Assembly: GCF_900100955.1 (NCBI RefSeq)
Contig: NZ_FNCC01000005.1
Span: forward strand, 62,001-126,000
Origin: Lentzea fradiae
GTDB lineage: Bacteria > Actinomycetota > Actinomycetes > Mycobacteriales > Pseudonocardiaceae
DNA length: 64,000 bases
Direction: 5' to 3'
Positions 1 through 64,000 of this stretch are shown in pieces; the stretch's first letter is position 1; every line of letters begins with the position of its first letter. The notes beneath the pieces were generated by a model. The model saw only the letters and a list, made by a program, of their open reading frames with translations, was not told the origin of the DNA and searched no databases. A program made the position numbers and the translations under genes.

Positions 1-350
1 AGGCCGAGCTCGACCCGCAGACCGGGTACGAGCAGGGCAGGTCCGCCGTGCGTGCGGCGCCTGGCGTCAGTCTCGTGTCGGTCGCCGACAGCCCGTTCCA
101 CGGCCAGTACGCCTTCGAGGGCAACCCGTGCGTGGACGGCATGGTGAACGTCTTCCTGCTGCGCAACTCGCGGCCCGGCGACGTCACCTGCCCCGGTGTT
201 CCGCTGCCGAACGAGACGGAGGTCCACCCGGTGCCCGGACCGGTGCGCGGTGCGCCGGTGCTCACGACGGCGGTTGCCCATCCCTCGCTGGCCGCACTGC
301 GTGAGGCGGTTCGGACGAAGATCGGCGACGCCGGTCCGTCGATGCGCTGA
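1..350 (+). CDS. C-terminal fragment of exported alpha/beta hydrolase (TAP family)
   Basis: The reading frame is open from base 3 to the TGA at 348-350; the 5' part lies outside the window. The piece carries the C-terminal pattern of secreted tripeptidyl-aminopeptidase-like hydrolases: an HGQY segment that would hold the catalytic His, then FEGNPCVDGMVNVFLL and a second Cys about 20 residues later (probable disulfide). These enzymes release short peptides outside the cell. A complete relative lies at 16221-17654. Function is assigned at family level only, because the nucleophile and oxyanion region are missing. Confidence 0.6.
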   Translation, partial: AELDPQTGYEQGRSAVRAAPGVSLVSVADSPFHGQYAFEGNPCVDGMVNVFLLRNSRPGDVTCPGVPLPNETEVHPVPGPVRGAPVLTTAVAHPSLAALREAVRTKIGDAGPSMR

Positions 351-409
351 CGTTCGGACGGCCCATGGTGGGCAGCCGACACTGATTCGGCCCGCGTGGC
401 CGTGGCCCG

Positions 410-443
410 CAACCACCGCCTTCTTCGAACAGGGCGGTGGTTG
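410..443 (+). terminator. Stem-loop terminator after truncated hydrolase
   Basis: An 11-bp perfect inverted repeat (410-420 with 433-443, caaccaccgcc/ggcggtggttg) with a 12-nt loop lies 60 bp after the hydrolase stop. There is no long T-run, as is common for actinobacterial terminators. Confidence 0.55.
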
Positions 444-491
444 TCGCGGTTGATCGAACATTCCTGTGTCGGGTTGTCGCTGGTGTCCTGA

Positions 492-508
492 GTGCCTGTT
501 TCCGAGCT
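492..508 (+). repeat. Left terminal inverted repeat of IS
   Basis: The 17-bp sequence gtgcctgtttccgagct is perfectly complementary to 1482-1498; the outer flank is TGA. Confidence 0.8.
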
Positions 509-542
509 TGATCGGGTGAGTGCCCTGTGGTGGGCAGACGAA

Positions 543-594
543 GGAACTCCTGGTAGATCGGACGTTGTCGAAGCGCCGCTCTGCCAGGAGTTCC
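543..594 (+). promoter_or_regulatory. Inverted repeat in transposase leader
   Basis: ggaactcctgg (543-553) and ccaggagttcc (584-594) form an 11-bp perfect stem with a 30-nt loop. It ends one base before the TTG start. Such a hairpin could mask the ribosome-binding site and damp transposase expression; that role is inference. Confidence 0.45.
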
Positions 595-595
595 G

Positions 596-1483
596 TTGTT
601 ATCGTGCCCGATCCCCGCGGGCGGTTCCACCGCGGGTCCCGCTTGTTGCCGCCTGGCCGCCACCCATCAGCCCAGTCGACGGACGTGCCGGTATCCCACC
701 GACCTCACCGACGCCCAGTGGGCCGAACTCGACCCACTGCTGCCCGACCCGGCGTGCCTGGCCGGTCACGGCGGACGCTGGGAGAAGCACTGCCGCCGGC
801 TGATCGTCGACGCGATCCTCTACGTGGTCGACAACGGCATCAAATGGCGGGCACTGCCCGTCGACTTCCCGCCCTGGCCCACGGTCTACAAGCGCTTCGC
901 CGCCTGGGAGAAGGCCGGCGCCACCCAGCGGCTGCTGGACGCGCTGCGTGACCGGGTTCGGTTGGCCGACGGACGGGCCGCCGCGCCGTCGGCGGCGATC
1001 ATCGACTCCCAGTCCGTGCGCGCCGCACCCACCGTGGCCACATCAACCCGCGGCTACGACGCGGGTAAGAAGGTCCAGGGACGCAAACGCCACATCGCTG
1101 TGGACACCCTCGGACTGCTGATCGCGGTACTGGTGACCCCGGCATCCACATCGGACAGAATCGCCGCACGCTCACTGTTGCGACGCCTCCGCTCCGCCGC
1201 GGGCCGTCGAGTCCGGCTGGTCTGGGCCGACGGCGGCTACACCGGAACCCTGCTCGACTGGGCACGCAAGACCCTCGCGCTGACCGTCGAGATCGTGAAA
1301 CGGCCCGACCTGCCGCACTTCACCGTGCTGCCACGGCGATGGGTGGTGGAACGAACCCTGGCCTGGATCACCAATCACCGCCGCTGCGCCCGCGACTACG
1401 AACGACTACGCCACCACCACGAGGCCATGGTCCGATGGTCGATGATCCGCATCACCGTCCGACGACTCACACGACCTCAGTAG
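596..1483 (+). CDS. IS5-family DDE transposase
   Basis: Catalyses excision and insertion of the surrounding element. The N-terminal RYPTDLTDAQWAELDPLLP is the usual start of the DUF4096 region of IS5 transposases. The RNase H-like core follows, with the first Asp in IIDSQSV, the second in WADGGYTG and the Glu in WVVERTLAWITNHRRC, so all three catalytic acids are present. The frame opens at a TTG (596). The typical family start would lie near residue 30, so the true N-terminus is uncertain. The gene is intact and stops inside the right terminal repeat. Confidence 0.85.
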   Translation: MLSCPIPAGGSTAGPACCRLAATHQPSRRTCRYPTDLTDAQWAELDPLLPDPACLAGHGGRWEKHCRRLIVDAILYVVDNGIKWRALPVDFPPWPTVYKRFAAWEKAGATQRLLDALRDRVRLADGRAAAPSAAIIDSQSVRAAPTVATSTRGYDAGKKVQGRKRHIAVDTLGLLIAVLVTPASTSDRIAARSLLRRLRSAAGRRVRLVWADGGYTGTLLDWARKTLALTVEIVKRPDLPHFTVLPRRWVVERTLAWITNHRRCARDYERLRHHHEAMVRWSMIRITVRRLTRPQ

Positions 1484-1498
1484 CTCGGAAACAGGCAC
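1482..1498 (-). repeat. Right terminal inverted repeat of IS
   Basis: Perfect inverted copy of 492-508, overlapping the last codon and stop of the transposase; the outer flank is TGA. Confidence 0.8.
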
Positions 1499-1501
1499 TG
1501 A

Positions 1502-1939
1502 GAATTCCTCGTTCGACTGACGATGGTGCTGAATACTTGCCGTGCGTAGTTAGCCGCCCTCCGATGCGGGCGTTCTGCGCGCGCCGTAACCGTGGTGGGG
1601 CATATCGAACGAGTTACCTGATTGGCATTCCGTCACCTGAGGTGATCTTGCTGTCGATTGGCAGGCCCTTGTGCGCCAACGTGTCGGTGTGCTCGGTGGT
1701 ACCACGAACGAGTGGTCGTTCTGTGACGACGCATATCCCCGCGCCCGCCTGGAAACAAGGACCCCTGTAGGTCGCACAGCCGCCTTTTCAACTCGATAGT
1801 GTGAATGTTCGTTCTTGTTCACGCATTCGCGTGATAGATGGCTTGTGTGGTCACGTTGTTCGGTTAAGGTTCACGAGGATTGCAGTGGGTCGGCATGCAC
1901 GCCTCTGTAATCCGAACACCATTCATCTAAGGGGATTTC
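1502..1939. other. Non-coding stretch between IS and secreted-peptide genes
   Basis: About 440 bp without a convincing gene on either strand; GC is visibly lower than in neighbouring genes. The 3' end holds the leader of the first secreted peptide, with a clear AAGGGG ribosome-binding site at 1929-1934. An imperfect repeat gtgaa...ttcac at about 1801-1822 may be an operator. No promoter hexamers can be fixed with confidence. Confidence 0.4.
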
Positions 1940-2176
1940 GTGCTGAAGAAGGCAGGGGCTGCTCTCGCTGTCGCGGGCGCGTTCGTCGGTGTCGGTTCCT
2001 CGGCATCGGCCGATGCCCCTGAGGTCGGCGTCACCCAGCAGTCCGGAGTCGCCCACCTCGACGACTCCGAAATCCTGAGTGACCTCGACGCCTGCTTCGT
2101 CGACGTCAACGTCATCGCGGTGCCGGTCTTGTCCGGCAACGACAGCGGGCTGTGCGCAAACCCCGACGAGAGCTGA
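1940..2176 (+). CDS. Small secreted two-cysteine peptide, copy 1
   Basis: A 78-residue precursor. GTG start 5 nt after AAGGGG. A lysine-containing, Ala/Val/Gly-rich signal peptide ends at SSASA, leaving about 55 residues. The mature part contains ILSDLDAC followed by VDVNVIAVPVLSGNDSG and a second Cys. It is clearly paralogous to the product of 2290-2562 (same C-terminal 35 residues). The two-Cys, VNVI and glycine pattern recalls the chaplin hydrophobin domain of Streptomyces, but the likeness is loose and I do not assign it to that family. The two genes are 113 bp apart, in tandem, and end in a strong terminator. Confidence 0.75.
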   Translation: MLKKAGAALAVAGAFVGVGSSASADAPEVGVTQQSGVAHLDDSEILSDLDACFVDVNVIAVPVLSGNDSGLCANPDES

Positions 2177-2289
2177 CGTGAGTCGGCGCTCCTGGTGAGC
2201 GTCGTTGACGGACGGAGCGGGACCGTCCTCGGTTTCCTCCGTCGATCCGCAGTGTCCGGATGAGTACTCAACTTGAAGAAGGGCAAATC

Positions 2290-2562
2290 ATGGAACTGAA
2301 GAAGTTCGTTGCCGCTGCCGCTGTCGGCGTGGGTTTCCTGATGGTCGGCACCCCCGCGTTCGCGGGTGGCGAGTACGACCACACGGTCCGCGTTTCGGAC
2401 TTCGAGTACGAGCACAACCACCAGGTCGGCCTGGTCAACATGAACGAGTCCGACATCCTCAGCGACATCAACCTGTGCCACCTCGACGTCAACGTCATCG
2501 CGATCCCGCTCCTGTCGGGCAACGACAGCGGCTCCTGCGTCAACTCGGAGATCGACGACTGA
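2290..2562 (+). CDS. Small secreted two-cysteine peptide, copy 2
   Basis: A 90-residue precursor. The ATG at 2290 is chosen over an upstream in-frame codon because GAAGGGC lies at the right distance. A KKFVAAAAVGVGFLMVGTP signal ends at AFA-GGEY. The mature chain has an acidic/His-rich linker and then the conserved block ILSDINLC, DVNVIAIPLLSGNDSG and a final Cys. It shares this block with the 1940-2176 product, so the pair arose by duplication. Function unknown. Extracellular location is supported by the signal peptide; a structural or surface-active role is a guess from the chaplin-like pattern. Confidence 0.78.
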   Translation: MELKKFVAAAAVGVGFLMVGTPAFAGGEYDHTVRVSDFEYEHNHQVGLVNMNESDILSDINLCHLDVNVIAIPLLSGNDSGSCVNSEIDD

Positions 2563-2586
2563 CGGACTGAGGTCCAGCAGTAGCGG

Positions 2587-2622
2587 ACGACGTGCCGGCC
2601 TTCGGGCCGGCACGTCGTTTTT
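2587..2622 (+). terminator. Intrinsic terminator of peptide pair
   Basis: A 14-bp perfect stem (2587-2600 with 2605-2618), a TTCG tetraloop and a run of T: a textbook rho-independent terminator 24 bp after the second peptide gene. Confidence 0.92.
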
Positions 2623-2750
2623 GCTTTCTGGAGAAGACTGGTTTCCGGGGACGGACTGGGGCGTGTGGTGGGGTCACCAGGTGCGCTGAGTCCGGGAGTC
2701 GTGGGTGCGCGTCGACGACGCGGCTGCCGTCGAGGGTGGAGGCGGGAAGG

Positions 2751-3182
2751 TCAGGACGTCGTCGGGCACGGCACGACGGCCCACACGCGCTTGCCCACCG
2801 CTTGCCGAGCCACGCCCCACCGCCGGGACAGTCTGTCGACGATGACCATGCCGCGGCTGCGCACCGAATCCGGCGTCGACTGCTTCAGCCGCGGTGCCGC
2901 GGGGGAGGCGTCCTCCGTGACGACGGCGACGAGGCACGGGTCGGTTGACCGGCGCAGCTTCAGGCGCGCGGGGAAGCTGGCGTGGTCGTACACGTTCGAG
3001 ACCAGTTCCGTGACGACCAGCAGCACGTCGACCAGGTCGTCCTCGTGCAGGTTCGCGAGGACGGCTTCGGTCCAGCGCCGGACCTTGCCGGTGTCGGGTG
3101 CGGTGGGGACGAGGTCGAGTGCATGCCAGCCACCAGCAGGTTCTCCTCCGGTCGAGGCATGGCTCCGTTCTGATGGCGTCAC
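2751..3182 (-). CDS. ATP-binding protein, RsbW/SpoIIAB-like kinase fold
   Basis: A HATPase_c_2 domain protein of the type acting as anti-sigma-factor or anti-anti-sigma kinase. The N-box region is visible as VVTELVSNVYDHA (catalytic Glu, Mg-binding Asn). The G-box region is SRGMVIVDRLSRRWGV. The GTG at 3182 gives 143 residues, the usual length. An upstream TTG at 3257 is possible but would run into the phased repeat array. No partner sigma factor or antagonist is adjacent, so its target is unknown. It is transcribed alone, leftward, toward the peptide terminator. Confidence 0.75.
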   Translation of the reverse strand: MTPSERSHASTGGEPAGGWHALDLVPTAPDTGKVRRWTEAVLANLHEDDLVDVLLVVTELVSNVYDHASFPARLKLRRSTDPCLVAVVTEDASPAAPRLKQSTPDSVRSRGMVIVDRLSRRWGVARQAVGKRVWAVVPCPTTS

Positions 3183-3258
3183 TCTGCTGAGGTACCTCAG
3201 GGGTGCTGGCCGAAACTTGGCTGACCTCGAGGTGATGCGGTCGACACGTCCAGTCAAC

Positions 3259-3344
3259 GTTGACGAGGCAAGTCAATGTTGATTCGAGGTTGATTGGACG
3301 TTGACTGCACGGGATCAATGTTGACTGCATCGTCTCGACGTTGA
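3259..3344 (-). promoter_or_regulatory. Phased GTTGA/TCAAC repeat array
   Basis: GTTGA begins at 3259, 3278, 3289, 3300, 3320 and 3340 (spacings 19, 11, 11, 20, 20), i.e. close to whole DNA turns and all in one orientation. On the minus strand, toward the ATPase gene, this reads as TCAAC direct repeats. It looks like a cooperative operator about 80-160 bp upstream of the 3182 start. Confidence 0.6.
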
Positions 3345-3449
3345 CGACTGCTGGATCACGTTGCGAGTGCAGCTGTCCGCCATCGACCTGGCGACACACC
3401 GTGCTGAACGTGGGGCTGGACCCGCGGGTCATCGGAGACCCCGAGCAAG

Positions 3450-3665
3450 GCGTTCCCGGCGGTGGACGCCGCGCAGGTCGAGGCCGCGTAGGTCGAGGCC
3501 GGGCTGCGGAAGGCCGCGGCGGAGCTCGCCCGGCTCGGACTGGAGTTCGAGACCTGTCTGCTGGACAGGGGACCGGCGGCCGAGGAGGTACTGCGCGAGG
3601 CGTTGGACCGCGAGCGTTGCGACATCATCGTGATCGCGCCGGTGTCCGTCTCGAACCGGCGTTGA
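3450..3665 (+). pseudogene. Possible universal-stress-protein remnant
   Basis: In one frame the sequence reads as a plausible C-terminal part of a UspA-like protein (KAAAELARLGLEFETCLLD, then GPAAEEVLREALDRERCDII and VIAP). An in-frame TAG at 3489-3491 lies within a small tandem duplication (ggtcgaggccg), and there is no start or ATP-binding G-2x-G motif before the TGA at 3663. Probably a decayed gene; the family assignment rests on one helix-strand unit and is weak. Confidence 0.35.
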
Positions 3666-3806
3666 CGCCGCTGTTCGAGAAGCTCGTGAACATCGTGCGG
3701 ACGCGGGCACCGGAATCCGTGCTCTGCTTCGACGTCGGGTCGGACACGACCGTCGACGCGGTCCGGCGGTGGTGGCCGGTAGCCGGCGGATGGGCCGACG
3801 CCCAGG

Positions 3807-4379
3807 TCAGCAGACCGAGTGCACCGCTGTGCCGAGTGCCTCGCGGTGCAGTGCGTCGAGTCGTTCGAGCACGGCCGCGGAACCGGTGGCGATCGCGAGG
3901 TGGACCCGGCACGGAATTCGGTGCGCCCGGAGGTCCTCCGTGGACTTGAGCTGTCCGAGCAGGTCCGACGTCAGCCGGTCGAGGCGGGTGCGGATCAGGG
4001 AAAGGTCGGGACGGGTAGTGGGTACTTCCTCGGGACGGGCCGTCCAGCGCGCGAACAGTCCTCTCTGGACCACCTTGCTCGCGGTGATCTGGTCGCGGAA
4101 GAACGCCGCCGCGTCGTCGGCGTCGAGCCCGAGCGCGGTTGCTTGAGTCCGCACCTGGTCGAGCACCTGCTGTTCGCGGGCGGGGTCGTCGATCGGTGAG
4201 GTGGTGCCGAACTTGGCCGCCGCCACGTCGTCGCTCACCCGGAGGCGCTCTACGACGAAGCTGGTCAAGCGGCTGAGCGACTCGTCGGCGGAGGCCGAGG
4301 CCGGGGGAGTGGTCAGCGCGACCGTTCCCGCGATCGACAACGCGGCGACGCCGCGGGCCACTCTCGTGCGCGTGCTCAC
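3807..4379 (-). CDS. Secreted chorismate mutase (AroQ-gamma type)
   Basis: Converts chorismate to prephenate. A 190-residue precursor with an N-terminal signal peptide (GVAALSIAGTVALTTPPASA, cleavage near residue 30). The all-helical exported chorismate mutase pattern follows: DDVAAAKFGTTSPIDDPARE, QQVLDQVRTQATALGLD and FFRDQITASKVVQRGLFARW. These supply the Lys, Arg, Asp and Gln of the known active site (compare the secreted M. tuberculosis enzyme). Cysteines near residue 155 and at the C-terminus could pair. No aromatic amino-acid gene is nearby, so the extracellular role stays unclear. Confidence 0.88.
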   Translation of the reverse strand: MSTRTRVARGVAALSIAGTVALTTPPASASADESLSRLTSFVVERLRVSDDVAAAKFGTTSPIDDPAREQQVLDQVRTQATALGLDADDAAAFFRDQITASKVVQRGLFARWTARPEEVPTTRPDLSLIRTRLDRLTSDLLGQLKSTEDLRAHRIPCRVHLAIATGSAAVLERLDALHREALGTAVHSVC

Positions 4380-4458
4380 CTGTCTGCCTCACATTCCGTG
4401 ACGGGATCGGTACCAAAAGTCACTCTAGCGAGCCGAGTGACGGTTGTCCGCAGAAAAT

Positions 4459-4531
4459 GAGATAGAACGTTCGGTCTTGACGCGCGGGCATGACGGTGTC
4501 AGGGTGAGAGAAGAGATAGAACGATCGGTCT
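4459..4531 (+). promoter_or_regulatory. Duplicated operator upstream of ohr
   Basis: Two 19-bp direct copies of gagatagaacgNtcggtct (4459-4477 and 4513-4531), 18/19 identical and 54 bp apart. The core agaacgWtcggtct is nearly palindromic, as in TetR- or MarR-type operators. They lie between the divergent chorismate mutase and Ohr genes. Confidence 0.65.
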
Positions 4532-4556
4532 CGTCATCCGTGAGAGGACTTCCGTC

Positions 4557-4985
4557 ATGAACGCACCCCTGTACACCGGCATCGCCACCTCGACCGGCGA
4601 CGGCAGGGCAGGAGGCAGGGCGAGGTCCGACGACGGCCTGCTCGACCTCGGTCTGGCGATCCCGAAGGAGATGGGTGGCCCCGGTGGCGCGACCAACCCG
4701 GAACAGCTGTTCGCGGCGGGCTGGGCGTCGTGCTTCCACTCGGCCGTCAAGGCTGTCGCGGCGCAGCGGAAGACCGCGATCGCCGATTCCGCCGTCGTAG
4801 CGGAGGTGCAGGTGCTGCCGACGCCGGAGGGCGGGTTCAGCCTGAGTGCCGCGCTGCACGTCGAGCTGTCCGGTGTGGACCAGGTGACGGCGGACGAGCT
4901 GGTCGAGGCCGCTCACGCGATGTGCCCGTACTCGAACGCGACGCGCGGCAACATCCCCGTCACCGTCGACGCGACCGTCGCCTGA
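4557..4985 (+). CDS. ohr: Organic hydroperoxide resistance protein Ohr/OsmC
   Basis: A thiol peroxidase that reduces organic hydroperoxides. At 142 residues it has the family length. The peroxidatic Cys is in AAGWASCFHSAVK (about residue 60) and the resolving Cys is in HAMCPYSNATRGN (about residue 122), both in canonical Ohr context. The N-terminal YTGIATSTGDGRAG matches the Ohr rather than the OsmC subgroup. ATG with a GAGAGGA site. Two near-identical operators lie in the leader, yet no OhrR gene is adjacent, so the regulator acts from elsewhere. A DUF308 membrane protein gene follows 17 bp downstream. Confidence 0.92.
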   Translation: MNAPLYTGIATSTGDGRAGGRARSDDGLLDLGLAIPKEMGGPGGATNPEQLFAAGWASCFHSAVKAVAAQRKTAIADSAVVAEVQVLPTPEGGFSLSAALHVELSGVDQVTADELVEAAHAMCPYSNATRGNIPVTVDATVA

Positions 4986-5002
4986 AGCTGGAGGAGAATC
5001 CT

Positions 5003-5569
5003 GTGACTGCCACCAGTTCCACCGCGTCGTCCTTGCGGCGGTTGTACTTCGTCCGTGCTGCTTTCGCTCTCGTCTGGGCCGTCCTCGTGGGCGTGACCGG
5101 CGCCGAGCTGGGGCCGGTCGGCATCGCGCTGGTCGTGCTCTACCCGCTGTTCGACGTCGCCGCCGCCGTGGTCGACGCGCGGTCGTCCAAGCGGAGCCAG
5201 AACGTGCTGGGCCTGTACGTCAACATCGCTGTCAGCCTGGCGGCGTCGTTCGGCATCGCCGTTGCCGCCGGGGCGTCCGGTGTCCCCGGTGTCCTGCGGG
5301 TGTGGGGTGCCTGGGCGATCGTGTCGGGCATCGTCCAGCTCGTCGTCGGCGTCGGTCGCCGGAGGATGGGCGGCCAGTGGCCCATGATCCTCAGCGGCGG
5401 CCTGTCCGTCGGTGCCGGCACGTCGTTCGTCCTGATGGCTTCGCAGCCGGGTGCCGCCCTGACCGGTGTCGCCGGGTACGCGGCGCTCGGCGGCATCTTC
5501 TTCCTGGTCTCGGCGATCCGCCTCGGGTCGGCGATGAAGTCCTCGGTGAGGGTGCCGTCCGCGGTTTGA
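5003..5569 (+). CDS. DUF308/HdeD-like integral membrane protein
   Basis: A 188-residue protein with about six hydrophobic segments in three pairs, typical of HdeD-like DUF308 proteins. It opens with RRLYFVRAAFALVWAVLVG and continues with LVVLYPLFDVAAAVVDAR. The GTG at 5003 follows GGAGGAGAATC. It is in an apparent operon with ohr, which suggests induction by oxidative stress. Biochemical function is not known for the family. Confidence 0.7.
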   Translation: MTATSSTASSLRRLYFVRAAFALVWAVLVGVTGAELGPVGIALVVLYPLFDVAAAVVDARSSKRSQNVLGLYVNIAVSLAASFGIAVAAGASGVPGVLRVWGAWAIVSGIVQLVVGVGRRRMGGQWPMILSGGLSVGAGTSFVLMASQPGAALTGVAGYAALGGIFFLVSAIRLGSAMKSSVRVPSAV

Positions 5570-5625
5570 CGCCTGCGCAAGCGATCCAGCCGGTGCCCCG
5601 CGTCGTGCGGGACACCGGCCTCCGC

Positions 5626-6372
5626 TCAGATCTGGTTCTCGCCGCCGTCGACGTAGACGGTGGCGCCGAGCATGAAGCTGCTGTCCGGCGAGGCGAGGAA
5701 CGCCACCACGGCGGCGACCTCGTCGGGGTGGCCGAGCCGTTTGGCGGCGATGCGGGCCGCCTCCCTCGCCTTGAACGCCTCCGCGTTCTCGCCCGCGAGC
5801 TCGGTCATGCCGGAGGTGTCGGTCGGTCCCGGTGAGACGGCGTTGACCCGGATGCCCCGGTCCTTGAGCTCGTTCGCCCAGGTCCGCGTGTACGACCGCA
5901 GCGCTGCCTTGGACGCGGAGTAGGCGCCGAAGCTCGCCGCGCCCCTGTCGGCGGTGGTGGAGGCGTTGATGATCACCGACGCGCCCTCGTTGAGCAGCGG
6001 GAGCGCCTTCTGCACGGTGAACAGCGTGCCTTTGACGTTGACGTCGAAGATGCTGTCGAAGTGGTCTCCTGTGGTCTCTTCGAGGGTCGCGAACGAGGCC
6101 GTGGCGGCGTTCGCGAACAGCACGTCCAGGCCCTTGCCGCGGGCGGCGACCTGCTCGTAGAGGCGGTCGAGGTCGTCGGCGTCCGTGATGTCGGCGGGGA
6201 TCGCGGTGACGTTCTCGCCGATCACCTCCACGGCGTCGTCCAGCTCGTTCTTGCGGCGGCCGGTGATGAACACGTGCGCGCCCTCCGCCACCAGCCGCCC
6301 GGCGGTGGCCCTGCCGATCCCCCGCGTGCCGCCTCCGGTGATGAGAGCGGTCTTGCCGTCCAGCCTGCCCAT
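5626..6372 (-). CDS. SDR-family oxidoreductase
   Basis: Classical short-chain dehydrogenase/reductase of 248 residues. The NAD(P) site is TGGGTRGIG near residue 10, the structural motif is NAA, and the catalytic Ser-Tyr-Lys is in ASTT...YSASK. The C-terminal GATVYVDGG is typical. The start at 6372 (MGRLDGKTALITGG) fits the family better than the upstream in-frame codon at 6408. It diverges from a TetR gene, and the operators between them indicate direct repression. The substrate is unknown, probably a small ketone, quinone or aldehyde. Confidence 0.85.
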   Translation of the reverse strand: MGRLDGKTALITGGGTRGIGRATAGRLVAEGAHVFITGRRKNELDDAVEVIGENVTAIPADITDADDLDRLYEQVAARGKGLDVLFANAATASFATLEETTGDHFDSIFDVNVKGTLFTVQKALPLLNEGASVIINASTTADRGAASFGAYSASKAALRSYTRTWANELKDRGIRVNAVSPGPTDTSGMTELAGENAEAFKAREAARIAAKRLGHPDEVAAVVAFLASPDSSFMLGATVYVDGGENQI

Positions 6373-6392
6373 CCTGACCTCCGCGTTTTTAA

Positions 6393-6448
6393 GCACCGAT
6401 CGGTGCATAAGTCGAACCGTAGCACTTCTGCACCGATCGGTGCAGAAG
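6393..6448. promoter_or_regulatory. Two palindromic TetR operators
   Basis: GCACCGATCGGTGC occurs at 6393-6406 and again inside a perfect 24-bp palindrome at 6425-6448. The centres are 37 bp apart. They lie between the SDR start (6372) and the TetR start (6464), placed to control both promoters. Confidence 0.85.
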
Positions 6449-6463
6449 ACGTAGGATGAGGAG

Positions 6464-7063
6464 GTGGAGAAGGTGCAGATCGGCAGGCCGCGGGAGTTCG
6501 ACGCCGACGAGGCGCTGGAGAAGGCGATGCTGGTCTTCTGGGAGCAGGGCTACGAGGGTGCCTCGCTGACCGATCTGACCGAACGGATGGGCATCTCCCG
6601 CAAGAGCTTGTACGCGGCCTTCGGCAACAAGGAAGAGCTGTTCCGCAAGGCGTTGCGGCGGTACGAGGACGGGCCGGTGGCCTACGTCGCCGAGGTGTTG
6701 CGGGCGCCCACCGCTCTTGAGGTGGCGCAGGGCTTCCTGCGTGGTGCGGTCCGTGCCAACACCCGTCCCGACTGTCCACGCGGCTGTCTTGGTGTGCAGG
6801 CCGCGCTCGCCGCCGGGGAGTCCGGCCGGCCCGTTCGCGACCTGCTGGCGGACTGGCGTGACAGCGGGGTGACCTACCTGCGTCAGCGGTTCGAACGTGC
6901 CGTCGAGGAGGGTGACCTGCCCGCTGACGCCGATCCCGAGCTGATTGCGCGGTACCTGATGACCGTCGCGAACGGGTTGGCCGTGCAGGCGTCGGGTGGC
7001 GTGGAGTACGAGGTCCTCCGGCGGGTCGCCGAAGCCGCCCTGCGGAACTGGCCGCCCGTCTAG
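6464..7063 (+). CDS. TetR/AcrR-family repressor
   Basis: 199 residues. The N-terminal TetR DNA-binding domain (about residues 8-55) contains ASLTDLTERMGISRKSLYAA and FGNKEELFRKAL. A ligand-binding helical domain follows with RPDCPRGCLGVQAAL, typical of the group that carries a TetR_C_16-like domain. GTG start after ATGAGGAG. The adjacent 24-bp palindrome and the divergent SDR indicate autoregulation and control of that enzyme, probably released by an aldehyde or electrophile. Confidence 0.88.
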   Translation: MEKVQIGRPREFDADEALEKAMLVFWEQGYEGASLTDLTERMGISRKSLYAAFGNKEELFRKALRRYEDGPVAYVAEVLRAPTALEVAQGFLRGAVRANTRPDCPRGCLGVQAALAAGESGRPVRDLLADWRDSGVTYLRQRFERAVEEGDLPADADPELIARYLMTVANGLAVQASGGVEYEVLRRVAEAALRNWPPV

Positions 7064-7238
7064 TTCCTGACCTGCGAGTTCGAAGTGCCGGCCGAGTCGG
7101 GCCGGGGTGGTCGCGCGGGCTCCTGCCGTATATCGGCGTTATCCGTATGCCTGTTGCCGTTATAGGTGGGGTGGGTTATGTTTCCGGTGATACGGAGATG
7201 GTGGTAACGACGCTAACGGGTTCGGGTCGGGAGGGGAA

Positions 7239-7847
7239 GTGGCTGAGTCGACTGGTGCTGCGCGACCCACGCGCAGGACCGTGCTGAAGACCGCCGCGGT
7301 GACCGCGGGAGGAGCGGCGCTCGCGCCGCGAACGGCTGTCGCCGCCGGAGCGGGGGAGGTGGCGGCAGGGCCGGGGGAGACCGCGGTGGTCACGTTGTCC
7401 GTCAACGGGAAGAGGCGGGCCGTCGAGGTCGAGCCCAGGGTCACGCTGCTGGACGCGTTGCGGGAACGGCTGGGGCTGACGGGGACCAAGAAGGGGTGCG
7501 ACCGCGGCGAGTGCGGCGCGTGCACGGTCCTGGTCGACGGAGAGCGGGTGAAGTCGTGCCTCACGCTCGCCGTGATGCGGCAGGGCAGTGAGATCACGAC
7601 GATCGAAGGGCTCGCTCAGGGGGAGCGCCTGCACCCGGTGCAGGAGGCGTTCATCCGGCACGACGCCTTCCAGTGCGGCGGGTGCACGTCCGGGCAGATC
7701 ATGTCGGCGGTCGCCTGCATCGACGAGGGGCACGCCGGGTCGGACCAGGAGATCCGGGAGTGGATGAGCGGCAACCTCTGCCGGTGCGCCTGCTACCAGA
7801 ACATCGTCGCCGCGGTGGCCGACGCGGCCAAGGGGGCGAGGTCGTGA
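7239..7847 (+). CDS. Tat-exported [2Fe-2S] subunit of molybdenum hydroxylase
   Basis: Small electron-transfer subunit of a xanthine-dehydrogenase/aldehyde-oxidase-family enzyme (PaoA/YagT type). A Tat leader at the N-terminus shows RRTVLK then AAVTAGGAALAPRTAVAA. The plant-type [2Fe-2S] site is GCDRGECGACTVLVDG plus a Cys in VKSCLTL. The helical second cluster domain has CGGCTSGQI and CRCACYQNI. GTG start after GAGGGGAA. The stop overlaps the next gene's start by 4 bp, and the three subunits form one operon. The upstream 175 bp hold no other gene. Confidence 0.92.
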   Translation: MAESTGAARPTRRTVLKTAAVTAGGAALAPRTAVAAGAGEVAAGPGETAVVTLSVNGKRRAVEVEPRVTLLDALRERLGLTGTKKGCDRGECGACTVLVDGERVKSCLTLAVMRQGSEITTIEGLAQGERLHPVQEAFIRHDAFQCGGCTSGQIMSAVACIDEGHAGSDQEIREWMSGNLCRCACYQNIVAAVADAAKGARS

Positions 7848-8815
7848 AGTCCTTCGGGTACACCGCGGTGCGCGACCCCGGCGAGGCGGTGCGGCTGGGC
7901 GGCCGGCCGGGCACCGCGTTCATCGCGGGCGGCACCGACCTGCTGAACCTGATGAAGGACGGGGTCACGCGTCCCGACCGGCTCGTCGACGTGAACGGGC
8001 TGGAGCTGGCGTGGGTCACCGAGACCGCGTCCGGCCTGCGGATCGGCGGGCTTGCGAGGATGCGTGCCGTGGCCGGGCACGGTTCGGTGCGGCGCGGCTG
8101 GCCGGTGCTCGCCGAGGCACTGCTCGCGTCCGCGTCGCCGCAGGTGCGCAACATGGCGTCCATCGGCGGAAACCTGTTGCAACGCACCAGGTGCGGCTAC
8201 TTCCGAGACTCCGGTTCGCCGTGCAACAAGCGTGTTCCCGGCAGCGGCTGTCCTGCCATCGACGGGTGGAGCCGCGGTCACGCCGTGCTGGGCGGCAGTG
8301 ACGCGTGCATCGCCACCCATCCGTCTGACCTCGCCGTTGCCATGGTCGCGCTCGACGCTGTCGTGCTCGTGCGGGGTTCGGGAGGGGAGCGGCGGATTCC
8401 GATCGGCGAGTTCTACCTCCGCCCCGGCACCACCCCGCACGTCGAGAACGTGTTGCGGCAAGGGGAACTCATCACCGCGGTCGAGGTGCCCAGAACCGGT
8501 ATGGCGCGACGGTCGCGCTACCTGAAGCTGCGTGACCGTGCGACGTTCGAGTTCGCTGTCGTGTCCGTTGCCGCCGCGGTGGAGCTGAACGAACGACGGG
8601 TGCGTGACGTCCGGTTGGCGTTCGGTGGCATCGGAACCACGCCGTGGCGTTCGCCCGAAGCCGAGGAAGTGTTGCGAGGCAAAGACCTCACGGCGGACAC
8701 GATCGCACGCGCTGGGCGGGCTCTCGTGCGCGACGCCAAACCCCGCCACGACAACGAGTTCAAGGTGGACCTGGTGCAACGCGCACTGGCCGAGCTGCTG
8801 GAGGGCCTGCGATGA
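7844..8815 (+). CDS. FAD-binding subunit of molybdenum hydroxylase
   Basis: Medium subunit (PaoB/YagS type, 323 residues) that passes electrons between the Fe-S subunit and FAD. The FAD site is visible as FIAGGTDLLNLMKDGV and the second FAD motif as MASIGGNLLQRTRCGYF. A Cys-rich insert (CGYFRDSGSPCNKRVPGSGC) matches the extra [4Fe-4S] loop known in PaoB-like proteins. GTG start overlapping the previous stop (GTGA) and ATGA overlap with the next gene indicate strict translational coupling. No signal peptide of its own, so it would be exported with the Tat subunit. Confidence 0.9.
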   Translation: MKSFGYTAVRDPGEAVRLGGRPGTAFIAGGTDLLNLMKDGVTRPDRLVDVNGLELAWVTETASGLRIGGLARMRAVAGHGSVRRGWPVLAEALLASASPQVRNMASIGGNLLQRTRCGYFRDSGSPCNKRVPGSGCPAIDGWSRGHAVLGGSDACIATHPSDLAVAMVALDAVVLVRGSGGERRIPIGEFYLRPGTTPHVENVLRQGELITAVEVPRTGMARRSRYLKLRDRATFEFAVVSVAAAVELNERRVRDVRLAFGGIGTTPWRSPEAEEVLRGKDLTADTIARAGRALVRDAKPRHDNEFKVDLVQRALAELLEGLR

Positions 8816-10986
8816 CCGAACTGGTGGGCCGGTCCGTCGCGAGAGTCGACGGACGCGCCAAGGTGACCGGTGCCGCGATCTACGCGGCAGACCAACCCGT
8901 CCCGGACGCGCTGCACGGCGTTCTCGTGATGAGCACCGTGGCACGAGGGGAGGTCCTGCGGATCGACGCTTCGGCAGCATTGGCCCATCCCGGAGTGGTC
9001 GCCGTGCTGACGCATCGCGACCTGCCGAAACTGGTCGTGCCTCATTTCCCTTACGTCAAAAGGTTCATCCCGATGCAGGGGACGGCTGTGCACCACGTCG
9101 GGCAGCCGGTCGCGATCGTGCTGGCCACCACGTTGGAACAGGCACAGGAGGGTGCGGCGCTGGTGTCTGTCGACTACCGCGCCGAGAAGCCGAGCGTCGT
9201 GATCGACGACGCGCGCGAACCCGCATTCCTGCCGCAACCGTTCCGCGACCGCCCCAACGAGATCAGGCGCGGTGACGCGGCGTCGGCACTGCGCGAGGCA
9301 CCGGTCCGGCTGGAGGCGCGGTACTCCAGCGCCACCCGCCACCACAACCCGATCGAGCCGCACACGACCACCGCCCGGTGGGACGGCGACCGCGTGACGC
9401 TGTTCGAGTCGGCGCAAGGCGTCCTGGTCACCAGAACCGTTGTCGCGACGGCGTTCGGCCTGCCGCCGGAGTCCGTGCGGGTGGTGGCGCCGTACCTCGG
9501 CGGCGGGTTCGGTGCGAAAGGCCCGGGCTGGCCGCACACCCTCCTCACGGCGGCGGCCGCCCGCGTGGCACGCAGGCCGGTGCGCCTGGTGCTCAGCCGC
9601 GCGCAGATGTACACGTCGGCGGGACATCGCGCGGAGTACCGCCAGCACCTGCGGATCGGCGCCACCCGTGAGGGCCGGCTGACCGCCATCGCCGAGACGT
9701 CGACCGCACAGCTGACCGCGACCGAGGACTCGGTCTTCAACCGCAGCGACTCGACGATCGGGCTCTACACGTGCCCGAACCTCCATGTGCGGCACGAGGG
9801 CGTCCGGCTCGACGTCGCCTCGTCCAGCTACATGCGCTCGCCCGAGACCACGTCGCACTTCGGCCTGGAGACGGCGCTCGACGAGCTGAGCTGGCAGCTC
9901 AGCATCGACCCGCTCGAACTGCGCCGGCGCAACCACGCCGAGTTCAACCAGGAGACCGGAGAGCGGCTCACGAGCAAACGCCTGCTCGAGTGCTACGCGA
10001 TGGCGGCCGAAAGGTTCGGCTGGGCCCGCCGGCAACCGAGGACCGGCGCCACGAAGGACGGCGACGAGTACGTCGGCTGGGGCATGGCCACCGAGACGCA
10101 CACGTTCGCCGCCATGCCGTCCACGGCGTCGGTGACCGTCGGCGTCGACGGAAAAGCGTTGGCACAGCTGGCGACCCAGGACATCGGCACCGGCACGTAC
10201 ACGGTCGTCACCCAGATCGTCGCCGACGCGCTGGGCCTGCCGTTGCGCGACGTCCAGGCGCAGATCGGCGACAGCGCACTGCCCCCGGCTGGCCTGTCCG
10301 CTGCCTCCGCCACGATCCCGAGCATCAGCGGTTCGGTCGACCAGGCGGCACGAGCGGCCAGGGACGCCGTGGTGGCCCTCGCCGTGGCAGACCGGCACTC
10401 CCCGCTGTTCGGTGCGGCACCAGCCGAGATCGAGACCCGTGACGGCCGCCTCGTCCACCTCCGCGACCGCCACCGCCACGACACCTACCGCGCCGTCGTC
10501 GGCCGAGCAGGAGAACCGGTCCGGAGGACCGCGACCGTGCTGAACCAGGGCGGCCACACCTACGGGGTCGTGTTCCTCGAAGCACGCGTGCACGCACGCT
10601 TCGGCTCCGTGCGGGTCACGAGAGTCGTGACCGCGCACGACCTCGGCCGCGTGATGAACCGCCGCACGGCACGAGGCCAGGTGCTAGGCGGTGTCACGTG
10701 GGGCATCGGCCACGCGCTGATGGAGCACACGGTGTTCGACCGCAACACCGGCCGCGTGGTCAACCCGAACCTGTCCACCTACCTCGTGCCCGTGAACGCG
10801 GACGCACCGCCCGAGGTGGAGACGTTGTTCGTGGACAAGCCCGACCCTGCGAGCACGGCGATGGGGGCGCGCGGTTTCGGCGAAACCCCGATCACCGGCG
10901 TGCCCGCCGCCATCGGCAACGCGATCTACCACGCCACCGGCAGGCGCCTTCGCGACCTGCCGATCACCCAGGACAAGCTGTTGTGA
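8812..10986 (+). CDS. Molybdopterin-binding catalytic subunit (PaoC-like)
   Basis: Large subunit (724 residues) of a xanthine-dehydrogenase-family hydroxylase that oxidises aldehydes or N-heterocycles with water as oxygen donor. Family features: VGRSVARVDGRAKVTGAAIYAAD at the start, the GGGFGAKG cofactor loop near residue 230, and GARGFGETPITG near the C-terminus with the catalytic Glu. ATG overlaps the previous stop. The complex resembles periplasmic aldehyde oxidoreductase PaoABC. The cytosine dinucleotide cofactor expected for that group needs maturation genes that are not in this window. Confidence 0.92.
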   Translation: MTELVGRSVARVDGRAKVTGAAIYAADQPVPDALHGVLVMSTVARGEVLRIDASAALAHPGVVAVLTHRDLPKLVVPHFPYVKRFIPMQGTAVHHVGQPVAIVLATTLEQAQEGAALVSVDYRAEKPSVVIDDAREPAFLPQPFRDRPNEIRRGDAASALREAPVRLEARYSSATRHHNPIEPHTTTARWDGDRVTLFESAQGVLVTRTVVATAFGLPPESVRVVAPYLGGGFGAKGPGWPHTLLTAAAARVARRPVRLVLSRAQMYTSAGHRAEYRQHLRIGATREGRLTAIAETSTAQLTATEDSVFNRSDSTIGLYTCPNLHVRHEGVRLDVASSSYMRSPETTSHFGLETALDELSWQLSIDPLELRRRNHAEFNQETGERLTSKRLLECYAMAAERFGWARRQPRTGATKDGDEYVGWGMATETHTFAAMPSTASVTVGVDGKALAQLATQDIGTGTYTVVTQIVADALGLPLRDVQAQIGDSALPPAGLSAASATIPSISGSVDQAARAARDAVVALAVADRHSPLFGAAPAEIETRDGRLVHLRDRHRHDTYRAVVGRAGEPVRRTATVLNQGGHTYGVVFLEARVHARFGSVRVTRVVTAHDLGRVMNRRTARGQVLGGVTWGIGHALMEHTVFDRNTGRVVNPNLSTYLVPVNADAPPEVETLFVDKPDPASTAMGARGFGETPITGVPAAIGNAIYHATGRRLRDLPITQDKLL

Positions 10987-11004
10987 GGGGTGCAGCGCGT
11001 CCGG

Positions 11005-11481
11005 TCAGCGGCCGGTGCGGCCGTCGATGAGCTCCCGCAGGATGTCGGCATGGCCCGCGTGCCGGCCGGTTTCCTCGATCAGGTGGGTCAGCGCCCAGCG
11101 GAGGCTGGGGCCCGGTTTGCCCTGCCGCGGCACCGGAGCGCCGAGGTCGGGGCAGGTGTCGAGGACCTCGTTGGCCTGGCGTACGGCTTCCCGGTAGCGG
11201 CCGGTCACCTCGGCGATGGTGTCGTGGGCGGCGGGGTGGAAGGTGGCCGGCCAGTCGGTGACCTCCTCGCCGAGGAACGTCGCTCGTTCCACGAACGTGA
11301 GGTGGTGGACGAGGCCCAGCAGGGTGGTGCCGGACGGGACGGCCGGGGTGCGGGCCGCGGGTTCGGGGGCGTCGGCGAGCTTGGCGGCGATCGCGGTGCG
11401 CAGGTAGTCGAGGAAGCCGCGCAGCACTTCGGTTTCGCTGGTGCCGGTGCGGGGTGGTGGGGTGTCGCGCCTGGTGGTCAT
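11005..11481 (-). CDS. DinB-family protein (DUF664)
   Basis: 158 residues of the DinB/YfiT four-helix fold (DUF664). The usual His triad is suggested by VHHLTFVER, HLIEETGRHAGHADILREL and the intervening helices. Actinobacterial members are often thiol-dependent (mycothiol/bacillithiol) transferases, but the reaction here cannot be told. Its ATG overlaps the stop of the methyltransferase gene by 4 bp, so both are co-transcribed leftward; the stop faces the PaoC-like gene 19 bp away. Confidence 0.8.
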   Translation of the reverse strand: MTTRRDTPPPRTGTSETEVLRGFLDYLRTAIAAKLADAPEPAARTPAVPSGTTLLGLVHHLTFVERATFLGEEVTDWPATFHPAAHDTIAEVTGRYREAVRQANEVLDTCPDLGAPVPRQGKPGPSLRWALTHLIEETGRHAGHADILRELIDGRTGR

Positions 11482-12092
11482 CGGGGGTTCCTGCGGATGA
11501 CCAGGACGTGGTCCACGACTTCGGCGGTGCTGCCGTCCGGGCCAGTCGCCGTGCGGGTGGGGGAGTCCGCCCGGATCGTGGACCAGGTGGACGGGTCCAG
11601 GTCGATTTCCGCGGCGACTTCCCGCGGGGTGGGGAAGTGCGCGTTCTGGTCCCAGGACCAGGGGGCGGCTGAGCCGTGGTCCACGATGAGGAGGGTTCCG
11701 CCCGGGCGCAGTGAGTTGGCGGCTTTTCTGAAGACCTGTGCTCGGTCCAGGGTGAACGGGGTGTGCAGGTAGTGGGCGTTGACGAGGTCGTAGGTGCCGG
11801 TGGGGAAGTCGTCGTGGAGGTCGTGCCGGTGCGCGGTGACCTGGTCGGTCAGGCCGTGCGTTGCCGCCGCTGTGGTGAGTTTCTCCACTGCCACCGCTGA
11901 GATGTCGGCCGATGTCACGCGCCAGCCTTGGCGGGCCAGCCAGAGTGCGTCGCCGCCTTGACCGCAGCCGAGGTCGAGGGCCTCTCCCGGTGGGAGGGCA
12001 GTGACGGTCTCGATGAGACGGACGTTCGGTCGTGGAGCGGTGGTTCGGGGTGTTCCGTGGACGTTGTCCCAGAACGTGACGGGGGTGGTCAT
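11478..12092 (-). CDS. SAM-dependent methyltransferase
   Basis: 204-residue class I methyltransferase resembling TehB/thiopurine-type small-molecule enzymes. SAM motif I is LDLGCGQGGDALWLA near residue 45, motif II has a VTSADIS acidic strand end, and YDLVNAHYLH and LRPGGTLLIVDHG are the post-I motifs. It is first in a two-gene operon with the DinB protein. A Trp-rich insert (APWSWDQNAHF) may form the substrate pocket. The substrate cannot be inferred. Confidence 0.82.
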   Translation of the reverse strand: MTTPVTFWDNVHGTPRTTAPRPNVRLIETVTALPPGEALDLGCGQGGDALWLARQGWRVTSADISAVAVEKLTTAAATHGLTDQVTAHRHDLHDDFPTGTYDLVNAHYLHTPFTLDRAQVFRKAANSLRPGGTLLIVDHGSAAPWSWDQNAHFPTPREVAAEIDLDPSTWSTIRADSPTRTATGPDGSTAEVVDHVLVIRRNPR

Positions 12093-12328
12093 CCGGCCTC
12101 CTGAGGTTCTCCTGGCCAGTGTCGGACGAGAGTGCCTTGGGACGCACGGAAAGTTGCTGTTCCGGCAACCTGCGAGGTCTGGGTTCTACTGCGGACGAGG
12201 ATTTGCCGGGGCGGTTCTCACGGCAGTTTCATCGGTGGTCAACGGAAGTGGTGGCGGAACCGGACAGATCCGTCTTGAGTGGACCGTGTGCGAGAGCGGT
12301 CTCACATGGTCTGCCATGATCCTGCGTC

Positions 12329-13225
12329 ATGGATCGTTACGAGCAGTTTCGCAATGCCGCGATCGACAAGGGGATTCCCGAGGAGGAGGTCGGCAGGTTC
12401 GCCGGGCACCTCAGGTTCGCGATCAGGGCTGTGGCGAAGAAGGACGGGGACCAGGTCGTCGGGCGGATGGGCGGGCTTCCCCGGTTACCGGTGGGCGTGG
12501 AGTGGCCCGGCAACGGCTATCCGTTGCCGTTCATCGGTTCCGTCGACTGCGCGGCCTTGCCCAGAGCGGAGAAGCTCGGGCTTCCCGAGGACGGGACGCT
12601 GATGTTCTTCCTGCACCACGAGGAGGACATGGACGCGTGTTCCCCGGACTCGGGTTACGCGCGGGTCTTGTACGTGCCGGCCGGTACCGAGACCGAGGTG
12701 GCGGCGGCGCCTGACGGGCACGACACCATGACGCACTTCTGCGACAACATCCCCTTCATCCAGCCGGAGTTCGAGATCACGGCCTACGTGGGGCCGGACC
12801 TGCCGGAGTGGATCGAGGACCGCGACGTCGACTGGGAGCCGGAGTCGGTCAAGCAGGAGTTCGCCCTGCTGAAGCACGTCGACGAGCTGTGCGCGGTCGT
12901 GGAGGAGCTGTGGCCGAGCCGGGGCTACTACAGCACGTTCCGGTTCGGCGGGTACTGCTCCAACGTCGGCAGCAGCGACGACCCGTGGACGCAGATGGCG
13001 TACGACAACCTCAGGGACGCCCTGGCAGCCACCCCGGACATGCCGAGGGAGGAGCAGACGCGGGTGACCGATGAGGAGGAAGCCCGGCTGATCCGGGAGT
13101 GGGTGACGCTCGCGCAGTTCCCCACGCAGAGCGATGTCTACTACGGCTGCTTCCTCATGAGCGCCGAGGACCTCGCGGCGAAGCGCTTTGACCGGGCGCG
13201 GTCGTTCACCATGTTCACCGAGTAG
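12329..13225 (+). CDS. DUF1963 (YwqG-like) protein
   Basis: 298-residue cytoplasmic protein of the DUF1963 family. Recognisable features are the early MGGLPRLPVGVEWP motif, PLPFIGSVDCAALP, the Gly-Tyr-Ser region FRFGGYCSNVGSS, and a C-terminal LAQFPTQSDVYYGC segment. No catalytic role is established for the family. ATG start; it stands alone and diverges from the methyltransferase operon across a 236-bp promoter region. A shared terminator follows. Confidence 0.75.
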   Translation: MDRYEQFRNAAIDKGIPEEEVGRFAGHLRFAIRAVAKKDGDQVVGRMGGLPRLPVGVEWPGNGYPLPFIGSVDCAALPRAEKLGLPEDGTLMFFLHHEEDMDACSPDSGYARVLYVPAGTETEVAAAPDGHDTMTHFCDNIPFIQPEFEITAYVGPDLPEWIEDRDVDWEPESVKQEFALLKHVDELCAVVEELWPSRGYYSTFRFGGYCSNVGSSDDPWTQMAYDNLRDALAATPDMPREEQTRVTDEEEARLIREWVTLAQFPTQSDVYYGCFLMSAEDLAAKRFDRARSFTMFTE

Positions 13226-13231
13226 GTCTTG

Positions 13232-13268
13232 CCCGCGCGCCCGTCGGAGACTCCGGTGGGCGCGCGGG
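13232..13268. terminator. Bidirectional terminator between convergent genes
   Basis: An 11-bp perfect GC stem (13232-13242 with 13258-13268) lies between the DUF1963 stop and the stop of the leftward FAD monooxygenase gene. Confidence 0.65.
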
Positions 13269-13271
13269 GAA

Positions 13272-14462
13272 TCAGGAAACCGGGGCGAACTCGGGCAGGG
13301 TCAGGGCCGAGTGGGCGGGATGGCCGCCGGCGGGTGCGGCGGTGAGGTGGCGCAGCACGTCGTTGCGCTGTGCCAGGGCTTCCGCGGTGGCGGGGACGAG
13401 CGTGCTGCCGCCTTCGCTGCCGACCAGGGCCTGGTTCAGTCTCACGAACTCGCGGACGCCCCACTCGTAAGCGGCGAAGCCGGTGGTGTGGTCGCGGTCG
13501 GCGAGGGAATGCGCGAGCACGTAGGCGCCCGCGAGCGCGAGGCTGGTGCCCTGGCCGGTGAGGAACGACGGGGCGTACGCGGCGTCGCCCACCAGTGCCA
13601 CCCTGCCGTGTGACCAGCGGGGCAGGTGGATCTGGCTGACCGCGTCGAAGAACAGGTCGTCCGCGTCGCGCAGAGCGACGAGCATGCCGGGGATCTCCCA
13701 GCCGGCTCCGGCGAACGACGTGATGAGCAGCTCGATCTGCGCCGCGGGGTCGCGGAACGCGGCGTACGGCACCTCCGGCCGCGTGACGACCATGAGCGCG
13801 TGCGTCTCGTCGCTCCCGGAGTTGTAGAGCGCCGCCGCCTTGCCGGGGGCGTTCCATACGACGGCCTCGTTGGAGAGCCCCAGCTCCTCGTGCAGGGTGA
13901 ACACGCCGAAGCTGAAGCCGAGGTACCGGTGGAACCGCTCCTCCGGGCCGAACACCAGCTCGCGGGTGTGCGAGTGCACGCCGTCCGCGCCGACGACCAG
14001 GTCGAACGAACGGTTGCCGCCCGCGCGGAAGGTGACGTCCACGCCGTCGGCGTGCTGGTCGAGGGTGGCGATCGAGTCCTCGAAGAGGAACTCCACGTCG
14101 TCGCGGACCGCGTCGTGCAACGCCTCGGTGAGGTCTCCACGCCGGATCTCCAGGTCATGGCCCGACTCGCCGCCGGTGACGGTGTGGGGGTGCAGTGAGG
14201 TCACCTCGTCGCCGTGCTCGTCGATGAACGTCATCCGGCGCAGGTCCACGTGCACGTCCCGCAGGCGGGGCAGGACGCCCATCCTCCTGACGACCTCCAG
14301 TGCGGTGCCGCGGACGTCGACGGGGTAGCCGCCGGTGCGGGGCGCGGCGGCCTTCTCGACCACCGTCACGTCGAAACCGTGGCGGTGCAGCCAGAACGCG
14401 AGCGCCGGACCGGCGATGCTCGCTCCGGAGATGAGGATCTTGCGTCGGCCGGTGCCGGTCAT
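13272..14462 (-). CDS. Group A FAD-dependent monooxygenase
   Basis: 396-residue NAD(P)H-dependent flavoprotein hydroxylase of the TetX/PHBH-like group. The FAD Rossmann motif is ISGASIAGPALAFWLHRHG, the DG motif is VVGADGVHSHTRE, and the third FAD motif is VALVGDAAYAPSFLTGQGTS. Such enzymes modify aromatic substrates and some inactivate antibiotics. Its start overlaps by 4 bp (ATGA) the stop of an upstream drug-efflux-like MFS gene. That pairing suggests a detoxification or self-protection couple. The substrate is undetermined. Confidence 0.85.
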   Translation of the reverse strand: MTGTGRRKILISGASIAGPALAFWLHRHGFDVTVVEKAAAPRTGGYPVDVRGTALEVVRRMGVLPRLRDVHVDLRRMTFIDEHGDEVTSLHPHTVTGGESGHDLEIRRGDLTEALHDAVRDDVEFLFEDSIATLDQHADGVDVTFRAGGNRSFDLVVGADGVHSHTRELVFGPEERFHRYLGFSFGVFTLHEELGLSNEAVVWNAPGKAAALYNSGSDETHALMVVTRPEVPYAAFRDPAAQIELLITSFAGAGWEIPGMLVALRDADDLFFDAVSQIHLPRWSHGRVALVGDAAYAPSFLTGQGTSLALAGAYVLAHSLADRDHTTGFAAYEWGVREFVRLNQALVGSEGGSTLVPATAEALAQRNDVLRHLTAAPAGGHPAHSALTLPEFAPVS

Positions 14463-15856
14463 CGCGTGACTCCCTTGCTCATGGTGCGGGTGATGAGGAG
14501 GCCGAGCGCCGTGATGGCGCCGGCGACGGCGAAGCCGATGACGAACGCCGACTCCGCGGGAACGTCGGAACCCGCCGGGGTCGCGGCGGTGAGCAGTGCG
14601 CCGCCCGCCTGCACGCCCACGGCGAAGCCCAGGACGCGTGTGACGAGCACGAGTCCGGTGGCGATGCCGGTGTCGCCCTCGTCGACGGACGTGGCGGTGT
14701 TCGCCAGCAGCGCGGTGACGGCCACGCCGCTCGCGAGCGCGATCAGCATCTTGGCGACGACGAGGTGCCAGACCTCGCTGTGCACGACCGCCACGAGGAC
14801 GAGGGAGGCCGCCATGACGACGGTCGCGGCGGAGATGACGCCTCGTGTGCCGAAGCGTCGTGCGCTGAACCCGCCGAGCGGTCCGGCCACGACGGCCGCG
14901 ATCGCGCCGGGGATCAGGTAGAGGCCGATCAGCGTGGCGTTCGCCCCGAACCCGTAGCCGTCACCGGAGAGTTCGAAGAGCTGCGGGACCAGGTAGATCG
15001 CGCTGGAGGTGCCGATGCAGAGCACGAACGTGAGCAGGCACGACTTCCACACCGTCGGCAGTGCCAGCATCCGCAGGTCGACCATCGGCGCGGCGGCACG
15101 GCGTTCGACGGCCACCCAGGCCGTGACGAGCACCGCCAGCAGGACGACGAGGCCCGCGAGGACGAGCGGGGCCGAGGCGATGTCCGCCGCCAGCGCCAGC
15201 ACGAGCAGGAGCGTGACGAGCGACCCGCTCAGGAGCGCGAAACCGGGCCAGTCGATCCGGCCGCCGTCCTCGCGGCCGGGAGGGTCCTGCGGCAGCAGCA
15301 GGTGCGTCGCCGTGGTGGCGGCGACGAGGGCGAACGTGGGCAGCGCGAACATCCAGTGCCGGGACAGCTGCTCGGCGACCGGCCCGGCCGTCAGCGTCCC
15401 CACCATGCCCCCGGCGATGAACAACCCGCTGATCACGCCGATGGCGACCTTCGAGCTCCCGGTGGGCAGGTGCTTGCGCACGACGATGAACGACAACGGG
15501 ACCGCGCCCACCATCGCCCCTTGCAGGACCTGGCCCGCCAGCAGCACGGGCGTGCTGGGCGCGGCCGCCGACACCAGGCCGCCGAGGCACACCACCCACA
15601 TCAGCCTGACCAGAACGGGTTTTCCGCCGTAGCGGTCACCGAGCTTGCCCGCGACCGGGGTGACGAGCGCGCCCGTGATCAGCAGGACGATGCTCAGCAA
15701 CGCGCCTTCGGACCGCGTCATGCCGAGCTCGCGTTGCAGCAGAGGCAGCGTCGGTGTCACCACCGATTCGAGGGCACCGGTGGCGAGCGTCAACGTTCCG
15801 AGCGCCACCAGGGCGCCCTTGCGCAGGGTGGGCGGAGGTGACAGAGCTGTGGTCAT
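14459..15856 (-). CDS. MFS transporter, DHA2-like drug exporter
   Basis: 465-residue integral membrane protein with about 14 hydrophobic segments, as in the DHA2 (14-TMS) drug:proton antiporters. The motif A region is VAGKLGDRYGGKPVLVRLMW between TMS 2 and 3. The ATG at 15856 (MTTALSPPPTLRKGALVAL) follows a good site. It is first gene of a two-gene leftward operon with the FAD monooxygenase. No regulator is adjacent. Confidence 0.85.
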   Translation of the reverse strand: MTTALSPPPTLRKGALVALGTLTLATGALESVVTPTLPLLQRELGMTRSEGALLSIVLLITGALVTPVAGKLGDRYGGKPVLVRLMWVVCLGGLVSAAAPSTPVLLAGQVLQGAMVGAVPLSFIVVRKHLPTGSSKVAIGVISGLFIAGGMVGTLTAGPVAEQLSRHWMFALPTFALVAATTATHLLLPQDPPGREDGGRIDWPGFALLSGSLVTLLLVLALAADIASAPLVLAGLVVLLAVLVTAWVAVERRAAAPMVDLRMLALPTVWKSCLLTFVLCIGTSSAIYLVPQLFELSGDGYGFGANATLIGLYLIPGAIAAVVAGPLGGFSARRFGTRGVISAATVVMAASLVLVAVVHSEVWHLVVAKMLIALASGVAVTALLANTATSVDEGDTGIATGLVLVTRVLGFAVGVQAGGALLTAATPAGSDVPAESAFVIGFAVAGAITALGLLITRTMSKGVTR

Positions 15857-16220
15857 GGCGGTCCTCTTCAGGTCGGAGGCGTGCGGGGACGTCCGGCCGC
15901 CGTGGAGGAACGGGGGCCGGTCTCGTCGAGCCGGTGGGTGTGGCGGGACTCTTCCGCGCCACCGAGACCTGTCTAACGGACCGGCGGTGGGCCGGTGGTG
16001 AGCGCGGTCTGTGCGATCGGTGAGCCGGATCTGTGAGAACTCTGTGTGCCTCAACGGGATGCGCGCGGGCGTCACGGTACCTGCGCCGTTCGGCCGTGCC
16101 GGTCGGGAAGCTCGGGGTAAGCCCGTGGTCTGACACGACGCCATCCCTCAGGTTGTTGCTCGCGTACTTCCCCTGGTTGCAGCCTCGACGGCACCAAGAT
16201 CCCGAACCTGGAGGAAACCC
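15857..16220. other. Divergent intergenic region, no gene seen
   Basis: 364 bp between the leftward MFS gene and the rightward hydrolase. No frame has a family signature. It must hold both promoters, but no hexamers or operator-like palindrome stand out. The right end contains GGAGGAAACCC, the ribosome site for the TTG start at 16221. Confidence 0.4.
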
Positions 16221-17654
16221 TTGCGCTCCACACTGTCCGCGGCCGTGGTGACGGGCTTCGTGCTCGCGTTGTGCACCGACGCCGTCGCTTTCGCCGCACA
16301 CCGGACCGACTGGAAGCCGTGCGCGGAGGTGGCGTCCGGATGGGACCAGGAGGACCGGCGCACCGAATGCGCGATGGTGGAGGTTCCGCTCGACCACGCG
16401 AAACCCGATGGGCGGCGGATCGAGATCGCGGTCAGCAGGGTCAAGGCGACCGGGGACAGGACCGGTGTGATCCTGGTGAACCCCGGCGGTCCCGGGCAGC
16501 AGGGCGTCACGATGCCGCTCGGGCTGGCCGAGAGCGACGCGGGCGGCATCGGCGTGCACCACGACCTGGTCGGCTTCGATCCGCGCGGGATCGGTTACAG
16601 CACGGCGGTCGAGTGCGATCCCGATAGGACACAACCGGATCCGGCGTTGTCGCCGAAGGAACGCGCCCGGTTCACCGCCGAACGCGACGCGGCGCGCAAC
16701 CGAGAGTGCTTCGACCGCGACCCGGATCTTGTGCGGTCCATGACGACCGAGAACATCGCGCGGGACATGGACGTCATCCGCAAAGCGTTGGGCGAGAAGA
16801 AAATCGGCTACTACGGCGTCTCGTGGGGCACCGGGCTCGGCGCGATGTACCGGACGTTGTTCGACGCGAACGTGAGCCGGATGCTGCTCGACTCGGTCGT
16901 GCCGCCGGTGCTCGACGTGCGGGTGATGGACGACGGCCAGGTCGCCGCGGGGGAGAACACCTTCCACGAGTTCGCCGCCTGGATCGCCCGCTACGAGGCC
17001 GTCTACCACCTCGGACGGACGCAGACCGCTGTCGTGCAGGCACTTCTGGACCTGCGCGCCGAGGTGACGGCGCATCCGCGGACGATGCCCGACGGCAGTG
17101 TCGTCGACGGCGACGCGGTGAGCGAGATGTTCGCCTACCCGCGCCGGGACTGGGCGTACGTCGCCGCACAGCTGAAGTCCATCCGGGACGTTTCAGCCGC
17201 GCCGCGGCGCACCGGCGGGCTCGGCTGGGACGCGGGTCTTCTCCGGAGCCACCAGTTCCCGCAGACGGCGATCCTGTGCAACGACTCCCCGAGCACCCGC
17301 GACTTCGAGACCGTGTGGCGCCACCGGGAGGAACGCGTCACGAACTTCCCCGCTGTGGGCCGCTTCGCGAGCTACGAACGGATGTGCGTCGGCTGGCCGA
17401 CGCAGGGGAAGGCGTGGGACCTCAAGCCGGGAACGAGCCAGGTGCAGCTGGTCGGGCACCTCTACGAACCCGTGACGCCGATCGGCTGGGCGATCGAGAT
17501 GCGTGCGCGCGTCGGCGGTGAGCTGATGACGGTCCTGGACGACGAGCACGGCACCGTGCACGACCGGTCCTGCGCCGACGACGTGGTGCGGTTCTTCGAC
17601 ACGGGCCGCACGACGACGCGCAGCTGCGCCGGAGCGCCCGTGCCTGCTCCGTAA
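16221..17654 (+). CDS. Secreted alpha/beta hydrolase, TAP family
   Basis: 477-residue tripeptidyl-aminopeptidase-like serine hydrolase. The TTG start is supported by an optimally spaced GGAGGA; the N-terminal hydrophobic stretch SAAVVTGFVLALCTDAVAFA is a signal peptide. The oxyanion motif is NPGGPG, the nucleophile elbow GVSWGT (about residue 200), and the acid-His region HLYEPVTP...DDEHGTVH with a final Cys. The place where the family normally has Asp (DPVTP) reads EPVTP here. It probably trims peptides or esters outside the cell. Monocistronic. The window's first gene fragment is a relative. Confidence 0.85.
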   Translation: MRSTLSAAVVTGFVLALCTDAVAFAAHRTDWKPCAEVASGWDQEDRRTECAMVEVPLDHAKPDGRRIEIAVSRVKATGDRTGVILVNPGGPGQQGVTMPLGLAESDAGGIGVHHDLVGFDPRGIGYSTAVECDPDRTQPDPALSPKERARFTAERDAARNRECFDRDPDLVRSMTTENIARDMDVIRKALGEKKIGYYGVSWGTGLGAMYRTLFDANVSRMLLDSVVPPVLDVRVMDDGQVAAGENTFHEFAAWIARYEAVYHLGRTQTAVVQALLDLRAEVTAHPRTMPDGSVVDGDAVSEMFAYPRRDWAYVAAQLKSIRDVSAAPRRTGGLGWDAGLLRSHQFPQTAILCNDSPSTRDFETVWRHREERVTNFPAVGRFASYERMCVGWPTQGKAWDLKPGTSQVQLVGHLYEPVTPIGWAIEMRARVGGELMTVLDDEHGTVHDRSCADDVVRFFDTGRTTTRSCAGAPVPAP

Positions 17655-17661
17655 CGGTGGC

Positions 17662-18357
17662 TCAGTCCTGGCCGCGGGTCTCCACGAGCCAGGCCGCCAC
17701 CTGGTGCAGCTTCATGTTGGCCGTCTGCGACGCCTCCACCAGCATCCGGAACGCGGCGGCGGAGTCGATGCCGTGCCGCTCCATGAGGATGCCCTTGGCG
17801 ATGCCGATGAGGTCGCGGTTCTCCAGCGCGACTCCCAGCTGCGCCTCCCGCTGCGCCCCGACCAGCGCGATCGCGGCGTGCGCCGCGAAGAGCTGCCCCT
17901 CCGCCTCGGTGCGGTCGTCGAACGCGTCGATGCGGCTGGAGTAGAAGTTCAGGGCGCCGAGGGTCCTGTCGGTCACGAACAGCCGGTAGGACAGCAGCGA
18001 GTGGAGGCCGTGCGCGGCCGCGGCCGGGCCGAACGACGGCCACCGGGGCTCGGTGCCGACGTCACCGACGCGGAGCGTCTCGTGCTCGGCGATGGCGTCG
18101 ACGCACGGCCCCTCGCGGAGGTCGTACTGCAGCTGGTCGACGGTCTCGACGACCGGGCTGGTCGGCTCGACGGTGCGGATCCTGCCCTGCTCCACGAGCG
18201 AGATGCCCGCGTGCTCCGCGTTCGGCACGTACTCGACGGCGGCCTTGACGATCGCCCGCAGGGTAGCGCCGAGGTCCGGTTCCGCCTGCAACGACCGGGC
18301 GACGGCGCTCAGCGTCGTGGCCAAGCCCTTGAAATCGTCGTCGAGCCTCGTACCCAC
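17662..18357 (-). CDS. GAF-ANTAR antitermination regulator
   Basis: About 231 residues. A GAF sensor domain (about residues 20-165; VEYVPNAEHAGISLVEQ, LREGPCVDAI, LSYRLFVTDRTLGALNFYS) is followed by a C-terminal ANTAR RNA-binding domain (LENRDLIGIAKGILMERHGI, AAFRMLVEASQTANMKL). ANTAR proteins bind tandem RNA hairpins and block termination. GTG at 18357 is preferred because GGAGGAGG precedes it; an in-frame GTG at 18372 is possible. Its stop lies 8 bp from the convergent hydrolase stop. No target leader could be recognised here. Confidence 0.88.
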   Translation of the reverse strand: MGTRLDDDFKGLATTLSAVARSLQAEPDLGATLRAIVKAAVEYVPNAEHAGISLVEQGRIRTVEPTSPVVETVDQLQYDLREGPCVDAIAEHETLRVGDVGTEPRWPSFGPAAAAHGLHSLLSYRLFVTDRTLGALNFYSSRIDAFDDRTEAEGQLFAAHAAIALVGAQREAQLGVALENRDLIGIAKGILMERHGIDSAAAFRMLVEASQTANMKLHQVAAWLVETRGQD

Positions 18358-18415
18358 GATGTCCTCCTCCACCGGCGTCCGCCCTCCAGCTTTCCGGAAG
18401 AACGGGACGGACGCA

Positions 18416-19267
18416 TCACACCTGGCTGTGCTCGTGGCGGGCGGACGACCGCGTGGTGGCGTGGACGCTGATCGCGATCCGGTAGCCGGCCAGCAGGATG
18501 AAGTGCAGCCCGAACAGCCAGAGGGCGAGCGCCACGGCGTCGCCGACGAACGGCAGGCCGCCGAACGGGATGCTCCAGTCCAGCGGGATCGCGAGGAACA
18601 GCAGGAACCCGTGCAGGAACCCCGCGAGCACCGCGGCGAGGCAGAACGAGGCGGGGGCGACGACCCGCAGCGGCAGCGCGGACGGGCCGGTGCCGGCCAG
18701 CACCAGTCCGATCGCGACCCACAGGGGCAGCAGCACGAGGTGGAACGACAGCACCACGCCCTGCGCGAGCGGCCAGCCGCCCGCCTCGTAGAGCGGCGCG
18801 ACCTGCGGCGCGAAGGCGAGCGGGAACGAGACGAGCAGCGGCGAGGCGACGAGCACCGGCACGAACCGCAGGCGGCCCGCCCAGCCCGTGGTGCCGCGCA
18901 CCCGTTCGCCCGCGACCGCGACGAGGCCGCGCCGCAGCCCTTCGCCGTAGAGGCTCGCGGGCAGCAGCATCGCGAGCAGGAGCGGCCAGCTCGCCGACAG
19001 CGCGGCGTTCGTCAGCGCGGACAGCGCGGGTTCGGGGTCGTGCGCGTCGGTCAGCGACCGGGCGAAGAGGAGCGTGCCGTCGCGGACCATGTCGTCGCCG
19101 AACAGGATCGCCGCGCCACGCAACGCGATCAGCAGCACCGGCACGACGGCGACCGTGCTGTAGAACGTCAGCCCCGCGGTCCACAAGGACAGGTCGTGGC
19201 CGTGCAGCGACTTCTGGACGTGTCTGGTCACCGACACGAGCTGGGCCTTGAGGCCGGTCCGGGGCAT
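18416..19267 (-). CDS. YihY/BrkB-family membrane protein
   Basis: 283-residue integral membrane protein with six predicted transmembrane segments, in the YihY/UPF0761 family. The N-terminal HDLSLWTAGLTFYSTVAVVP matches the conserved first segment, and the Gly-rich LYGEGLRRGLVAV follows. The family was once called RNase BN in error; its real role, probably transport or envelope-related, is unknown. It shares a short divergent region with the CDP-alcohol phosphatidyltransferase gene, so both may serve the envelope. Confidence 0.82.
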   Translation of the reverse strand: MPRTGLKAQLVSVTRHVQKSLHGHDLSLWTAGLTFYSTVAVVPVLLIALRGAAILFGDDMVRDGTLLFARSLTDAHDPEPALSALTNAALSASWPLLLAMLLPASLYGEGLRRGLVAVAGERVRGTTGWAGRLRFVPVLVASPLLVSFPLAFAPQVAPLYEAGGWPLAQGVVLSFHLVLLPLWVAIGLVLAGTGPSALPLRVVAPASFCLAAVLAGFLHGFLLFLAIPLDWSIPFGGLPFVGDAVALALWLFGLHFILLAGYRIAISVHATTRSSARHEHSQV

Positions 19268-19354
19268 GGCCTCCGGTTACCCGGCGCGGCGTGGTCTCAT
19301 CCCGCCGGCGCGTGTGATCCCGCGCGGTTCCACACGGGCGAATAGGGTTGGGGG

Positions 19355-20071
19355 GTGATGGACGGCGAGCGCGACGACCCGGTGGCGGGCTGGTCCCGCC
19401 TGCACGGCGAGGACGTGTCCGGCAACCGGCTCGTGGTGGGCTGGCTGAGGTTCGTGCACGCGCTGGCCCGCCACTTCGACCGCGTGCCACCGGACCTGCT
19501 GTCCGTGGCGGGCGTGGTGGTCGCCGCGGCGGCGGCCGGTGCGGCCGTGGCGTGGCCGTTCGCGGCACTGGTGCTGGTCGTGGCCAGCGGGGTGCTCGAC
19601 GGGCTGGACGGCGCTGTCGCGTTGCGCACCGGGCGGGCTCGTCCGCTCGGCGCCGTCGTGGACGCGGTCGCGGACCGGCTGTCGGACCTGTGCCTGGTGG
19701 CCGTGCTGTTCGTGCTCGGCGCACCGGCCTGGAGCTGCGCCGCGCTCGCCGCCGCGCTGATGTTCCACGAGTACGCGAGGGCGAAAGCGCAGGTCGTGGG
19801 CATGGGCTCGGCCGGTGCCGTCACGGCGGCGGAACGGCCGACGCGCGTCATCGTCGCCGCCGTGGCGTGTGCGGGCGCGGGCGTGTTCCCCGGCGGCACT
19901 CCGGGCACGGGCTGGTCGTGGGGCGTGGTGTGCGCGGTCGTCTGGGGCGTCTGCGCGCTCGTCGGGCTGGTGCAGCTGGCGGTGGGCGTGCGGCGCGAGC
20001 TGACCGGGCGGCCGTGGGTCGACCCGGTCGGGTCAGGCAGGCCCGATCAGGCCGGCGACGATCGCGGCTGA
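19355..20071 (+). CDS. CDP-alcohol phosphatidyltransferase-like protein
   Basis: About 238 residues, multi-pass membrane enzyme fold of phospholipid head-group transferases. The signature (DG-2x-AR-8x-G-3x-D-3x-D) is nearly complete: DGAVALRTGRARPLGAVVDA then D, with all metal-binding Asp and Gly residues in register. The conserved Arg of AR is Leu here. That residue contacts CDP, so the reaction may be altered. GTG (19355) or ATG (19358) start. Its 3' end overlaps the convergent desaturase gene by 39 bp. Confidence 0.75.
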   Translation: MMDGERDDPVAGWSRLHGEDVSGNRLVVGWLRFVHALARHFDRVPPDLLSVAGVVVAAAAAGAAVAWPFAALVLVVASGVLDGLDGAVALRTGRARPLGAVVDAVADRLSDLCLVAVLFVLGAPAWSCAALAAALMFHEYARAKAQVVGMGSAGAVTAAERPTRVIVAAVACAGAGVFPGGTPGTGWSWGVVCAVVWGVCALVGLVQLAVGVRRELTGRPWVDPVGSGRPDQAGDDRG

Positions 20072-21487
20072 CAGCGTCACGATGGGCAGGCCACCGCCGG
20101 GGTGCGCCGACCCGCCCACGAGGTGCAGGCCGCGCACCGGGCTCGTGTTCGCGGGCCGCAGCATCGCCGCCCGCGGCCCGTTGGACGACGAGCCGTAGAT
20201 CGACCCGCCCACCGAGCCGGTGTCGCGCTCCCAGTCGGCCGGTGTGCGGGTCTCTCGCCACCGCAGCCGGTCGCGCACGTCGAGGCCGCGGGCGGCCAGC
20301 ACGCCGAGCACCCGGTCCGCGTACGACTCGGCGAGGCCGGGCGCCGTCCAGTCGACAGGTCCGTGCCGCGGCGCGTTGACGAGCACGAACCACGCCTCGT
20401 CACCGGGCGGCGCGATCGCCGGGTCGTCGGGGGAGCAGACGTAGACAGCCGGGTCGCGCACCGGCTCCGGCGTCTTCCCGAAGATCGCGTCGAACTCGGC
20501 GTCGTAGTCGGCGGGGAACAGCACGCGGTGGTGCCGCGGCTCGGGCGTGCGCCCGCGCAGCGCGAGCAGCAGCACGAACCCGGACAGCGACGGCTGCACC
20601 CGCCGCAGGCTCCGCAACGGCCGCGGCGACGGCACCAGGTCGCGGTACAGGTGCTCGGCGTCCACATCGGACACCACCAGGCCGGCGCCCACCCGTTCAC
20701 CACTGGCGAGCCGCACACCGGTCACGCCGCCGGCGCCGGTCTCGACGCGGGACACCCTGGCGCCGAACCGGAACTCGACGCCGAGCTTCTGGCAGCGTTC
20801 GAACACGGCGTCGCCCAGCAGCCGCAGGCCGCCGCGCACGTACCAGCCGCCGAACCGCTGCTCCATGTACGGCACCACGGACATCAGCGCCGGGAGGCGG
20901 CGCGGGTCGGACCCGCTGTAGGTGGCGTACCGGTCCAGCAGCATCCGCAGCCGCGGGTCGGTCAGCCGCTTGCGCCCCAGGGACCGCAGCGTGCGCCACG
21001 GCGCGATCGCCATCAGGTCGCGCGGGCTCGCCGAGCGGCGCACCAGGTCGCCGACGCTGAACGGGCGGCGCAGCACCGGTTCCTCCACCAGGTCCCACAC
21101 GTGGGCGGCCTCGGCCATGAGCGAGCGCCACTGCCGCCCTGCCTCCTGCCCGAACGCCTCCGCGATGGCGGCGGCCGGGTCGGTGTGCGGCAGGTCGAGC
21201 GTCGAGCCGTCGGGGAAGCGGTAGTGGCACACCGGGTCCACGGGCACGAGGTCGACGACCTCGTCCAGCGGGGCGCCGGTCGCGGCGAACAGGTCGCGGA
21301 AGACGTCGGGCAGGGTGAGCAGCGACGGGCCGGTGTCGAAGGTGAACCCGTCGCGCCGCAGGACGCCGAGCTTGCCTCCGTGCGTCTCCGCCTGCTCCAG
21401 CACCGTGACCCGGTGGCCCAGCGCGGCCAGGCGCGCCGCGGCGGCGAGCCCGCCCATCCCGGCTCCGATGACGACGACGTCAGCCAC
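20033..21487 (-). CDS. CrtI/CrtD-like carotenoid desaturase
   Basis: 484-residue FAD enzyme of the phytoene desaturase family. The N-terminal dinucleotide motif is VVVIGAGMGGLAAAARLAALG, then the Glu-rich GGKLGVLRRDGFTFDTGPS block. The C-terminal LHLVGGSAHPGGGLP motif (CrtI signature) is complete. Because it sits with CruF- and glycosyltransferase-like genes, 3',4'-desaturation (CrtD role) is more likely than phytoene desaturation. GTG start at 21487, overlapping the upstream gene's stop. Last gene of a three-gene operon. Confidence 0.85.
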   Translation of the reverse strand: MADVVVIGAGMGGLAAAARLAALGHRVTVLEQAETHGGKLGVLRRDGFTFDTGPSLLTLPDVFRDLFAATGAPLDEVVDLVPVDPVCHYRFPDGSTLDLPHTDPAAAIAEAFGQEAGRQWRSLMAEAAHVWDLVEEPVLRRPFSVGDLVRRSASPRDLMAIAPWRTLRSLGRKRLTDPRLRMLLDRYATYSGSDPRRLPALMSVVPYMEQRFGGWYVRGGLRLLGDAVFERCQKLGVEFRFGARVSRVETGAGGVTGVRLASGERVGAGLVVSDVDAEHLYRDLVPSPRPLRSLRRVQPSLSGFVLLLALRGRTPEPRHHRVLFPADYDAEFDAIFGKTPEPVRDPAVYVCSPDDPAIAPPGDEAWFVLVNAPRHGPVDWTAPGLAESYADRVLGVLAARGLDVRDRLRWRETRTPADWERDTGSVGGSIYGSSSNGPRAAMLRPANTSPVRGLHLVGGSAHPGGGLPIVTLSAAIVAGLIGPA

Positions 21488-22601
21488 GCCGGTCACTCCC
21501 TCGCAGCGTCCTGCCCTTCCAGGTGAGGCGTCCCGTGCGGCGGGCCCACCAGGACCGGCCGAGCAGCCCCAGCAGCACCGCCACCGACACCGGCTGGGCC
21601 AGCGCGTCCGGCCACGCGCGGCCACCGGTGTGCCGGGCGGTGACGACCCGGCCCGCCACCGCGGCGAGGTAGCCCACGAGCCCGGCCCGCGACCCGGCCA
21701 GCGCGGCGAGCGGCGGCAGCAGGTACAGCCAGGCGAGCCCGGTCGCGAGCGCCGCGGCACCGGCCGGGCTGCTCGCGGCGGACCACAGCGACTTGGTGTA
21801 GCCGTCGCGCACCTCGGTCCAGCCGTCGTACATCCGGCAGGTCGCGACGGTGCTGCCGTCCACGACGACGCCCCTGCCGCCGGAGCGGCGCACGGCCCGC
21901 ATGATCGCGATGTCGTCGAGCACCTCGGTGGCCACGGCCTCGAACCCGCCCGCCCGTGCGAGGGCGTCGCGGTCGAACACCAGGAACTGGCCGTTGGCGG
22001 CGGACAGCGACGGCCGTGACGACCGCTCCGCGACCCGCAGCGGCAGGAAGGTGAGCCACGACCACTGCAACAGCGGCTGCACCACCCTGGTCGGCAGGTC
22101 GTCGGCGACCTGGCGGGGGAACGGCGACACCGCCCCGAGCCCGAGGTCGCGCAGCAGCGTCACGGCGGCGGCGACCGCGTGCGGTTCCAGCACCACGTCC
22201 GCGTCGACGAAGACGAGCACCGCCCCCTTCGCCTCCGCCGCCAGCCGGGCACACGCGTGGGGCTTGCCGGGCAGCCCGTCCGGCGGCGGCCGTCCCGTGA
22301 CGACGCGCAGCCTGGGGTCGCCGTCCGCCAGTGCGCGCACGACGTCCGCGGTGCCGTCCGACGAACCGTCGTCGAGCACGATGATCTCCAGGTCCGCCAC
22401 GCCCTCCTGGGCCAGCAGCGACCGGATCGCCGGGCCGATGCGGTGCGCCTCGTCCCGTGCGGGCAGGCAGACCGACACCTTCTCGCCGACCTCGCCGGGG
22501 TGCGCCGGAGGGACGCGCATCAGGCGGGCGTTGAGCCAGGTGTGGCAGGTGGCGGCGACCGCACCGGCCGCCGCGGCGCGCACGAGCGCTTTTCCGATCA
22601 C
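21480..22601 (-). CDS. Family 2 glycosyltransferase, CruG-like
   Basis: 373-residue membrane-bound GT2 enzyme. A first transmembrane stretch is followed by the GT-A fold: VSVCLPARDEAHRIG, IIVLDDGSSDGTADV, VFVDADVVLEP (DxD-type metal site) and a Q-x-x-R-W-like region near WTEVRDGYTKSLW. C-terminal transmembrane helices follow. GTG start overlaps the CruF-like stop (GTGA). In this setting the acceptor is probably the tertiary hydroxyl that CruF creates on the carotenoid psi end, as for cyanobacterial CruG. Confidence 0.8.
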   Translation of the reverse strand: MIGKALVRAAAAGAVAATCHTWLNARLMRVPPAHPGEVGEKVSVCLPARDEAHRIGPAIRSLLAQEGVADLEIIVLDDGSSDGTADVVRALADGDPRLRVVTGRPPPDGLPGKPHACARLAAEAKGAVLVFVDADVVLEPHAVAAAVTLLRDLGLGAVSPFPRQVADDLPTRVVQPLLQWSWLTFLPLRVAERSSRPSLSAANGQFLVFDRDALARAGGFEAVATEVLDDIAIMRAVRRSGGRGVVVDGSTVATCRMYDGWTEVRDGYTKSLWSAASSPAGAAALATGLAWLYLLPPLAALAGSRAGLVGYLAAVAGRVVTARHTGGRAWPDALAQPVSVAVLLGLLGRSWWARRTGRLTWKGRTLRGSDRRG

Positions 22602-23398
22602 CGCAGGGTCCGCCACAGCGTCACGGCGAACGGCACCGCCGTCAGTCCCATGAGGACACCCGCGACCAGCGAGACCCAGGGCCTGTCGAAGAAGGCCGCG
22701 TGCGCCCACACCGACGACCCGTAGGTCCACAGGTAGAGCACCGGCGCGGGACCGGTCCGCAGGTCGAGCCCGGCCCGTGCGGACGCGGCGGGCGTGCCGC
22801 GGTGCAGCAGCCACATCATCAGCGCCGACACCAGCAGCCAGCCCGCGAAGTTCGTCAGCGGCACCCCGCCGACGCCCGGCAGCCCGGGGTCGGGGTGGGC
22901 CCACACCCAGTGGCCCGCGTCGACCATCTGCGGGTCGAGGAAGACGTCCCACGACGCGAGCGCCCAGGCGGCGACCGGCACGACGAGCCACCACCGCCGC
23001 GCGAGCGCGCGGCCGACGAGCAGGGACGGCCAGGCCATCATCACCCAGGCCAGCGGTACGAGGGCGGGCACGCCGAGCACCTCGGCCCCCAGCGTGCCGG
23101 TGTAGGCGTAGTCGCCGAACGGGAAGCCCGTCGTGAGGCCCACGTACTCGGCCAGCAGGCCGCCACCGCCCGCGACGACGAGCAGCCGGACCGCCGCCCG
23201 CGCACCGAACCGGGAGGCCGCGTCGCACACCGACGCGACGGCGAAGGCCACCACCGACAGGACCGTGGCCGGCAGCCGCTCGCCGGGGTCGGTCATCGAG
23301 TAGAAGATCTGCGCGAGGACCACGAGGAGGCCCGCTACCCACCCGGCGACGGCCACCGCACGGACCCCGGAGCGCGGGAGAAGTGTCGCTGGAGGCAT
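22598..23398 (-). CDS. cruF: Carotenoid 1',2'-hydratase, CruF-like (DUF422)
   Basis: 266-residue integral membrane protein of the carotenoid biosynthesis/DUF422 family, which adds water to the psi end of acyclic carotenoids. Diagnostic stretches are LLAEYVGLTTGFPFGDYAYT, LGVPALVPLAWVMMAWPS, ASWDVFLDPQMVDAGHWVW and VPLTNFAGWLLVS with their charged membrane residues. ATG at 23398 after GGAGG. It is the first gene of the leftward operon CruF-GT2-desaturase, divergent from the CrtU-like gene across 107 bp. Confidence 0.85.
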   Translation of the reverse strand: MPPATLLPRSGVRAVAVAGWVAGLLVVLAQIFYSMTDPGERLPATVLSVVAFAVASVCDAASRFGARAAVRLLVVAGGGGLLAEYVGLTTGFPFGDYAYTGTLGAEVLGVPALVPLAWVMMAWPSLLVGRALARRWWLVVPVAAWALASWDVFLDPQMVDAGHWVWAHPDPGLPGVGGVPLTNFAGWLLVSALMMWLLHRGTPAASARAGLDLRTGPAPVLYLWTYGSSVWAHAAFFDRPWVSLVAGVLMGLTAVPFAVTLWRTLR

Positions 23399-23505
23399 GG
23401 TCGCAGACTAGGTGCCCCCGGTGAGGTCGGCATGACGGCTCGGCGTGACGTGGGCCGCGCCCCGTCCGTCGTGCGGACCGCCGGGCGTGCTGCCAGCATC
23501 GGGGA

Positions 23506-25047
23506 ATGCCGTCCTCGCCCCGAGTCCCAGCGCGCCCCGGAACCGACCGCAACGCGCTGCTGCTGCCCGCGCACCCCGGCCGCCCGTCGGCCGCGCAGCC
23601 GGGACCACCGCCGCGGGTCGTCGTCGTGGGCGGCGGCATCGCCGGTGTCACGGCGGCGGTCGCCCTCGCGGAACGCGGCGTCGCGGTGCGGCTGCTCGAA
23701 CGCGAGGCGGACCTGGGTGGCAGGCTGCGCGGCTGGCAGACCGGCGAGCACACGATGACGCGCGGCTTCCACGCGTTTTTCAAGCAGTACTACAACCTCC
23801 GGTCGTTGTTGCAGCGCGTGTCACCGGACCTCGGCGTGCTGCGCCCGGTCGAGGACTACCCGCTGCTGCACGCGAACGGGACGGCGGAGAGCTTCGCGGG
23901 CATCCCGCGCACGCCGCCGTGGAACGTGGCCGGGTTCGTGTTGCGCAGCAAGACGTTCACGCTGTCCGACCTGCGTCGGATGAACCCCGTCGCGGCCACT
24001 CGCCTGTTCGACGTCTCGATCCCGCGCACCTACGAGGAACTGGACGCGATCGACGCCTCCACGTTCCTGCGCGAGATCAACTTCCCGGAGGCCGCGCGGC
24101 ACCTCGCCTTCGAGGTGTTCTCCCGCAGCTTCTTCGCCGACCCGGAGAAGCTCTCGGCGGCGGAGCTCGTCACGATGTTCCACATCTACTTCCTCGGCTC
24201 CAGCGAGGGCCTGATCTTCGACGTGCCGCGCGACAGCTACCCGGCGACGCTGTGGAACCCGTTGCGGGACTTGATGCTCGGCCTCGGGGTCGAGCTGAGC
24301 ACGGGCGTGGAGGTGTCACGGGTCGACCGCGGTGCGGACGGTTTCACCGTGCACACCACCGGAGAACGCGTCGAGGCCGACGCCGTGGTGCTCGCCGCGG
24401 ACACCGGCGGACTGCGCCGGTTGGTCGAGGCGTCGCCGTCGCTCGGGGACCAGGACTGGCGTGAACGGATCGGCGAGCTGCGCACCGCGCCGCCGTTCCT
24501 GGTGAGCCGACTGTGGCTGGACCGCCCGGCGCACTCGGGCCGGCCCGCGTTCCTCGGCACGAGCGGGTTCGAGCTGCTGGACAACATCAGCGTGCTGGAG
24601 CTGTTCGAGGACGAGGCGCGTGTGTGGCGGGAGAAGACCGGTGGCTCGGTCATCGAGCTGCACGCCTACGCGTTGCCGGAACACGCCGACCACGACCAGG
24701 TGGTGCACGACCTCGTGAAGCAGATGCGGTCGGTCTACCCGGAGCTGGCCGACGCGCGCATCCAGCACGAGGAGCACGTCTTCGCCGACGACTGCCCGTT
24801 GTTCGCGCCCGGCGGGTTCACCCGGCGGCCCACCGTCGAGACCTCGGACCCGGCGCTGGTGCTGGCGGGCGACCTGGTGCGCATCGACCTGCCGGTCGCG
24901 TTGATGGAACGGGCCGCCACCACCGGTTTCGCGGCGGCGAACGCACTTCTGGCGCACTGGCGGGTGCGCGGTCACGACCTGTGGTCGGTCGCGAACCAGG
25001 GCCGGTCGGCACTCCTGCGCGCGGCTGCCCGGCGCACGGCCTCGTAG
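23506..25047 (+). CDS. crtU: CrtU-like carotene desaturase/methyltransferase (aromatic ring)
   Basis: 513-residue FAD protein similar to CrtU/isorenieratene synthase, which turns beta rings into phi aromatic rings. Evidence: Rossmann motif VVVVGGGIAGVTAAVALAERG near residue 37, then RGFHAFFKQYYNLRSLLQRV, FEVFSRSFFADPEKLSAAEL and HIYFLGSSEGLIFDVP, and LVLAGDLVRIDLPVALMERA at the C-terminus. ATG at 23506; an extra Pro-rich leader precedes the Rossmann motif. It is divergent from the CruF operon. The four genes together match the end-group genes of sioxanthin-type glycosylated aryl carotenoids. Confidence 0.8.
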   Translation: MPSSPRVPARPGTDRNALLLPAHPGRPSAAQPGPPPRVVVVGGGIAGVTAAVALAERGVAVRLLEREADLGGRLRGWQTGEHTMTRGFHAFFKQYYNLRSLLQRVSPDLGVLRPVEDYPLLHANGTAESFAGIPRTPPWNVAGFVLRSKTFTLSDLRRMNPVAATRLFDVSIPRTYEELDAIDASTFLREINFPEAARHLAFEVFSRSFFADPEKLSAAELVTMFHIYFLGSSEGLIFDVPRDSYPATLWNPLRDLMLGLGVELSTGVEVSRVDRGADGFTVHTTGERVEADAVVLAADTGGLRRLVEASPSLGDQDWRERIGELRTAPPFLVSRLWLDRPAHSGRPAFLGTSGFELLDNISVLELFEDEARVWREKTGGSVIELHAYALPEHADHDQVVHDLVKQMRSVYPELADARIQHEEHVFADDCPLFAPGGFTRRPTVETSDPALVLAGDLVRIDLPVALMERAATTGFAAANALLAHWRVRGHDLWSVANQGRSALLRAAARRTAS

Positions 25048-25048
25048 T

Positions 25049-25717
25049 TCAGGCCCCGGACTGCTCGCGGATGGAGTGCCACGCCGACTTGATGTGACTG
25101 CACATCACCGACTGCGCCCATTCGCCGTCGTGCGCGCGCAACGCGGTGACGAGCTCGTGGTGGTGGGCGAGGCTGCGCCGCAACGACTCGGGGTTGTAGT
25201 GGGCGAACGTGCGCCACACGATCGGCACCTGCACGACCGACGCCAGCACCGTCGCGAGCCGGGTGTTGCCCGAGCCGTCGAGGATCGCCCGGTGGAACCG
25301 GTTGTTCAGCTCGGTCAGCCGGTCGAGGTCGGCCGGGTGGCCGTCCACGACCAGGGCGTCCATCCGGTGGGCCAGGTCGTCGAGCTGGTCGGTGTCGACG
25401 GTGCCGCGTTCGGCGGCCAGGCTGCAGCCCCACGGTTCGAGCACCGTCCGCAGGCTGAAGATCTCGTCGAGGTCGGCGACGTCCCAGCCCTTGACCTGCA
25501 CGCCCTTGTTGCGCTCGTAGGTCAGCAGGCCCTCGGCGGTGAGCCTGCGCAGGGCCTCCCGGACGGGGGTGCGGCTCACCCCGATCGAGTCGGCGAGCTC
25601 GCCCTCGCGCAGCCAGTCCCCGCCCGTCCGCTTCCCGGACAGGATCTCGTCGCGGATCAGCCGGTAGGCGTGGTCGGCGGCGTGCCGGCCGTCCTGTCCG
25701 TTCAGCGTGTCGCTCAT
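25049..25717 (-). CDS. GntR/FadR-family regulator
   Basis: 222 residues. The N-terminal winged helix is YRLIRDEILSGKRTGGDWLR then ELADSIGVSRTPVREALRRL. The all-helical FCD effector domain follows, with metal-ligand-like Asp/His residues (LTELNNRFHRAIL, LAHHHELVTAL). The ATG at 25717 is preferred over 25777, whose extension would cross the operator. It is divergent from the CoA-transferase operon, and inverted operator copies flank the gap. The likely effector is a carboxylate from the pathway. Confidence 0.88.
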   Translation of the reverse strand: MSDTLNGQDGRHAADHAYRLIRDEILSGKRTGGDWLREGELADSIGVSRTPVREALRRLTAEGLLTYERNKGVQVKGWDVADLDEIFSLRTVLEPWGCSLAAERGTVDTDQLDDLAHRMDALVVDGHPADLDRLTELNNRFHRAILDGSGNTRLATVLASVVQVPIVWRTFAHYNPESLRRSLAHHHELVTALRAHDGEWAQSVMCSHIKSAWHSIREQSGA

Positions 25718-25746
25718 TGAGAACGCACGGTAATAGATCCTGAGAA

Positions 25747-25851
25747 TTGTATGCAACCGTGAGTTCACCGTTGACACGGTGTCATCGCCAACCTAGCTTC
25801 TGCCTTGTCGGAGGTTGACTTAGATCACGCTCCGCTAGATGTTGCATACAA
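25747..25851. promoter_or_regulatory. Inverted GntR operator copies
   Basis: TTGTATGCAAC (25747-25757) and its exact inverted copy GTTGCATACAA (25841-25851) flank the divergent gap. TTGTATGCAA resembles known FCD-type GntR sites (TNGTNNNACNA-like). One lies by the regulator, the other 15 bp before the CoA-transferase start. Confidence 0.7.
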
Positions 25852-25866
25852 CGAGGGGTTTGGCGG

Positions 25867-27066
25867 ATGAGCGAACAGATGCCCTTGGCTGATCTGCGGG
25901 TCGTCGAGCTCGGTCAGCTGCTGGCCGGGCCGTTCTGCGGTCAGCTCCTGGGCGACTTCGGTGCCCAGGTGATCAAGGTGGAGGACCCGCGCAACGGTGA
26001 CCCCATGCGGCAGTGGGGCCGGGAGCGGCCCTACGGACGATCGCTGTGGTGGCCCGTCGTCGCCCGCAACAAGCAGTCCGTCACCGCCGACCTGCGGACC
26101 GAGGAAGGCCAGAAGCTCGTCGCGCGGCTCATCGCCGAGGCCGACGTGCTGATCGAGAACTTCCGTCCCGGCACGCTGGAGCGGTGGGGCATGAGCCCCG
26201 AGAAGCTCTGGGAGACGAACCCGAAGCTGGTCATCACCAGGGTCAGCGGCTACGGCCAGACCGGTCCGTACTCCAAGCGCGCGGGCTACGGCTCGATCGG
26301 CGAGGCGATGGGCGGCATCCGGTACACCACCGGCGACCCCGACCGCGCCCCCTCCCGCACCGGCATCTCGCTCGGCGACTCGCTGGCCGCGACGTTCGCG
26401 TGCATCGGCACGCTCGTCGCGCTGCACAACCGCGAGCGCACCGGCAAGGGCCAGATCGTCGACTCCGCCATCTACGAGGCGGTGCTCGCGATGATGGAGT
26501 CCCTCGTCCCCGAGTACCAGGTCGCGGGCTACCAGCGCGAGCGCACCGGCACCACGCTGCCGAACGTCGCCCCGAGCAACGTCTACCCGACCGCCGACGA
26601 CGAGATGGTCCTCCTCGCGGCCAACCAGGACACGGTGTTCCGCAGGCTCGCCGACGCGATGGGGCGTCCCGAGCTCGCCACCGACGAGCGCTACGCCACC
26701 CACGGCGCGCGCGGCAAGTACATGGAGGAGCTCGACGGCCTCATCGCCGAGTGGACGGCCACGATGAAGGCCGACGAGCTGCTCGAGCTGATGAACGACA
26801 AGGGCGTGCCCGCCGGCCGGATCTACCGCGCCAAGGACATGCTGGTCGACCCGCACTTCGCCGCCCGGGAGGCGATCGTCCGCCTCGTGCACCCGGAGAT
26901 CGGCGAGTTCGCCATGCACAACGTGGTGCCCAAGCTCTCGGACACGCCGGGCAGCATCCGCCACGTCGGGCCCGAGCTGGGCGAGCACAACGAAGCCATC
27001 TACCGCGATCTGCTCGGCCTCGGTGACGACGAGCTGGCGTCGTTGCGCTCGGCCGGTGTCATCTGA
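25867..27066 (+). CDS. Family III CoA-transferase (CaiB/BaiF)
   Basis: 399 residues. Transfers CoA between carboxylates and so activates a pathway acid. N-terminal LADLRVVELGQLLAGPFCGQ and QLLGDFGAQVIKVEDP are the family's opening motifs; VLIENFRPGTLERWG follows. At the position of the catalytic Asp of formyl-CoA transferase (QDAV) this protein has YEAV, a Glu seen in some CaiB subgroups. First gene of the catabolic operon; HyuA follows after 11 bp. Confidence 0.9.
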   Translation: MSEQMPLADLRVVELGQLLAGPFCGQLLGDFGAQVIKVEDPRNGDPMRQWGRERPYGRSLWWPVVARNKQSVTADLRTEEGQKLVARLIAEADVLIENFRPGTLERWGMSPEKLWETNPKLVITRVSGYGQTGPYSKRAGYGSIGEAMGGIRYTTGDPDRAPSRTGISLGDSLAATFACIGTLVALHNRERTGKGQIVDSAIYEAVLAMMESLVPEYQVAGYQRERTGTTLPNVAPSNVYPTADDEMVLLAANQDTVFRRLADAMGRPELATDERYATHGARGKYMEELDGLIAEWTATMKADELLELMNDKGVPAGRIYRAKDMLVDPHFAAREAIVRLVHPEIGEFAMHNVVPKLSDTPGSIRHVGPELGEHNEAIYRDLLGLGDDELASLRSAGVI

Positions 27067-27077
27067 GGAGGACGACA

Positions 27078-29165
27078 ATGACCTACCGGCTCGGCGTGGA
27101 CGTGGGCGGCACGTTCACCGACATCCTTCTCATCGACGAGGAAACAGGCCAGACGTACCGGGCCAAGACCTCGTCCACCCCCCAGGACCAGTCCATCGGC
27201 GTGCTGCGCGGCATCGAGCGCGTGTGCGAGGTGGCGGGCGCTGACCCGACCGAGATCACGTCCGTCTACCACGGCACGACCGTGGCGACGAACGCGATCC
27301 TGGAGGGCAAGGGCGCCAAGGTCGGTCTGGTGACCACCCACGGCTTCCGCCAGGTGCTCCAGATCGCCCGGTCGTTCGTCCCCGGCGGCCTCGCGGGCTG
27401 GATCATCTGGCCCAAGCCGGAGCCGCTCGCGGCGCTGGAGAACACCGTCGAGGTCAAGGGCCGCATCGCGGCCGACGGCTCGGTGGTCGACAAGCTCGAC
27501 GAGGACGACGTGCGCGCCCAGCTCGCGAAGCTGCGCACGGCGGGCATCGAGGCGCTGAGCGTCAGCCTGATCAACTCCTACGCGAACGCCGAGCACGAGC
27601 GCCGCGTCGGCGAGATCGCCGCGGAGGAGCTGCCGGGCGTCCCGGTGTCGCTGTCCTCCTCGGTGCTGCCGGAGCTGCGCGAGTACGAGCGCACGATCAC
27701 CACGGTCGCCAACGCCGCGGTGCAGCCGCAGGTGAAGCTCTACACGGCGAACCTCGCCTCGAAGCTGCGCGAGGGCGGCCTCACCGGCAAGCTCAGCATC
27801 CTGCGCAGCGACGGCGGCCTGGTCTCGGCCGACGCCGCCGCCGACAACCCGGTCAGCCTGCTGCTGTCCGGTCCCGCCGGTGGTGTCACGGGCGCGACCT
27901 GGGTGGCCGAGCAGGCGGGCTTCTCCGACTTCCTCACGTTCGACATGGGTGGCACGTCCACCGATGTGGCGCTGGTGCAGAACCTGACGCCGCGGATCGG
28001 CCGTGAGACCAACGTCGGCGACCTGAAGGTGCGCGCCACTTCGGTCGACGTGCGCACGGTCGGCGCGGGCGGCGGCTCCATCGCCCACGTCCCCGCGCTC
28101 ACCCAGGCGCTGCGCGTCGGCCCGCAGTCCGCGGGCGCCTCGCCCGGCCCCGCCGCGTACGGCAACGGCGGCACCGAGCCGACCGTGACGGACGCGAACG
28201 TCGTGCTCGGCTACCTGCCGACCGAGCTCGCGGGCGGCGAGATCAGCCTGGACCGCGACGCCTCGCGGGCGGCGGTCAAGTCCATCGCCGACGCCACCGG
28301 GCTCGGGTCGGTCGAGGCCGCGGCCGCGGGCATCATCGACATCGTCAACGAGAACATGTTCGGCGCGCTGCGCCTGGTCTCGGTGCAGCAGGGCTTCGAC
28401 CCGCGCGACTTCGCGCTGGTGGCCTTCGGTGGCGCCGGTCCGCTGCACGCCAACGCGCTGGGCAAGCTCACCGGTGCCTGGCCGGTGATCATCCCGCCGT
28501 CGCCCGGTGTGCTGTGCGCCTACGGCGACGCGACCACGAACCTGCGCGACGAGGCCGTCCGCACGCTCGTGCGCCGCTTCAGCGAGTTCACCGACGAGAG
28601 CCTGCGCGCGCTGCTCACCGAGCTGGGCGACAAGGCCCGCGGCACGCTGGTCGACCAGGAGGTCGACGAGGCCGACGTCCGCGTCGTCTACTCGGCCGAC
28701 CTGCGCTACCACGGCCAGGGCTTCGAGATCCCGGTCGAGGTCGACATCGACGCGTTCACCGGTGACGGGGCGGGCCTCGGCAGCCTGCGCGCCGCGTTCG
28801 ACGTGGAGCACCAGCGGCTCTTCTCCTTCGTGCTCGACAACGAGCACGAGGTCGTGACGATCCGCGCCACCGCGCACGGACCGCGCCCGCAGGTCGCCTC
28901 CGCGCAGCTCGCCGAGGGCGGCACGGACCCGTCGGCCGCCCTGCGCGACACCACCCGCATCTGGGTCGAGGGCGGCGAGGTGGAGGCCGGCGTCTACGAG
29001 CGGTCGAAGCTGCTCGCGGGCAACGTGGTGACCGGTCCGGCGATCGTCACCGAGATGGACTCCACCACTCTCGTGCTCCCCGGCCACGCTGCCGCGGTGC
29101 ACGCCAGTGGCAGCCTGCTCATCCGTCCGGTCGCCGAGACCGCTGAGCCCATCACGGAGAACTGA
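27078..29165 (+). CDS. hyuA: HyuA-type subunit, ATP-dependent hydantoinase/oxoprolinase family
   Basis: 695 residues. The N-terminal ATPase half starts GVDVGGTFTDILLIDEETG and contains YHGTTVATNAILEGKGAKVG. The central hydantoinase A domain has the phosphate motif TFDMGGTSTDVALV and SVDVRTVGAGGGSIA. Members use ATP to open cyclic amides (5-oxoproline, N-methylhydantoin, caprolactam) or to carboxylate ketones. It needs the HyuB partner encoded one base later. This suggests that a lactam/imide hydrolysis or a ketone carboxylation is part of the pathway. Confidence 0.9.
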   Translation: MTYRLGVDVGGTFTDILLIDEETGQTYRAKTSSTPQDQSIGVLRGIERVCEVAGADPTEITSVYHGTTVATNAILEGKGAKVGLVTTHGFRQVLQIARSFVPGGLAGWIIWPKPEPLAALENTVEVKGRIAADGSVVDKLDEDDVRAQLAKLRTAGIEALSVSLINSYANAEHERRVGEIAAEELPGVPVSLSSSVLPELREYERTITTVANAAVQPQVKLYTANLASKLREGGLTGKLSILRSDGGLVSADAAADNPVSLLLSGPAGGVTGATWVAEQAGFSDFLTFDMGGTSTDVALVQNLTPRIGRETNVGDLKVRATSVDVRTVGAGGGSIAHVPALTQALRVGPQSAGASPGPAAYGNGGTEPTVTDANVVLGYLPTELAGGEISLDRDASRAAVKSIADATGLGSVEAAAAGIIDIVNENMFGALRLVSVQQGFDPRDFALVAFGGAGPLHANALGKLTGAWPVIIPPSPGVLCAYGDATTNLRDEAVRTLVRRFSEFTDESLRALLTELGDKARGTLVDQEVDEADVRVVYSADLRYHGQGFEIPVEVDIDAFTGDGAGLGSLRAAFDVEHQRLFSFVLDNEHEVVTIRATAHGPRPQVASAQLAEGGTDPSAALRDTTRIWVEGGEVEAGVYERSKLLAGNVVTGPAIVTEMDSTTLVLPGHAAAVHASGSLLIRPVAETAEPITEN

Positions 29166-29166
29166 C

Positions 29167-31035
29167 ATGGCACGGCTTATCGAAACCGCGACCGAACCGT
29201 TGCGGCAGGTGGACGTCGACGTCGTCACCCTCGACCTGGTCGAGAACGGGCTGCGCAACGCCCGCTACGAGATGGACGAGGTGCTGTTCCGCACGGCCCT
29301 CTCGCCCGGCATCCGCGAGCAGCACGACGAGTTCCCGCTGATCGCCAACCGCGACGGCAAGATGGTCGTCGGCCAGTTCGGTCTGTCCATCCCGGACTTC
29401 CTGGAGAACTTCGACGGCGACATCGAGGAGGGCGACGTCCTGCTGACGTCGGACCCGTACTCGTGCGGCGCCGCGATCAGCCACGCCAACGACTGGCTGG
29501 TCGTCATCCCGATCTTCTTCGAGGGCCGGATCGTCGGCTGGTCGGCCATGTTCGGCCACATGTCCGACGTCGGCGGCAAGACGCCCGCGTCCATGCCGAC
29601 CGACGCGCGCACCATCTTCGAGGAGGGCGTGGTCATCCCGCCCTTCAAGCTCTACCGCAAGGGCGAGCTGGCCGACGACGCGCTGCGCATCATCCTCAAC
29701 CAGGTGCGCAAGCCGGACTGGAACCGCGCCGACCTCAACGGCATCGTCGCCGCGTGCCGCACGGCCGCGCGCCGCGTGCAGGAGATGTGCGCCCGGTTCG
29801 GCATCCACACCTACAACTCGGCGCTGGACCAGCTGCTCGACCGCAACTACCGCGCGATGAAGGTGTTGCTGCAGGCCGTCTTCAAGGACGGCGAGACCAT
29901 CTCGTTCACCGACTACATCTGCGACGACGGCCTGGGCTACGGCCCGTACGAGCTCAAGCTCAGCCTGACCCGCAACGGTGAGAAGGTCACGCTGGACTTC
30001 AGCGGGTCGAGCCCGCAGGCCCAGGGCCCGATCAACTACTTCATCAACGAGAACCTCATGCGGATGTTCTTCGGCATCTACATGATCACGGTCGCGGACC
30101 CGCAGATCCTCTGGAACGACGGCTTCTACCCGCTGGTGGACGTCATCATCCCGGAGGAGTCGTTCTGGAAGCCCAAGTACCCGGCCGCGCTCAACGCGCG
30201 CAACCACGGCATCGGCCGCGTGTTCGACCTCTTCGGCGGACTGCTCGGCCAGACGAACCCCGACCTGCTCAACGCCGCGGGCTTCTCGTCGTCGCCGCAC
30301 TTCATGTACTCGGGCAACTACAGCGAGGGCGACCGCAAGGGCGAGTGGTTCCAGCTGTACTCCATCGGGTTCGGCGGCATCCCCGGCCGTCCGCTCGGTG
30401 ACGGGCCGGACGGGCACTCGCTGTGGCCGTCGTTCGTCAACATCCCGTGCGAGTACCTGGAGTCGTACTACCCGCTGCGCGTCGAGCGCTGGGAGACCGT
30501 CGCCGACACCGGTGGCGCGGGTGTGCACCGCGGCGGCAACGCCGTGGACGTCGCCTACCGCTTCCTGGAGCCGGGCACGATCGCGATCCACGACGACCGC
30601 TGGCTCACCTACCCGTGGGGCGTCAACGGCGGCGAGCCGGGTGCCCGCAGCCGCAAGTGGATCGAGCGCGCCGACGGCACCACCGAGGTGCTGGGCAGCA
30701 AGGTGCACGACGTGCCGGTGCAGCGGGGCGACCTCCTGCACTTCGTCACGTGGGGTGGTGGCGGCTGGGGCGACCCGCTCGCCCGTGACCCGGAGCTCGT
30801 CGCGCTGGAGGTCCGCCGCGGCCTCGTCACCGCGCAGGGCGCGCGCCGCTACGGCGTCGTCTGCGACGAGGACGGCGTGGTCGACACCGAGGCCACCGAG
30901 AAGCTGCGCGAGGAGGTCCGGTCCACGCGCGGTCCGCTGCCCACGTTCGACCGCGGCCCCGAGCTGGCCACGATCCTGGAACGGGCGCTGGAGGAGACCG
31001 GTCTGCCGGCTCCGCTCAAGCCCGTCGTGTCGTGA
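29167..31035 (+). CDS. hyuB: HyuB-type subunit, hydantoinase/oxoprolinase family
   Basis: 622-residue hydantoinase B subunit. Seen in the sequence: DEVLFRTALSPGIREQHDEF, VLLTSDPYSCGAAISHANDW, VGWSAMFGHMSDVGG, and the Gly-rich C-terminal FVTWGGGGWGDPLARDPE that closes these subunits. It starts at ATG 29167 directly after the HyuA stop, so the two are made in equal amounts. The TGA overlaps the GTG of the next gene. The substrate is unknown (see HyuA). Confidence 0.9.
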   Translation: MARLIETATEPLRQVDVDVVTLDLVENGLRNARYEMDEVLFRTALSPGIREQHDEFPLIANRDGKMVVGQFGLSIPDFLENFDGDIEEGDVLLTSDPYSCGAAISHANDWLVVIPIFFEGRIVGWSAMFGHMSDVGGKTPASMPTDARTIFEEGVVIPPFKLYRKGELADDALRIILNQVRKPDWNRADLNGIVAACRTAARRVQEMCARFGIHTYNSALDQLLDRNYRAMKVLLQAVFKDGETISFTDYICDDGLGYGPYELKLSLTRNGEKVTLDFSGSSPQAQGPINYFINENLMRMFFGIYMITVADPQILWNDGFYPLVDVIIPEESFWKPKYPAALNARNHGIGRVFDLFGGLLGQTNPDLLNAAGFSSSPHFMYSGNYSEGDRKGEWFQLYSIGFGGIPGRPLGDGPDGHSLWPSFVNIPCEYLESYYPLRVERWETVADTGGAGVHRGGNAVDVAYRFLEPGTIAIHDDRWLTYPWGVNGGEPGARSRKWIERADGTTEVLGSKVHDVPVQRGDLLHFVTWGGGGWGDPLARDPELVALEVRRGLVTAQGARRYGVVCDEDGVVDTEATEKLREEVRSTRGPLPTFDRGPELATILERALEETGLPAPLKPVVS

Positions 31036-31655
31036 GTGACATGTCCACTTCGGACGACCCGTTCGACGGGACGCTGACGGGAGGAGGTAGTCCCGCTCTG
31101 GTCCTGATCGACCTGATGCGGGCCTACTTCACCGAGGGCAGCCCGTTGTTGCTGCCGTCGCGCGACTGCCTGGACTCGGCTTCCCGGGTCCTCGCGGCCG
31201 CGCGCTGGCACGGGGTCCCGGTCGTGCACACCAGGGTCGCCTACGCCAAGGACGGCGTGGACGGCGGCCTGTTCGTCCGCAAGGTCCCGGCGCTGCGGCT
31301 GCTGTTCGACGGCGGTGGCCCGCTCGGCGAGTTCATGCCGGAGGTCGAGCCGGCCGACGGCGAGCAGGTCGTGGTGAAGCAGTACCCCAGCGCCTTCTTC
31401 GGGACGCCTCTCGCGTCCGCGTTGCGGGCGCGCGGGGTCGACACCGTCGTCATCGCCGGGGTCAGCACCAGCGGGTGCGTCCGTGCGAGCGCGCTCGACG
31501 CGTTGCAGCACGGGTTCGTGCCGCTGGTGGTGCGGGAGGCGGTCGGCGACCGCACGCCCGAGACCCAGGAGACGAACCTGTTCGACATCCAGGCGAAGTG
31601 CGGCGAGGTCGTCGGCGAGTCGCACGTGCTGCGCTACCTGGCGGAGAAACGATGA
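31032..31655 (+). CDS. Isochorismatase-like amidohydrolase
   Basis: 207-residue cysteine hydrolase. The catalytic triad is visible: Asp in PALVLIDLMRAYF, Lys in VVVKQYPSAFFGT and Cys in VSTSGCVRASALDA. Family members hydrolyse N-carbamoylsarcosine, maleamate, nicotinamide or ureidoacrylate, i.e. small amides or carbamoyl groups. Following HyuAB it would be suited to release ammonia from a ring-opened product. GTG start within the HyuB stop (GTGA) and ATGA overlap with the next gene. Confidence 0.85.
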   Translation: MSDMSTSDDPFDGTLTGGGSPALVLIDLMRAYFTEGSPLLLPSRDCLDSASRVLAAARWHGVPVVHTRVAYAKDGVDGGLFVRKVPALRLLFDGGGPLGEFMPEVEPADGEQVVVKQYPSAFFGTPLASALRARGVDTVVIAGVSTSGCVRASALDALQHGFVPLVVREAVGDRTPETQETNLFDIQAKCGEVVGESHVLRYLAEKR

Positions 31656-32545
31656 GCATCGAGATCGTCGAAGTGTCCCCCCGGGACGGTCTGCAGAACG
31701 AGAAGACCGTACTCAGCACGGCGGACAAGGTGGAGCTCGTCGAAAGAGCCGTTCGCTCGGGGGCGAAACGGGTCGAGGTCACGAGTTTCGTCAACCCGTC
31801 GCGCGTGCCGCAGATGGCCGACGCCGACGAGCTGATGGCCGCCGTGCCGCGGTACGACGGCGTCCGCTACGCGGGGCTGGTGATGAACGGACGGGGCCTC
31901 GACCGCGCGCTCAAGGGCGAGGTGGACGAGGTCAACGTCGTGGTCGTGGCCACGGACACGTTCTGCGGCCGCAACCAGGGCGTCACGACCAAGGAGGCGT
32001 GCGAGACCGCGTCCTCGCTCGTCGCGGCGGCGCGGGAGGCGGGGAAGTTCACCACCGTCACCATCGGTGCCGCCTTCGGCTGCCCGTTCGAGGGCGAGGT
32101 GTCGCTCGACCGGCTCGGCGAGGTGCTCCGGCAGGTGCACGCCGCCGGCGCCGACGAGGTCGCGCTCGCGGACACCATCGGCGTCGCCGTGCCGACCGAC
32201 ATCACCGCGAAGCTCGCGCTGGCGCACGAGATCATCGGTGACGACGCGGTGCTGCGGCTGCACCTGCACGACACCCGCAACACGGCGGTCGCCAACGCGG
32301 TCGCCGCTGTCCAAAGTGGAGTGTTCGTGCTGGACTCCAGCATCGGCGGTGCGGGCGGCTGCCCGTTCGCGCCGGCCGCCACCGGCAACGTGGCGACGGA
32401 GGACCTCGCGTACCTGTTCGCCCGCATGGGCCAGGAGACGGGGATCGACCTGGAGGAGACCGTCGCGGCGGCCGTGTGGCTGGAGGAGAAGCTGGGCAAG
32501 AAGCTCCCCAGCGCGCTCGCCCGCGCGGGGAACTTCCCTTCCTGA
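31652..32545 (+). CDS. Hydroxymethylglutaryl-CoA lyase-like enzyme
   Basis: 297-residue DRE-TIM metallolyase. EVSPRDGLQNEKTVLSTADK carries the metal Asp and catalytic Arg. GAAFGCPFEGEV and LHLHDTRNTAVANAV hold the metal His residues. SIGGAGGCPFAPAATGNVAT carries the active-site Cys loop. It cleaves HMG-CoA or a related 3-hydroxy-acyl-CoA to acetoacetate/oxoacid plus acyl-CoA. With the CoA-transferase it would form the last, CoA-dependent steps of the pathway. ATG overlaps the previous stop; a terminator follows. Confidence 0.9.
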   Translation: MSIEIVEVSPRDGLQNEKTVLSTADKVELVERAVRSGAKRVEVTSFVNPSRVPQMADADELMAAVPRYDGVRYAGLVMNGRGLDRALKGEVDEVNVVVVATDTFCGRNQGVTTKEACETASSLVAAAREAGKFTTVTIGAAFGCPFEGEVSLDRLGEVLRQVHAAGADEVALADTIGVAVPTDITAKLALAHEIIGDDAVLRLHLHDTRNTAVANAVAAVQSGVFVLDSSIGGAGGCPFAPAATGNVATEDLAYLFARMGQETGIDLEETVAAAVWLEEKLGKKLPSALARAGNFPS

Positions 32546-32559
32546 GACAGGCACGAGCA

Positions 32560-32600
32560 GGGGGCGGCCCACCGGACACGGTGGCCGCCCCCTTCGGTTT
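32560..32600 (+). terminator. Operon terminator after HMG-CoA lyase-like gene
   Basis: A long GC stem (32560-32568 with 32584-32592, extended by 32570-32574/32579-32583) is followed by ttcggtttt. It ends the CoA-transferase operon 15 bp after its last stop. Confidence 0.85.
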
Positions 32601-32655
32601 TCCCGCTCACCGGGACGCGGTGCGCGGGCACGACATGGCTGATGAGGAGAAGCGG

Positions 32656-33540
32656 ATGCCGAACGGTGTGCTGACGGGGAAAGTCGTCGTGGTCACCGGC
32701 GCTGGTGCCGGGCTGGGCAGGGCGTACGCGGAGCACGCGGCCGACGCCGGGGCGACCGTGATCGTCAACGACGTCAACGCGGAGGGCGCGGAGACGACCG
32801 CGGAATCGATCCGGAAGGCGGGCGGGGCGGCGCACACCAGCTCGCACTCGGTGAGCGACGCGGACGCCGTGGAGGAGCTGTTCGACTGGATCGAGTCCGA
32901 CCTCGGCCCGCTCACCGGGCTCGTCAACAACGCGGGGATCGGCTACGGCGCCTACCCGTGGGAGGAAGACCCGGCGCGGATGCAGCGAGCGGTGTCCGTC
33001 AACGTGCTCGGCACGTTGCTGTGCGGAGCCAAGGCGCTCGCGCTGATGACGCCGCGGGGCAGCGGTTCCGTGGTCAACATCGGGTCCGGCGTGTCCCTCG
33101 GCGTGACCGGCAGGGCGACGTACGCGGCGTGCAAGGGCGCGGTGGCGTCGGCGACCTACGCGTGGGCGCTGGACTGCGCGGACACCGGCGTGCGCGTCAA
33201 CAGCGTCAGCCCGATCGCCGTGACGGGCATGACACCACAGGGCTTCACCGGTCCCGGCGGCTCCGCGCTGAACGACGACCCGAACCGGGTCGCGCCGCTG
33301 GTGACGTGGTTGCTCAGCGATCTTTCCGTGCCCATGACGGGGCAGACGCTCCGGTTCGACGGCCGCTCGTTGCGGATCATCACCCACCCCCGTCTGGGGG
33401 AGCCGGAGCTCGTCCGGCCGCAGTGGACGGTCGGCTCGTTCGTGTCCGCGTTCGAGGAGACGTTCTCCGACCGCCTGGAGGACATCGGCTGGGAGCGCAG
33501 GCCGTCGCCGCGTCCCGGTGCGCCGGTGGTCCGGCCGTAA
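32656..33540 (+). CDS. SDR-family dehydrogenase
   Basis: 294-residue short-chain dehydrogenase with a longer C-terminus than usual. NAD(P) motif TGAGAGLGRAYAEHA, NNAG, catalytic SGV...YAACK. After residue 225 comes an extension (LRIITHPRLGEPELVRPQW, FEETFSDRLEDIG) of the kind seen in MFE-2-like or 3-oxo-acyl dehydrogenases. The ATG at 32656 follows AGGAGAAGCGG at good spacing; ATG 32635 is the alternative. It lies after the terminator, so readthrough or its own promoter is needed. Confidence 0.83.
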   Translation: MPNGVLTGKVVVVTGAGAGLGRAYAEHAADAGATVIVNDVNAEGAETTAESIRKAGGAAHTSSHSVSDADAVEELFDWIESDLGPLTGLVNNAGIGYGAYPWEEDPARMQRAVSVNVLGTLLCGAKALALMTPRGSGSVVNIGSGVSLGVTGRATYAACKGAVASATYAWALDCADTGVRVNSVSPIAVTGMTPQGFTGPGGSALNDDPNRVAPLVTWLLSDLSVPMTGQTLRFDGRSLRIITHPRLGEPELVRPQWTVGSFVSAFEETFSDRLEDIGWERRPSPRPGAPVVRP

Positions 33541-33556
33541 ACCCGAAACCACTTTC

Positions 33557-33589
33557 GTAGAGCTGCTGTAGAGGACTCGCGCGGAGGAT
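33557..33589 (+). promoter_or_regulatory. SARP-type direct-repeat promoter 1
   Basis: GTAGAG at 33557-33562 and again at 33568-33573 (11 bp apart), then 10 bp and GAGGAT (33584-33589) as a possible -10 box, 28 bp before the GTG of the flavin oxidoreductase gene. Same layout as at 49283, 52167 and (weaker) 47271. Confidence 0.7.
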
Positions 33590-33617
33590 TCCGCCAGAGT
33601 TCGACGGGAGGAAGACC

Positions 33618-35612
33618 GTGACGTTCGAGCACCTCTTCACACCGGTGACGGTCGGGCAGCACCAGATCCGCAACCGCGTGTTCATGTCGTCGGCGACGCT
33701 GATGTTCTCCAACGACGGCATCGTCACCGACCGGCACGTCGCGTACTACGCGGAGCGCGCCCGCGGCGGCATCGGCCTGATCATCCCGGAGGAGCTGGAG
33801 ATCCACCCGAGCGCCGCGGGTCTTCCGGTCAAGTGGCTGCACGGCTGGCCGGACCAGGCGGTGGCGGGTTTCCGCAAGCTGACCGACGCCGTGCACGCCC
33901 ACGGGGCGAGCATCTTCGCGCAGCTCGACCACGCCGGCACGATCCACGACCCGGCCGTCTTCGACGCTCCCGGTGCCGCGATGGCGCCGTCACCGTTCGG
34001 CCACCCCGGCCGGGAGACGCCGAAGGCGATGGAGCGCGACGAGATCGCCGAGGTGATCGAGTACTACGCGCGGTGCGCCCGCAACGCCGTCGAGGGCGGC
34101 TTCGACGGCATCGAGATCCACGCGGCGCACGGGCACCTGCCCGCCCAGTTCTTCTCGCCGCTGTCGAACTTCCGCACCGACGAGTACGGCGGGTCGTTCG
34201 AGAACCGGATGCGCTTCATGCTGGAGGCGCTGGAGGCCGTGCGCGGTGCCGTGCCGCACGGCTTCCCGGTGGGTGTGCGCATCAGCCTGCACGAGTTCGC
34301 GCCGGGCGGCCTCGACTTGGAGGGCACCATCGAGGTGGCCAAGGCGATCCAGGCCGCCGGTGTCGACTTCTTCGACCTGTCCGCCGGTCGCCCGCCCTAC
34401 AGCTACCAGCGGTCCATCCCGACCGCGGACCAGCAGCCGGCCGCGCACCTGCGCGACATGGCCGCCCAGTTCCGCGCGGAGGTGCCGGGCACGCCGACGT
34501 TCCTCATCGGACGCGTCGTCGACCCCAAGGTCGCCGAGGACGTGCTGGCCAAGGGCCAGGCGGACATGGTCGGCATGATGCGGGCGCACGTCGCCGACCC
34601 GGAGATCATCAACAAGACCAAGCAGGGCCGCGCGGACGAGGTCCGCTACTGCGTCTCCTGCAACCAGGAGTGCTTCGCCCGCGTCGCGTCGGGCCGCCCG
34701 ATCGCCTGCATCCAGAACCCCGCCACCGGCCGGGAGCTGACGCTCGCGATGTCGCGGCTGCGGCGTGCGGAGAAGGCCAAGCGGGTGATCGTCGTCGGTG
34801 GCGGACCGGCCGGCATGGAGGCCGCCTGGATCGCCGCCGCGCGGGGCCACGACGTCGAGCTGTACGAGGCCGCCGGCGAGCTGGGTGGCCAGGTGCGCTG
34901 GCACGCCAAGGCCCCCGACCGCGCCGAGTTCGGCAACATCGTCGAGAACCTCAAGAACCAGCTGCGGGTGCACGGCGTCAAGGTGCACCTGGGCGTCCGG
35001 CTCACGGCCGACGACCTCGTCGAGGCCGGTGCCGACGTGACGATCGTGGCGACCGGGTCCAAGCCGCGCGTGCGCGACGCGTTCGCCGAGTGGCGCCCGG
35101 ACCTGCCGCACCTGCCCGGGTTCGACACGGCCGACCTGTACACGTCGTGGGACGTCATGTCCGGCGAGCGGCCCATCTCCGGCCGGGTCGTCGTCCTCGA
35201 CGGCGACGGCAGGCACGAGGGTGCCGCCGTGGCCGAGAAGCTCGCGGCCCTCGGTGTCGAGCTGCACGTCGTGACGCCGTTCCCGCAGTTCGCGCCCGGA
35301 CTCGTCCCGTCGCTGGAGTTCGCCTCCTCGCTGGGCAGGGTGCTGCGCGGCGGTACGTCGATCAGCACGACGAGCCTGCCCACCGCCGTCGAGGGCCGCA
35401 CCGTGCGGTTCCTGCAGACCGCGACGGGTGAGGAGTCGGTGATCGAGGACGTCGACGCGGTCGTCGTGCTCGGCGGCAAGGTCCCCGACGAGGACCTCTA
35501 CTTCGCCGTGCTGGACCGCCTGCCCGAGGTGCACCGCATCGGTGACTGCGTGCAGCCGCGCCGCATCGCCCAGGCGATGTACCAGGGCCACAAGATCGCG
35601 CGCGAGATCTGA
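33618..35612 (+). CDS. Old-yellow-enzyme/2,4-dienoyl-CoA-reductase-like flavoprotein
   Basis: 664-residue FMN/[4Fe-4S]/FAD reductase. The N-terminal OYE barrel has [20 protein letters not shown] followed by [10 protein letters not shown]. The Fe-S site is [12 protein letters not shown] plus a downstream Cys in IACIQNP. The C-terminal Rossmann domain starts [21 protein letters not shown]. Relatives reduce dienoyl-CoA thioesters or demethylate amines (trimethylamine dehydrogenase). GTG start. A GTAGAG direct-repeat promoter precedes it. It presumably saturates or oxidises an intermediate. Confidence 0.88.
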
Positions 35613-35712
35613 CCATCTCGCGGATCGCGCCGAGGCAGCCCACGGGCCACTCGGTTGGACAGCTTGAACCTTGTTGCGAGCACGCACCCCAGGCGTGCCG
35701 GATGGAGGATAC

Positions 35713-37311
35713 ATGCGTCGGACCAAAGCCGTCGCCGCCGTTCTCGCCACAGTGGTGCTGGCGGCGGGTTGCGGTGGTGCTGCCGAGAGTGACACCGGAG
35801 GGGTCTCCACGGAGAGCCTGATGATGGGCACCCCGGTGATCCCCCAGAGCCTCATCCCGACCTCGGACCCGACGGTCACGCAGACGATGAGCATCCAGTA
35901 CGGGGAGACCCTGCTGAACTACGCCGAGCAGCCGGCGGGTGACTCGCAGATCAACGACCCGGAGAAGAACAGCCCCGGTCTCGCGGAGAAGTTCGAACGC
36001 ACCCCCGAGGGCATCGTCTACACGTTGCGCGACAACGAGTCGAGTGCCGGCAACAAGCTCGACGCCGACGACGTGATCTTCACCTACGAGCGCATGGTCG
36101 CCACCAAGGACCCGATCGGCACGTTCGTCATGACCGTGTCCGGGATGGACATGGCGAACCCGGTCACCAAGATCGACGACAAGACCGTGCGGCTCAACGG
36201 GTCCAACACCCCGATGGGCCTGCTGGCGGCGATCTTCCCGTACATGATGGTCCTCGACAAGGAGCTGGTGGAGAAGAACGCCACCGCCGAGGACAAGTGG
36301 GCGACCGACTTCACCCGCACCAACTCCGCGAGCTTCGGGCCGTACGACATCAAGAACTTCCGTCCCGGCGAGCAGATGGTGCTGCAGGCCAACGAGAAGT
36401 ACTGGGAGGGCGCGCCCGCGTTCAAGACCGTGACGCTGCTCGCGACCGCCACCCAGCAGGTCACCCAGCTCGTCAAGGCAGGCACGGTGCAGTGGGCGTC
36501 CTCGGTGCCCAACAGCTCCTACGCCGAGCTGAAGGACGACCCGAACCTGCACTCGACGGTCTCGGTCACGAACGTGCAGAACGTGCTGCAGCTCAACGAG
36601 ACCAACGTTCCCGCCCTCAAGGACCCGAACGTGCGCAAGGCGATCTCCAAGGCGATCGACAGGGACAAGCTCGCCTCGCTGGTCTACAACGGTGTGGCGA
36701 AGCCGGCGAAGGGCCCCGTCTCGTCCGCGACGCCGGGTCTCACGAACGTCAAGTCCGACAACTACGACTTCGACCTCAAGGCCGCCCAGGACCTGATGGC
36801 GAAGTCGGAGTTCAAGGACGGCTTCCAGCTGGAGATCGCGACGAGCAAGCAGTCGATCAAGCGCATCGACCCGGCCACGCTGGCGGTGTCGCTGCGGGAG
36901 ATGCTGAGCCCGCTCAAGATCGAGGTCAGCGTCCGCGAGGTCGCGAACCACGCCGAGTTCCAGGCCGCGCTGAGCAACCGCCAGTACGGCGCCTACCTCA
37001 GCAGTGAGGGTGCCGCGATCGCCGACATCGCCTACGGCATGTCGACCTACCACGTCACCACCACCACGCAGAACTACACCAAGCACGGGTCTCCCGAGCT
37101 GGACGCCGCGATCGCGGCTGCCTCGAAGGCCCCCGTGGGCGCGGAGCGCGACGCGCTCTCCGCCAAGGCCGTGGAGCTGTTCAACGAGCAGATGTACTCG
37201 GTCCCGCTGGTCGACGAGTCGGACGCCTACGTCGCCAACAAGGGGATCTGCGGTTTCGGGACCTACCCGTACATGGCGGTCAGCGCCGGCAAGCTCAAGC
37301 CCTGCGCCTGA
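35713..37311 (+). CDS. ABC transporter substrate-binding lipoprotein (family 5)
   Basis: 532-residue extracytoplasmic binding protein. The signal peptide ends in lipobox VVLAAGCGG, so Cys near residue 19 would be lipidated. Body of SBP family 5 (DppA/OppA/NikA type): [66 protein letters not shown]. The ATG at 35713 follows ATGGAGGAT. First gene of the importer operon. Family 5 proteins bind peptides but also glycosides, opines and aromatic derivatives; the ligand here is likely the island's substrate. Confidence 0.9.
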
Positions 37312-37342
37312 CCCACCCGCCACACCCGCTCTAGGAGGACTC

Positions 37343-38191
37343 ATGAGGATCGGTGCGCGCAGATCGGTGCCGGGCTGGGCCGTGGGCAGCGCGGTCGTCG
37401 CGTTCGTGCTGCTGTGGGCGGCGTTCGGGCCGCTGCCGCACGATCCTCGTTCTCCTGCGCTCTCCTCGGCCAACCAGGCCCCCGGCGGGGACTTCTGGTT
37501 CGGCACGACGGAGTCCGGTGTGGACGTGTTCTCCGGTGTCGTCGCGGCCTCGCTGTCGACGCTGCCGATCGCCTTCGCCGGGGTGCTGGCCGGACTGCTG
37601 GCCGGCACCGCGGCGGGCATCGCCCTCTCCGGGCACTCTCCCGTCCAGGAGGGCTTCATGCGCCTGGTGGACCTGTTCCAGAGCTTCCCGGTGATCCTGG
37701 TGGCCATCGTCGTCGTCGCACTCGCCGAGGGCGACAGCGTCAACTTCTGGCTCACCGCCGCGATCGCCGTCATCAACTTCCCGATCTTCCTGCGCATCGT
37801 CCGCGGCAGCGCCCTGGTGGTGCGCACCGAGCGGTACGTCCTCGCCGCCGAGGTGATGGGCGCCTCCCGCTGGAGGGTCGCGCTGCGGCACATCGTGCCG
37901 AACGTCTCGAACGTCGTGCTGGCCCAGGCGTCGCTGTCGATCGGCTTCGGCATCATGGCGATCGCGTCGCTCGGCTACCTCGGCATCGGCTCCGCGCCGC
38001 CCGAGCCGAGCTGGGGCGCGTTCATCCGCGAGGGCGCCGACAAGCTCGGCGACGGCCGCTGGTGGATGGTCGTCTTCCCCAGCCTCGCGATCTGCCTGAC
38101 CGTGCTGGTGTTCAACATGATCTCGCGCAGCATCTCCAAGGCGGGCGCGCCGAGCGGTCAGGCCGCGGCCGACCAGAAGGTGAGCGCGTGA
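37343..38191 (+). CDS. ABC permease, DppC type
   Basis: 282-residue inner-membrane subunit of a dipeptide-type importer with six hydrophobic segments. The EAA loop is visible in VLAAEVMGASRWRVALRHIVPN. ATG after AGGAGG; the stop overlaps the next ATG by 1 nt (TGATG). Such importers need a DppB-type partner. None lies in this operon, but one is encoded at 50138-51367. Confidence 0.9.
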   Translation: MRIGARRSVPGWAVGSAVVAFVLLWAAFGPLPHDPRSPALSSANQAPGGDFWFGTTESGVDVFSGVVAASLSTLPIAFAGVLAGLLAGTAAGIALSGHSPVQEGFMRLVDLFQSFPVILVAIVVVALAEGDSVNFWLTAAIAVINFPIFLRIVRGSALVVRTERYVLAAEVMGASRWRVALRHIVPNVSNVVLAQASLSIGFGIMAIASLGYLGIGSAPPEPSWGAFIREGADKLGDGRWWMVVFPSLAICLTVLVFNMISRSISKAGAPSGQAAADQKVSA

Positions 38192-39165
38192 TGACCGCAC
38201 CACTGCTGGAGGTCTCGGACCTCACCGTGCACTACCAGACCGGGCACAGCACGGTCGTCGGCACCTCGGGCTTCACCGTGAGCGCCCAGCCGGGCGAGAT
38301 CATCGCCGTGGTCGGCGAGTCGGGCTCCGGCAAGTCCAGCGCCGCCGCCGGGATCATGCAGCTGCTGCCGGGTAACGCCGAGTCGACCGGGTCGGTCGTC
38401 CTGCGCCACGACGGCGAGGAGCACGAGCTCGTCGGCATGCCGGAGCGGGCACGCCGCCCGTTGCGCGGCACCGCGCTCAGCCTGGTGCCGCAGGCGACCG
38501 TCGGCGCCCTGCACCCCACCCGCCGCGTCAGCAAGCAGTTCGCGTCTCTTTTCCGCGCGCACAGCGTGCCGAAGGACGAGTGGACCTCTCGGGGTGTCGC
38601 GGCACTGGAGGCCGCGGGCATCGCGGACGCCGCCCGTGTGCTGCGGTCGTACCCGCACGAGCTGAGCGGCGGTCTGGCGCAACGCGTCGTGATCGGCCTG
38701 TCCCAGGCGATGTCGCCGTCGGTGCTGGTGGCGGACGAACCGACCTCCGCACTGGACGTGCGCGTGCAGCGGCAGGTGCTGACCGTGCTGTCGGAGACGG
38801 TGCGCGCCCGCCAGGCCGCGGCCATCGTCATCACCCACGACCTCGGTGTCGCGCGTTACTTCTGCGACCACGTCGCCGTCATGTACGGCGCGGTCATGGT
38901 CGAGTTCGGCCCGTCGGCCGCGATCTTCGACGCGCCGTCCCACCCCTACACCCGTTCGCTGCTGTCCGCGTCGACCGCGCGCCGCGCCGACTCCAGCCGT
39001 CCCGCCACGCGGGTGAAGCGGCGGCTGACCGAGGAGAGCGTGGCGGCCCGCTGCCCGTTCTTCGACGCGTGCGGGCACGGCGCGGGAACGGTGTGCGAGC
39101 AAGGACTTCCCGGCTGGCAGGAGCTGGACGGCGGACACCGGGCGCGGAGGAGCTGCGATGCGTGA
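38191..39165 (+). CDS. ABC ATPase, DppD type
   Basis: 324-residue nucleotide-binding protein. Walker A is GESGSGKSSAAAG, the signature is LSGGLAQRVVIG, Walker B is VLVADEPTSALDV, and the switch His is in VITHDLG. The C-terminal oligopeptide-ABC extension carries Cys residues (CPFFDACGHGAGTVCEQGLP), as usual for DppD-type subunits. Overlaps both neighbours, so it is translationally coupled. Confidence 0.92.
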   Translation: MTAPLLEVSDLTVHYQTGHSTVVGTSGFTVSAQPGEIIAVVGESGSGKSSAAAGIMQLLPGNAESTGSVVLRHDGEEHELVGMPERARRPLRGTALSLVPQATVGALHPTRRVSKQFASLFRAHSVPKDEWTSRGVAALEAAGIADAARVLRSYPHELSGGLAQRVVIGLSQAMSPSVLVADEPTSALDVRVQRQVLTVLSETVRARQAAAIVITHDLGVARYFCDHVAVMYGAVMVEFGPSAAIFDAPSHPYTRSLLSASTARRADSSRPATRVKRRLTEESVAARCPFFDACGHGAGTVCEQGLPGWQELDGGHRARRSCDA

Positions 39166-39937
39166 GGAACCCGAGCTGATTCGCCTCGACGAGGTGCGCA
39201 AGACCTACACCAGGCCGGAAGGCGCGGTGCACGCGCTCAAGGGCCCGTCGTTGTCGGTGCCGGCGGGGCACCGCCTCGGCCTCATCGGCGAGTCGGGCAG
39301 CGGCAAGTCCACCATCGCCCGGCTCGTCATGGGGGTCGAGTACGCGGACTCCGGGACCGTGTCGGTGCTCGGCACCCCGATGTCGCGGGGCATGTCGCGC
39401 AAGGACCTGCTGGCCGTGCGAGGCCGGATGGGCGCGGTCTTCCAGGAGCCCGTCGAGTCGCTCAACCCGCGGTCGCGGATCTCGTCGGTCCTGGCGGAGC
39501 CGCTGCACATCCACCGCCGCGACCTGTCCCGCTCGGAGGTCGCCGACCGGGTCGCCGAGGCGATCACCACGGTCGGCCTGTCGACGGATTACCTGAACCG
39601 CTCGCCGCGGATGCTCAGCGGTGGCGAGGCGCAGCGCGTGGCCATCGCCCGCGCCCTGGTCAACGACCCCGCCCTGCTCGTGCTCGACGAACCCACCTCC
39701 GCGCTGGACGTGTCGGTGCAGGCGGAGATCGTGGCGCTGCTGGGTGAGCTCGCGGAGGGCTCCTCGGTCGGCTGGCTCTTCATCACCCACGACCTCACGG
39801 TCGCCGCGGCCGTGAGCGACACCATCGCGGTGATGTCGAGCGGGGACATGGTCGAGCTGGGGGAGGCGGCCCAGGTGCTCGAACAGCCCAGCCACCCCTA
39901 CACCCGCGAGCTGCTCGCCGCGGCACTGACCTGGTGA
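39158..39937 (+). CDS. ABC ATPase, DppF type
   Basis: 259-residue second ATPase of the importer. Walker A is GESGSGKSTIARLVMG, the Q-loop FQEPVESLNPRSRI, the signature LSGGEAQRVAIA, Walker B LLVLDEPTSALDVS, and the H-loop FITHDLT. It is shorter than typical DppF because it ends soon after HPYTRELLAAAL. Overlaps the DppD-type gene by 8 bp; the IclR gene follows directly. Confidence 0.92.
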   Translation: MREEPELIRLDEVRKTYTRPEGAVHALKGPSLSVPAGHRLGLIGESGSGKSTIARLVMGVEYADSGTVSVLGTPMSRGMSRKDLLAVRGRMGAVFQEPVESLNPRSRISSVLAEPLHIHRRDLSRSEVADRVAEAITTVGLSTDYLNRSPRMLSGGEAQRVAIARALVNDPALLVLDEPTSALDVSVQAEIVALLGELAEGSSVGWLFITHDLTVAAAVSDTIAVMSSGDMVELGEAAQVLEQPSHPYTRELLAAALTW

Positions 39938-39948
39938 GGAGAGAACCG

Positions 39949-40716
39949 ATGGAACTGATCGAGACCAGAGGCAACGAGACCGGCCGCAAGACGCTGTCGG
40001 TGCTGCTCTGCTTCACCCCCGAACGTCCTCTGTGGAGCGTCGCGGAGATCGCCGCGGAGCTGCGGCTGTCGACGGCGACGGCCTACCGGCACGTCGGGCT
40101 GCTCAAGCAGATGGGCCTCCTGGCGGGCAGCAGGCGCGGCTACCGGCTCACGTCGAAGGTCGAGATGCTCGGCGAGGCCGCGCGGGTCCGCCGGGACGTC
40201 ATCTCCGACGTCGCGCTGCCCGTGATGGCACGCCTGCGCGAGGCCGTCGACGAGAACGTGCTGCTGGCGGTGCGCAGCGGCGACCACGTCCTCGCGGTGC
40301 GCAAGCTGGAGTCCCGCAGCCCGGTGCGGATGCGGTTCGGCGAGGGCAGGCCGATGCCGCTGCACCGCGGCGCGCTCGGCCGGGTGCTGCTCGCCGACCT
40401 CCCGGTCCGCGAACGCGCGGCCTACCTGGAGCGGACCGGTCACGACCTGGCCACGCTGCGGCACGGCCCGTTGTCGACGGCCTCGCTGGACGCCGTGGCG
40501 CTCGCGGGTTTCGCGGAGAGCTTCGAGGAGATCGACGCCGGCGTGTGGGGAGTGGCCGCTCCCGTGCGGCGGTACGGCAGGGTGGCGGGCGTCCTCGGCC
40601 TGGCCGCCCCGCTCGACCGCACCGACTCGATGCGCCGCGGCCACATCCTGCGGCTGCTGATCAACGCGGCCAGGGAGATCGAGCGGCAGTCCTCCGCCAG
40701 TCGTTTCACCGCCTGA
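39949..40716 (+). CDS. IclR-family regulator
   Basis: 255 residues. N-terminal winged helix (residues 10-70: LSVLLCFTPERPLWSVAEIA, LRLSTATAYRHVGLLKQMG). C-terminal IclR effector domain (MPLHRGALGRVLLADLP, VAAPVRRYGRVAGVLGLAA). The ATG at 39949 is preceded by GAGGAGAG; GTG 39934, inside the ATPase gene's end, is possible. IclR proteins often control aromatic-acid catabolism. Its position at the end of the importer operon suggests feedback on the island. Confidence 0.88.
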   Translation: MELIETRGNETGRKTLSVLLCFTPERPLWSVAEIAAELRLSTATAYRHVGLLKQMGLLAGSRRGYRLTSKVEMLGEAARVRRDVISDVALPVMARLREAVDENVLLAVRSGDHVLAVRKLESRSPVRMRFGEGRPMPLHRGALGRVLLADLPVRERAAYLERTGHDLATLRHGPLSTASLDAVALAGFAESFEEIDAGVWGVAAPVRRYGRVAGVLGLAAPLDRTDSMRRGHILRLLINAAREIERQSSASRFTA

Positions 40717-40779
40717 ACCCCTTTCACGCCAAGGATTTCCGCTCCCGGCGAAGGCTTCCGCCAGGACAGGAGCGGGAAC

Positions 40780-40815
40780 CAGCCCGGCCGGCTCGGAGCA
40801 GGACCGGCCGGGCTG
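40780..40815. terminator. Bidirectional terminator after IclR gene
   Basis: A 12-bp stem (40780-40791 with 40804-40815, cagcccggccgg/ccggccgggctg) between the convergent IclR and Dabb genes. Confidence 0.75.
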
Positions 40816-40829
40816 TGGCATGTCCGCGC

Positions 40830-41135
40830 TCAGGACTGGGCCTGGACGAACACCTTGGCCGCCAGCACGGGGGCCAGAACTTCCTTCACCAGGGCGAGGT
40901 GCGCCTCGTGCGCGGAGTACTCGCGCCACCCCTGCTCGTCGTCGAACGCGGCGACGAAGACCAGGTCGGCGTTCCCGTCGCGCAGGCCGAGGTCCTGGTG
41001 CACCTCGATCGACCGCAGGCTCGGAATGCTGGAGCGCAGGCCGGTGAGGCCGTCGACCACGGCCGCCCTCTGCTCGTCGGTGACGTCCTCGCGCAACGTG
41101 AGAGCGCCGATGTGCAGGAACTTCGACTCGGACAT
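40830..41135 (-). CDS. Dabb (stress-responsive A/B barrel) protein
   Basis: 101 residues with the dimeric alpha-beta barrel pattern: FLHIGALTLREDVTDEQRAA, LRSIEVHQDLGLRDGNADLV and HEAHLALVKEVLAPVL. Such small proteins act as tautomerases, decarboxylases or cyclases in aromatic pathways; some are of unknown role. It is last of a leftward set. A strong hairpin (41159-41193) between it and the upstream racemase-like gene would reduce its expression. Confidence 0.75.
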   Translation of the reverse strand: MSESKFLHIGALTLREDVTDEQRAAVVDGLTGLRSSIPSLRSIEVHQDLGLRDGNADLVFVAAFDDEQGWREYSAHEAHLALVKEVLAPVLAAKVFVQAQS

Positions 41136-41158
41136 CGCCGAGACCTCCTCGGTGTGAA

Positions 41159-41193
41159 AGGCCGTGTCCCGCCACAAGAGCGGGACACGGCCT
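41159..41193 (-). terminator. Intercistronic terminator-like hairpin
   Basis: A 13-bp perfect stem (41159-41171 with 41181-41193) and, on the minus strand, TTTCACA after the stem. It lies between the racemase-like gene and the Dabb gene. Confidence 0.7.
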
Positions 41194-41199
41194 GGTGGT

Positions 41200-41946
41200 T
41201 CAGAAGCGTTCGAGCAGCGATCCGTGCCCGGTGAGCTGGTCGTCGATGCCCGCGGTGCGCAGGGCGTGCCACGCGGTGGCGGCGTTGATCGCGATGACCG
41301 GCTTGCCGATCTCGGTCTCCAGCCGTGCGGCCACCTCGACGGCCGGCAGGTTCGTGCCCGCCTGCACCAGTGCGTCCACATCGGAGGAGTTGACGTCCAG
41401 GAACGCCTTGCGGACGTCCTCGGCCGGGACGTCGGCGATGTTGGTGGCGGACGTGCAGGCGAGGCCCTGCACCGCGTGCACCTCGTAGCCGAGCTCCTCG
41501 AAGAAGAGCCGGACCTGCTCGTCGCCGACGGGCTGGTACGGGGTGATGATGCCGATCTTGCGGGCACCGACCTTGGTGAGCGCCTCGTGGCACGCGCCGG
41601 CGCCGGTGGTGACGGGCAGCCCGTCGCAGCGCTCCTTCACGAACGCCTCGAACTGGGCGTTGCCCTCCTTGCCGCCCCAGAAGGTCTCGGCGGACATGCC
41701 CATCACGATGCGGTCGGGACGGCACGTCATGACGTCCCGCAGCGCGCGGCCGAGCTCCTCGCGCAGCTCGACGAGGAACTGCTCGAACGACGCGTCGTCG
41801 GCCAGGTCCTCGTTGCGGATCCAGATGCGGCCCGCGTGCCAGGAGACCCCCGGCGGCGTCATCCGGTTGTACTCCGCCTCGACCGTGGTGTTGGTCGACG
41901 GCACGATCAGCCCCATCAGGGCTCGGGGGGACACGATGTTGGGCAT
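41200..41946 (-). CDS. Maleate isomerase/arylmalonate decarboxylase-like protein
   Basis: 248 residues of the Asp/Glu racemase superfamily. Opening LMGLIVPSTNTTVEAEYNRM and closing GKPVIAINAATAWHALR match maleate cis-trans isomerases and arylmalonate decarboxylases. The two positions that usually carry catalytic Cys appear as GMSAETF (Ser/Ala, residues 83-89) and QAGTNLP (Gly, near 197), so neither is Cys. A non-redox isomerase, decarboxylase or hydrolase activity of a different chemistry is possible. It is co-transcribed with the FAD/lyase fusion gene, 3 bp downstream of it. Confidence 0.78.
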   Translation of the reverse strand: MPNIVSPRALMGLIVPSTNTTVEAEYNRMTPPGVSWHAGRIWIRNEDLADDASFEQFLVELREELGRALRDVMTCRPDRIVMGMSAETFWGGKEGNAQFEAFVKERCDGLPVTTGAGACHEALTKVGARKIGIITPYQPVGDEQVRLFFEELGYEVHAVQGLACTSATNIADVPAEDVRKAFLDVNSSDVDALVQAGTNLPAVEVAARLETEIGKPVIAINAATAWHALRTAGIDDQLTGHGSLLERF

Positions 41947-41949
41947 GGG

Positions 41950-44019
41950 TCACTCCTCCACAAGTGCGGTCAGTTCGGTCCACGGGGTGCGCTCGACGGA
42001 GACCGGCCCGCGGTCGGCGTCGGTGGCCGCGTAGGCGTCCCGCAGGCCCGCGGCCGCGGCGAGCAGGGCGGACACGGGCTGGATCACCAGCTCCACGCCG
42101 CAGTCGGCGAGCGTGGCCCGCGGCGGCAGCACGACGTCGTGCTCGTCGGCCTCGCTGCGGCCGAGCACCAGTGCGACGCCCGGCAGGTTCCGGTGCACCT
42201 CGCGCAACGTCTCGGCGTCCTTGACGCCCAGCACGAACACGAGGTCCGCCCCGGCCTCCGCGTACGCCTTGGCGCGGTCGATCGCGGCGGGCAGGCCCAG
42301 GACGCCGAGCGCGTCGGTGCGGGCGATCAGCAGGGCGTCGCGGCGCACGCGCCGGGCGGCGGCCAGCTTGGCCACCATCGCCTCGGTGGTCTCGATCTCC
42401 TTGCCGGGCAGGTGCCCGCACCGCTTCGGCGAGACCTGGTCCTCCAGCTGGATCGCGGCGGCACCGGCCCGTTCCAGGGCGATGACCGTCTCGGCGGCCT
42501 GCTCGGCGCCGCCGAAGCCGGTGTCGGCGTCGACGACGACCGGGACGGCCGCGGCGGAGGTGATGCGGGCGACCTGGGCGGCGAGGTCGGTGAGGCCGAG
42601 GAAGCCGCGGTCGGGCAGCCCCAGCGTGGCGATGCTCAGCGCGGCACCGGAGAGGAACACGGCTTGGTGCCCCGCCTGCCGCGCCAGCAATGCCGACAGC
42701 GCGTCGTGACAGCCGGGAGCCACGACCGGGCCCCGCGTCAGCAGCTCGGACAGCCGTCTGCCCGGTGACGCGGGGGAGCGCCGGGCGGCGTCGGTGAGTC
42801 GGCGCAGCTCCCGCGTGCTCGTCGCGAGCGACGTCATCAACGAGCTGCGGCGCAACGAGTTCCTGGTGGCCTCCGGGTCGTCCGCCGTCGCGGCGAGCCG
42901 GTCGTCCTGAGCCTTCTGCTTGACGGGGTCGCGTTCCTGCATCCGGTCGTAGTTCGCCTGCGCGGCGCGCTGGACGACCTGCATCGCCTCTTCCCGCCGC
43001 ACCAGCGAGTACGCCTCGGCGCACCGCCGTGCGTCCGCGCCGTCCAGCGCGGCCAGCACCGCGTCGACCGCGGCGACGGCGTCGTGGATGCCGCTGTTCA
43101 TGCCGAGTCCGCCGAGCGGGTTGTTGACGTGGGCGGCGTCGCCCGCGATCAGCACCCGGCCCCGTTCGAAGGTGGACGCCACCCGCTGGTGCACCTGGTA
43201 CAGCGACGCGTGGTCGATCTCGTAGTCGGAGTCCTTGGGCACCAGCCGCTTCAGGCGTTCCTGCACCCGTGCGGGCGCGACGGCGGCCTCGTCGGACTCC
43301 TCGTCGCCGACCGGCACCAGCACCCGCCAGTGCCGCGGCGTGCGCAGCAGCACGCCCCAGTCGACCGGGTCCGACAGGTAGCTCACCCAGGCCAGGCCGG
43401 GGATCTCGTCCTCCAGCGCGTACCGGGTGGAGATCACCAGGAACCGCTCGGGCAGCGTGATGCCGTCGAAGGCGATGCCGAGCGACTTGCGCACGACCGA
43501 GCTGGCGCCGTCGGCCGCGATCACCCACGGGCTCGTCCAGCTGGCCGCCCGGCCGTCGCCCTCGACGAACACGAGGGCGCGGTCGCCCGCGTCCTCGACC
43601 TTGACGACCGGTGAGCCGTAGACGATGCGCGCGTGCGGGAACTCGCGCAGGCGTTCGGCGATGATGCGGGTCAGGTTGTTCTGCTCGTTCTGCAGCCGGT
43701 AGGGGAACGCCGTCTCCCCGGCCAGTGCCGCGAGGTCGAACTCGGCGATGACACCGGCGCCCAGCCTGCGGTACTGGTAGAGCGGCGCGACCAGTCCGGT
43801 GCGGACCAGCTCGGCCGCGACGTCCAGCTCCTCCAGCAGCTCCAGAGTGGACGGGTGGAACGTGGACGCGCGCGACTCGCCGGACAGCTCGGCACCGGCT
43901 TCCAGCACGGTGACCCTCCGGCCCGCACGGGCGAGTTTCAGTGCCGCGACGAGACCGACGGGGCCTGCGCCCACCACGATCACGTCGGGCGAGTCCACGG
44001 TGGGATCGACGTCAGCCAC
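41950..44019 (-). CDS. Fused FAD aromatic hydroxylase and isocitrate-lyase/PEP-mutase-type lyase
   Basis: 689 residues in one uninterrupted frame. Residues 1-400 form a group A flavin monooxygenase: GAGPVG at 17-22, DG at 170-171, GDAAH at 293-297, as in phenol 2-monooxygenase or MHPCO-like hydroxylases. After a basic linker, residues 420-689 form an ICL/PEPM-superfamily TIM barrel: VVDADTGFGG near 497 (metal Asp) and KRCGHLPGKE at 532 (catalytic Cys loop), as in methylisocitrate, dimethylmalate or oxaloacetate lyases. All key residues are present in both halves. GTG start after GGAGGACCC. It heads a leftward operon with the isomerase-like gene. Presumably hydroxylation or ring cleavage is coupled to C-C cleavage of the product. 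Confidence 0.85.
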   Translation of the reverse strand: MADVDPTVDSPDVIVVGAGPVGLVAALKLARAGRRVTVLEAGAELSGESRASTFHPSTLELLEELDVAAELVRTGLVAPLYQYRRLGAGVIAEFDLAALAGETAFPYRLQNEQNNLTRIIAERLREFPHARIVYGSPVVKVEDAGDRALVFVEGDGRAASWTSPWVIAADGASSVVRKSLGIAFDGITLPERFLVISTRYALEDEIPGLAWVSYLSDPVDWGVLLRTPRHWRVLVPVGDEESDEAAVAPARVQERLKRLVPKDSDYEIDHASLYQVHQRVASTFERGRVLIAGDAAHVNNPLGGLGMNSGIHDAVAAVDAVLAALDGADARRCAEAYSLVRREEAMQVVQRAAQANYDRMQERDPVKQKAQDDRLAATADDPEATRNSLRRSSLMTSLATSTRELRRLTDAARRSPASPGRRLSELLTRGPVVAPGCHDALSALLARQAGHQAVFLSGAALSIATLGLPDRGFLGLTDLAAQVARITSAAAVPVVVDADTGFGGAEQAAETVIALERAGAAAIQLEDQVSPKRCGHLPGKEIETTEAMVAKLAAARRVRRDALLIARTDALGVLGLPAAIDRAKAYAEAGADLVFVLGVKDAETLREVHRNLPGVALVLGRSEADEHDVVLPPRATLADCGVELVIQPVSALLAAAAGLRDAYAATDADRGPVSVERTPWTELTALVEE

Positions 44020-44038
44020 GGGTCCTCCTGCGCTCGAC

Positions 44039-44064
44039 GTCCGGTGCTCTCACTCGCACCGGAC
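44039..44064 (-). promoter_or_regulatory. Inverted repeat in leader of fusion gene
   Basis: A 9-bp perfect inverted repeat (gtccggtgc at 44039-44047, gcaccggac at 44056-44064) with an 8-nt spacer, 20 bp upstream of the GTG start. A possible operator or leader hairpin. Confidence 0.5.
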
Positions 44065-44184
44065 GGTGGGCATGAGCGAGGCTAGGAAGACGGCGAACGC
44101 CGCGACAATCGCCGGGAGTCGTTTCCGTGCGGGTGAAACCCCGCGTTCCCAGCCGACGCGAAACACGGCGCCGGGCACGAGAAA

Positions 44185-44214
44185 GCGGGCCGGTCGAGGT
44201 TTCGACCGGCCCGC
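44185..44214 (-). terminator. Terminator of the large regulator gene
   Basis: A 13-bp perfect stem (44185-44197 with 44202-44214) followed on the minus strand by TTTCTCG, 15 bp after the regulator stop. Confidence 0.85.
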
Positions 44215-44228
44215 CACGGGAAAAACGG

Positions 44229-47135
44229 TTACTGCTCGGCGGACCGCATCCGGTTGTAGACGAGCCGGGCAGCCTCGTGGCGGCCCAGTTCGTTGTAGCG
44301 GCGCATGAGGTCACGGGCGAGCTCGGTCCGCCACGGGTCGGCGTCGAAACACCGTTCCATGACCCGGAGCTCCTCCTCGGGATCGTCCGATCTCCTGGTG
44401 AGGTCGAGCAACCGTGCGCCGACGCGTTGCCGGTGCCGCACCAGCTCGTGCGCGGCGGACTCGACCCACGGCTCGTACCGGTCGGAGGGGAGAAGCTCCC
44501 GGCAGGAGGCGTCGAAGAGCGCGGAGAGCTCCTCGCGCGTCGCCTCGGCTCCCTCGCACACCTGGCGCAACCGGACCAGGTCGCACGTGTCACCCGGAGG
44601 CAGGACCAGTTGGTACGTCGAGGAGTTCGAGACCACGTACCGCGAGTCGACGCCGCGGCCGAGATCGGGTTCCAGCGCGCGGCGCAGCCAGTACACCGCG
44701 GTGTTGAGGCCCCGTTGCGCGGCCTCCGCGGTCTTCTCCTGCGACCACAGCAGGTCGGTGATCTCCTCGACGTGCAGCGGGCGTCCCGTCACGAGCAGCA
44801 GCTTGAAAAGCTGCCTGGCTCTTCGTCTTCCCCACGCCGCCGTGGGCATCGGCGTCCCGTCGCGCATCACCGTGAACCCGCCGAGCACCGAGACGTCCAG
44901 CCTCGGGGCCACCGGCGCGGCCGGCTCGGCGGGAGCGGGCGGGGGAGCGGAGACGTGCCGGCGTGCCCGCGTCGCCAGGTGCCGGTTGGACTTCTCGCAG
45001 TCCTCCAGCGCCAGCGCGGCGAAACGGGCGGCCTCGTCGCGGTGCCCGGCGGCGGCGAGCGCGTCGGCCAGCTCGGCACGGGTCCAGGTGATCTCGTGCC
45101 GGTAGCCGAACGCCAGCGCCGACTCGTGGGCGGTCTCCACGAGCCGCAGGTCGGCGTCCCGCCCGGCGCAGGCCAGCTCGATCTCCGCCGCGAGCAGGTC
45201 GAGCTGGTGCGCCCGCCAGATGAACATCCCGTCGGCCTGGTGCCGCCGCAGCGTGCCGAGCAGGGCGCGTGCCTGCTCCGCCCGGCCCTCGCGCAGGTCG
45301 AGCCGCGCCTGCAGCAGGTCGAACCACCCGGCGTTGAACTTGGTCATGCCGCGTTCGGAGGCGGCCTCACGGCCCCGTTCCACCCACTCGCGGCACTCGT
45401 CGGGCCGGCCGAGGTCCCACAGCACCAGCGCCCCGTAGGCGAGGACCACGGGGAGGCGGCTCAGCGGGTCGCTGCGCTCCATCAGCCGCGCAGACACCTG
45501 CAACTGGTTCAGCGCGCCGGTGAGGTCGCCGTCGCACCGTCGCCCGTACACCGCGTCGACCGCCGCGTGGTAGGCCGTGAACGGGAGGTTGGACTGCGCC
45601 TGCGGGTGTTCGGTCGCCCGGCGCCGCATGCGCTCGGCTTCCTCGTCGCGGTTCGCGAGCAGCAACGACTGCCAGACGCACAGGTCGACGAACGGCTGCC
45701 ACTGGTCGTGCGGGTCGATCGGGGCGACCGGGTGGTCCGATCGCGGCCGGATCGGCTGGTTGAGCGTCGAGCTGGCGAGCCAGTAGGCCGACAGCGACGC
45801 CTCGGCGGCCTTGCCCTCGCGCGCGTAGCTCTCCCGTGCGCGCAGGAAGGCGGCACGTGCCTCGGTGAGGTAGCCGCTGTGCATGTCGACGATGCCCTCG
45901 ATGTGCGACAGCGCCGGGTTGTCCCGCAGCTGCGACTCGGGCAGGCCCGCGAGCCACTCGCCGACCTCGCTGATCCGGCCCTGCTCCACCATCCGCGGCG
46001 CGCGTTCCCGCAGCGCGTCCGCGACCTCGGACCAGTCGCCCGCCTGGATCAGGTGGTGCACGGCCTCGGCCTCGTCACCCTCACGCCGCCACGCCTGCGC
46101 GATGGTGCGGTGCGCGTCCCGCACACCCTCGACACCGACCCTGGCGCGCAGCATGTCGGCGAGCACGATCGCGAGCGCCCGGTGGTAGCGGACGCGCACA
46201 CCCTGCCTGCCCACGGGCAGGACGAACGAGTTGACGCGCGGCGCGGAGACCAGCAGGGCACCGGCGGCGGGGCCGAACGCGTGCGCGCACACCGCGGGTT
46301 CCAGCTCGCGCATCAACGAGGTGCGCTGGACGAAGTCCGCGAGCTCCGGGTCCTCCATCAGCTTCGTGCCGAGCAGCACGGGCGCGCGGTGTTCGAGCAG
46401 GCGCCGCAACGCGACGTGGATCGGGCGGCGGGAGGCGGCGATCTCCTGGATCGCGGACGGCCACCCGTCGAGGTCGGCGGTGAGCTCGACGGCGACCCGG
46501 CGGCTCACGCGCCGGTCGTTGGCCGCGAGCACCTGCTGCGTCTCCTCGGGCGTGAACGCGAGGTCGTCGGGTCCGATGAGGACGAACCGGTCGTGCGAGG
46601 ACTCGGCCGTCCACGGCAGGTCGATCAGGAAGCGGGACAGGCACACCAGCCGGCTCTGCGTGCGGGCGGGGAACGCCAGCACCTCCAGCAGGGTCGTCAT
46701 GCTGCCGGACGGTCCCAGCACGTGCATCCCGTCGAGCACGAGGTGCACCGGCTCCCGCACGCGCGCGAGGGCCGCGCGTGCGAGGTCGGCGAGCTGGTCG
46801 AGATTCGCCTCGTCCCCCAACGGGAACGTCACACCCGTCAGTTCCGGGTGCCTCCGTGCCAAGGCGTGGAACACGTTCCGCAGGAACGTCGACGGAACGT
46901 GGTCGGCCTGTCGCAGCCGGTACCAGACCCAGGGTGAGCCTTGGTGTTCCGGCGTGAACTCCTTGGCGAACGTGGTCTTCCCGTAGCCCGAGGGGGCTTC
47001 CACGGCCACGATCCGCGCCGACGCCAGCGCCGGGTCCACGCGCGGGAGCCTGGGGAACACCACCGCGTCCCACCGGCCTGCCCGTACCTCGTGACCGAAC
47101 GTCACTTCTGCTTGCGGATATGTGGTTCTTCGCAA
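44229..47135 (-). CDS. MalT-like STAND ATPase with C-terminal SARP DNA-binding module
   Basis: About 968 residues. The N-terminal third is a STAND NTPase: Walker A VEAPSGYGKTTFAKEF near residue 45 and Walker B LVLDGMHVL near 130. A long TPR-like helical sensor region follows. The last 225 residues start LDVSVLGGFTVMRDG and contain an OmpR-type winged helix (AWGRRRARQLFKLLLVTG, EEITDLLW, GLNTAVYWLRRALEP) and a BTAD-like helical repeat, i.e. a SARP module at the C-terminus. The TTG at 47135 after GGAGGGG is my choice; GTG 47105 is possible. It is divergent from ferredoxin-P450 and is the obvious candidate to bind the GTAGAG direct repeats. Confidence 0.85.
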   Translation of the reverse strand: MRRTTYPQAEVTFGHEVRAGRWDAVVFPRLPRVDPALASARIVAVEAPSGYGKTTFAKEFTPEHQGSPWVWYRLRQADHVPSTFLRNVFHALARRHPELTGVTFPLGDEANLDQLADLARAALARVREPVHLVLDGMHVLGPSGSMTTLLEVLAFPARTQSRLVCLSRFLIDLPWTAESSHDRFVLIGPDDLAFTPEETQQVLAANDRRVSRRVAVELTADLDGWPSAIQEIAASRRPIHVALRRLLEHRAPVLLGTKLMEDPELADFVQRTSLMRELEPAVCAHAFGPAAGALLVSAPRVNSFVLPVGRQGVRVRYHRALAIVLADMLRARVGVEGVRDAHRTIAQAWRREGDEAEAVHHLIQAGDWSEVADALRERAPRMVEQGRISEVGEWLAGLPESQLRDNPALSHIEGIVDMHSGYLTEARAAFLRARESYAREGKAAEASLSAYWLASSTLNQPIRPRSDHPVAPIDPHDQWQPFVDLCVWQSLLLANRDEEAERMRRRATEHPQAQSNLPFTAYHAAVDAVYGRRCDGDLTGALNQLQVSARLMERSDPLSRLPVVLAYGALVLWDLGRPDECREWVERGREAASERGMTKFNAGWFDLLQARLDLREGRAEQARALLGTLRRHQADGMFIWRAHQLDLLAAEIELACAGRDADLRLVETAHESALAFGYRHEITWTRAELADALAAAGHRDEAARFAALALEDCEKSNRHLATRARRHVSAPPPAPAEPAAPVAPRLDVSVLGGFTVMRDGTPMPTAAWGRRRARQLFKLLLVTGRPLHVEEITDLLWSQEKTAEAAQRGLNTAVYWLRRALEPDLGRGVDSRYVVSNSSTYQLVLPPGDTCDLVRLRQVCEGAEATREELSALFDASCRELLPSDRYEPWVESAAHELVRHRQRVGARLLDLTRRSDDPEEELRVMERCFDADPWRTELARDLMRRYNELGRHEAARLVYNRMRSAEQ

Positions 47136-47270
47136 CGCCCCTCCATGCACATCAGCCGGATCGGCAGTGTTCGCGATCTTCTCGGTGCGCCCGGGATGAG
47201 GGCTCGGCGCGGCGGCGGCGGATGGTGCGCAGCCGTGCGGCGGTGGTGGTGCGGCTGGTCGGCCACACCT

Positions 47271-47303
47271 GTCGACCGAATGTAGATCGGTCGCCGCGAT
47301 GCT
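47271..47303 (+). promoter_or_regulatory. SARP-type direct-repeat promoter 2 (weaker copy)
   Basis: GTCGAC (47271-47276) and GTAGAT (47282-47287), 11 bp apart, then 10 bp and GATGCT (47298-47303). Same geometry as the sites at 33557, 49283 and 52167. It lies between the regulator gene and the ferredoxin gene. Confidence 0.5.
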
Positions 47304-47313
47304 TGGGTCACAT

Positions 47314-47336
47314 CGGCGTAACGACAGATTACGCCG
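47314..47336 (+). promoter_or_regulatory. Palindrome in ferredoxin leader
   Basis: cggcgtaa (47314-47321) and ttacgccg (47329-47336): an 8-bp perfect inverted repeat with 7-bp spacer, just downstream of the predicted -10 box. It is positioned to act as a repressor site, for example for the IclR or GntR protein. Confidence 0.55.
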
Positions 47337-47394
47337 TTCAGCAGAGTGACCGGTGCTGTACGCACAGTCGCCGGGGGTAGTGAGGGGCTCCGTG

Positions 47395-47709
47395 ATGTTC
47401 CGCTTGAGATCCGCAGACGGCAACGTGATCGAGCTCGAACCGGAGCACGGGGAGTCCGTGATGGACACCGCGGTCCGCGCGGGCGTCGACGGCATCGTCG
47501 GCGAGTGCGGCGGTTCGGCCTCGTGCGGCACGTGCCACGTGTTCGTGCCGGAGGAGCACCTCGCGCGCCTGGACCCGCCGGAGTTCGCCGAGGAGCAGAC
47601 CCTCGGCTACACGGCGGTGCCGCGCACGGACGCGAGCAGGCTGGCCTGCCAGGTCCCCGCGGCCGACGTGGACGGTGCCGTCCTGGACCTGCCCGAACGC
47701 CAGTACTGA
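47395..47709 (+). CDS. [2Fe-2S] ferredoxin
   Basis: 104-residue adrenodoxin/putidaredoxin-type ferredoxin. Cluster ligands: GECGGSASCGTCHVF (C-5x-C-2x-C) and the later Cys in RLACQV. The start MFRLRSADGNVIELEPEHGE at ATG 47395 follows GAGGGG. Located 38 bp before a P450 gene, so it is the likely electron donor. No ferredoxin reductase is encoded in the window; one must be shared from elsewhere. Confidence 0.9.
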   Translation: MFRLRSADGNVIELEPEHGESVMDTAVRAGVDGIVGECGGSASCGTCHVFVPEEHLARLDPPEFAEEQTLGYTAVPRTDASRLACQVPAADVDGAVLDLPERQY

Positions 47710-47747
47710 CCACAGTGGATCGATCCCATCGGCCGTCAGGAGGACGG

Positions 47748-48950
47748 ATGCCGCAGACTGCCAGCACGGGAGCGGTCGAGCTCGACCTCGACCCGTTCTC
47801 CGACGAGACCATCCACGAGCGCGAGCACTTCGACACCACCGTGCGCGAGACCGCTCCCGTCGTGTGGTTGTCCCGCTACGGGGTGTGGGCGACAGGACGG
47901 CACGCGGAGGGTGAGCAGGTCGTCACGGACTGGCAATCCTTCACCAACACCGCGGGCACCGGCCTGCTGGACACGCGCAAGAAGGAGAACTGGCGCGCGC
48001 CCAGCCCCGTCCTCGACGCCGACCCGCCGGACCACACCAAGTACCGCTCGGTCATCGCCTCGGTGCTGTCGCCCGTCATGGTGCGCACCTTGCAGGAGCA
48101 CTTCGAGGAACGCGCCGCCCAGATGGTGGACGAGCTGGTGGAGCGCCGGGAGTTCGACGCTGCCCAGGACCTCGCCCAGGCGTACCCGCTCGCGGTGGTG
48201 CCGGAGATCGTCGGCATGAGCCCGGAGGGCCGGGAGAACCTGCTGCCGTACTCGGAGCTGAACTTCCAGGCGATGGGCCCGCGCAACGAGCGCTACCGGC
48301 GCGCCGCCGAACGCGCCCAGGCCGCCGTGGACTACGCCGCCACCGCCGTGCTGCGCGAGAACCTGGACCCCGACGGCATCGGCATGCGGATCTACGCGGC
48401 CGCCGACGAGGGCACGGTCACCGAGCAGGAGGCCGCGCTGCTGGTGCGCACGTTCGTCGGCGCCGGAGTCGACACCACCATGTACAGCATGGGGCTCACC
48501 CTCCACGCGCTCATGACGAACCCGGACCAGTGGGCGCTGTTGCAGTCCGAGCCGGGACGGGCGCGCAACGCCTACGAGGAGGCGCTGCGCTGGGCCACCC
48601 CCGGCCCGTTGCTCGGCAGGACGACCGCGACCGAGGTGGAGCTCGGCGGTGTCACGCTCGGCGCGGGCCAGAAGGTCCTCGTGTGCGTCAACGCCGCGAA
48701 CCACGACCCGCGCCGCTGGGAGGACCCCGACCGGTTCGACATCACCCGGCGTGCCAACGGCCACCTGACCTTCGGCAAGGGCGTGCACGCCTGCGTGGGG
48801 CAGATGCTCGCCCGCGCCGAGGTGACGGCCGTGCTGAGCGCCTTCGTGCGGCGGGTGAAGTCGGTGGAGCTGGTGGGGGAGCCCGTCAAGCTCGACTCCA
48901 ACTGGCTGCGCGGCTGGGAGCACCTCCCCGTGCGGGTCACCCCGCACTGA
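47748..48950 (+). CDS. Cytochrome P450
   Basis: 400-residue soluble class I P450. I-helix GAGVDTTMYSMG, ExxR in EEALRW, and heme-binding FGKGVHACVGQML with the axial Cys. The N-terminal LSRYGVWATGRHAEGEQVVT and DADPPDHTKYRSVIASVLSP recall the CYP199-type enzymes that oxidise substituted benzoates, e.g. O-demethylation; this likeness is from memory. ATG after AGGAGGACGG. Co-transcribed with the ferredoxin. It would perform the first oxidation of the imported substrate. Confidence 0.9.
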   Translation: MPQTASTGAVELDLDPFSDETIHEREHFDTTVRETAPVVWLSRYGVWATGRHAEGEQVVTDWQSFTNTAGTGLLDTRKKENWRAPSPVLDADPPDHTKYRSVIASVLSPVMVRTLQEHFEERAAQMVDELVERREFDAAQDLAQAYPLAVVPEIVGMSPEGRENLLPYSELNFQAMGPRNERYRRAAERAQAAVDYAATAVLRENLDPDGIGMRIYAAADEGTVTEQEAALLVRTFVGAGVDTTMYSMGLTLHALMTNPDQWALLQSEPGRARNAYEEALRWATPGPLLGRTTATEVELGGVTLGAGQKVLVCVNAANHDPRRWEDPDRFDITRRANGHLTFGKGVHACVGQMLARAEVTAVLSAFVRRVKSVELVGEPVKLDSNWLRGWEHLPVRVTPH

Positions 48951-49057
48951 GCACTGCCCTGGCGGTCCTGTCCCGCGCTCCCTTCCTCTCCCTTCCCCGC
49001 CCGCCCGCGTGTCATCCGCCAGTGTTCACCGCCTCCTCTGCGTGACGTGGCTATAGG

Positions 49058-49104
49058 ACGCGGGGGCCCCGCGTATCACTGGAGGGAACGCGGGGCCCCC
49101 GCGT
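49058..49104. terminator. 17-bp perfect GC hairpin
   Basis: acgcgggggccccgcgt (49058-49074) pairs with 49088-49104 over 17 bp with a 13-nt loop; each arm is itself nearly self-complementary. Probably terminates the ferredoxin-P450 transcript; no T-run. Confidence 0.6.
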
Positions 49105-49213
49105 TCCCGACGGGAAACACGAAAGAGAGTCGCGAGCTGGGCGGGGCGTTACGGACAGCACTTGTCGAAGCAGCACTGAGAACGTGCCCGTTCTGCGGGA
49201 GTCACGGGCGCGC

Positions 49214-49253
49214 GACGCGGTCCCGCCCGTCCGCCAACGGGCGGGGCCGCGTC
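49214..49253. terminator. Second large GC hairpin before cupin promoter
   Basis: 49214-49230 pairs with 49237-49253 (17 bp, one G-U) around a 6-nt loop. It would isolate the cupin promoter from upstream transcription. Confidence 0.55.
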
Positions 49254-49282
49254 TCCGGCGCTCGCGTCGTGGAGACCGCGTT

Positions 49283-49315
49283 GTAGAGACCGCGTAGAGC
49301 CGCCGGTCCTACGGT
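49283..49315 (+). promoter_or_regulatory. SARP-type direct-repeat promoter 3
   Basis: GTAGAG at 49283-49288 and 49294-49299 (11 bp apart), then 10 bp and TACGGT (49310-49315), a good actinobacterial -10 hexamer. No -35 consensus. About 105 bp before the cupin start. Confidence 0.72.
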
Positions 49316-49420
49316 CATCGCCACCAGAGCCGAGTCGTCACCGACTCCAGGCGGTGGCCAGCCACATCCGGATGTCGAGTCAGATCCGGCCGATCCCCGG
49401 CCGGCCAGGGGGTGCAGACG

Positions 49421-50089
49421 ATGAGGCCGTACGTGTCGTTGCCGCGGGCGCTCGCCGACGCCGAGGGCGTCGAGGGACCGAGGGTGCTGACCCAGGACCC
49501 GGAGTCCGGGTGCACCACGATGCTGTGGTCGCTGCCCGCGAACACCGTGGCGGAGCTCGGGGTGCCGGGCTACGACGCCGAGTACTTCCTGGTGTCGGGG
49601 CGGTTGTGCGACAGGTCCGGCACCTCGTGGCCGGAACACGCCTACCGGACGGTCAGGGCGTCGGGCTCGCTCGCCGTGTCCGCCGCCGAGCCGGCGGTGC
49701 TGCTGCGGCGCACCCTGCCCGCCACCGCCGAGCCGATGGACGAGCTGGAGATCGACCCGCGCGAGCGGAGCTGGGTCGAGGTCGCCGGCGGGAACGGCGG
49801 CGCGGGGCTCGCCCGGCTGCCGCTGCGCTGGCAGGTCGGTCGCGGCGACTGCAGCCTGCTCGTGCGGTTCGAGCCCGGCTGGGTGAGCCCGCACGGCAGG
49901 CACGCGCACAGCACGTTCGAGGAGTGCCTGGTGCTGACCGGCACGATCGAGACCGACACCGAGACCAGCGGGCCCGGCAGCTACGTGTGCAAGCCGCCGG
50001 GGACGCCCCAGTCGCCGCCGCGCGCACCGGGCGGCGCGCTGGTCTGGATCAGCCACGGCGGAGCGATGGACTTCCGCCCGGTCACCTGA
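49421..50089 (+). CDS. Double-cupin protein
   Basis: 222 residues with two cupin-like beta repeats. The second shows FEPGWVSPHGRHAHSTFEEC, LVLTGTIETDTETSG and GSYVCKPPGTPQSP, the G-5x-H-x-H...E and G-5x-P-x-G motifs with probable metal ligands. The first lacks the His pair (ELGVPGYDAEYFLVSGRLC). This pattern fits small dioxygenases, hydrolases or anti-sigma ChrR-like cupins. ATG 49421 is favoured by AGGGGG; GTG 49412 is possible. First gene of the operon cupin-permease-SDR. Confidence 0.72.
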   Translation: MRPYVSLPRALADAEGVEGPRVLTQDPESGCTTMLWSLPANTVAELGVPGYDAEYFLVSGRLCDRSGTSWPEHAYRTVRASGSLAVSAAEPAVLLRRTLPATAEPMDELEIDPRERSWVEVAGGNGGAGLARLPLRWQVGRGDCSLLVRFEPGWVSPHGRHAHSTFEECLVLTGTIETDTETSGPGSYVCKPPGTPQSPPRAPGGALVWISHGGAMDFRPVT

Positions 50090-50137
50090 CCGTCCACGGC
50101 AGGGCCCCAGCGATCGAAGCGGATGTCAGGAGCCGAG

Positions 50138-51367
50138 ATGAGCACAGTGCGGGACGCCGAGCGGGAGACCACCCCGCCGGCTGAGGCGGACGCGGCCGCG
50201 CCGGCCGGACCTGCCGGGAAGGCGGCGCCGAAGGGCGCACGGGTGAGCAGCCTGCGGTACGTGCTCGGCAGGCTGGTCTTCATCCCGTTCGCGGCCTTCG
50301 TCGTGCTGACGATGAGCTTCTTCTTCGTCAACCTGGTCCCGAGCGACCCCGTGCGGTCGCTCCTCGGCGCGTTCGCGACCGAGGAGGAGGTGGCGCGCCT
50401 CAACACCGAGCTGGGGCTCGACCAGAGCCTCTTCGCGCGGTACCTCGACTACGTCGGCGACGTGTTCTCCGGGTCGATGGGCGCGTCGTACTACACCAGC
50501 ACACCGGTGCTCGACGACCTCGGCAAGCGCGTGCTGCCCACGGTGCTGCTGGTGCTGCTGGGCTTCGCGGTCGCGTGGCTGATCGGCGTGCTGCTGGCCG
50601 TCGTGATCGCCACGGCGAAGGGGCCCGTGAGCCGGGTGACCGACGGCGTCGTGTCGATGCTGCAGGCGATCCCCGACTTCGTGCTCGGCATCGTCGGCTC
50701 GCTGGTGTTCTTCTACCTGCTGGGCCTGGTGCCCGCCCCGGTCGGGCAGCTGCCGCTGGGCATCCTGCCGCCGGAGACGGTGACCGGGTCGATGGTCGTC
50801 GACGGCCTGCTGGAGGGCAACGCCAAGGCGGTCTCCGGCGGCGTGGAGATGATGGTGCTGCCCGTGCTCGCCCTCGGGCTGAGCAACTGCGTGATCTTCG
50901 CCCGCACGATCAGCGCGACGCTGCGCGAGGTGCTCGACGGCAAGTCGTCGGACTACGCGCGCTCGCTGGGCATCGGCAAGCCCACCGTCATCGTGCTCGC
51001 GATGCGGGCGTCACTGCTGCCGACCATCGCGGTCAGCGGCCTCGTGCTGGCCCACCTGTTCGGTGGCGCCGCCATCATCGAGCGCGTCTTCAACTGGCAG
51101 GGCCTCGGCCAGTGGGGTGTCGAGGGCGTCCTGCGCTCGGACCTCCCGGTGGCGCAGGGCTTCGTGGTCGTCGTCGCGACGATGGCGATGCTCGCCTACT
51201 TCGCCGCGGACCTGCTGATGTTCGCCGCCGACCCGCGGGTGCGGCACCAGAGGCTCAACCAGGCGGCCCTGCGCGCGGCCAAGCGCTCCCGGCGGATCGC
51301 CGAGTGGCGCTCGCGCCGGCAGGGCGAGGACAAGCAGGACGGACAACAGGATGACCAACTCAGCTGA
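50138..51367 (+). CDS. ABC permease, DppB type
   Basis: 409-residue inner-membrane subunit of a dipeptide-type importer. The classic DppB start YVLGRLVFIPFAAFVVLTMS, FFFVNLVPSDPVR and the EAA loop DYARSLGIGKPTVIVLAMRA are present, with six hydrophobic segments. It has a longer Ala/Pro-rich cytoplasmic leader and a basic tail. ATG 50138 follows AGGAG. It supplies the partner missing from the importer operon 11 kb upstream. The same direct-repeat motif lies before both units. Confidence 0.9.
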   Translation: MSTVRDAERETTPPAEADAAAPAGPAGKAAPKGARVSSLRYVLGRLVFIPFAAFVVLTMSFFFVNLVPSDPVRSLLGAFATEEEVARLNTELGLDQSLFARYLDYVGDVFSGSMGASYYTSTPVLDDLGKRVLPTVLLVLLGFAVAWLIGVLLAVVIATAKGPVSRVTDGVVSMLQAIPDFVLGIVGSLVFFYLLGLVPAPVGQLPLGILPPETVTGSMVVDGLLEGNAKAVSGGVEMMVLPVLALGLSNCVIFARTISATLREVLDGKSSDYARSLGIGKPTVIVLAMRASLLPTIAVSGLVLAHLFGGAAIIERVFNWQGLGQWGVEGVLRSDLPVAQGFVVVVATMAMLAYFAADLLMFAADPRVRHQRLNQAALRAAKRSRRIAEWRSRRQGEDKQDGQQDDQLS

Positions 51368-52136
51368 CCGCCTCTCCCCGCCGCTGGCGGGCAGGACGGT
51401 GATCGTGACCGGTGGCGCGGGCGGGCTCGGCAGGGCCTTCTCCCGCGGCCTGGTCGAGGCCGGCGCGCACGTCGCGGTGGCGGACCTCGACGTCGGCAGA
51501 GCCCGTGCCGTGGCAGCGGACATCGACCCTGATGCCGGTGTCGTGGACGGGTTCGCGCTCGACGTGTCCGAAGAGGACTCGGTGCGGGACTGCGTCGCCG
51601 CGGTGGCGGAACGGTGGGGCCGCATCGACGTCGTCGTGAACAACGCGGCGTTCCTCTCGGAGGCGCACCGCCGTCCACTTGAGACGTTCTCGGTCGACGA
51701 CTGGATGACCACCCTCAAGGTGAACGTCCTCGGTCCCGCCCTGATGGTGCGGGAAACCCTGCCGTGGCTTGCCAGGCAGGGCGGCAGCGTCGTCAACATC
51801 GGGTCGAGCACCGTGCTCAACGGAGCGCGCAACCTCGCGCCCTACATCTCCAGCAAGGGCGGCGTGAACGCGTTCACCAAGGCGGCGGCGAGAGAGCTCG
51901 GCGCCCGCGGCATCCGCGTCAACGTGGTGCACCCCGGCTTCGTCGACGTGCGGCCGGTGAACGACCCGCCCGCCGAGGAGCTCCCCGGCCACCAGGCCGC
52001 CATCGCGGCGCGCTGCATCCCCCGGCCGGAGCTGCCCGCGGACCTCGTCGGGGCGGTCGTGTTCCTCGCCTCGGACGCCAGCTCGTTCATCACGGGACAG
52101 ACCATCAACGTCGACGGCGGCGTGAACTTGCACTGA
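51351..52136 (+). CDS. SDR-family dehydrogenase
   Basis: 261-residue classical SDR. TGGAGGLGRAFSRGLVEAG at residues 20-38, VDV-type Asp for NAD preference in VADLDVGRA, VVNNAA, catalytic NIGSSTV...YISSK and a GQTINVDGGV C-terminus. ATG lies inside the 3' end of the permease gene (17-bp overlap), indicating coupling. Likely oxidises an alcohol intermediate of the pathway. Confidence 0.87.
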   Translation: MTNSADRLSPPLAGRTVIVTGGAGGLGRAFSRGLVEAGAHVAVADLDVGRARAVAADIDPDAGVVDGFALDVSEEDSVRDCVAAVAERWGRIDVVVNNAAFLSEAHRRPLETFSVDDWMTTLKVNVLGPALMVRETLPWLARQGGSVVNIGSSTVLNGARNLAPYISSKGGVNAFTKAAARELGARGIRVNVVHPGFVDVRPVNDPPAEELPGHQAAIAARCIPRPELPADLVGAVVFLASDASSFITGQTINVDGGVNLH

Positions 52137-52166
52137 GGTCCTCGTGAGCACCGCCGACCGTCCTGT

Positions 52167-52199
52167 GTAGACGGGACGTAGAGGGCGGCGACGGAGGAT
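52167..52199 (+). promoter_or_regulatory. SARP-type direct-repeat promoter 4
   Basis: GTAGAC (52167-52172) and GTAGAG (52178-52183), 11 bp apart, then 10 bp and GAGGAT (52194-52199), identical in spacing and -10 box to the site at 33557. 33 bp before the acetoacetate-decarboxylase-like gene. Confidence 0.7.
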
Positions 52200-52232
52200 G
52201 AAACCGGCAGCGCAGACGTCAAGGAGTGCGTA

Positions 52233-53048
52233 ATGTCCATGTCAATCACCCCGTTCAGCGACGACCTCGAGCCGGTCGACGCACCCCATGGCCGCCCCGA
52301 AGGGTGGAGCGCGCCGTTCAACTCGTCGCCCTACACCGCGCCGGCGCACCCGATGGAGCGCAGCCGGATGATCCTCGTCGAGTTCGAGGCCGACGAGCAG
52401 GCGATGGCCGAGGCGATTCCCGCCCCGCTCGTGTGGGAGCCCGGCACGAGGGCGCTCGCGTTCATCGGCGCGAACCGCCAGACGCCCACCTCGCTGAACT
52501 TCCTGGAGGGCGCGATCATCCTCCAGGCGCGGCTGGACGACATCGTCGCCAACTACATCCCGTACATCTGGACCTCCGCCGACGAGCCGATGCTCGCGGG
52601 CCGCGAGGTGTCGGGCCGCCCGAAGCTGATGTGCGACCACCGCGAGGTCGAGGAGACCGGCAACTTCGCGTACTCGGAGATCGTGCGGCGCGGCCAGACG
52701 CTGATGTCCGCCGGTGTCACGATCGACTCCCACGCCACGGCCAAGGACCTCCCGCTCAAGGGCGGCTACCTGGCGGTCCGCAAGATCGTCATGCCGGAGA
52801 AGGGGCGGGCGACCCTCAAGCAGGTCATCCACCACGAGACCGGCGGCTCGTTCCGGCTCGACTGGATCTACGGCGGACGCGGCCAGCTGGAGCTGCCCAA
52901 GACCGCGCTGTCGGCCGTCGGCGAGCTGGCCCCCACCAAGATCACCGGCGCCTGGTACACGCAGGTCGGCTGGCACCTCGACTGGGGCCGCATCGCCTGG
53001 GAGTCCTGGGTTCCCCAGGACCTCGGCATCGAAGCCAGGGGTCACTGA
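52233..53048 (+). CDS. Acetoacetate decarboxylase-like enzyme
   Basis: 271 residues of the ADC superfamily, which forms a Schiff base between a Lys and a beta-keto acid. Conserved elements: MILVEFEADEQAMAEAIPAP, YIPYIWTSADEPMLAGREV and GRPKLMCDHREVE, whose Lys corresponds to the reactive Lys region. Distant members act as hydratase-aldolases or decarboxylases of aromatic-derived oxo acids. It is co-transcribed with an SDR and preceded by a direct-repeat promoter, so it probably acts late in the ring-fission branch. Confidence 0.83.
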   Translation: MSMSITPFSDDLEPVDAPHGRPEGWSAPFNSSPYTAPAHPMERSRMILVEFEADEQAMAEAIPAPLVWEPGTRALAFIGANRQTPTSLNFLEGAIILQARLDDIVANYIPYIWTSADEPMLAGREVSGRPKLMCDHREVEETGNFAYSEIVRRGQTLMSAGVTIDSHATAKDLPLKGGYLAVRKIVMPEKGRATLKQVIHHETGGSFRLDWIYGGRGQLELPKTALSAVGELAPTKITGAWYTQVGWHLDWGRIAWESWVPQDLGIEARGH

Positions 53049-53050
53049 CC

Positions 53051-53809
53051 GTGGCGGGCAGGCTCGCGGGGAAGAGGGCGGTCGTCACCGGCGCCGCCGC
53101 CGGGATCGGCGAGGGCATCACCCGCCGGTTCCTGGAGGAGGGCGCCACGGTGCTGGCCGCCGACCTCGACCCCTCGGCCGTCGCCCCCGCCGGCCCCGGC
53201 GTGCCGGGCAGGCTGGAGGCGGCGCGCCTCGACGTCACCGACCGGCCCGGCATCGCCGCGCTCGCGGAGCGGATCGACCGCGAGTGGGGCGGCGTCGACG
53301 TCCTGGTGTGCAACGCGGGCGGCACGCTCACCCAGTACCCGCCCGTGCTCGACGCGGACGAGGACTACTGGGACCGCATGTTCGTCCTCAACGCCCGCAG
53401 CGTCTTCGACACCTGCCGCGCCTTCGTGCCGCTGATGCGGGACGGCGGCTCGGTCGTCACGATCGCCTCGGCGGGCGTGGTGGTGCACAAGACGGGGTTC
53501 GGCGTCTACGGCGCCGCCAAGGCCGCCGTCGCGCGCATGACCCAGGCCATCGCGGGCGACTACGCGAGCCGCGGTGTGCGCGCCAACGCGATCTGCCCCG
53601 GCACCATCGCCACGGCGGCCATCCAGCGGATGCTCGCCACCGCGCCGGACCGGGAGGAACGCGAGCGCGTCCAGCTCGCCGGCATCCCGCTCGGCCGCTT
53701 CGGCACACCCCGGGACGTGGGCAACCTCGCCCTGTTCCTCGCCTCCGACGAGTCGTCGTACCTGACGGGCACCGTCCAGGTGCTCGACGGAGGCGCCACA
53801 CTCGGGTGA
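53051..53809 (+). CDS. SDR-family dehydrogenase
   Basis: 252-residue classical SDR: TGAAAGIGEGITRRFLEEG, AADLDPS (NAD-type Asp), CNAGG, catalytic IASAGV...YGAAK, and GTVQVLDGGATLG at the end. The GTG at 53051 starts 2 nt after the decarboxylase stop. Third SDR of the island; the substrate is unknown. Three hairpins follow before the convergent heme operon. Confidence 0.86.
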   Translation: MAGRLAGKRAVVTGAAAGIGEGITRRFLEEGATVLAADLDPSAVAPAGPGVPGRLEAARLDVTDRPGIAALAERIDREWGGVDVLVCNAGGTLTQYPPVLDADEDYWDRMFVLNARSVFDTCRAFVPLMRDGGSVVTIASAGVVVHKTGFGVYGAAKAAVARMTQAIAGDYASRGVRANAICPGTIATAAIQRMLATAPDREERERVQLAGIPLGRFGTPRDVGNLALFLASDESSYLTGTVQVLDGGATLG

Positions 53810-53841
53810 CGTTCCTGTTCCCTTCCAGGAACGCCATCTGT

Positions 53842-53889
53842 GCCGGGGCGCGCGTTCCCCCCGGTCTTTGCCCCGACGCGCGCCCCGGC
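53842..53889. terminator. Hairpin 1 of convergent terminator cluster
   Basis: A 14-bp perfect stem (53842-53855 with 53876-53889), 20-nt loop, 33 bp after the SDR stop. Confidence 0.6.
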
Positions 53890-53923
53890 TCCCACACCGA
53901 ATGTTCCTCCTGCGCCGCACGAG

Positions 53924-53957
53924 AAAGCCCGCCTCCCGGAGCGGAGGCGGGCTTTTC
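53924..53957 (+). terminator. Hairpin 2, intrinsic terminator
   Basis: A 13-bp stem aaagcccgcctcc (53924-53936) with 53943-53955 and a TTTT run: terminator for the rightward island genes. Confidence 0.85.
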
Positions 53958-53973
53958 GTTCGCGTGTGGACAG

Positions 53974-54019
53974 GCGAAGAGCCCGCCTCCCGGAAACCGT
54001 TGGGAGGCGGGCTCTTCGC
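53974..54019 (-). terminator. Hairpin 3, terminator of heme operon
   Basis: An 18-bp perfect stem (53974-53991 with 54002-54019) directly after the leftward HtaA gene stop; its inner arms share agcccgcctcc with hairpin 2. Confidence 0.8.
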
Positions 54020-54027
54020 TCGTCCGG

Positions 54028-55041
54028 TTACGGTCGGGTGCGGGTGCGCGGGCGGTAGGCGGCCAGCACGAACGCCAGTCCCGCGAGGAGCGTGACGACA
54101 CCGGCCCACAGCGTGTGCTCGACGTCGGCACCGGTCGAGGCCAGGGCGGGGGCCGACGTGCCGTCCGGGCGGAACTGGACGTCCGGGACGAGGTTCTCGG
54201 CCGGTTGCGCGGCCGGAGGCGTCACGACGGCCTCCTGCGGCGGTGCGGGAACGGCGGCGCAGTCGGCACCGAGGTGCATCGTCAGCGGGTCGAGATCCGT
54301 GCCCGCGTTGTAGAAGCCGCCGAACGCCTCGGAGCTCGCCAGCGTGGCGGGCACGTCCTTCCAGGTGAGCAGGCCGTCGGCCGGGGTGGCGGCCGGTGTC
54401 GTCAGCCGGCCGAACTCCACACCGGGCAGGTTCGCGGGAGCGGCGGGGGCGCCTTCCGACGCCTTCAGCTCGATGTCCGCGTGCACCACGCTCTTGCCGT
54501 CCGCTGTGGACACCTGAGGGTTCGACACGATCAGCGAGAACAGGTGGCCGGGGTAGGAGAACGTGACGGTGCCGCGGAACTTCGCCGTGAACCGCGTCGG
54601 CGAGGTGTAGTCGGCGGAGTCGAAGGTGAACCGGTAGGCGCCGGTGGCGACGCCCTTCGGGTTCGCGACGCCGTCGACGACGATCTCGTCCAGCGCCGTG
54701 ATGGTGGCGCCGCCGGTCGCGGTGATGGAGTTGCCCACCGCCCCGCCGAGGCCGATCCCGACGTACTGACGGAAGCTCTTCTTCAAGCCCCACACCAGTT
54801 CTCCGGAACGCACGTTGTCCGGGGTCAGCTCGCAGGACTCGGCGGCGGTCCTCGCCGCCACCTCGGGCGTGGAGCTCGGAGCCGGACTGCTGGAGGTGGC
54901 CGGACTGCTCGTGCTGGAGGGAGCCGTGGTGGTGACGCTGCTCGACGGGCCAGGGGGAGGAGCACTGGTGGTGGTGGGCGTGGTGGTGACGGGGCCCTGG
55001 GCGGCCAGGAGGACCAGGCTCGCGAGCACGGGGACGCTCAT
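54028..55041 (-). CDS. HtaA-domain surface protein with LAxTG-like anchor
   Basis: 337-residue exported heme-binding protein. A short signal, then a long Thr/Ser/Pro linker (residues 20-60), then the HtaA domain beginning GELVWGLKKSFRQYVGIG. The C-terminal LASTG, a hydrophobic segment and RPRTRTRP form a sortase signal of the LAxTG class. HtaA domains take heme from hemoglobin and pass it to HmuT in corynebacteria. The ATG overlaps the upstream gene's stop by 4 bp. Last gene of the operon. Confidence 0.85.
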   Translation of the reverse strand: MSVPVLASLVLLAAQGPVTTTPTTTSAPPPGPSSSVTTTAPSSTSSPATSSSPAPSSTPEVAARTAAESCELTPDNVRSGELVWGLKKSFRQYVGIGLGGAVGNSITATGGATITALDEIVVDGVANPKGVATGAYRFTFDSADYTSPTRFTAKFRGTVTFSYPGHLFSLIVSNPQVSTADGKSVVHADIELKASEGAPAAPANLPGVEFGRLTTPAATPADGLLTWKDVPATLASSEAFGGFYNAGTDLDPLTMHLGADCAAVPAPPQEAVVTPPAAQPAENLVPDVQFRPDGTSAPALASTGADVEHTLWAGVVTLLAGLAFVLAAYRPRTRTRP

Positions 55042-56102
55042 GCTTCGACCTTCTTCCGCTTGCGCAGGAAAAGAACGGTGATGATCAGGAGGAGGAACGC
55101 GGCGCCGGCGGCCACCCACCACCACGGCACCGGGTCCGAGGTGGAGGACTCGGCGGCGACGGGCTGGGGTGCTGCCTGGGCCGCGGCGGCCGTCACGGTG
55201 AGGGGCACCGACCCGACCGCGCCGGAGGACGCTCCGGTGAGGTCGAGGGTGTAGGCCCCGGCGGGCACGTCGGCGGGAATGGTCGCGGTGTGCGAGACGG
55301 CTCCGGCGGCGTCGGACTTCGCCGGGGCCAGGAACATCTTCGACGGTCCCAGCGTCACGGTCAGCTGCTCGTCGGCGGCGAAGCCGGTACCGGTGACCGT
55401 GACCTCCCTGCCTGCCTCGACGACGCCGGTGGCGCTGCTGACCGTGGCGGCCCTGGCGGCGGGCTGACCGGCCTGCTGAGGGGTGCCCTGTTGCTGCTGC
55501 TGGGCGGGAGCGGGGGCCTGGGCCTGGGTGCCGGGCTGGTTCGCGGTGCCCGCGGGGGCGGCGAACCGGACCGGCGTGAAGGTCTCGTTGTTGGCGTTCA
55601 CGACGCCGTGCGCGCCCATCGTGATGAAGCCGCAGCGCACCTTGGTGCAGTCGACCTCGCTGGTGTTGCCCGCGCGGTCGACGGCCCGGAACCTTGCGCC
55701 CGGGATGACCATGTTGGTGGACCACGAACCGTCCGCGCTCATGACGCCGCCGTTGGCGCTGGCCGCGGTGTCGCTGCCGGGAAACGCCACATATCGCTGG
55801 TAGCCCTTGTTGTTCTTGTCCTCGGTGTCCTGCACGTACCGGTAGGTGGCACCGGCCGAGCCGCCCCTGCTGGGCTGCCACGCGCCGTCGGCGACCCAGC
55901 CGAACGTGATGTACACGCCGCCGTGCGCCTTGGCGACGGCCTGGAAACCGGTGCCGCGCAACGTCACGTTGGTGGCGTAGTCGGGGTCCGCGGTGGTCAC
56001 GGACAGGCTCACCTGGGCCGCGGCGTGCGCCGTTCCCGGCAGCAGCGCGCACAGGACCGCGCTCGCGGCCAGGACGCCGAGACCTCTTGCTGTGCGGGAC
56101 AT
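55038..56102 (-). CDS. Membrane-anchored surface protein of heme operon
   Basis: 354 residues: signal peptide (GVLAASAVLCALLPGTAHAA), an N-terminal beta-rich domain with a CTKVRC Cys pair, a Gln/Pro-rich linker, an Ig/IPT-like repeat (VTVTGTGFAADEQLTVTLGP), and a C-terminal membrane anchor WWWVAAGAAFLLLIITVLFL with RKRKK. It resembles HtaC/ChtC-type or adhesin-like partners encoded with HmuTUV, although no clear HtaA motif is seen. ATG 56102 has better spacing to AGAGGA than 56108. Confidence 0.7.
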   Translation of the reverse strand: MSRTARGLGVLAASAVLCALLPGTAHAAAQVSLSVTTADPDYATNVTLRGTGFQAVAKAHGGVYITFGWVADGAWQPSRGGSAGATYRYVQDTEDKNNKGYQRYVAFPGSDTAASANGGVMSADGSWSTNMVIPGARFRAVDRAGNTSEVDCTKVRCGFITMGAHGVVNANNETFTPVRFAAPAGTANQPGTQAQAPAPAQQQQQGTPQQAGQPAARAATVSSATGVVEAGREVTVTGTGFAADEQLTVTLGPSKMFLAPAKSDAAGAVSHTATIPADVPAGAYTLDLTGASSGAVGSVPLTVTAAAAQAAPQPVAAESSTSDPVPWWWVAAGAAFLLLIITVLFLRKRKKVEA

Positions 56103-56104
56103 CG

Positions 56105-56878
56105 TCATTCCTCTCTGGTTCGCACGGGCAGCACGACGGGGACACCGGTGCTCGGGTGCGGGAAGACCTCGACCGGATGCCGGTAGACGTCGCTGAGCAG
56201 CTCGGAGGTGCACACCTGCTCCGGCGGGCCCGCCGCGACGAGCTTCCCGTCCGCGAGCACCGCCACGCGGTCGGCGTGGGCCGCCGCGAGGCTCAGGTCG
56301 TGCAGCACGATCAGGACCGCGCCGCCCTCGCGCGCGCGCCGCCGCGCCAGGGACAGCACGAGCTCCTGGTGCCGCAGGTCCAGCGCCGCGGTCGGTTCGT
56401 CGAGCAGCATCGCGGGGGTCTGCTGGGCGAGCACCCGCGCCAGCGCGACCCTCGCCTGCTCGCCGCCGGACAGCGTCGGGTAGGCGCGGTCGGCCAGGTG
56501 CGCGACCCCGGTGTGCCGCAACGCCGCCGCGATCACCTCGTCGTCGTGCTCCTCCTCTGGCGTGCCGTACCAGGGCACCCTGCCCATCTCGACGACGGAG
56601 CGGACGTCGAAGGGGAACGCCAGCGGGTTGTGCTGCGGCAGCACGGCCCGGCGGCGCGCGGCCTCGACGTCCTTCCAGCCGTTCAGCGGGATGCCGTCCA
56701 GCAGCACGGAACCCGACGCGGGCTTGACGTCGCCCGCCATCGCCGAGAGCAGCGTCGACTTGCCGGCACCGTTGGGCCCCACCAGGACGAGCACCTCGCC
56801 CGGCACCATCTCGACCGACACCCGGTCCACCAGCAGCGCCCCGCCGAGGCGGACGCTCACGTTCACCGCGCTGATCAC
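56105..56878 (-). CDS. hmuV: Heme ABC transporter ATPase HmuV
   Basis: 257-residue ATPase. Walker A is LVGPNGAGKSTLLSAMAGDV, the Q-loop AVLPQHNPLAFPFDV, the signature LSGGEQARVALARVLAQQ, Walker B MLLDEPTAALD, and the switch VLHDLSLAA. All are typical of FecE/HmuV ATPases. GTG 56878 overlaps the HmuU stop (GTGA). It drives import of heme through HmuU. Confidence 0.92.
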   Translation of the reverse strand: MISAVNVSVRLGGALLVDRVSVEMVPGEVLVLVGPNGAGKSTLLSAMAGDVKPASGSVLLDGIPLNGWKDVEAARRRAVLPQHNPLAFPFDVRSVVEMGRVPWYGTPEEEHDDEVIAAALRHTGVAHLADRAYPTLSGGEQARVALARVLAQQTPAMLLDEPTAALDLRHQELVLSLARRRAREGGAVLIVLHDLSLAAAHADRVAVLADGKLVAAGPPEQVCTSELLSDVYRHPVEVFPHPSTGVPVVLPVRTREE

Positions 56879-57945
56879 GCCCACCCTCCCGCACTGGTCC
56901 TGGTCCTGCGCAGCAGCCAGAAGAAGAACGGCCCGCCGACCAGCGCCGTGACCATGCCGATCGGCAGGTCGGCGTAGGAGACGACGGTGCGGGCGAGCAG
57001 GTCCGCGCACGCGAGCAGGACGGCGCCGCCGACCAGGCTCGCGGGCACGAGGACCCGGTGGCCCGGCCCCATCACGATCCGCACCAGGTGCGGCACCACC
57101 AGCCCGACGAACGAGATGATCCCGGAGTACGACACGGCCGCGGACACGCCGACGGCCACGGCGCACGTGACGACCAGCCGCAGCCGTTCGACGTTCACCC
57201 CGAGGTGGCGGGCCTGCCGGTCGCCGAGCGAGAGCATGTCGAGCCGCCGGGCCGCGGCGAGCGCGACGACGGCGGTGACGGCCGCCAGCGGCAGCACGAC
57301 CCAGACGTACGGCCAGCGCGCGCCCGCCACGGAACCCAGCTGCCAGAACACGATCTGCTCGCGGGCGGACTGGTCGCCGACGAACATCAGCAACGCGACG
57401 AGCGCGCCCGCGATGGCGTTGACGGCGACACCGGTGAGGATCATCGACACCGTGCCGGTCCTGCCGCCCGACCGCGACAGCGTGTAGACGGCGATGGTCG
57501 TGAGCAGCCCGGCGGCGAACGCGATGCCGGGGGTGGTGAAGGCGCCCAGGAACGTCCAGCCGAAGACGATCGAGAGGCAGGCTCCCACCGCCGCGCCGGA
57601 GGACACCCCGACGACGCCGGGCTCGGCCAGGGGGTTGCCGAACGTGCCCTGCATCAGGGCGCCGCACACGCCGAGCGTCGCACCGACGAGCAGCGACATC
57701 ACCACGCGGGGGAAGCGCACGGCCCACAGCACGCCCTCGGCGTACGGGTCTTCGAGCGAGCCGCCGGTGAGGACGCGCAGCACGTCCCGCGCGGGGATGC
57801 CGTACTGCCCGGCGCCCGCGGACACGACCGACACGACGACCAGCGCCGCGGTCAGCCCGGCGAACAGCACGATCACCCTGGTGCGCTTGCGTTTGCGGGA
57901 CAGGGCCAGGTCGTCCGTGATCTCACGGGTCAGTTTCCGGGTCAT
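56875..57945 (-). CDS. hmuU: Heme ABC permease HmuU
   Basis: 356-residue FecCD-family permease with about 9-10 transmembrane helices. Typical stretches: RFPRVVMSLLVGATLGVCGA, LMQGTFGNPLAEPGVVGVSS, FWQLGSVAGARWPYVWV and GIISFVGLVVPHLVRIVMGP. ATG 57945 overlaps the HmuT stop by 4 bp. Dimeric channel of the heme importer. Confidence 0.93.
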   Translation of the reverse strand: MTRKLTREITDDLALSRKRKRTRVIVLFAGLTAALVVVSVVSAGAGQYGIPARDVLRVLTGGSLEDPYAEGVLWAVRFPRVVMSLLVGATLGVCGALMQGTFGNPLAEPGVVGVSSGAAVGACLSIVFGWTFLGAFTTPGIAFAAGLLTTIAVYTLSRSGGRTGTVSMILTGVAVNAIAGALVALLMFVGDQSAREQIVFWQLGSVAGARWPYVWVVLPLAAVTAVVALAAARRLDMLSLGDRQARHLGVNVERLRLVVTCAVAVGVSAAVSYSGIISFVGLVVPHLVRIVMGPGHRVLVPASLVGGAVLLACADLLARTVVSYADLPIGMVTALVGGPFFFWLLRRTRTSAGGWA

Positions 57946-59003
57946 GGCGCGTAGAGGGCTCTCGCGAGGCCGTCGAGGACGGCGGCGGTCTTCGGTCCGA
58001 ACCCGAGCACCACGGAGTCGTCCATGTCGACGAACCGCTTCTTCTGCGCCGCGGGGGTCTGTGCCACGCCGGGGACGGACATCATGTTGTCCACCCCGCC
58101 CACGGACCTCAGTCCGTCGGTCATCATCAGGATCACGTCCGGTTTCGCCTTGGCGAGCGCCTCGGGGTTGATGGGCCTCATGCCGTCCAGGCCGGACTCG
58201 GTGGCGACGTCGACCGCGCCGAGCGCCTGGATCAGCGAGTCGGCGCCGGAGCCCTTGCCGAACAGGTAGTAGACGCCCGCCTGGCCGCGCAGGTAGAGGA
58301 ACACGACGCGGAGCTTGCGGGCGGGGTCGTCCGGGGCGAGCCTGCCGATCTGGCCGATGGTCTCGGCGATCTCGGACTCCATGCGCCGCACCAGCTTCTC
58401 GCCGGTGTCCGGCACACCGAGTGCCTTGGCGACCGCCCGCACGATGGGCGCGTTGGCCGACAGGTCGCGCTTGGGGTCGAGCACGACGACGGGGACGCCC
58501 GCGTCGCGCAGTTGCAACACGGCGTCCCAGGGGCCGAGGGTGGTGTCCGTCAGCACGACGGTCGGCTTCAGGCCCATCAACGCCTCGGCGTTGAGCTGGT
58601 GGCCGTTGACCGTCACGAGCGGAAGGTGCCGTGCGGACGGGAAGCCGGTCGACACGTCGCGCCCGACGACGCGGTCGCCGAGGCCGAGCCCGAAGACCGT
58701 GGCGGCCAGGGTGCCGGAGACGTCGAGGGCGAGGATCCGGTCCGCCGAGGTGACGGTGACCTCGGTGTCCTGGTTGTCGGTCACGGTCACCGGCAGCACC
58801 GGGACGGGACGTTCGACCGGCACGACGTCGGCGTCGGCGACCAGGGCGGTCGACGGCCCCTCGTGGGCACGGGGGTTCTCCAGCGGGGTCAGCTCCGACA
58901 GCGGCGGCCGTTCTCCCGCCTCCGCCGCGTCTGCGCGCTCACCGCCTGGCGGGCTGGAGCAGGCGGTGAGCAGGAGCAGCGCCACGAGCACGAGGACACG
59001 CAT
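57942..59003 (-). CDS. hmuT: Heme-binding lipoprotein HmuT
   Basis: 353-residue periplasmic-binding-like lipoprotein; lipobox LLLLTACSS with Cys near residue 15. Body of the BtuF/HmuT class: VGRDVSTGFPSARHLPLVTV, LNAEALMGLKPTVVLTDTTL, VVFLYLRGQAGVYYLFGKGS and FGPKTAAVLDGLARALY. The Tyr/His-rich loops would ligate heme. Start overlaps the upstream stop (TGATG). It hands heme from HtaA proteins to HmuU. Confidence 0.92.
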   Translation of the reverse strand: MRVLVLVALLLLTACSSPPGGERADAAEAGERPPLSELTPLENPRAHEGPSTALVADADVVPVERPVPVLPVTVTDNQDTEVTVTSADRILALDVSGTLAATVFGLGLGDRVVGRDVSTGFPSARHLPLVTVNGHQLNAEALMGLKPTVVLTDTTLGPWDAVLQLRDAGVPVVVLDPKRDLSANAPIVRAVAKALGVPDTGEKLVRRMESEIAETIGQIGRLAPDDPARKLRVVFLYLRGQAGVYYLFGKGSGADSLIQALGAVDVATESGLDGMRPINPEALAKAKPDVILMMTDGLRSVGGVDNMMSVPGVAQTPAAQKKRFVDMDDSVVLGFGPKTAAVLDGLARALYAP

Positions 59004-59986
59004 CACGACTTCCTCTTCAATGCGGCGGCGACGGCGTCGTCGATCCGGCGCTGTTGTTCGGCGGCCCTGGCCCGCGCCTGCGCGCGCAGCGCGAGCACCA
59101 GGCAGAGGACGAGGAGCAGGCACACGACGGTGGCCCAGGGCAGTGCGACATCGGACCCGATGCCGGTCACCGCGGCGAGCTCGGACCCGCCCGCCACGGT
59201 CGGCGTCGCGGTGACCGTGGCGGCGGCGCGGCCGGCGGGCAACAACGGTGCGGTGACGGTTCTGGTCACGCTCTCACCGGGCAGCAGCTCCGGCAGCGGT
59301 TCCACCGCCGCGTCGGTGCCGAACAGGCCGAACAGCCCTTCGATCCGCACCGAGTGCCGCGCGTTCAGCCGGACGTTGCCGGAGTTGACGACGGTGTAGG
59401 TGACGCGCGCGGTGCCCCGGCCGACCGGGTTGGGCGTGCCGTCGAACTCGACCTCGGTGCCGCGGATCTCCAGCGAGGGCGTGAGAGTGCCCGCGACGCG
59501 GAGGTGCATGCGCGCGCCCAGCCGCCGTTCGACGGTGATGCCGGACTCGGCCTCGACGCGCAACGACGTGACGACGCCACCGCTGTGGTCGCCGGGCGTC
59601 GCGTCGGCGGGCACCGTCACGGTGAACGGAACGGCCACCGTCTGTCCGGAAGGGACGGTGACGGTGGGGGAGTCGAAGCGGACCCACGAGCCAGCACCGG
59701 TCGGTGTCTCACCCGCGGGCCGGAGGTCGAGCTGCCCCGAGGAGGTGGTGAACGCGTCGGCCGCGTACACGCCGAAGGTCAGCGCGCGCTGCTCGTGGTT
59801 GGTCACCGTCAACGCGTCGCTGAGCACCGCGCCGGGCGCGACGGAGTAGGTGAAGTTCGGGCGGTCCGCGCCCAGGTCGTTGTCCGCGGGGCGCACGCCC
59901 CACGTGACGTTCTGGGCGGAGGCCGTGGGCGGGAGCGCGACCACGGCCAGCAGGACCGCGGTGAGCGCGGCGAGGAAGCGAGGCAT
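59003..59986 (-). CDS. DUF916/WxL-interacting-like surface protein
   Basis: 327-residue exported protein with signal peptide (ALTAVLLAVVALPPTASA). A DUF916-like N-terminal domain starts WGVRPADNDLGADRPNFTYS, with VTVPADATPGDHSGGVVTSL. A second Ig-like domain follows (GTARVTYTVVNSGNVRLNAR), then a transmembrane helix (ATVVCLLLVLCLVLAL) and a basic cytoplasmic tail. In Firmicutes such proteins bind peptidoglycan and WxL partners. Placed between HtaA and HmuT it may hold the heme relay at the wall. ATG 59986. Confidence 0.75.
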   Translation of the reverse strand: MPRFLAALTAVLLAVVALPPTASAQNVTWGVRPADNDLGADRPNFTYSVAPGAVLSDALTVTNHEQRALTFGVYAADAFTTSSGQLDLRPAGETPTGAGSWVRFDSPTVTVPSGQTVAVPFTVTVPADATPGDHSGGVVTSLRVEAESGITVERRLGARMHLRVAGTLTPSLEIRGTEVEFDGTPNPVGRGTARVTYTVVNSGNVRLNARHSVRIEGLFGLFGTDAAVEPLPELLPGESVTRTVTAPLLPAGRAAATVTATPTVAGGSELAAVTGIGSDVALPWATVVCLLLVLCLVLALRAQARARAAEQQRRIDDAVAAALKRKS

Positions 59987-60050
59987 GGCGGGGTCCAGTC
60001 GGGAGGAGCGGTGCGTGGGCGCGGTGGTGACCGCGCCCACGCGACCGGGA

Positions 60051-61382
60051 TCAGCTCAGCGCGGTCAGGGTGAGGGTCGCGTCGTACGTCCCCGTTCCCA
60101 CGCTCACCGGCACCTTGAGCTCCAGGCCGGCACCCAGCAGCACCGAACCGGACGCGTGGTCCAGGGGCGCGCTGCCGAGCGTCGCGGACTGCTTGAGGCC
60201 CTGGCCGCCGTCGAAGCCCGACGCCACGGCGGCACCGGCCACCGCGCCACCGGTGTTCTCCGAGGCGTTCGGGGTCCAGCCGAGGTACTTGCCGTCGAAC
60301 GACCTGCCCTCCGCGGAGAAGTCGCTCACCTGCGCCGACACCGACCAGGCCGGTGCACCGGCGCGGGTGTCGGTGACGCGGACCGGGTTGATCGAACCCG
60401 TGGCCAGGTAGTGGTCACCGGCCTGCGTCGCGGTGCCGAGGCTGACCAGGCCGTTGCCGCCGTCGATCGTCCAGACGAACTCGCCCGGCTCGACGGTCTC
60501 CGGCACGGTCACCCGGATGTTCTGCTCGGCGTCCGAGGAGCCGCCGGGCTCACCCGGTGTGGTGCCGACGGTGTAGCCGAGGTCGATCGGCAGCGGCGCC
60601 TTGTAGTCCTGGTTGCCGCCGCAGCCCGTGGAGTAGAAGTGCGGGCGGATCGACGCCGGGACGGTGTTCACGAACTCCGGGGCCCACGAGCCCCACCAGC
60701 CGGTGCCGCCGGCGCACTCCCGGGTCTGGGCGGTGCCGCCGGCGACGTCGACCTCGACGCCCTGGTAGGCGGGCGTGACGCGGAAGCCGGACGAGGTGAG
60801 GCCGGAGACGGCACCGGGCTCGAAGCGGAACAGCGTCAGGCGGCCGAAGTCCTGCGCGGGAGTGGGGTTGCCCGCCTGGTCGGTGCCGGCGCCGAGGCTG
60901 AACTCGGCGCTGAGCGAACCGGAGCCGTCCGCGGCCACCGTCACCACCGGGTCGCGGTAGACCTCGTCGGGGGCCTTGAACTGCGCCGGGTAGCCGTTGA
61001 CGGTGTAGCTGCCGGTGAAGGACAGCGTGCCGGCGCCGGTCGCCGGGTCGACGGTTCCGGTGCCACCGGTGAACTTCACCGCGTTCGGGGTCTTCTGCGG
61101 CGACGACGGCGGCATCGAGGTCGCGGGCACGGGGCTCACGGAGTACTCGGTCTGGCTGCCGCCGGACGTCGTGCCGAGCAGCACCGAGGCGTTGCCGGTG
61201 AGGTCCTTGTACGTCCACGGGCCGAAGACACCGACCTGGGCGTAACCGCTGATGCCCCAGGTGAACGTCGCGCCGGTGACGGTCGCGGGGGCGGCGGAGG
61301 CGGTGGAGGAACCGAGGGCGGAGGCCGCGAGAAGTGCCGCGGCACCCGCGGCGACCGCTCTCGCGGCTGTCGGTCTTGGCAT
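60051..61382 (-). CDS. Secreted HtaA-domain heme-binding protein
   Basis: 443-residue exported protein. The signal peptide ends in SALGSSTASAAP. The N-terminal half carries the HtaA-type opening GATFTWGISGYAQVGVFGPW and EYSVSPVPATSMPPSSPQKT, with FDGKYLGWTP-like features in the second half (VPETVEPGEFVWTIDGGNGL). The C-terminus LDHASGSVLLGAGLELKVPV has no membrane anchor. First gene after the IdeR box, so the operon is iron-repressed. Two Cys pairs may stabilise the fold. Confidence 0.78.
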   Translation of the reverse strand: MPRPTAARAVAAGAAALLAASALGSSTASAAPATVTGATFTWGISGYAQVGVFGPWTYKDLTGNASVLLGTTSGGSQTEYSVSPVPATSMPPSSPQKTPNAVKFTGGTGTVDPATGAGTLSFTGSYTVNGYPAQFKAPDEVYRDPVVTVAADGSGSLSAEFSLGAGTDQAGNPTPAQDFGRLTLFRFEPGAVSGLTSSGFRVTPAYQGVEVDVAGGTAQTRECAGGTGWWGSWAPEFVNTVPASIRPHFYSTGCGGNQDYKAPLPIDLGYTVGTTPGEPGGSSDAEQNIRVTVPETVEPGEFVWTIDGGNGLVSLGTATQAGDHYLATGSINPVRVTDTRAGAPAWSVSAQVSDFSAEGRSFDGKYLGWTPNASENTGGAVAGAAVASGFDGGQGLKQSATLGSAPLDHASGSVLLGAGLELKVPVSVGTGTYDATLTLTALS

Positions 61383-61417
61383 GAGATCACTCCTGGAGTC
61401 GGGCGACCCAACACAAG

Positions 61418-61436
61418 TTAGGTTAGCCAACCCTAA
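61418..61436 (-). promoter_or_regulatory. IdeR/DtxR iron box of heme operon
   Basis: TTAGGTTAGCCAACCCTAA matches the 19-bp IdeR/DtxR consensus at 17 positions. It lies 36 bp upstream of the HtaA start, so Fe2+-IdeR should repress the operon when iron is sufficient. Confidence 0.88.
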
Positions 61437-61545
61437 ATTACGATCCGCGAGGCGTGGACGAGACTTGCGTCTCACTGTTCGTACCAACCCGCGGGCACGT
61501 CGAAGAAGGGTTCCCGACGCTGGAAACCCTGGGGGAGAAGGAAAG

Positions 61546-62190
61546 TCAGCAGTACACGCCGGCGAGGTCCGCGAACACGGCGCGGTTGAGCTGGAAGGCC
61601 GTGTTGGCCTCCTCGATCAGCTCGTCCCGCTCCTGCTCGGTCCAGGGTGCGGACTCCAGCAGCGAGCGGTAGAGGTCGCGGAACGGCTTGGGTTTCCCGA
61701 CCTGGTCGAACTGGTAGAAGCGCACGCCGTCGTCCCGCAGGCCGTAGATCTCCTGCGCGCGGCGGCGGATCACCTGTCCTCCGGAGACGTCACCGAGGTA
61801 GCGGGTGTAGTGGTGTGCCACCCAGGCCCGCGGATTGGTGAAGCACACCTCGTTCAGTCGGTCCACATAGGACTGCGTCGCGGGCAGCGGGTCGAGCAGC
61901 GTGTGCCACTGCGGCCCCAGCAGGTGTGCGAGGTCCTGCTGAAGGGGTTCCACCCTGGACAGTCCCCTGATCGCGAACGCGCCCACGGCGGGGTCGTCGC
62001 GCCAGTGGTCGCTCGCCTTCTCCAGGACCTCGTAGAACAGGTAGCTCTGTCCCAGAAGTCCCGCGTAGGCGCCCAGTCCGAGCTTTCCGGCGAGCAGCTC
62101 CTCGACGAACCGCGACTGCTCCGCGTGTTCGTGCTCTTGTCTCGTGCCCGCTCTCAGGCGGGCTGCGAAGCCTTCGTCAACTGCGGTCAT
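61546..62190 (-). CDS. hmuO: Heme oxygenase HmuO-like
   Basis: 214-residue biliverdin-forming heme oxygenase, which releases iron from imported heme. The proximal His is in TRQEHEHAEQSRFVEELLAG (about residue 20), and the distal helix has the flexible Gly motif RYLGDVSGGQVIRRR. HHYTRYLGD and FRDLYRSLL are conserved. ATG at 62190 lies just downstream of an iron-box-like element, so it is co-regulated with the adjacent uptake operon though transcribed separately. Confidence 0.93.
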   Translation of the reverse strand: MTAVDEGFAARLRAGTRQEHEHAEQSRFVEELLAGKLGLGAYAGLLGQSYLFYEVLEKASDHWRDDPAVGAFAIRGLSRVEPLQQDLAHLLGPQWHTLLDPLPATQSYVDRLNEVCFTNPRAWVAHHYTRYLGDVSGGQVIRRRAQEIYGLRDDGVRFYQFDQVGKPKPFRDLYRSLLESAPWTEQERDELIEEANTAFQLNRAVFADLAGVYC

Positions 62191-62207
62191 GTCCCACCAA
62201 TCTTAAG

Positions 62208-62226
62208 CTTGCCTAAGCTAACCTAA
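62208..62226 (-). promoter_or_regulatory. Degenerate IdeR-like box of heme oxygenase
   Basis: The half-site GCTAACCTAA (62217-62226) is perfect; the other half is poor, giving about 14/19 overall. It lies 18-36 bp upstream of the heme oxygenase start. A TTAAGCTTGCCTAAG tract adds further half-site-like steps. Confidence 0.65.
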
Positions 62227-62411
62227 GTGGCGTTCACGTTTCGGGCCAGAGCGACTTTTCGGACAGTGCGACTACTCATCGTGACCGGTAGCGCTGAAGC
62301 GCCGGACCATCACCGTGGAGTGATCGAAGCTGTGGATTTCCTGTGAGAGAACGGTTCTGGGCGCTCGGCGGCGTCCTGTGCCGTGACGCGGTCCACTCCG
62401 GGGAGCGGAGC

Positions 62412-62702
62412 TCACCACCGGCCGTGCACTACGAGTGGCAGGGCGGACAGGCAGGCGATCGTGACGAGCGCGCCGACGAGCCCGAGGGCCAGCGGCTTGG
62501 TCGCCGCCAGGTGCCGACGCCGGCGCAGCACGACCAGCGTCACCGGCACCGCCGCCGTGCACACGGCCGGAACGGCCGCCAGGCCACCGCCCTGACGCAC
62601 CGCGACGTGCAACAGCAGCAACGAACACGCGGCCGCAGACAGCGCCGTGCGGGTCCACGCCAGTGCTGTCCGTTCGGGCTGGAGGCCGGGGTCGCGGGTC
62701 AT
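62412..62702 (-). CDS. DUF202 small membrane protein 1
   Basis: 96 residues. Starts GLQPERTALAWTRTALSAAA, the DUF202 (YidH-like) signature, followed by three hydrophobic helices. DUF202 proteins have unknown function and often come in adjacent pairs, as here. ATG overlaps the stop of the second DUF202 gene by 4 bp (coupled translation). About 190 bp between its stop and the heme oxygenase leader show no gene. Confidence 0.8.
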   Translation of the reverse strand: MTRDPGLQPERTALAWTRTALSAAACSLLLLHVAVRQGGGLAAVPAVCTAAVPVTLVVLRRRRHLAATKPLALGLVGALVTIACLSALPLVVHGRW

Positions 62703-63043
62703 CCGGCGGCCACCAGCACCGCGCCCGCCACCGCGAGCACCAGCACCCCACCGGCGAGCAGCGGGACCATCCGGCTGCGCGGCAGCGGTCGCCCGGTCCG
62801 CATCGCGTGCTGGACGCGGCGCCACCGCGGGAAGCTCGTGGCCGCCACGACCGCGGCGAGCGCGATGCACCCGAGCGCCAGCGCCGCGGTGCCGTGCGGC
62901 AGGTCGAACGGCGGCAGCAGCTGGTGCACGCCGACCCCGGCCGCGAGCAGGCCGAGCGCCGTGCGGATCCACGCGAGGAACGTGCGTTCGTTGGCCAGCG
63001 TGAACCGGTAGTCGGGTTCGGCCTCCGGTGGTTCCGCCGGCAT
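62699..63043 (-). CDS. DUF202 small membrane protein 2 (YidH-like)
   Basis: 114 residues with the fuller YidH signature DYRFTLANERTFLAWIRTAL near residue 12 and three transmembrane helices, then RWRRVQHAMRTGRPLP between helices 2 and 3. Upstream partner of the shorter DUF202 gene; ATG at 63043 after AGGAGGACCC. Both subunits probably form a heteromeric membrane complex; the role is unknown. Confidence 0.83.
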   Translation of the reverse strand: MPAEPPEAEPDYRFTLANERTFLAWIRTALGLLAAGVGVHQLLPPFDLPHGTAALALGCIALAAVVAATSFPRWRRVQHAMRTGRPLPRSRMVPLLAGGVLVLAVAGAVLVAAG

Positions 63044-63114
63044 GGGTCCTCCTCGCGCGTGATCACGCACAGTCTGCGCGAGACCGCCCCGCGCTGCACC
63101 TTCCGGGCGGGAGG

Positions 63115-63597
63115 TCAGATCCAGCCGGCGTCGGCGGACGTGACGGCCGGTTCGCCGCCCGCGTCCGTGAACGCCGCGAGCGCGCTCACGAGCCCTTGCC
63201 GCTCGGCTTCCGGCATCTTCGCCACGATGCGGCCGATCGCCGCCCGGCGGCGCCGCGACACCCCGCGCACCACGCGGCGGCCTTCCTCGGTGAGCTCGAC
63301 GACCACCTCGCGGCGGGTCGCCGGGTTGGACTGGCGGGCGACCATGCCCGTCGTCACCAGCCGGTCGATCATGCGCGTCGCGGTCGACGGGTTGACGTCG
63401 AGCAGCTCCGCCAGCGCGCTGATCCTCATCGACCCCCTGGAGTCCAGGATGACGAGCATCCGGAACTGCGGCAGGGTGATCGTCTCCTCGACCGCCGCGA
63501 GCGACCGCGCCGAGATCGCGACGAGCAGGCGTGACGCGGTGAGCACGGCGTCGGTGAGCGCATCGACGTCGTTGGTGCCGACCTTGGAGCGGGTCAT
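63115..63597 (-). CDS. MarR-family regulator
   Basis: 160 residues with the MarR winged helix: LPQFRMLVILDSRGSMRISA, LAELLDVNPSTATRMIDRL and the wing ARQSNPATRREVVVELTEEG. N- and C-terminal helices form the dimer. ATG at 63597. It stands 71 bp upstream of the DUF202 pair in the same direction and may control it or the preceding SRPBCC gene. Confidence 0.87.
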   Translation of the reverse strand: MTRSKVGTNDVDALTDAVLTASRLLVAISARSLAAVEETITLPQFRMLVILDSRGSMRISALAELLDVNPSTATRMIDRLVTTGMVARQSNPATRREVVVELTEEGRRVVRGVSRRRRAAIGRIVAKMPEAERQGLVSALAAFTDAGGEPAVTSADAGWI

Positions 63598-63625
63598 GGG
63601 ACTGTTGTACCGCACGGGAGTGTCG

Positions 63626-64000
63626 TCAACACCGTGCGACTTGGTGCACCATCCCACCGTTGCGCCGTTCGGTGGCAATGACGAGCTCCAGCGCTTCGAG
63701 CGACTCCTCGATCCAGGCGCTCACGGTGCTCCTGGCCGTCCCCGGTGGACCCGAGAGGGTCACGCTGACCGCACTGCGCCCCGGGGCGAGCCGGAGCACC
63801 CGCAGCGATCCCGAGCAGCTGCTGTTCGTCTCGCTGCCCCAGCGGATGCGCAACCTGTCCCAGTCGATGTCGATCCGGCGCTCGACCTCCAGGTCACCGG
63901 TGCGGCGCGGCAGCCACAGCTTGATGAGGTTCGGGCCGGACAGCTCGACCTCGACGGAGCCGGGCAGCCAGGTGGTGAGGTTGTCGAGATCGGAAACAAC
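63626..64000 (-). CDS. SRPBCC-family protein, 5'-truncated by window edge
   Basis: 124 codons are visible and open to the right edge, so the start is outside the window. The pattern LDNLTTWLPGSVEVEL, IDIDWDRLRIRWG and WIEESLEALELVIATERRNG fits a START/SRPBCC (polyketide cyclase-like) fold with its long C-terminal helix. The ligand is unknown. It reads leftward and stops 29 bp before the MarR start. Confidence 0.6.
   Translation of the reverse strand, partial: VVSDLDNLTTWLPGSVEVELSGPNLIKLWLPRRTGDLEVERRIDIDWDRLRIRWGSETNSSCSGSLRVLRLAPGRSAVSVTLSGPPGTARSTVSAWIEESLEALELVIATERRNGGMVHQVARC

Follow-up and report, generated by a model that had tools for sequence, protein, structure and literature searches.

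The window, a stretch of 64,000 nucleotides of Lentzea fradiae DNA, carries a gene island that likely breaks down some compound; the regulator's neighbours include an OYE enzyme, a P450, a CoA transferase, hydantoinase-like subunits, a lyase and a peptide-type importer. The features that matter here, including four repeat elements (sites 1 to 4) and the island's own regulator, are as follows.

25049-25777: GntR regulator
33557..33589, plus strand: site 1, GTAGAG-N5-GTAGAG-N10-GAGGAT, upstream of the OYE-family oxidoreductase and ABC transporter operon
33618..35612, plus strand: OYE-family FMN/FAD oxidoreductase (best NCBIfam model mycofactocin OYE 2, under its cut-off)
35671..37311, plus strand: ABC solute-binding protein, family 5
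37307..38191, plus strand: ABC permease, C type (start approximate)
38191..39165, plus strand: ABC ATPase, OppD-like (start approximate)
39158..39937, plus strand: ABC ATPase, OppF-like
39934..40716, plus strand: IclR-family regulator, last gene of the site-1 operon
41200..41946, minus strand: arylmalonate decarboxylase / Asp-Glu racemase superfamily enzyme
41950..44019, minus strand: FAD monooxygenase - PEP mutase/methylisocitrate lyase fusion
44229..47135, minus strand: regulator with MalT-like ATPase and TPR parts and a C-terminal SARP-like domain (OmpR-type DNA-binding + BTAD)
47271..47303, plus strand: site 2, the weakest, GTCGAC-N5-GTAGAT-N10-GATGCT, upstream of the ferredoxin-P450 pair
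47395..47709, plus strand: 2Fe-2S ferredoxin
47748..48950, plus strand: cytochrome P450
49283..49315, plus strand: site 3, GTAGAG-N5-GTAGAG-N10-TACGGT, upstream of the cupin / B-type permease / SDR operon
49421..50089, plus strand: cupin (ChrR-like) protein
50123..51367, plus strand: ABC permease, B type (likely partner of the C-type permease of the site-1 operon)
51351..52136, plus strand: short-chain dehydrogenase
52167..52199, plus strand: site 4, GTAGAC-N5-GTAGAG-N10-GAGGAT, upstream of the acetoacetate-decarboxylase-like gene and an SDR
52233..53048, plus strand: acetoacetate-decarboxylase-like protein
53045..53809, plus strand: short-chain dehydrogenase

The original prediction for this DNA placed a catabolic gene after each site, which is roughly right: the sites are followed by the OYE-family enzyme, the ferredoxin-P450 pair, the cupin-permease-SDR operon and the acetoacetate-decarboxylase-like gene. 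At site 1 the predicted start site is near 33596, which would leave a 5' leader of about 22 nt. An importer of this type requires both a B-type and a C-type permease. The C-type gene stands behind site 1 and the B-type gene behind site 3; the two look like parts of one importer, and co-expression of the two marked operons would therefore make sense. The FAD monooxygenase - PEP mutase fusion was considered as an oddity of the island and rejected, such fusions being common.

Four repeats in a common register

A repeat and hexamer shared by positions 33557, 47271, 49283 and 52167 had been described, and the description is exact at all four: the half-sites stand 11 bp apart and the hexamer follows 10 bp after the second. 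All four sites are intergenic and lie on the coding strand, a pyrimidine precedes every half-site (8/8), and GT forms the first two bases of the half-sites. Flank identity between sites (0.23-0.35) is at the expected level of 0.29, so the sites are not copies of a duplicated promoter. The -10-like box, xAnnnT, is present at N10 in each of the four and in none of them at the remaining offsets between 4 and 15, 11 in all; the first T is absent from three of the four boxes. The probability of this register is about 2e-6 for four sites, or about 9e-5 for the three strong ones, as calculated post hoc from intergenic base frequencies with six offsets allowed.

Across the whole genome (8,508,028 bases, no mismatch allowed), the full pattern of repeat and hexamer has four matches, all in the island and on the plus strand, and none elsewhere, in keeping with the predicted regulon. 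A backward-read control of the same genome gave 0 matches and 100 shuffled windows a mean of 0.00, null counts that are not a fully independent test since the pattern was derived from these same sites. At least one match is found in 25 of 297 family genomes. Leaving this genome aside, the remaining 296 contain 27 matches, with no more than three per genome and no two less than 700 kb apart on one contig, and no clustering was found among them.

The repeat taken by itself is less striking. Two exact 12-base matches had been called improbable by chance, and this holds only modestly: GTAGAG-N5-GTAGAG with up to two mismatches occurs 4 times where 1.61 are expected, a count attained by 5 shuffles in 100. 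At spacing 11, a recurring hexamer repeat rich in A/T appears in just one of 60 resampled windows, but at four further spacings between 7 and 23 the real window shows one as well. In the whole genome the half-site pair with one mismatch is not commoner than its backward control (52 vs 71). Such counts are what one might see if the four matches were a chance find, picked by eye from a large GC-rich window. The weight of the case, however, lies in the -10 register, the 4/4 intergenic placement and the genome-wide exclusivity; these, with the coding-strand orientation, the lack of a cluster in the other family genomes and the same word beside SARPs of the genus (see below), make a chance origin very unlikely.

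Instead of being an activator's direct repeat, the repeats could also mark promoters that an alternative sigma factor recognises, or serve as operators for one of the local regulators, IclR or GntR. The IclR gene closes the site-1 operon and the GntR gene lies at 25049-25777. IclR and GntR regulators read inverted repeats, however, and a sigma factor recognises a single box near -35, so that two same-strand words 11 bp apart fit none of them; the link to genus SARPs would also go unexplained, and we regard this origin as extremely improbable.

A weight matrix derived from sites 1 to 4 scores them at 29.6-32.9 and the next best position in the window at 14.4, a value inside the range of best scores in ten base shuffles (12.8-17.8); no fifth site rose above chance in the window plus 34 kb of flank. 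Neither this matrix nor a search for GTNGA pairs found a comparable site before the operon at 25867, the minus-strand operon at 44019-41200 or the regulator gene, and GTNGA pairs at spacings of 10, 11, 12 and 22 were absent from eight further upstream stretches in the island. Autoregulation is not claimed from a minus-strand match at 47372 in the regulator's upstream region, whose score of 12.7 is at chance level. The proposal that one activator switches the whole island was thus too strong, since other island operons lack a site; IclR and GntR regulators are also encoded there.

The island's regulator

The regulator starts at 47105 (958 aa, matching the database copy) or at 47135 (968 aa). 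Its SARP-like C-terminal domain, approximately residues 730-958, has the order that defines a SARP, an OmpR-type DNA-binding domain and then a BTA domain, with the Pfam BTAD model scoring 19.1 bits, under its cut-off of 22.1. The remainder has the MalT-like ATPase and TPR parts of a MalT / LAL sensor. A LuxR-type C-terminal DNA-binding domain is not among its Pfam matches, and the C-terminus fits SARP folds; the list of fold matches is dominated by TPR proteins, AfsR standing at rank 49. According to one database protein name, such domain pairs are already known from annotation.

Two known proteins are close to its halves. MalT of Escherichia coli resembles it in the ATPase half by sequence and fold, in the TPR half by fold, and in having a catabolic regulon; MalT boxes, too, are direct repeats. 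The C-terminus of MalT is a LuxR-type DNA-binding domain, whereas in the island regulator the SARP-like domain occupies that place. The best PDB sequence match of the DNA-binding domain is EmbR of mycobacteria. EmbR is not known to have a MalT-like part. It has an FHA domain (PMC10936776).

Few relatives were found. The regulator is present in one of 397 genomes of the order (E 1e-40), and aligning it against 24 genus and 394 class genomes brought up, besides itself, just partial distant homologues. None was found in GTDB species contigs, and none of 210 plasmid records covers 80% of it. Three orthologues, including those at 59% and 46% identity, are known as protein records from contigs of 4.7, 17.9 and 20.2 kb, through a search that scored just the 7995 candidates with most shared words. 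Scanning with the P450 gave no relative. This genome also contains further SARP-domain genes.

Comparison with SARP operators

In the published rule, a SARP operator has repeats on one strand at a distance of 11 or 22 bp, and 8 bp separate the 3' repeat from the -10 (PMC10936776). The SARP geometry originally proposed for the sites agrees with this rule in the repeats, which are 11 bp apart on one strand in 4/4 sites, and departs from it in the gap from the hexamer to the -10-like box, which is 10 bp in 4/4 and not 8; the match is close, not identical. A SARP-type reading of the sites is well supported, because the island regulator ends in a SARP-like domain and 11-bp direct repeats of TGTAGN are conserved next to another genus SARP.

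AfsR of Streptomyces coelicolor and its afs box are alike in having two direct repeats 11 bp apart that lie over a poor -35, with a poor -10 nearby, and AfsR unites a SARP fold with ATPase and TPR parts in one protein (PMC10936776). If the -10-like hexamer is set at -12 to -7, the island repeats would start at -40 and -29, the start positions of the two AfsR repeats (PMC10936776). In AfsR, however, the SARP domain is N-terminal rather than C-terminal, the ATPase is not the MalT-like one of the island, and the word is CGTT(T/C)ATCG as against YGTAGAG; the island targets also look catabolic. The DNA-contacting residues of AfsR that are conserved among SARPs are Q48, W74, P79, T88, R94 and K95 (PMC10936776). 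When the regulator is aligned, it retains W74, T88 and R94 and has R in place of K95 and T in place of P79, while Q48 is not clearly aligned. Like the island half-sites with their preceding pyrimidine and initial GT, the AfsR repeat starts CGTT (PMC10972967). R92 of AfsR contacts the T in third position (PMC10936776), and at this base-contact residue the regulator of the island has W, as do the three relatives nearest to it. The SARP-LAL proteins PimR, SanG and PolR similarly join a SARP domain to a large ATP-binding half and use heptamers with 4-bp spacers, but their SARP domain is N-terminal, their word is CGGCAAG and they belong to antibiotic gene clusters (PMC5930380).

The same word is found beside other SARPs of the genus. 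Of 24 genus genomes, 5 carry exact TGTAGA-N5-TGTAGA (nine matches at six places), with a SARP gene within 5 kb at all six, a proximity given without a formal control. Another genus SARP clade, consisting of the query and seven members at 63-75% identity, has two or three TGTAGN repeats 11 bp apart directly upstream of the SARP gene and pointing away from it in 8/8 members. A TANNNT lies 3' of these repeats at a gap of 8 bp in six members and 9 bp in two (gaps read by eye). None of 20 more distant homologues (41-44% identity) has this arrangement. Six of the 27 full-pattern matches in other family genomes were inspected: two adjoin SARP genes, as judged by eye, two fall in the SARP neighbourhoods of the TGTAGA places, and no SARP was found within the 5 and 9.5 kb of sequence around the last two. 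A SARP profile was built from 13 seeds that included SARPs of three searched genomes, two of which adjoin matches inspected here, as well as the island's own family, so that finding those SARPs again proves nothing; in the 34 kb island flank it gave one weak match (7.7e-7).

The sites could instead be real operators bound by some other regulator, either a second SARP elsewhere in the genome or a response regulator of the PhoP/OmpR type, which also reads 11-bp direct repeats. One of the genome's other SARP-domain genes has a TGTAGA-N5-TGTAGA site at 2.3 kb, and PhoP also reads the AfsR box (PMC10972967). The full pattern is nevertheless confined to the island that encodes its own rare SARP, and at E 1e-60 this genome yields no member of the clade with conserved TGTAGN repeats. 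We consider control by another regulator unlikely.

A proposed switch for four promoters

The island's own regulator quite probably has its operator in the common direct repeat and would activate all four promoters together. In this model, the element consists of two YGTAGAG-like half-sites 11 bp apart, followed after 10 bp by a weak -10-like box. A ligand derived from the substrate, together with ATP, may cause the MalT-like part to set free the C-terminal SARP domains or to make them oligomerise. A pair of these would occupy the half-sites next to each other, on the same helix face and over the -35 region, and could retain sigma region 4 at promoters with a poor -35 and a poor -10 of their own, in the manner shown for AfsR. 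What is observed are the sites with their register and genomic exclusivity, the domain make-up of the regulator and the same word beside another genus SARP; we infer the binding and activation, as well as the ligand, and the enzymes would form one degradation pathway. A fuller reading, which we hold to be slightly the likelier side of an even choice, is that of a MalT-type metabolite sensor whose LuxR head was swapped for a SARP head. This would be the substrate-inducible switch of a phylogenetically rare catabolic regulon, using the sigma-adapting direct-repeat mechanism of antibiotic activators with a word of its own, YGTAGAG-N4-YGTAGAG, and a start-to-start distance of 17 bp between the repeat and a weak -10 box.

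In the literature consulted, SARPs are mostly treated as activators of antibiotic clusters, AfsR being also termed a regulator of primary metabolism (PMC10936776). A literature search that covered the listed titles and abstract beginnings, with subscription papers mostly outside it, found no SARP controlling a catabolic cluster and no MalT-SARP chimera. The SARP rule is already known; what is newer is a likely catabolic regulon under the control of a MalT-SARP hybrid. If the proposal is true, this compact regulon (one regulator, four marked promoters, no other genomic site) would offer a clean test of MalT-like gating of a C-terminal SARP domain, and could also reveal what the island degrades. 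The TGTAGN repeats at all members of the second SARP clade add another operator word for use in searches.

The four sites and how far they stand apart

The best reading of the four sites listed below is that they probably form a real, compact SARP-type regulon, under the product of 44229-47135 (minus strand), in which a MalT-like ATPase/TPR part is joined to a C-terminal SARP-like domain. The operator logic is already known; what is newer is the unusual sensor-head combination, together with the likely catabolic targets.

Sites with the full pattern, GTMGAN-N5-GTAGAN-N10-NANNNT, and the genes behind them
33557 (+), site 1: OYE-family flavoenzyme, solute-binding protein, one C-type permease, two ATPases, IclR regulator
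47271 (+), site 2: 2Fe-2S ferredoxin, P450
49283 (+), site 3: cupin protein, B-type permease, SDR
52167 (+), site 4: acetoacetate-decarboxylase-like gene, SDR

All four were recovered exactly as originally described, and the genome-wide search proposed with them gives 4 matches in the 8,508,028-base genome, all in the island and on the plus strand, compared with 0 for the full pattern read backward. Of 297 family genomes drawn as a sample, 25 contain the full pattern; the 296 other than that of Lentzea fradiae hold 27 matches in total, at most 3 per genome, with no clustering among them. The half-site repeat alone is not enriched, since the pair with 1 mismatch allowed occurs at 52 places in the genome vs 71 for the backward control. 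It is thus the whole arrangement that is exclusive, not the repeat by itself. If no mismatch is allowed, the genome has 4 copies of GTAGA-N6-GTAGA, 3 of them in the island.

The original argument that two exact 12-base matches are improbable by chance carries only modest weight. Stronger points are the hexamer register (a -10-like hexamer at N10 in 4/4 sites and at 0 of 11 other offsets), which does not hinge on the letters of the half-sites; the fact that all four sites are intergenic and on the correct strand; and the fall in matrix score from 29.6 for the lowest site to 14.4 for the next best place. Since the pattern was derived from the sites themselves, every one of these tests is to some degree post hoc. 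Apart from the constrained bases, the four promoter regions resemble one another no more than random sequence of the same composition would, and the sites are therefore not copies of each other. At 49269-49299 an additional GTGGAG lies 14 bp upstream of the first half-site of site 3, placing the pair within a longer near-repeat, GTGGAGACCGCGTT-GTAGAGACCGC-GTAGAG.

Marked and unmarked operons

No further peptide-type permease was found in the part of the window's genes that was scanned, so the importer's two permeases appear divided between sites 1 and 3; the B-type and C-type permeases probably form one importer. No element of this type was found before the 25867 operon (CoA transferase, hydantoinase-like subunits, isochorismatase, HMG-CoA-lyase-like enzyme and SDR) or before the minus-strand 44019-41200 operon. 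At 41950-44019 an FAD monooxygenase is fused to a PEP-mutase/methylisocitrate-lyase-like domain, a fusion also present in many of the relatives listed, most of them named from actinobacteria.

The repeat word beside SARP genes of the genus

Exact TGTAGA-N5-TGTAGA gives 9 matches, representing 6 places in 5 of 24 genus genomes. All six have a SARP gene no more than 5 kb away, as judged by a profile built in this analysis whose seeds included one of these six genes, and three divergently adjoin orthologous AfsR-type SARPs. This second clade (8 members at 63-100% identity, query counted; loci L084-L090 and L102 of the genus genomes) carries 2-3 TGTAGN repeats 11 bp apart directly upstream of the SARP gene in 8/8 members, followed by TANNNT after 8 bp (6/8) or 9 bp (2/8). 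The repeats were found at 0/20 homologues with 41-44% identity, and the window's genome holds no clade member at E 1e-60. The six places and eight members together indicate that the word is in use beside SARPs of this genus, a result obtained without the island sites, although these suggested the search word.

By eye, the genes read from the clade repeats in two of the genomes (G404 and G410) resemble small secreted lectin-like proteins. In the window's own genome, L083 10187-10221 (G000:C23:114187-114221) holds TGTAGA-N5-TGTAGA and a TAGATT box directly before a gene resembling, by eye, an SPFH-domain protein; another SARP gene is 2.3 kb from this site.

Proposed mechanism and its misfits

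In the AfsR structure of PMC10936776, two neighbouring SARP protomers occupy two 11-bp repeats overlying the -35 region, and sigma region 4 rests on both. Such a placement fits the island sites if the hexamer is the -10 box, as the repeats then begin at -40 and -29. PimR requires two heptamers, and the classical heptamer spacer is 4 bp, according to PMC5930380. The domain make-up of the island regulator suggests that its MalT-like sensor, with a substrate-derived ligand, would gate it. However, the -10-like box lies 1-2 bp further from the repeats than in genus relatives or under the published SARP rule, the base-contacting arginine of AfsR is replaced by tryptophan in each of the four members of the island regulator's family, and the first T is absent from three of the four -10-like boxes. 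Such misfits may point to a slightly different seating of the protein on its DNA, or they may weaken the case.

Elsewhere in the window, GTTGAC/GTTGAT words, some 20 bp apart and partly palindromic (GTCAACGTTGAC), are arrayed across 3255-3345 in a way that suggests an operator or an iteron-like array.
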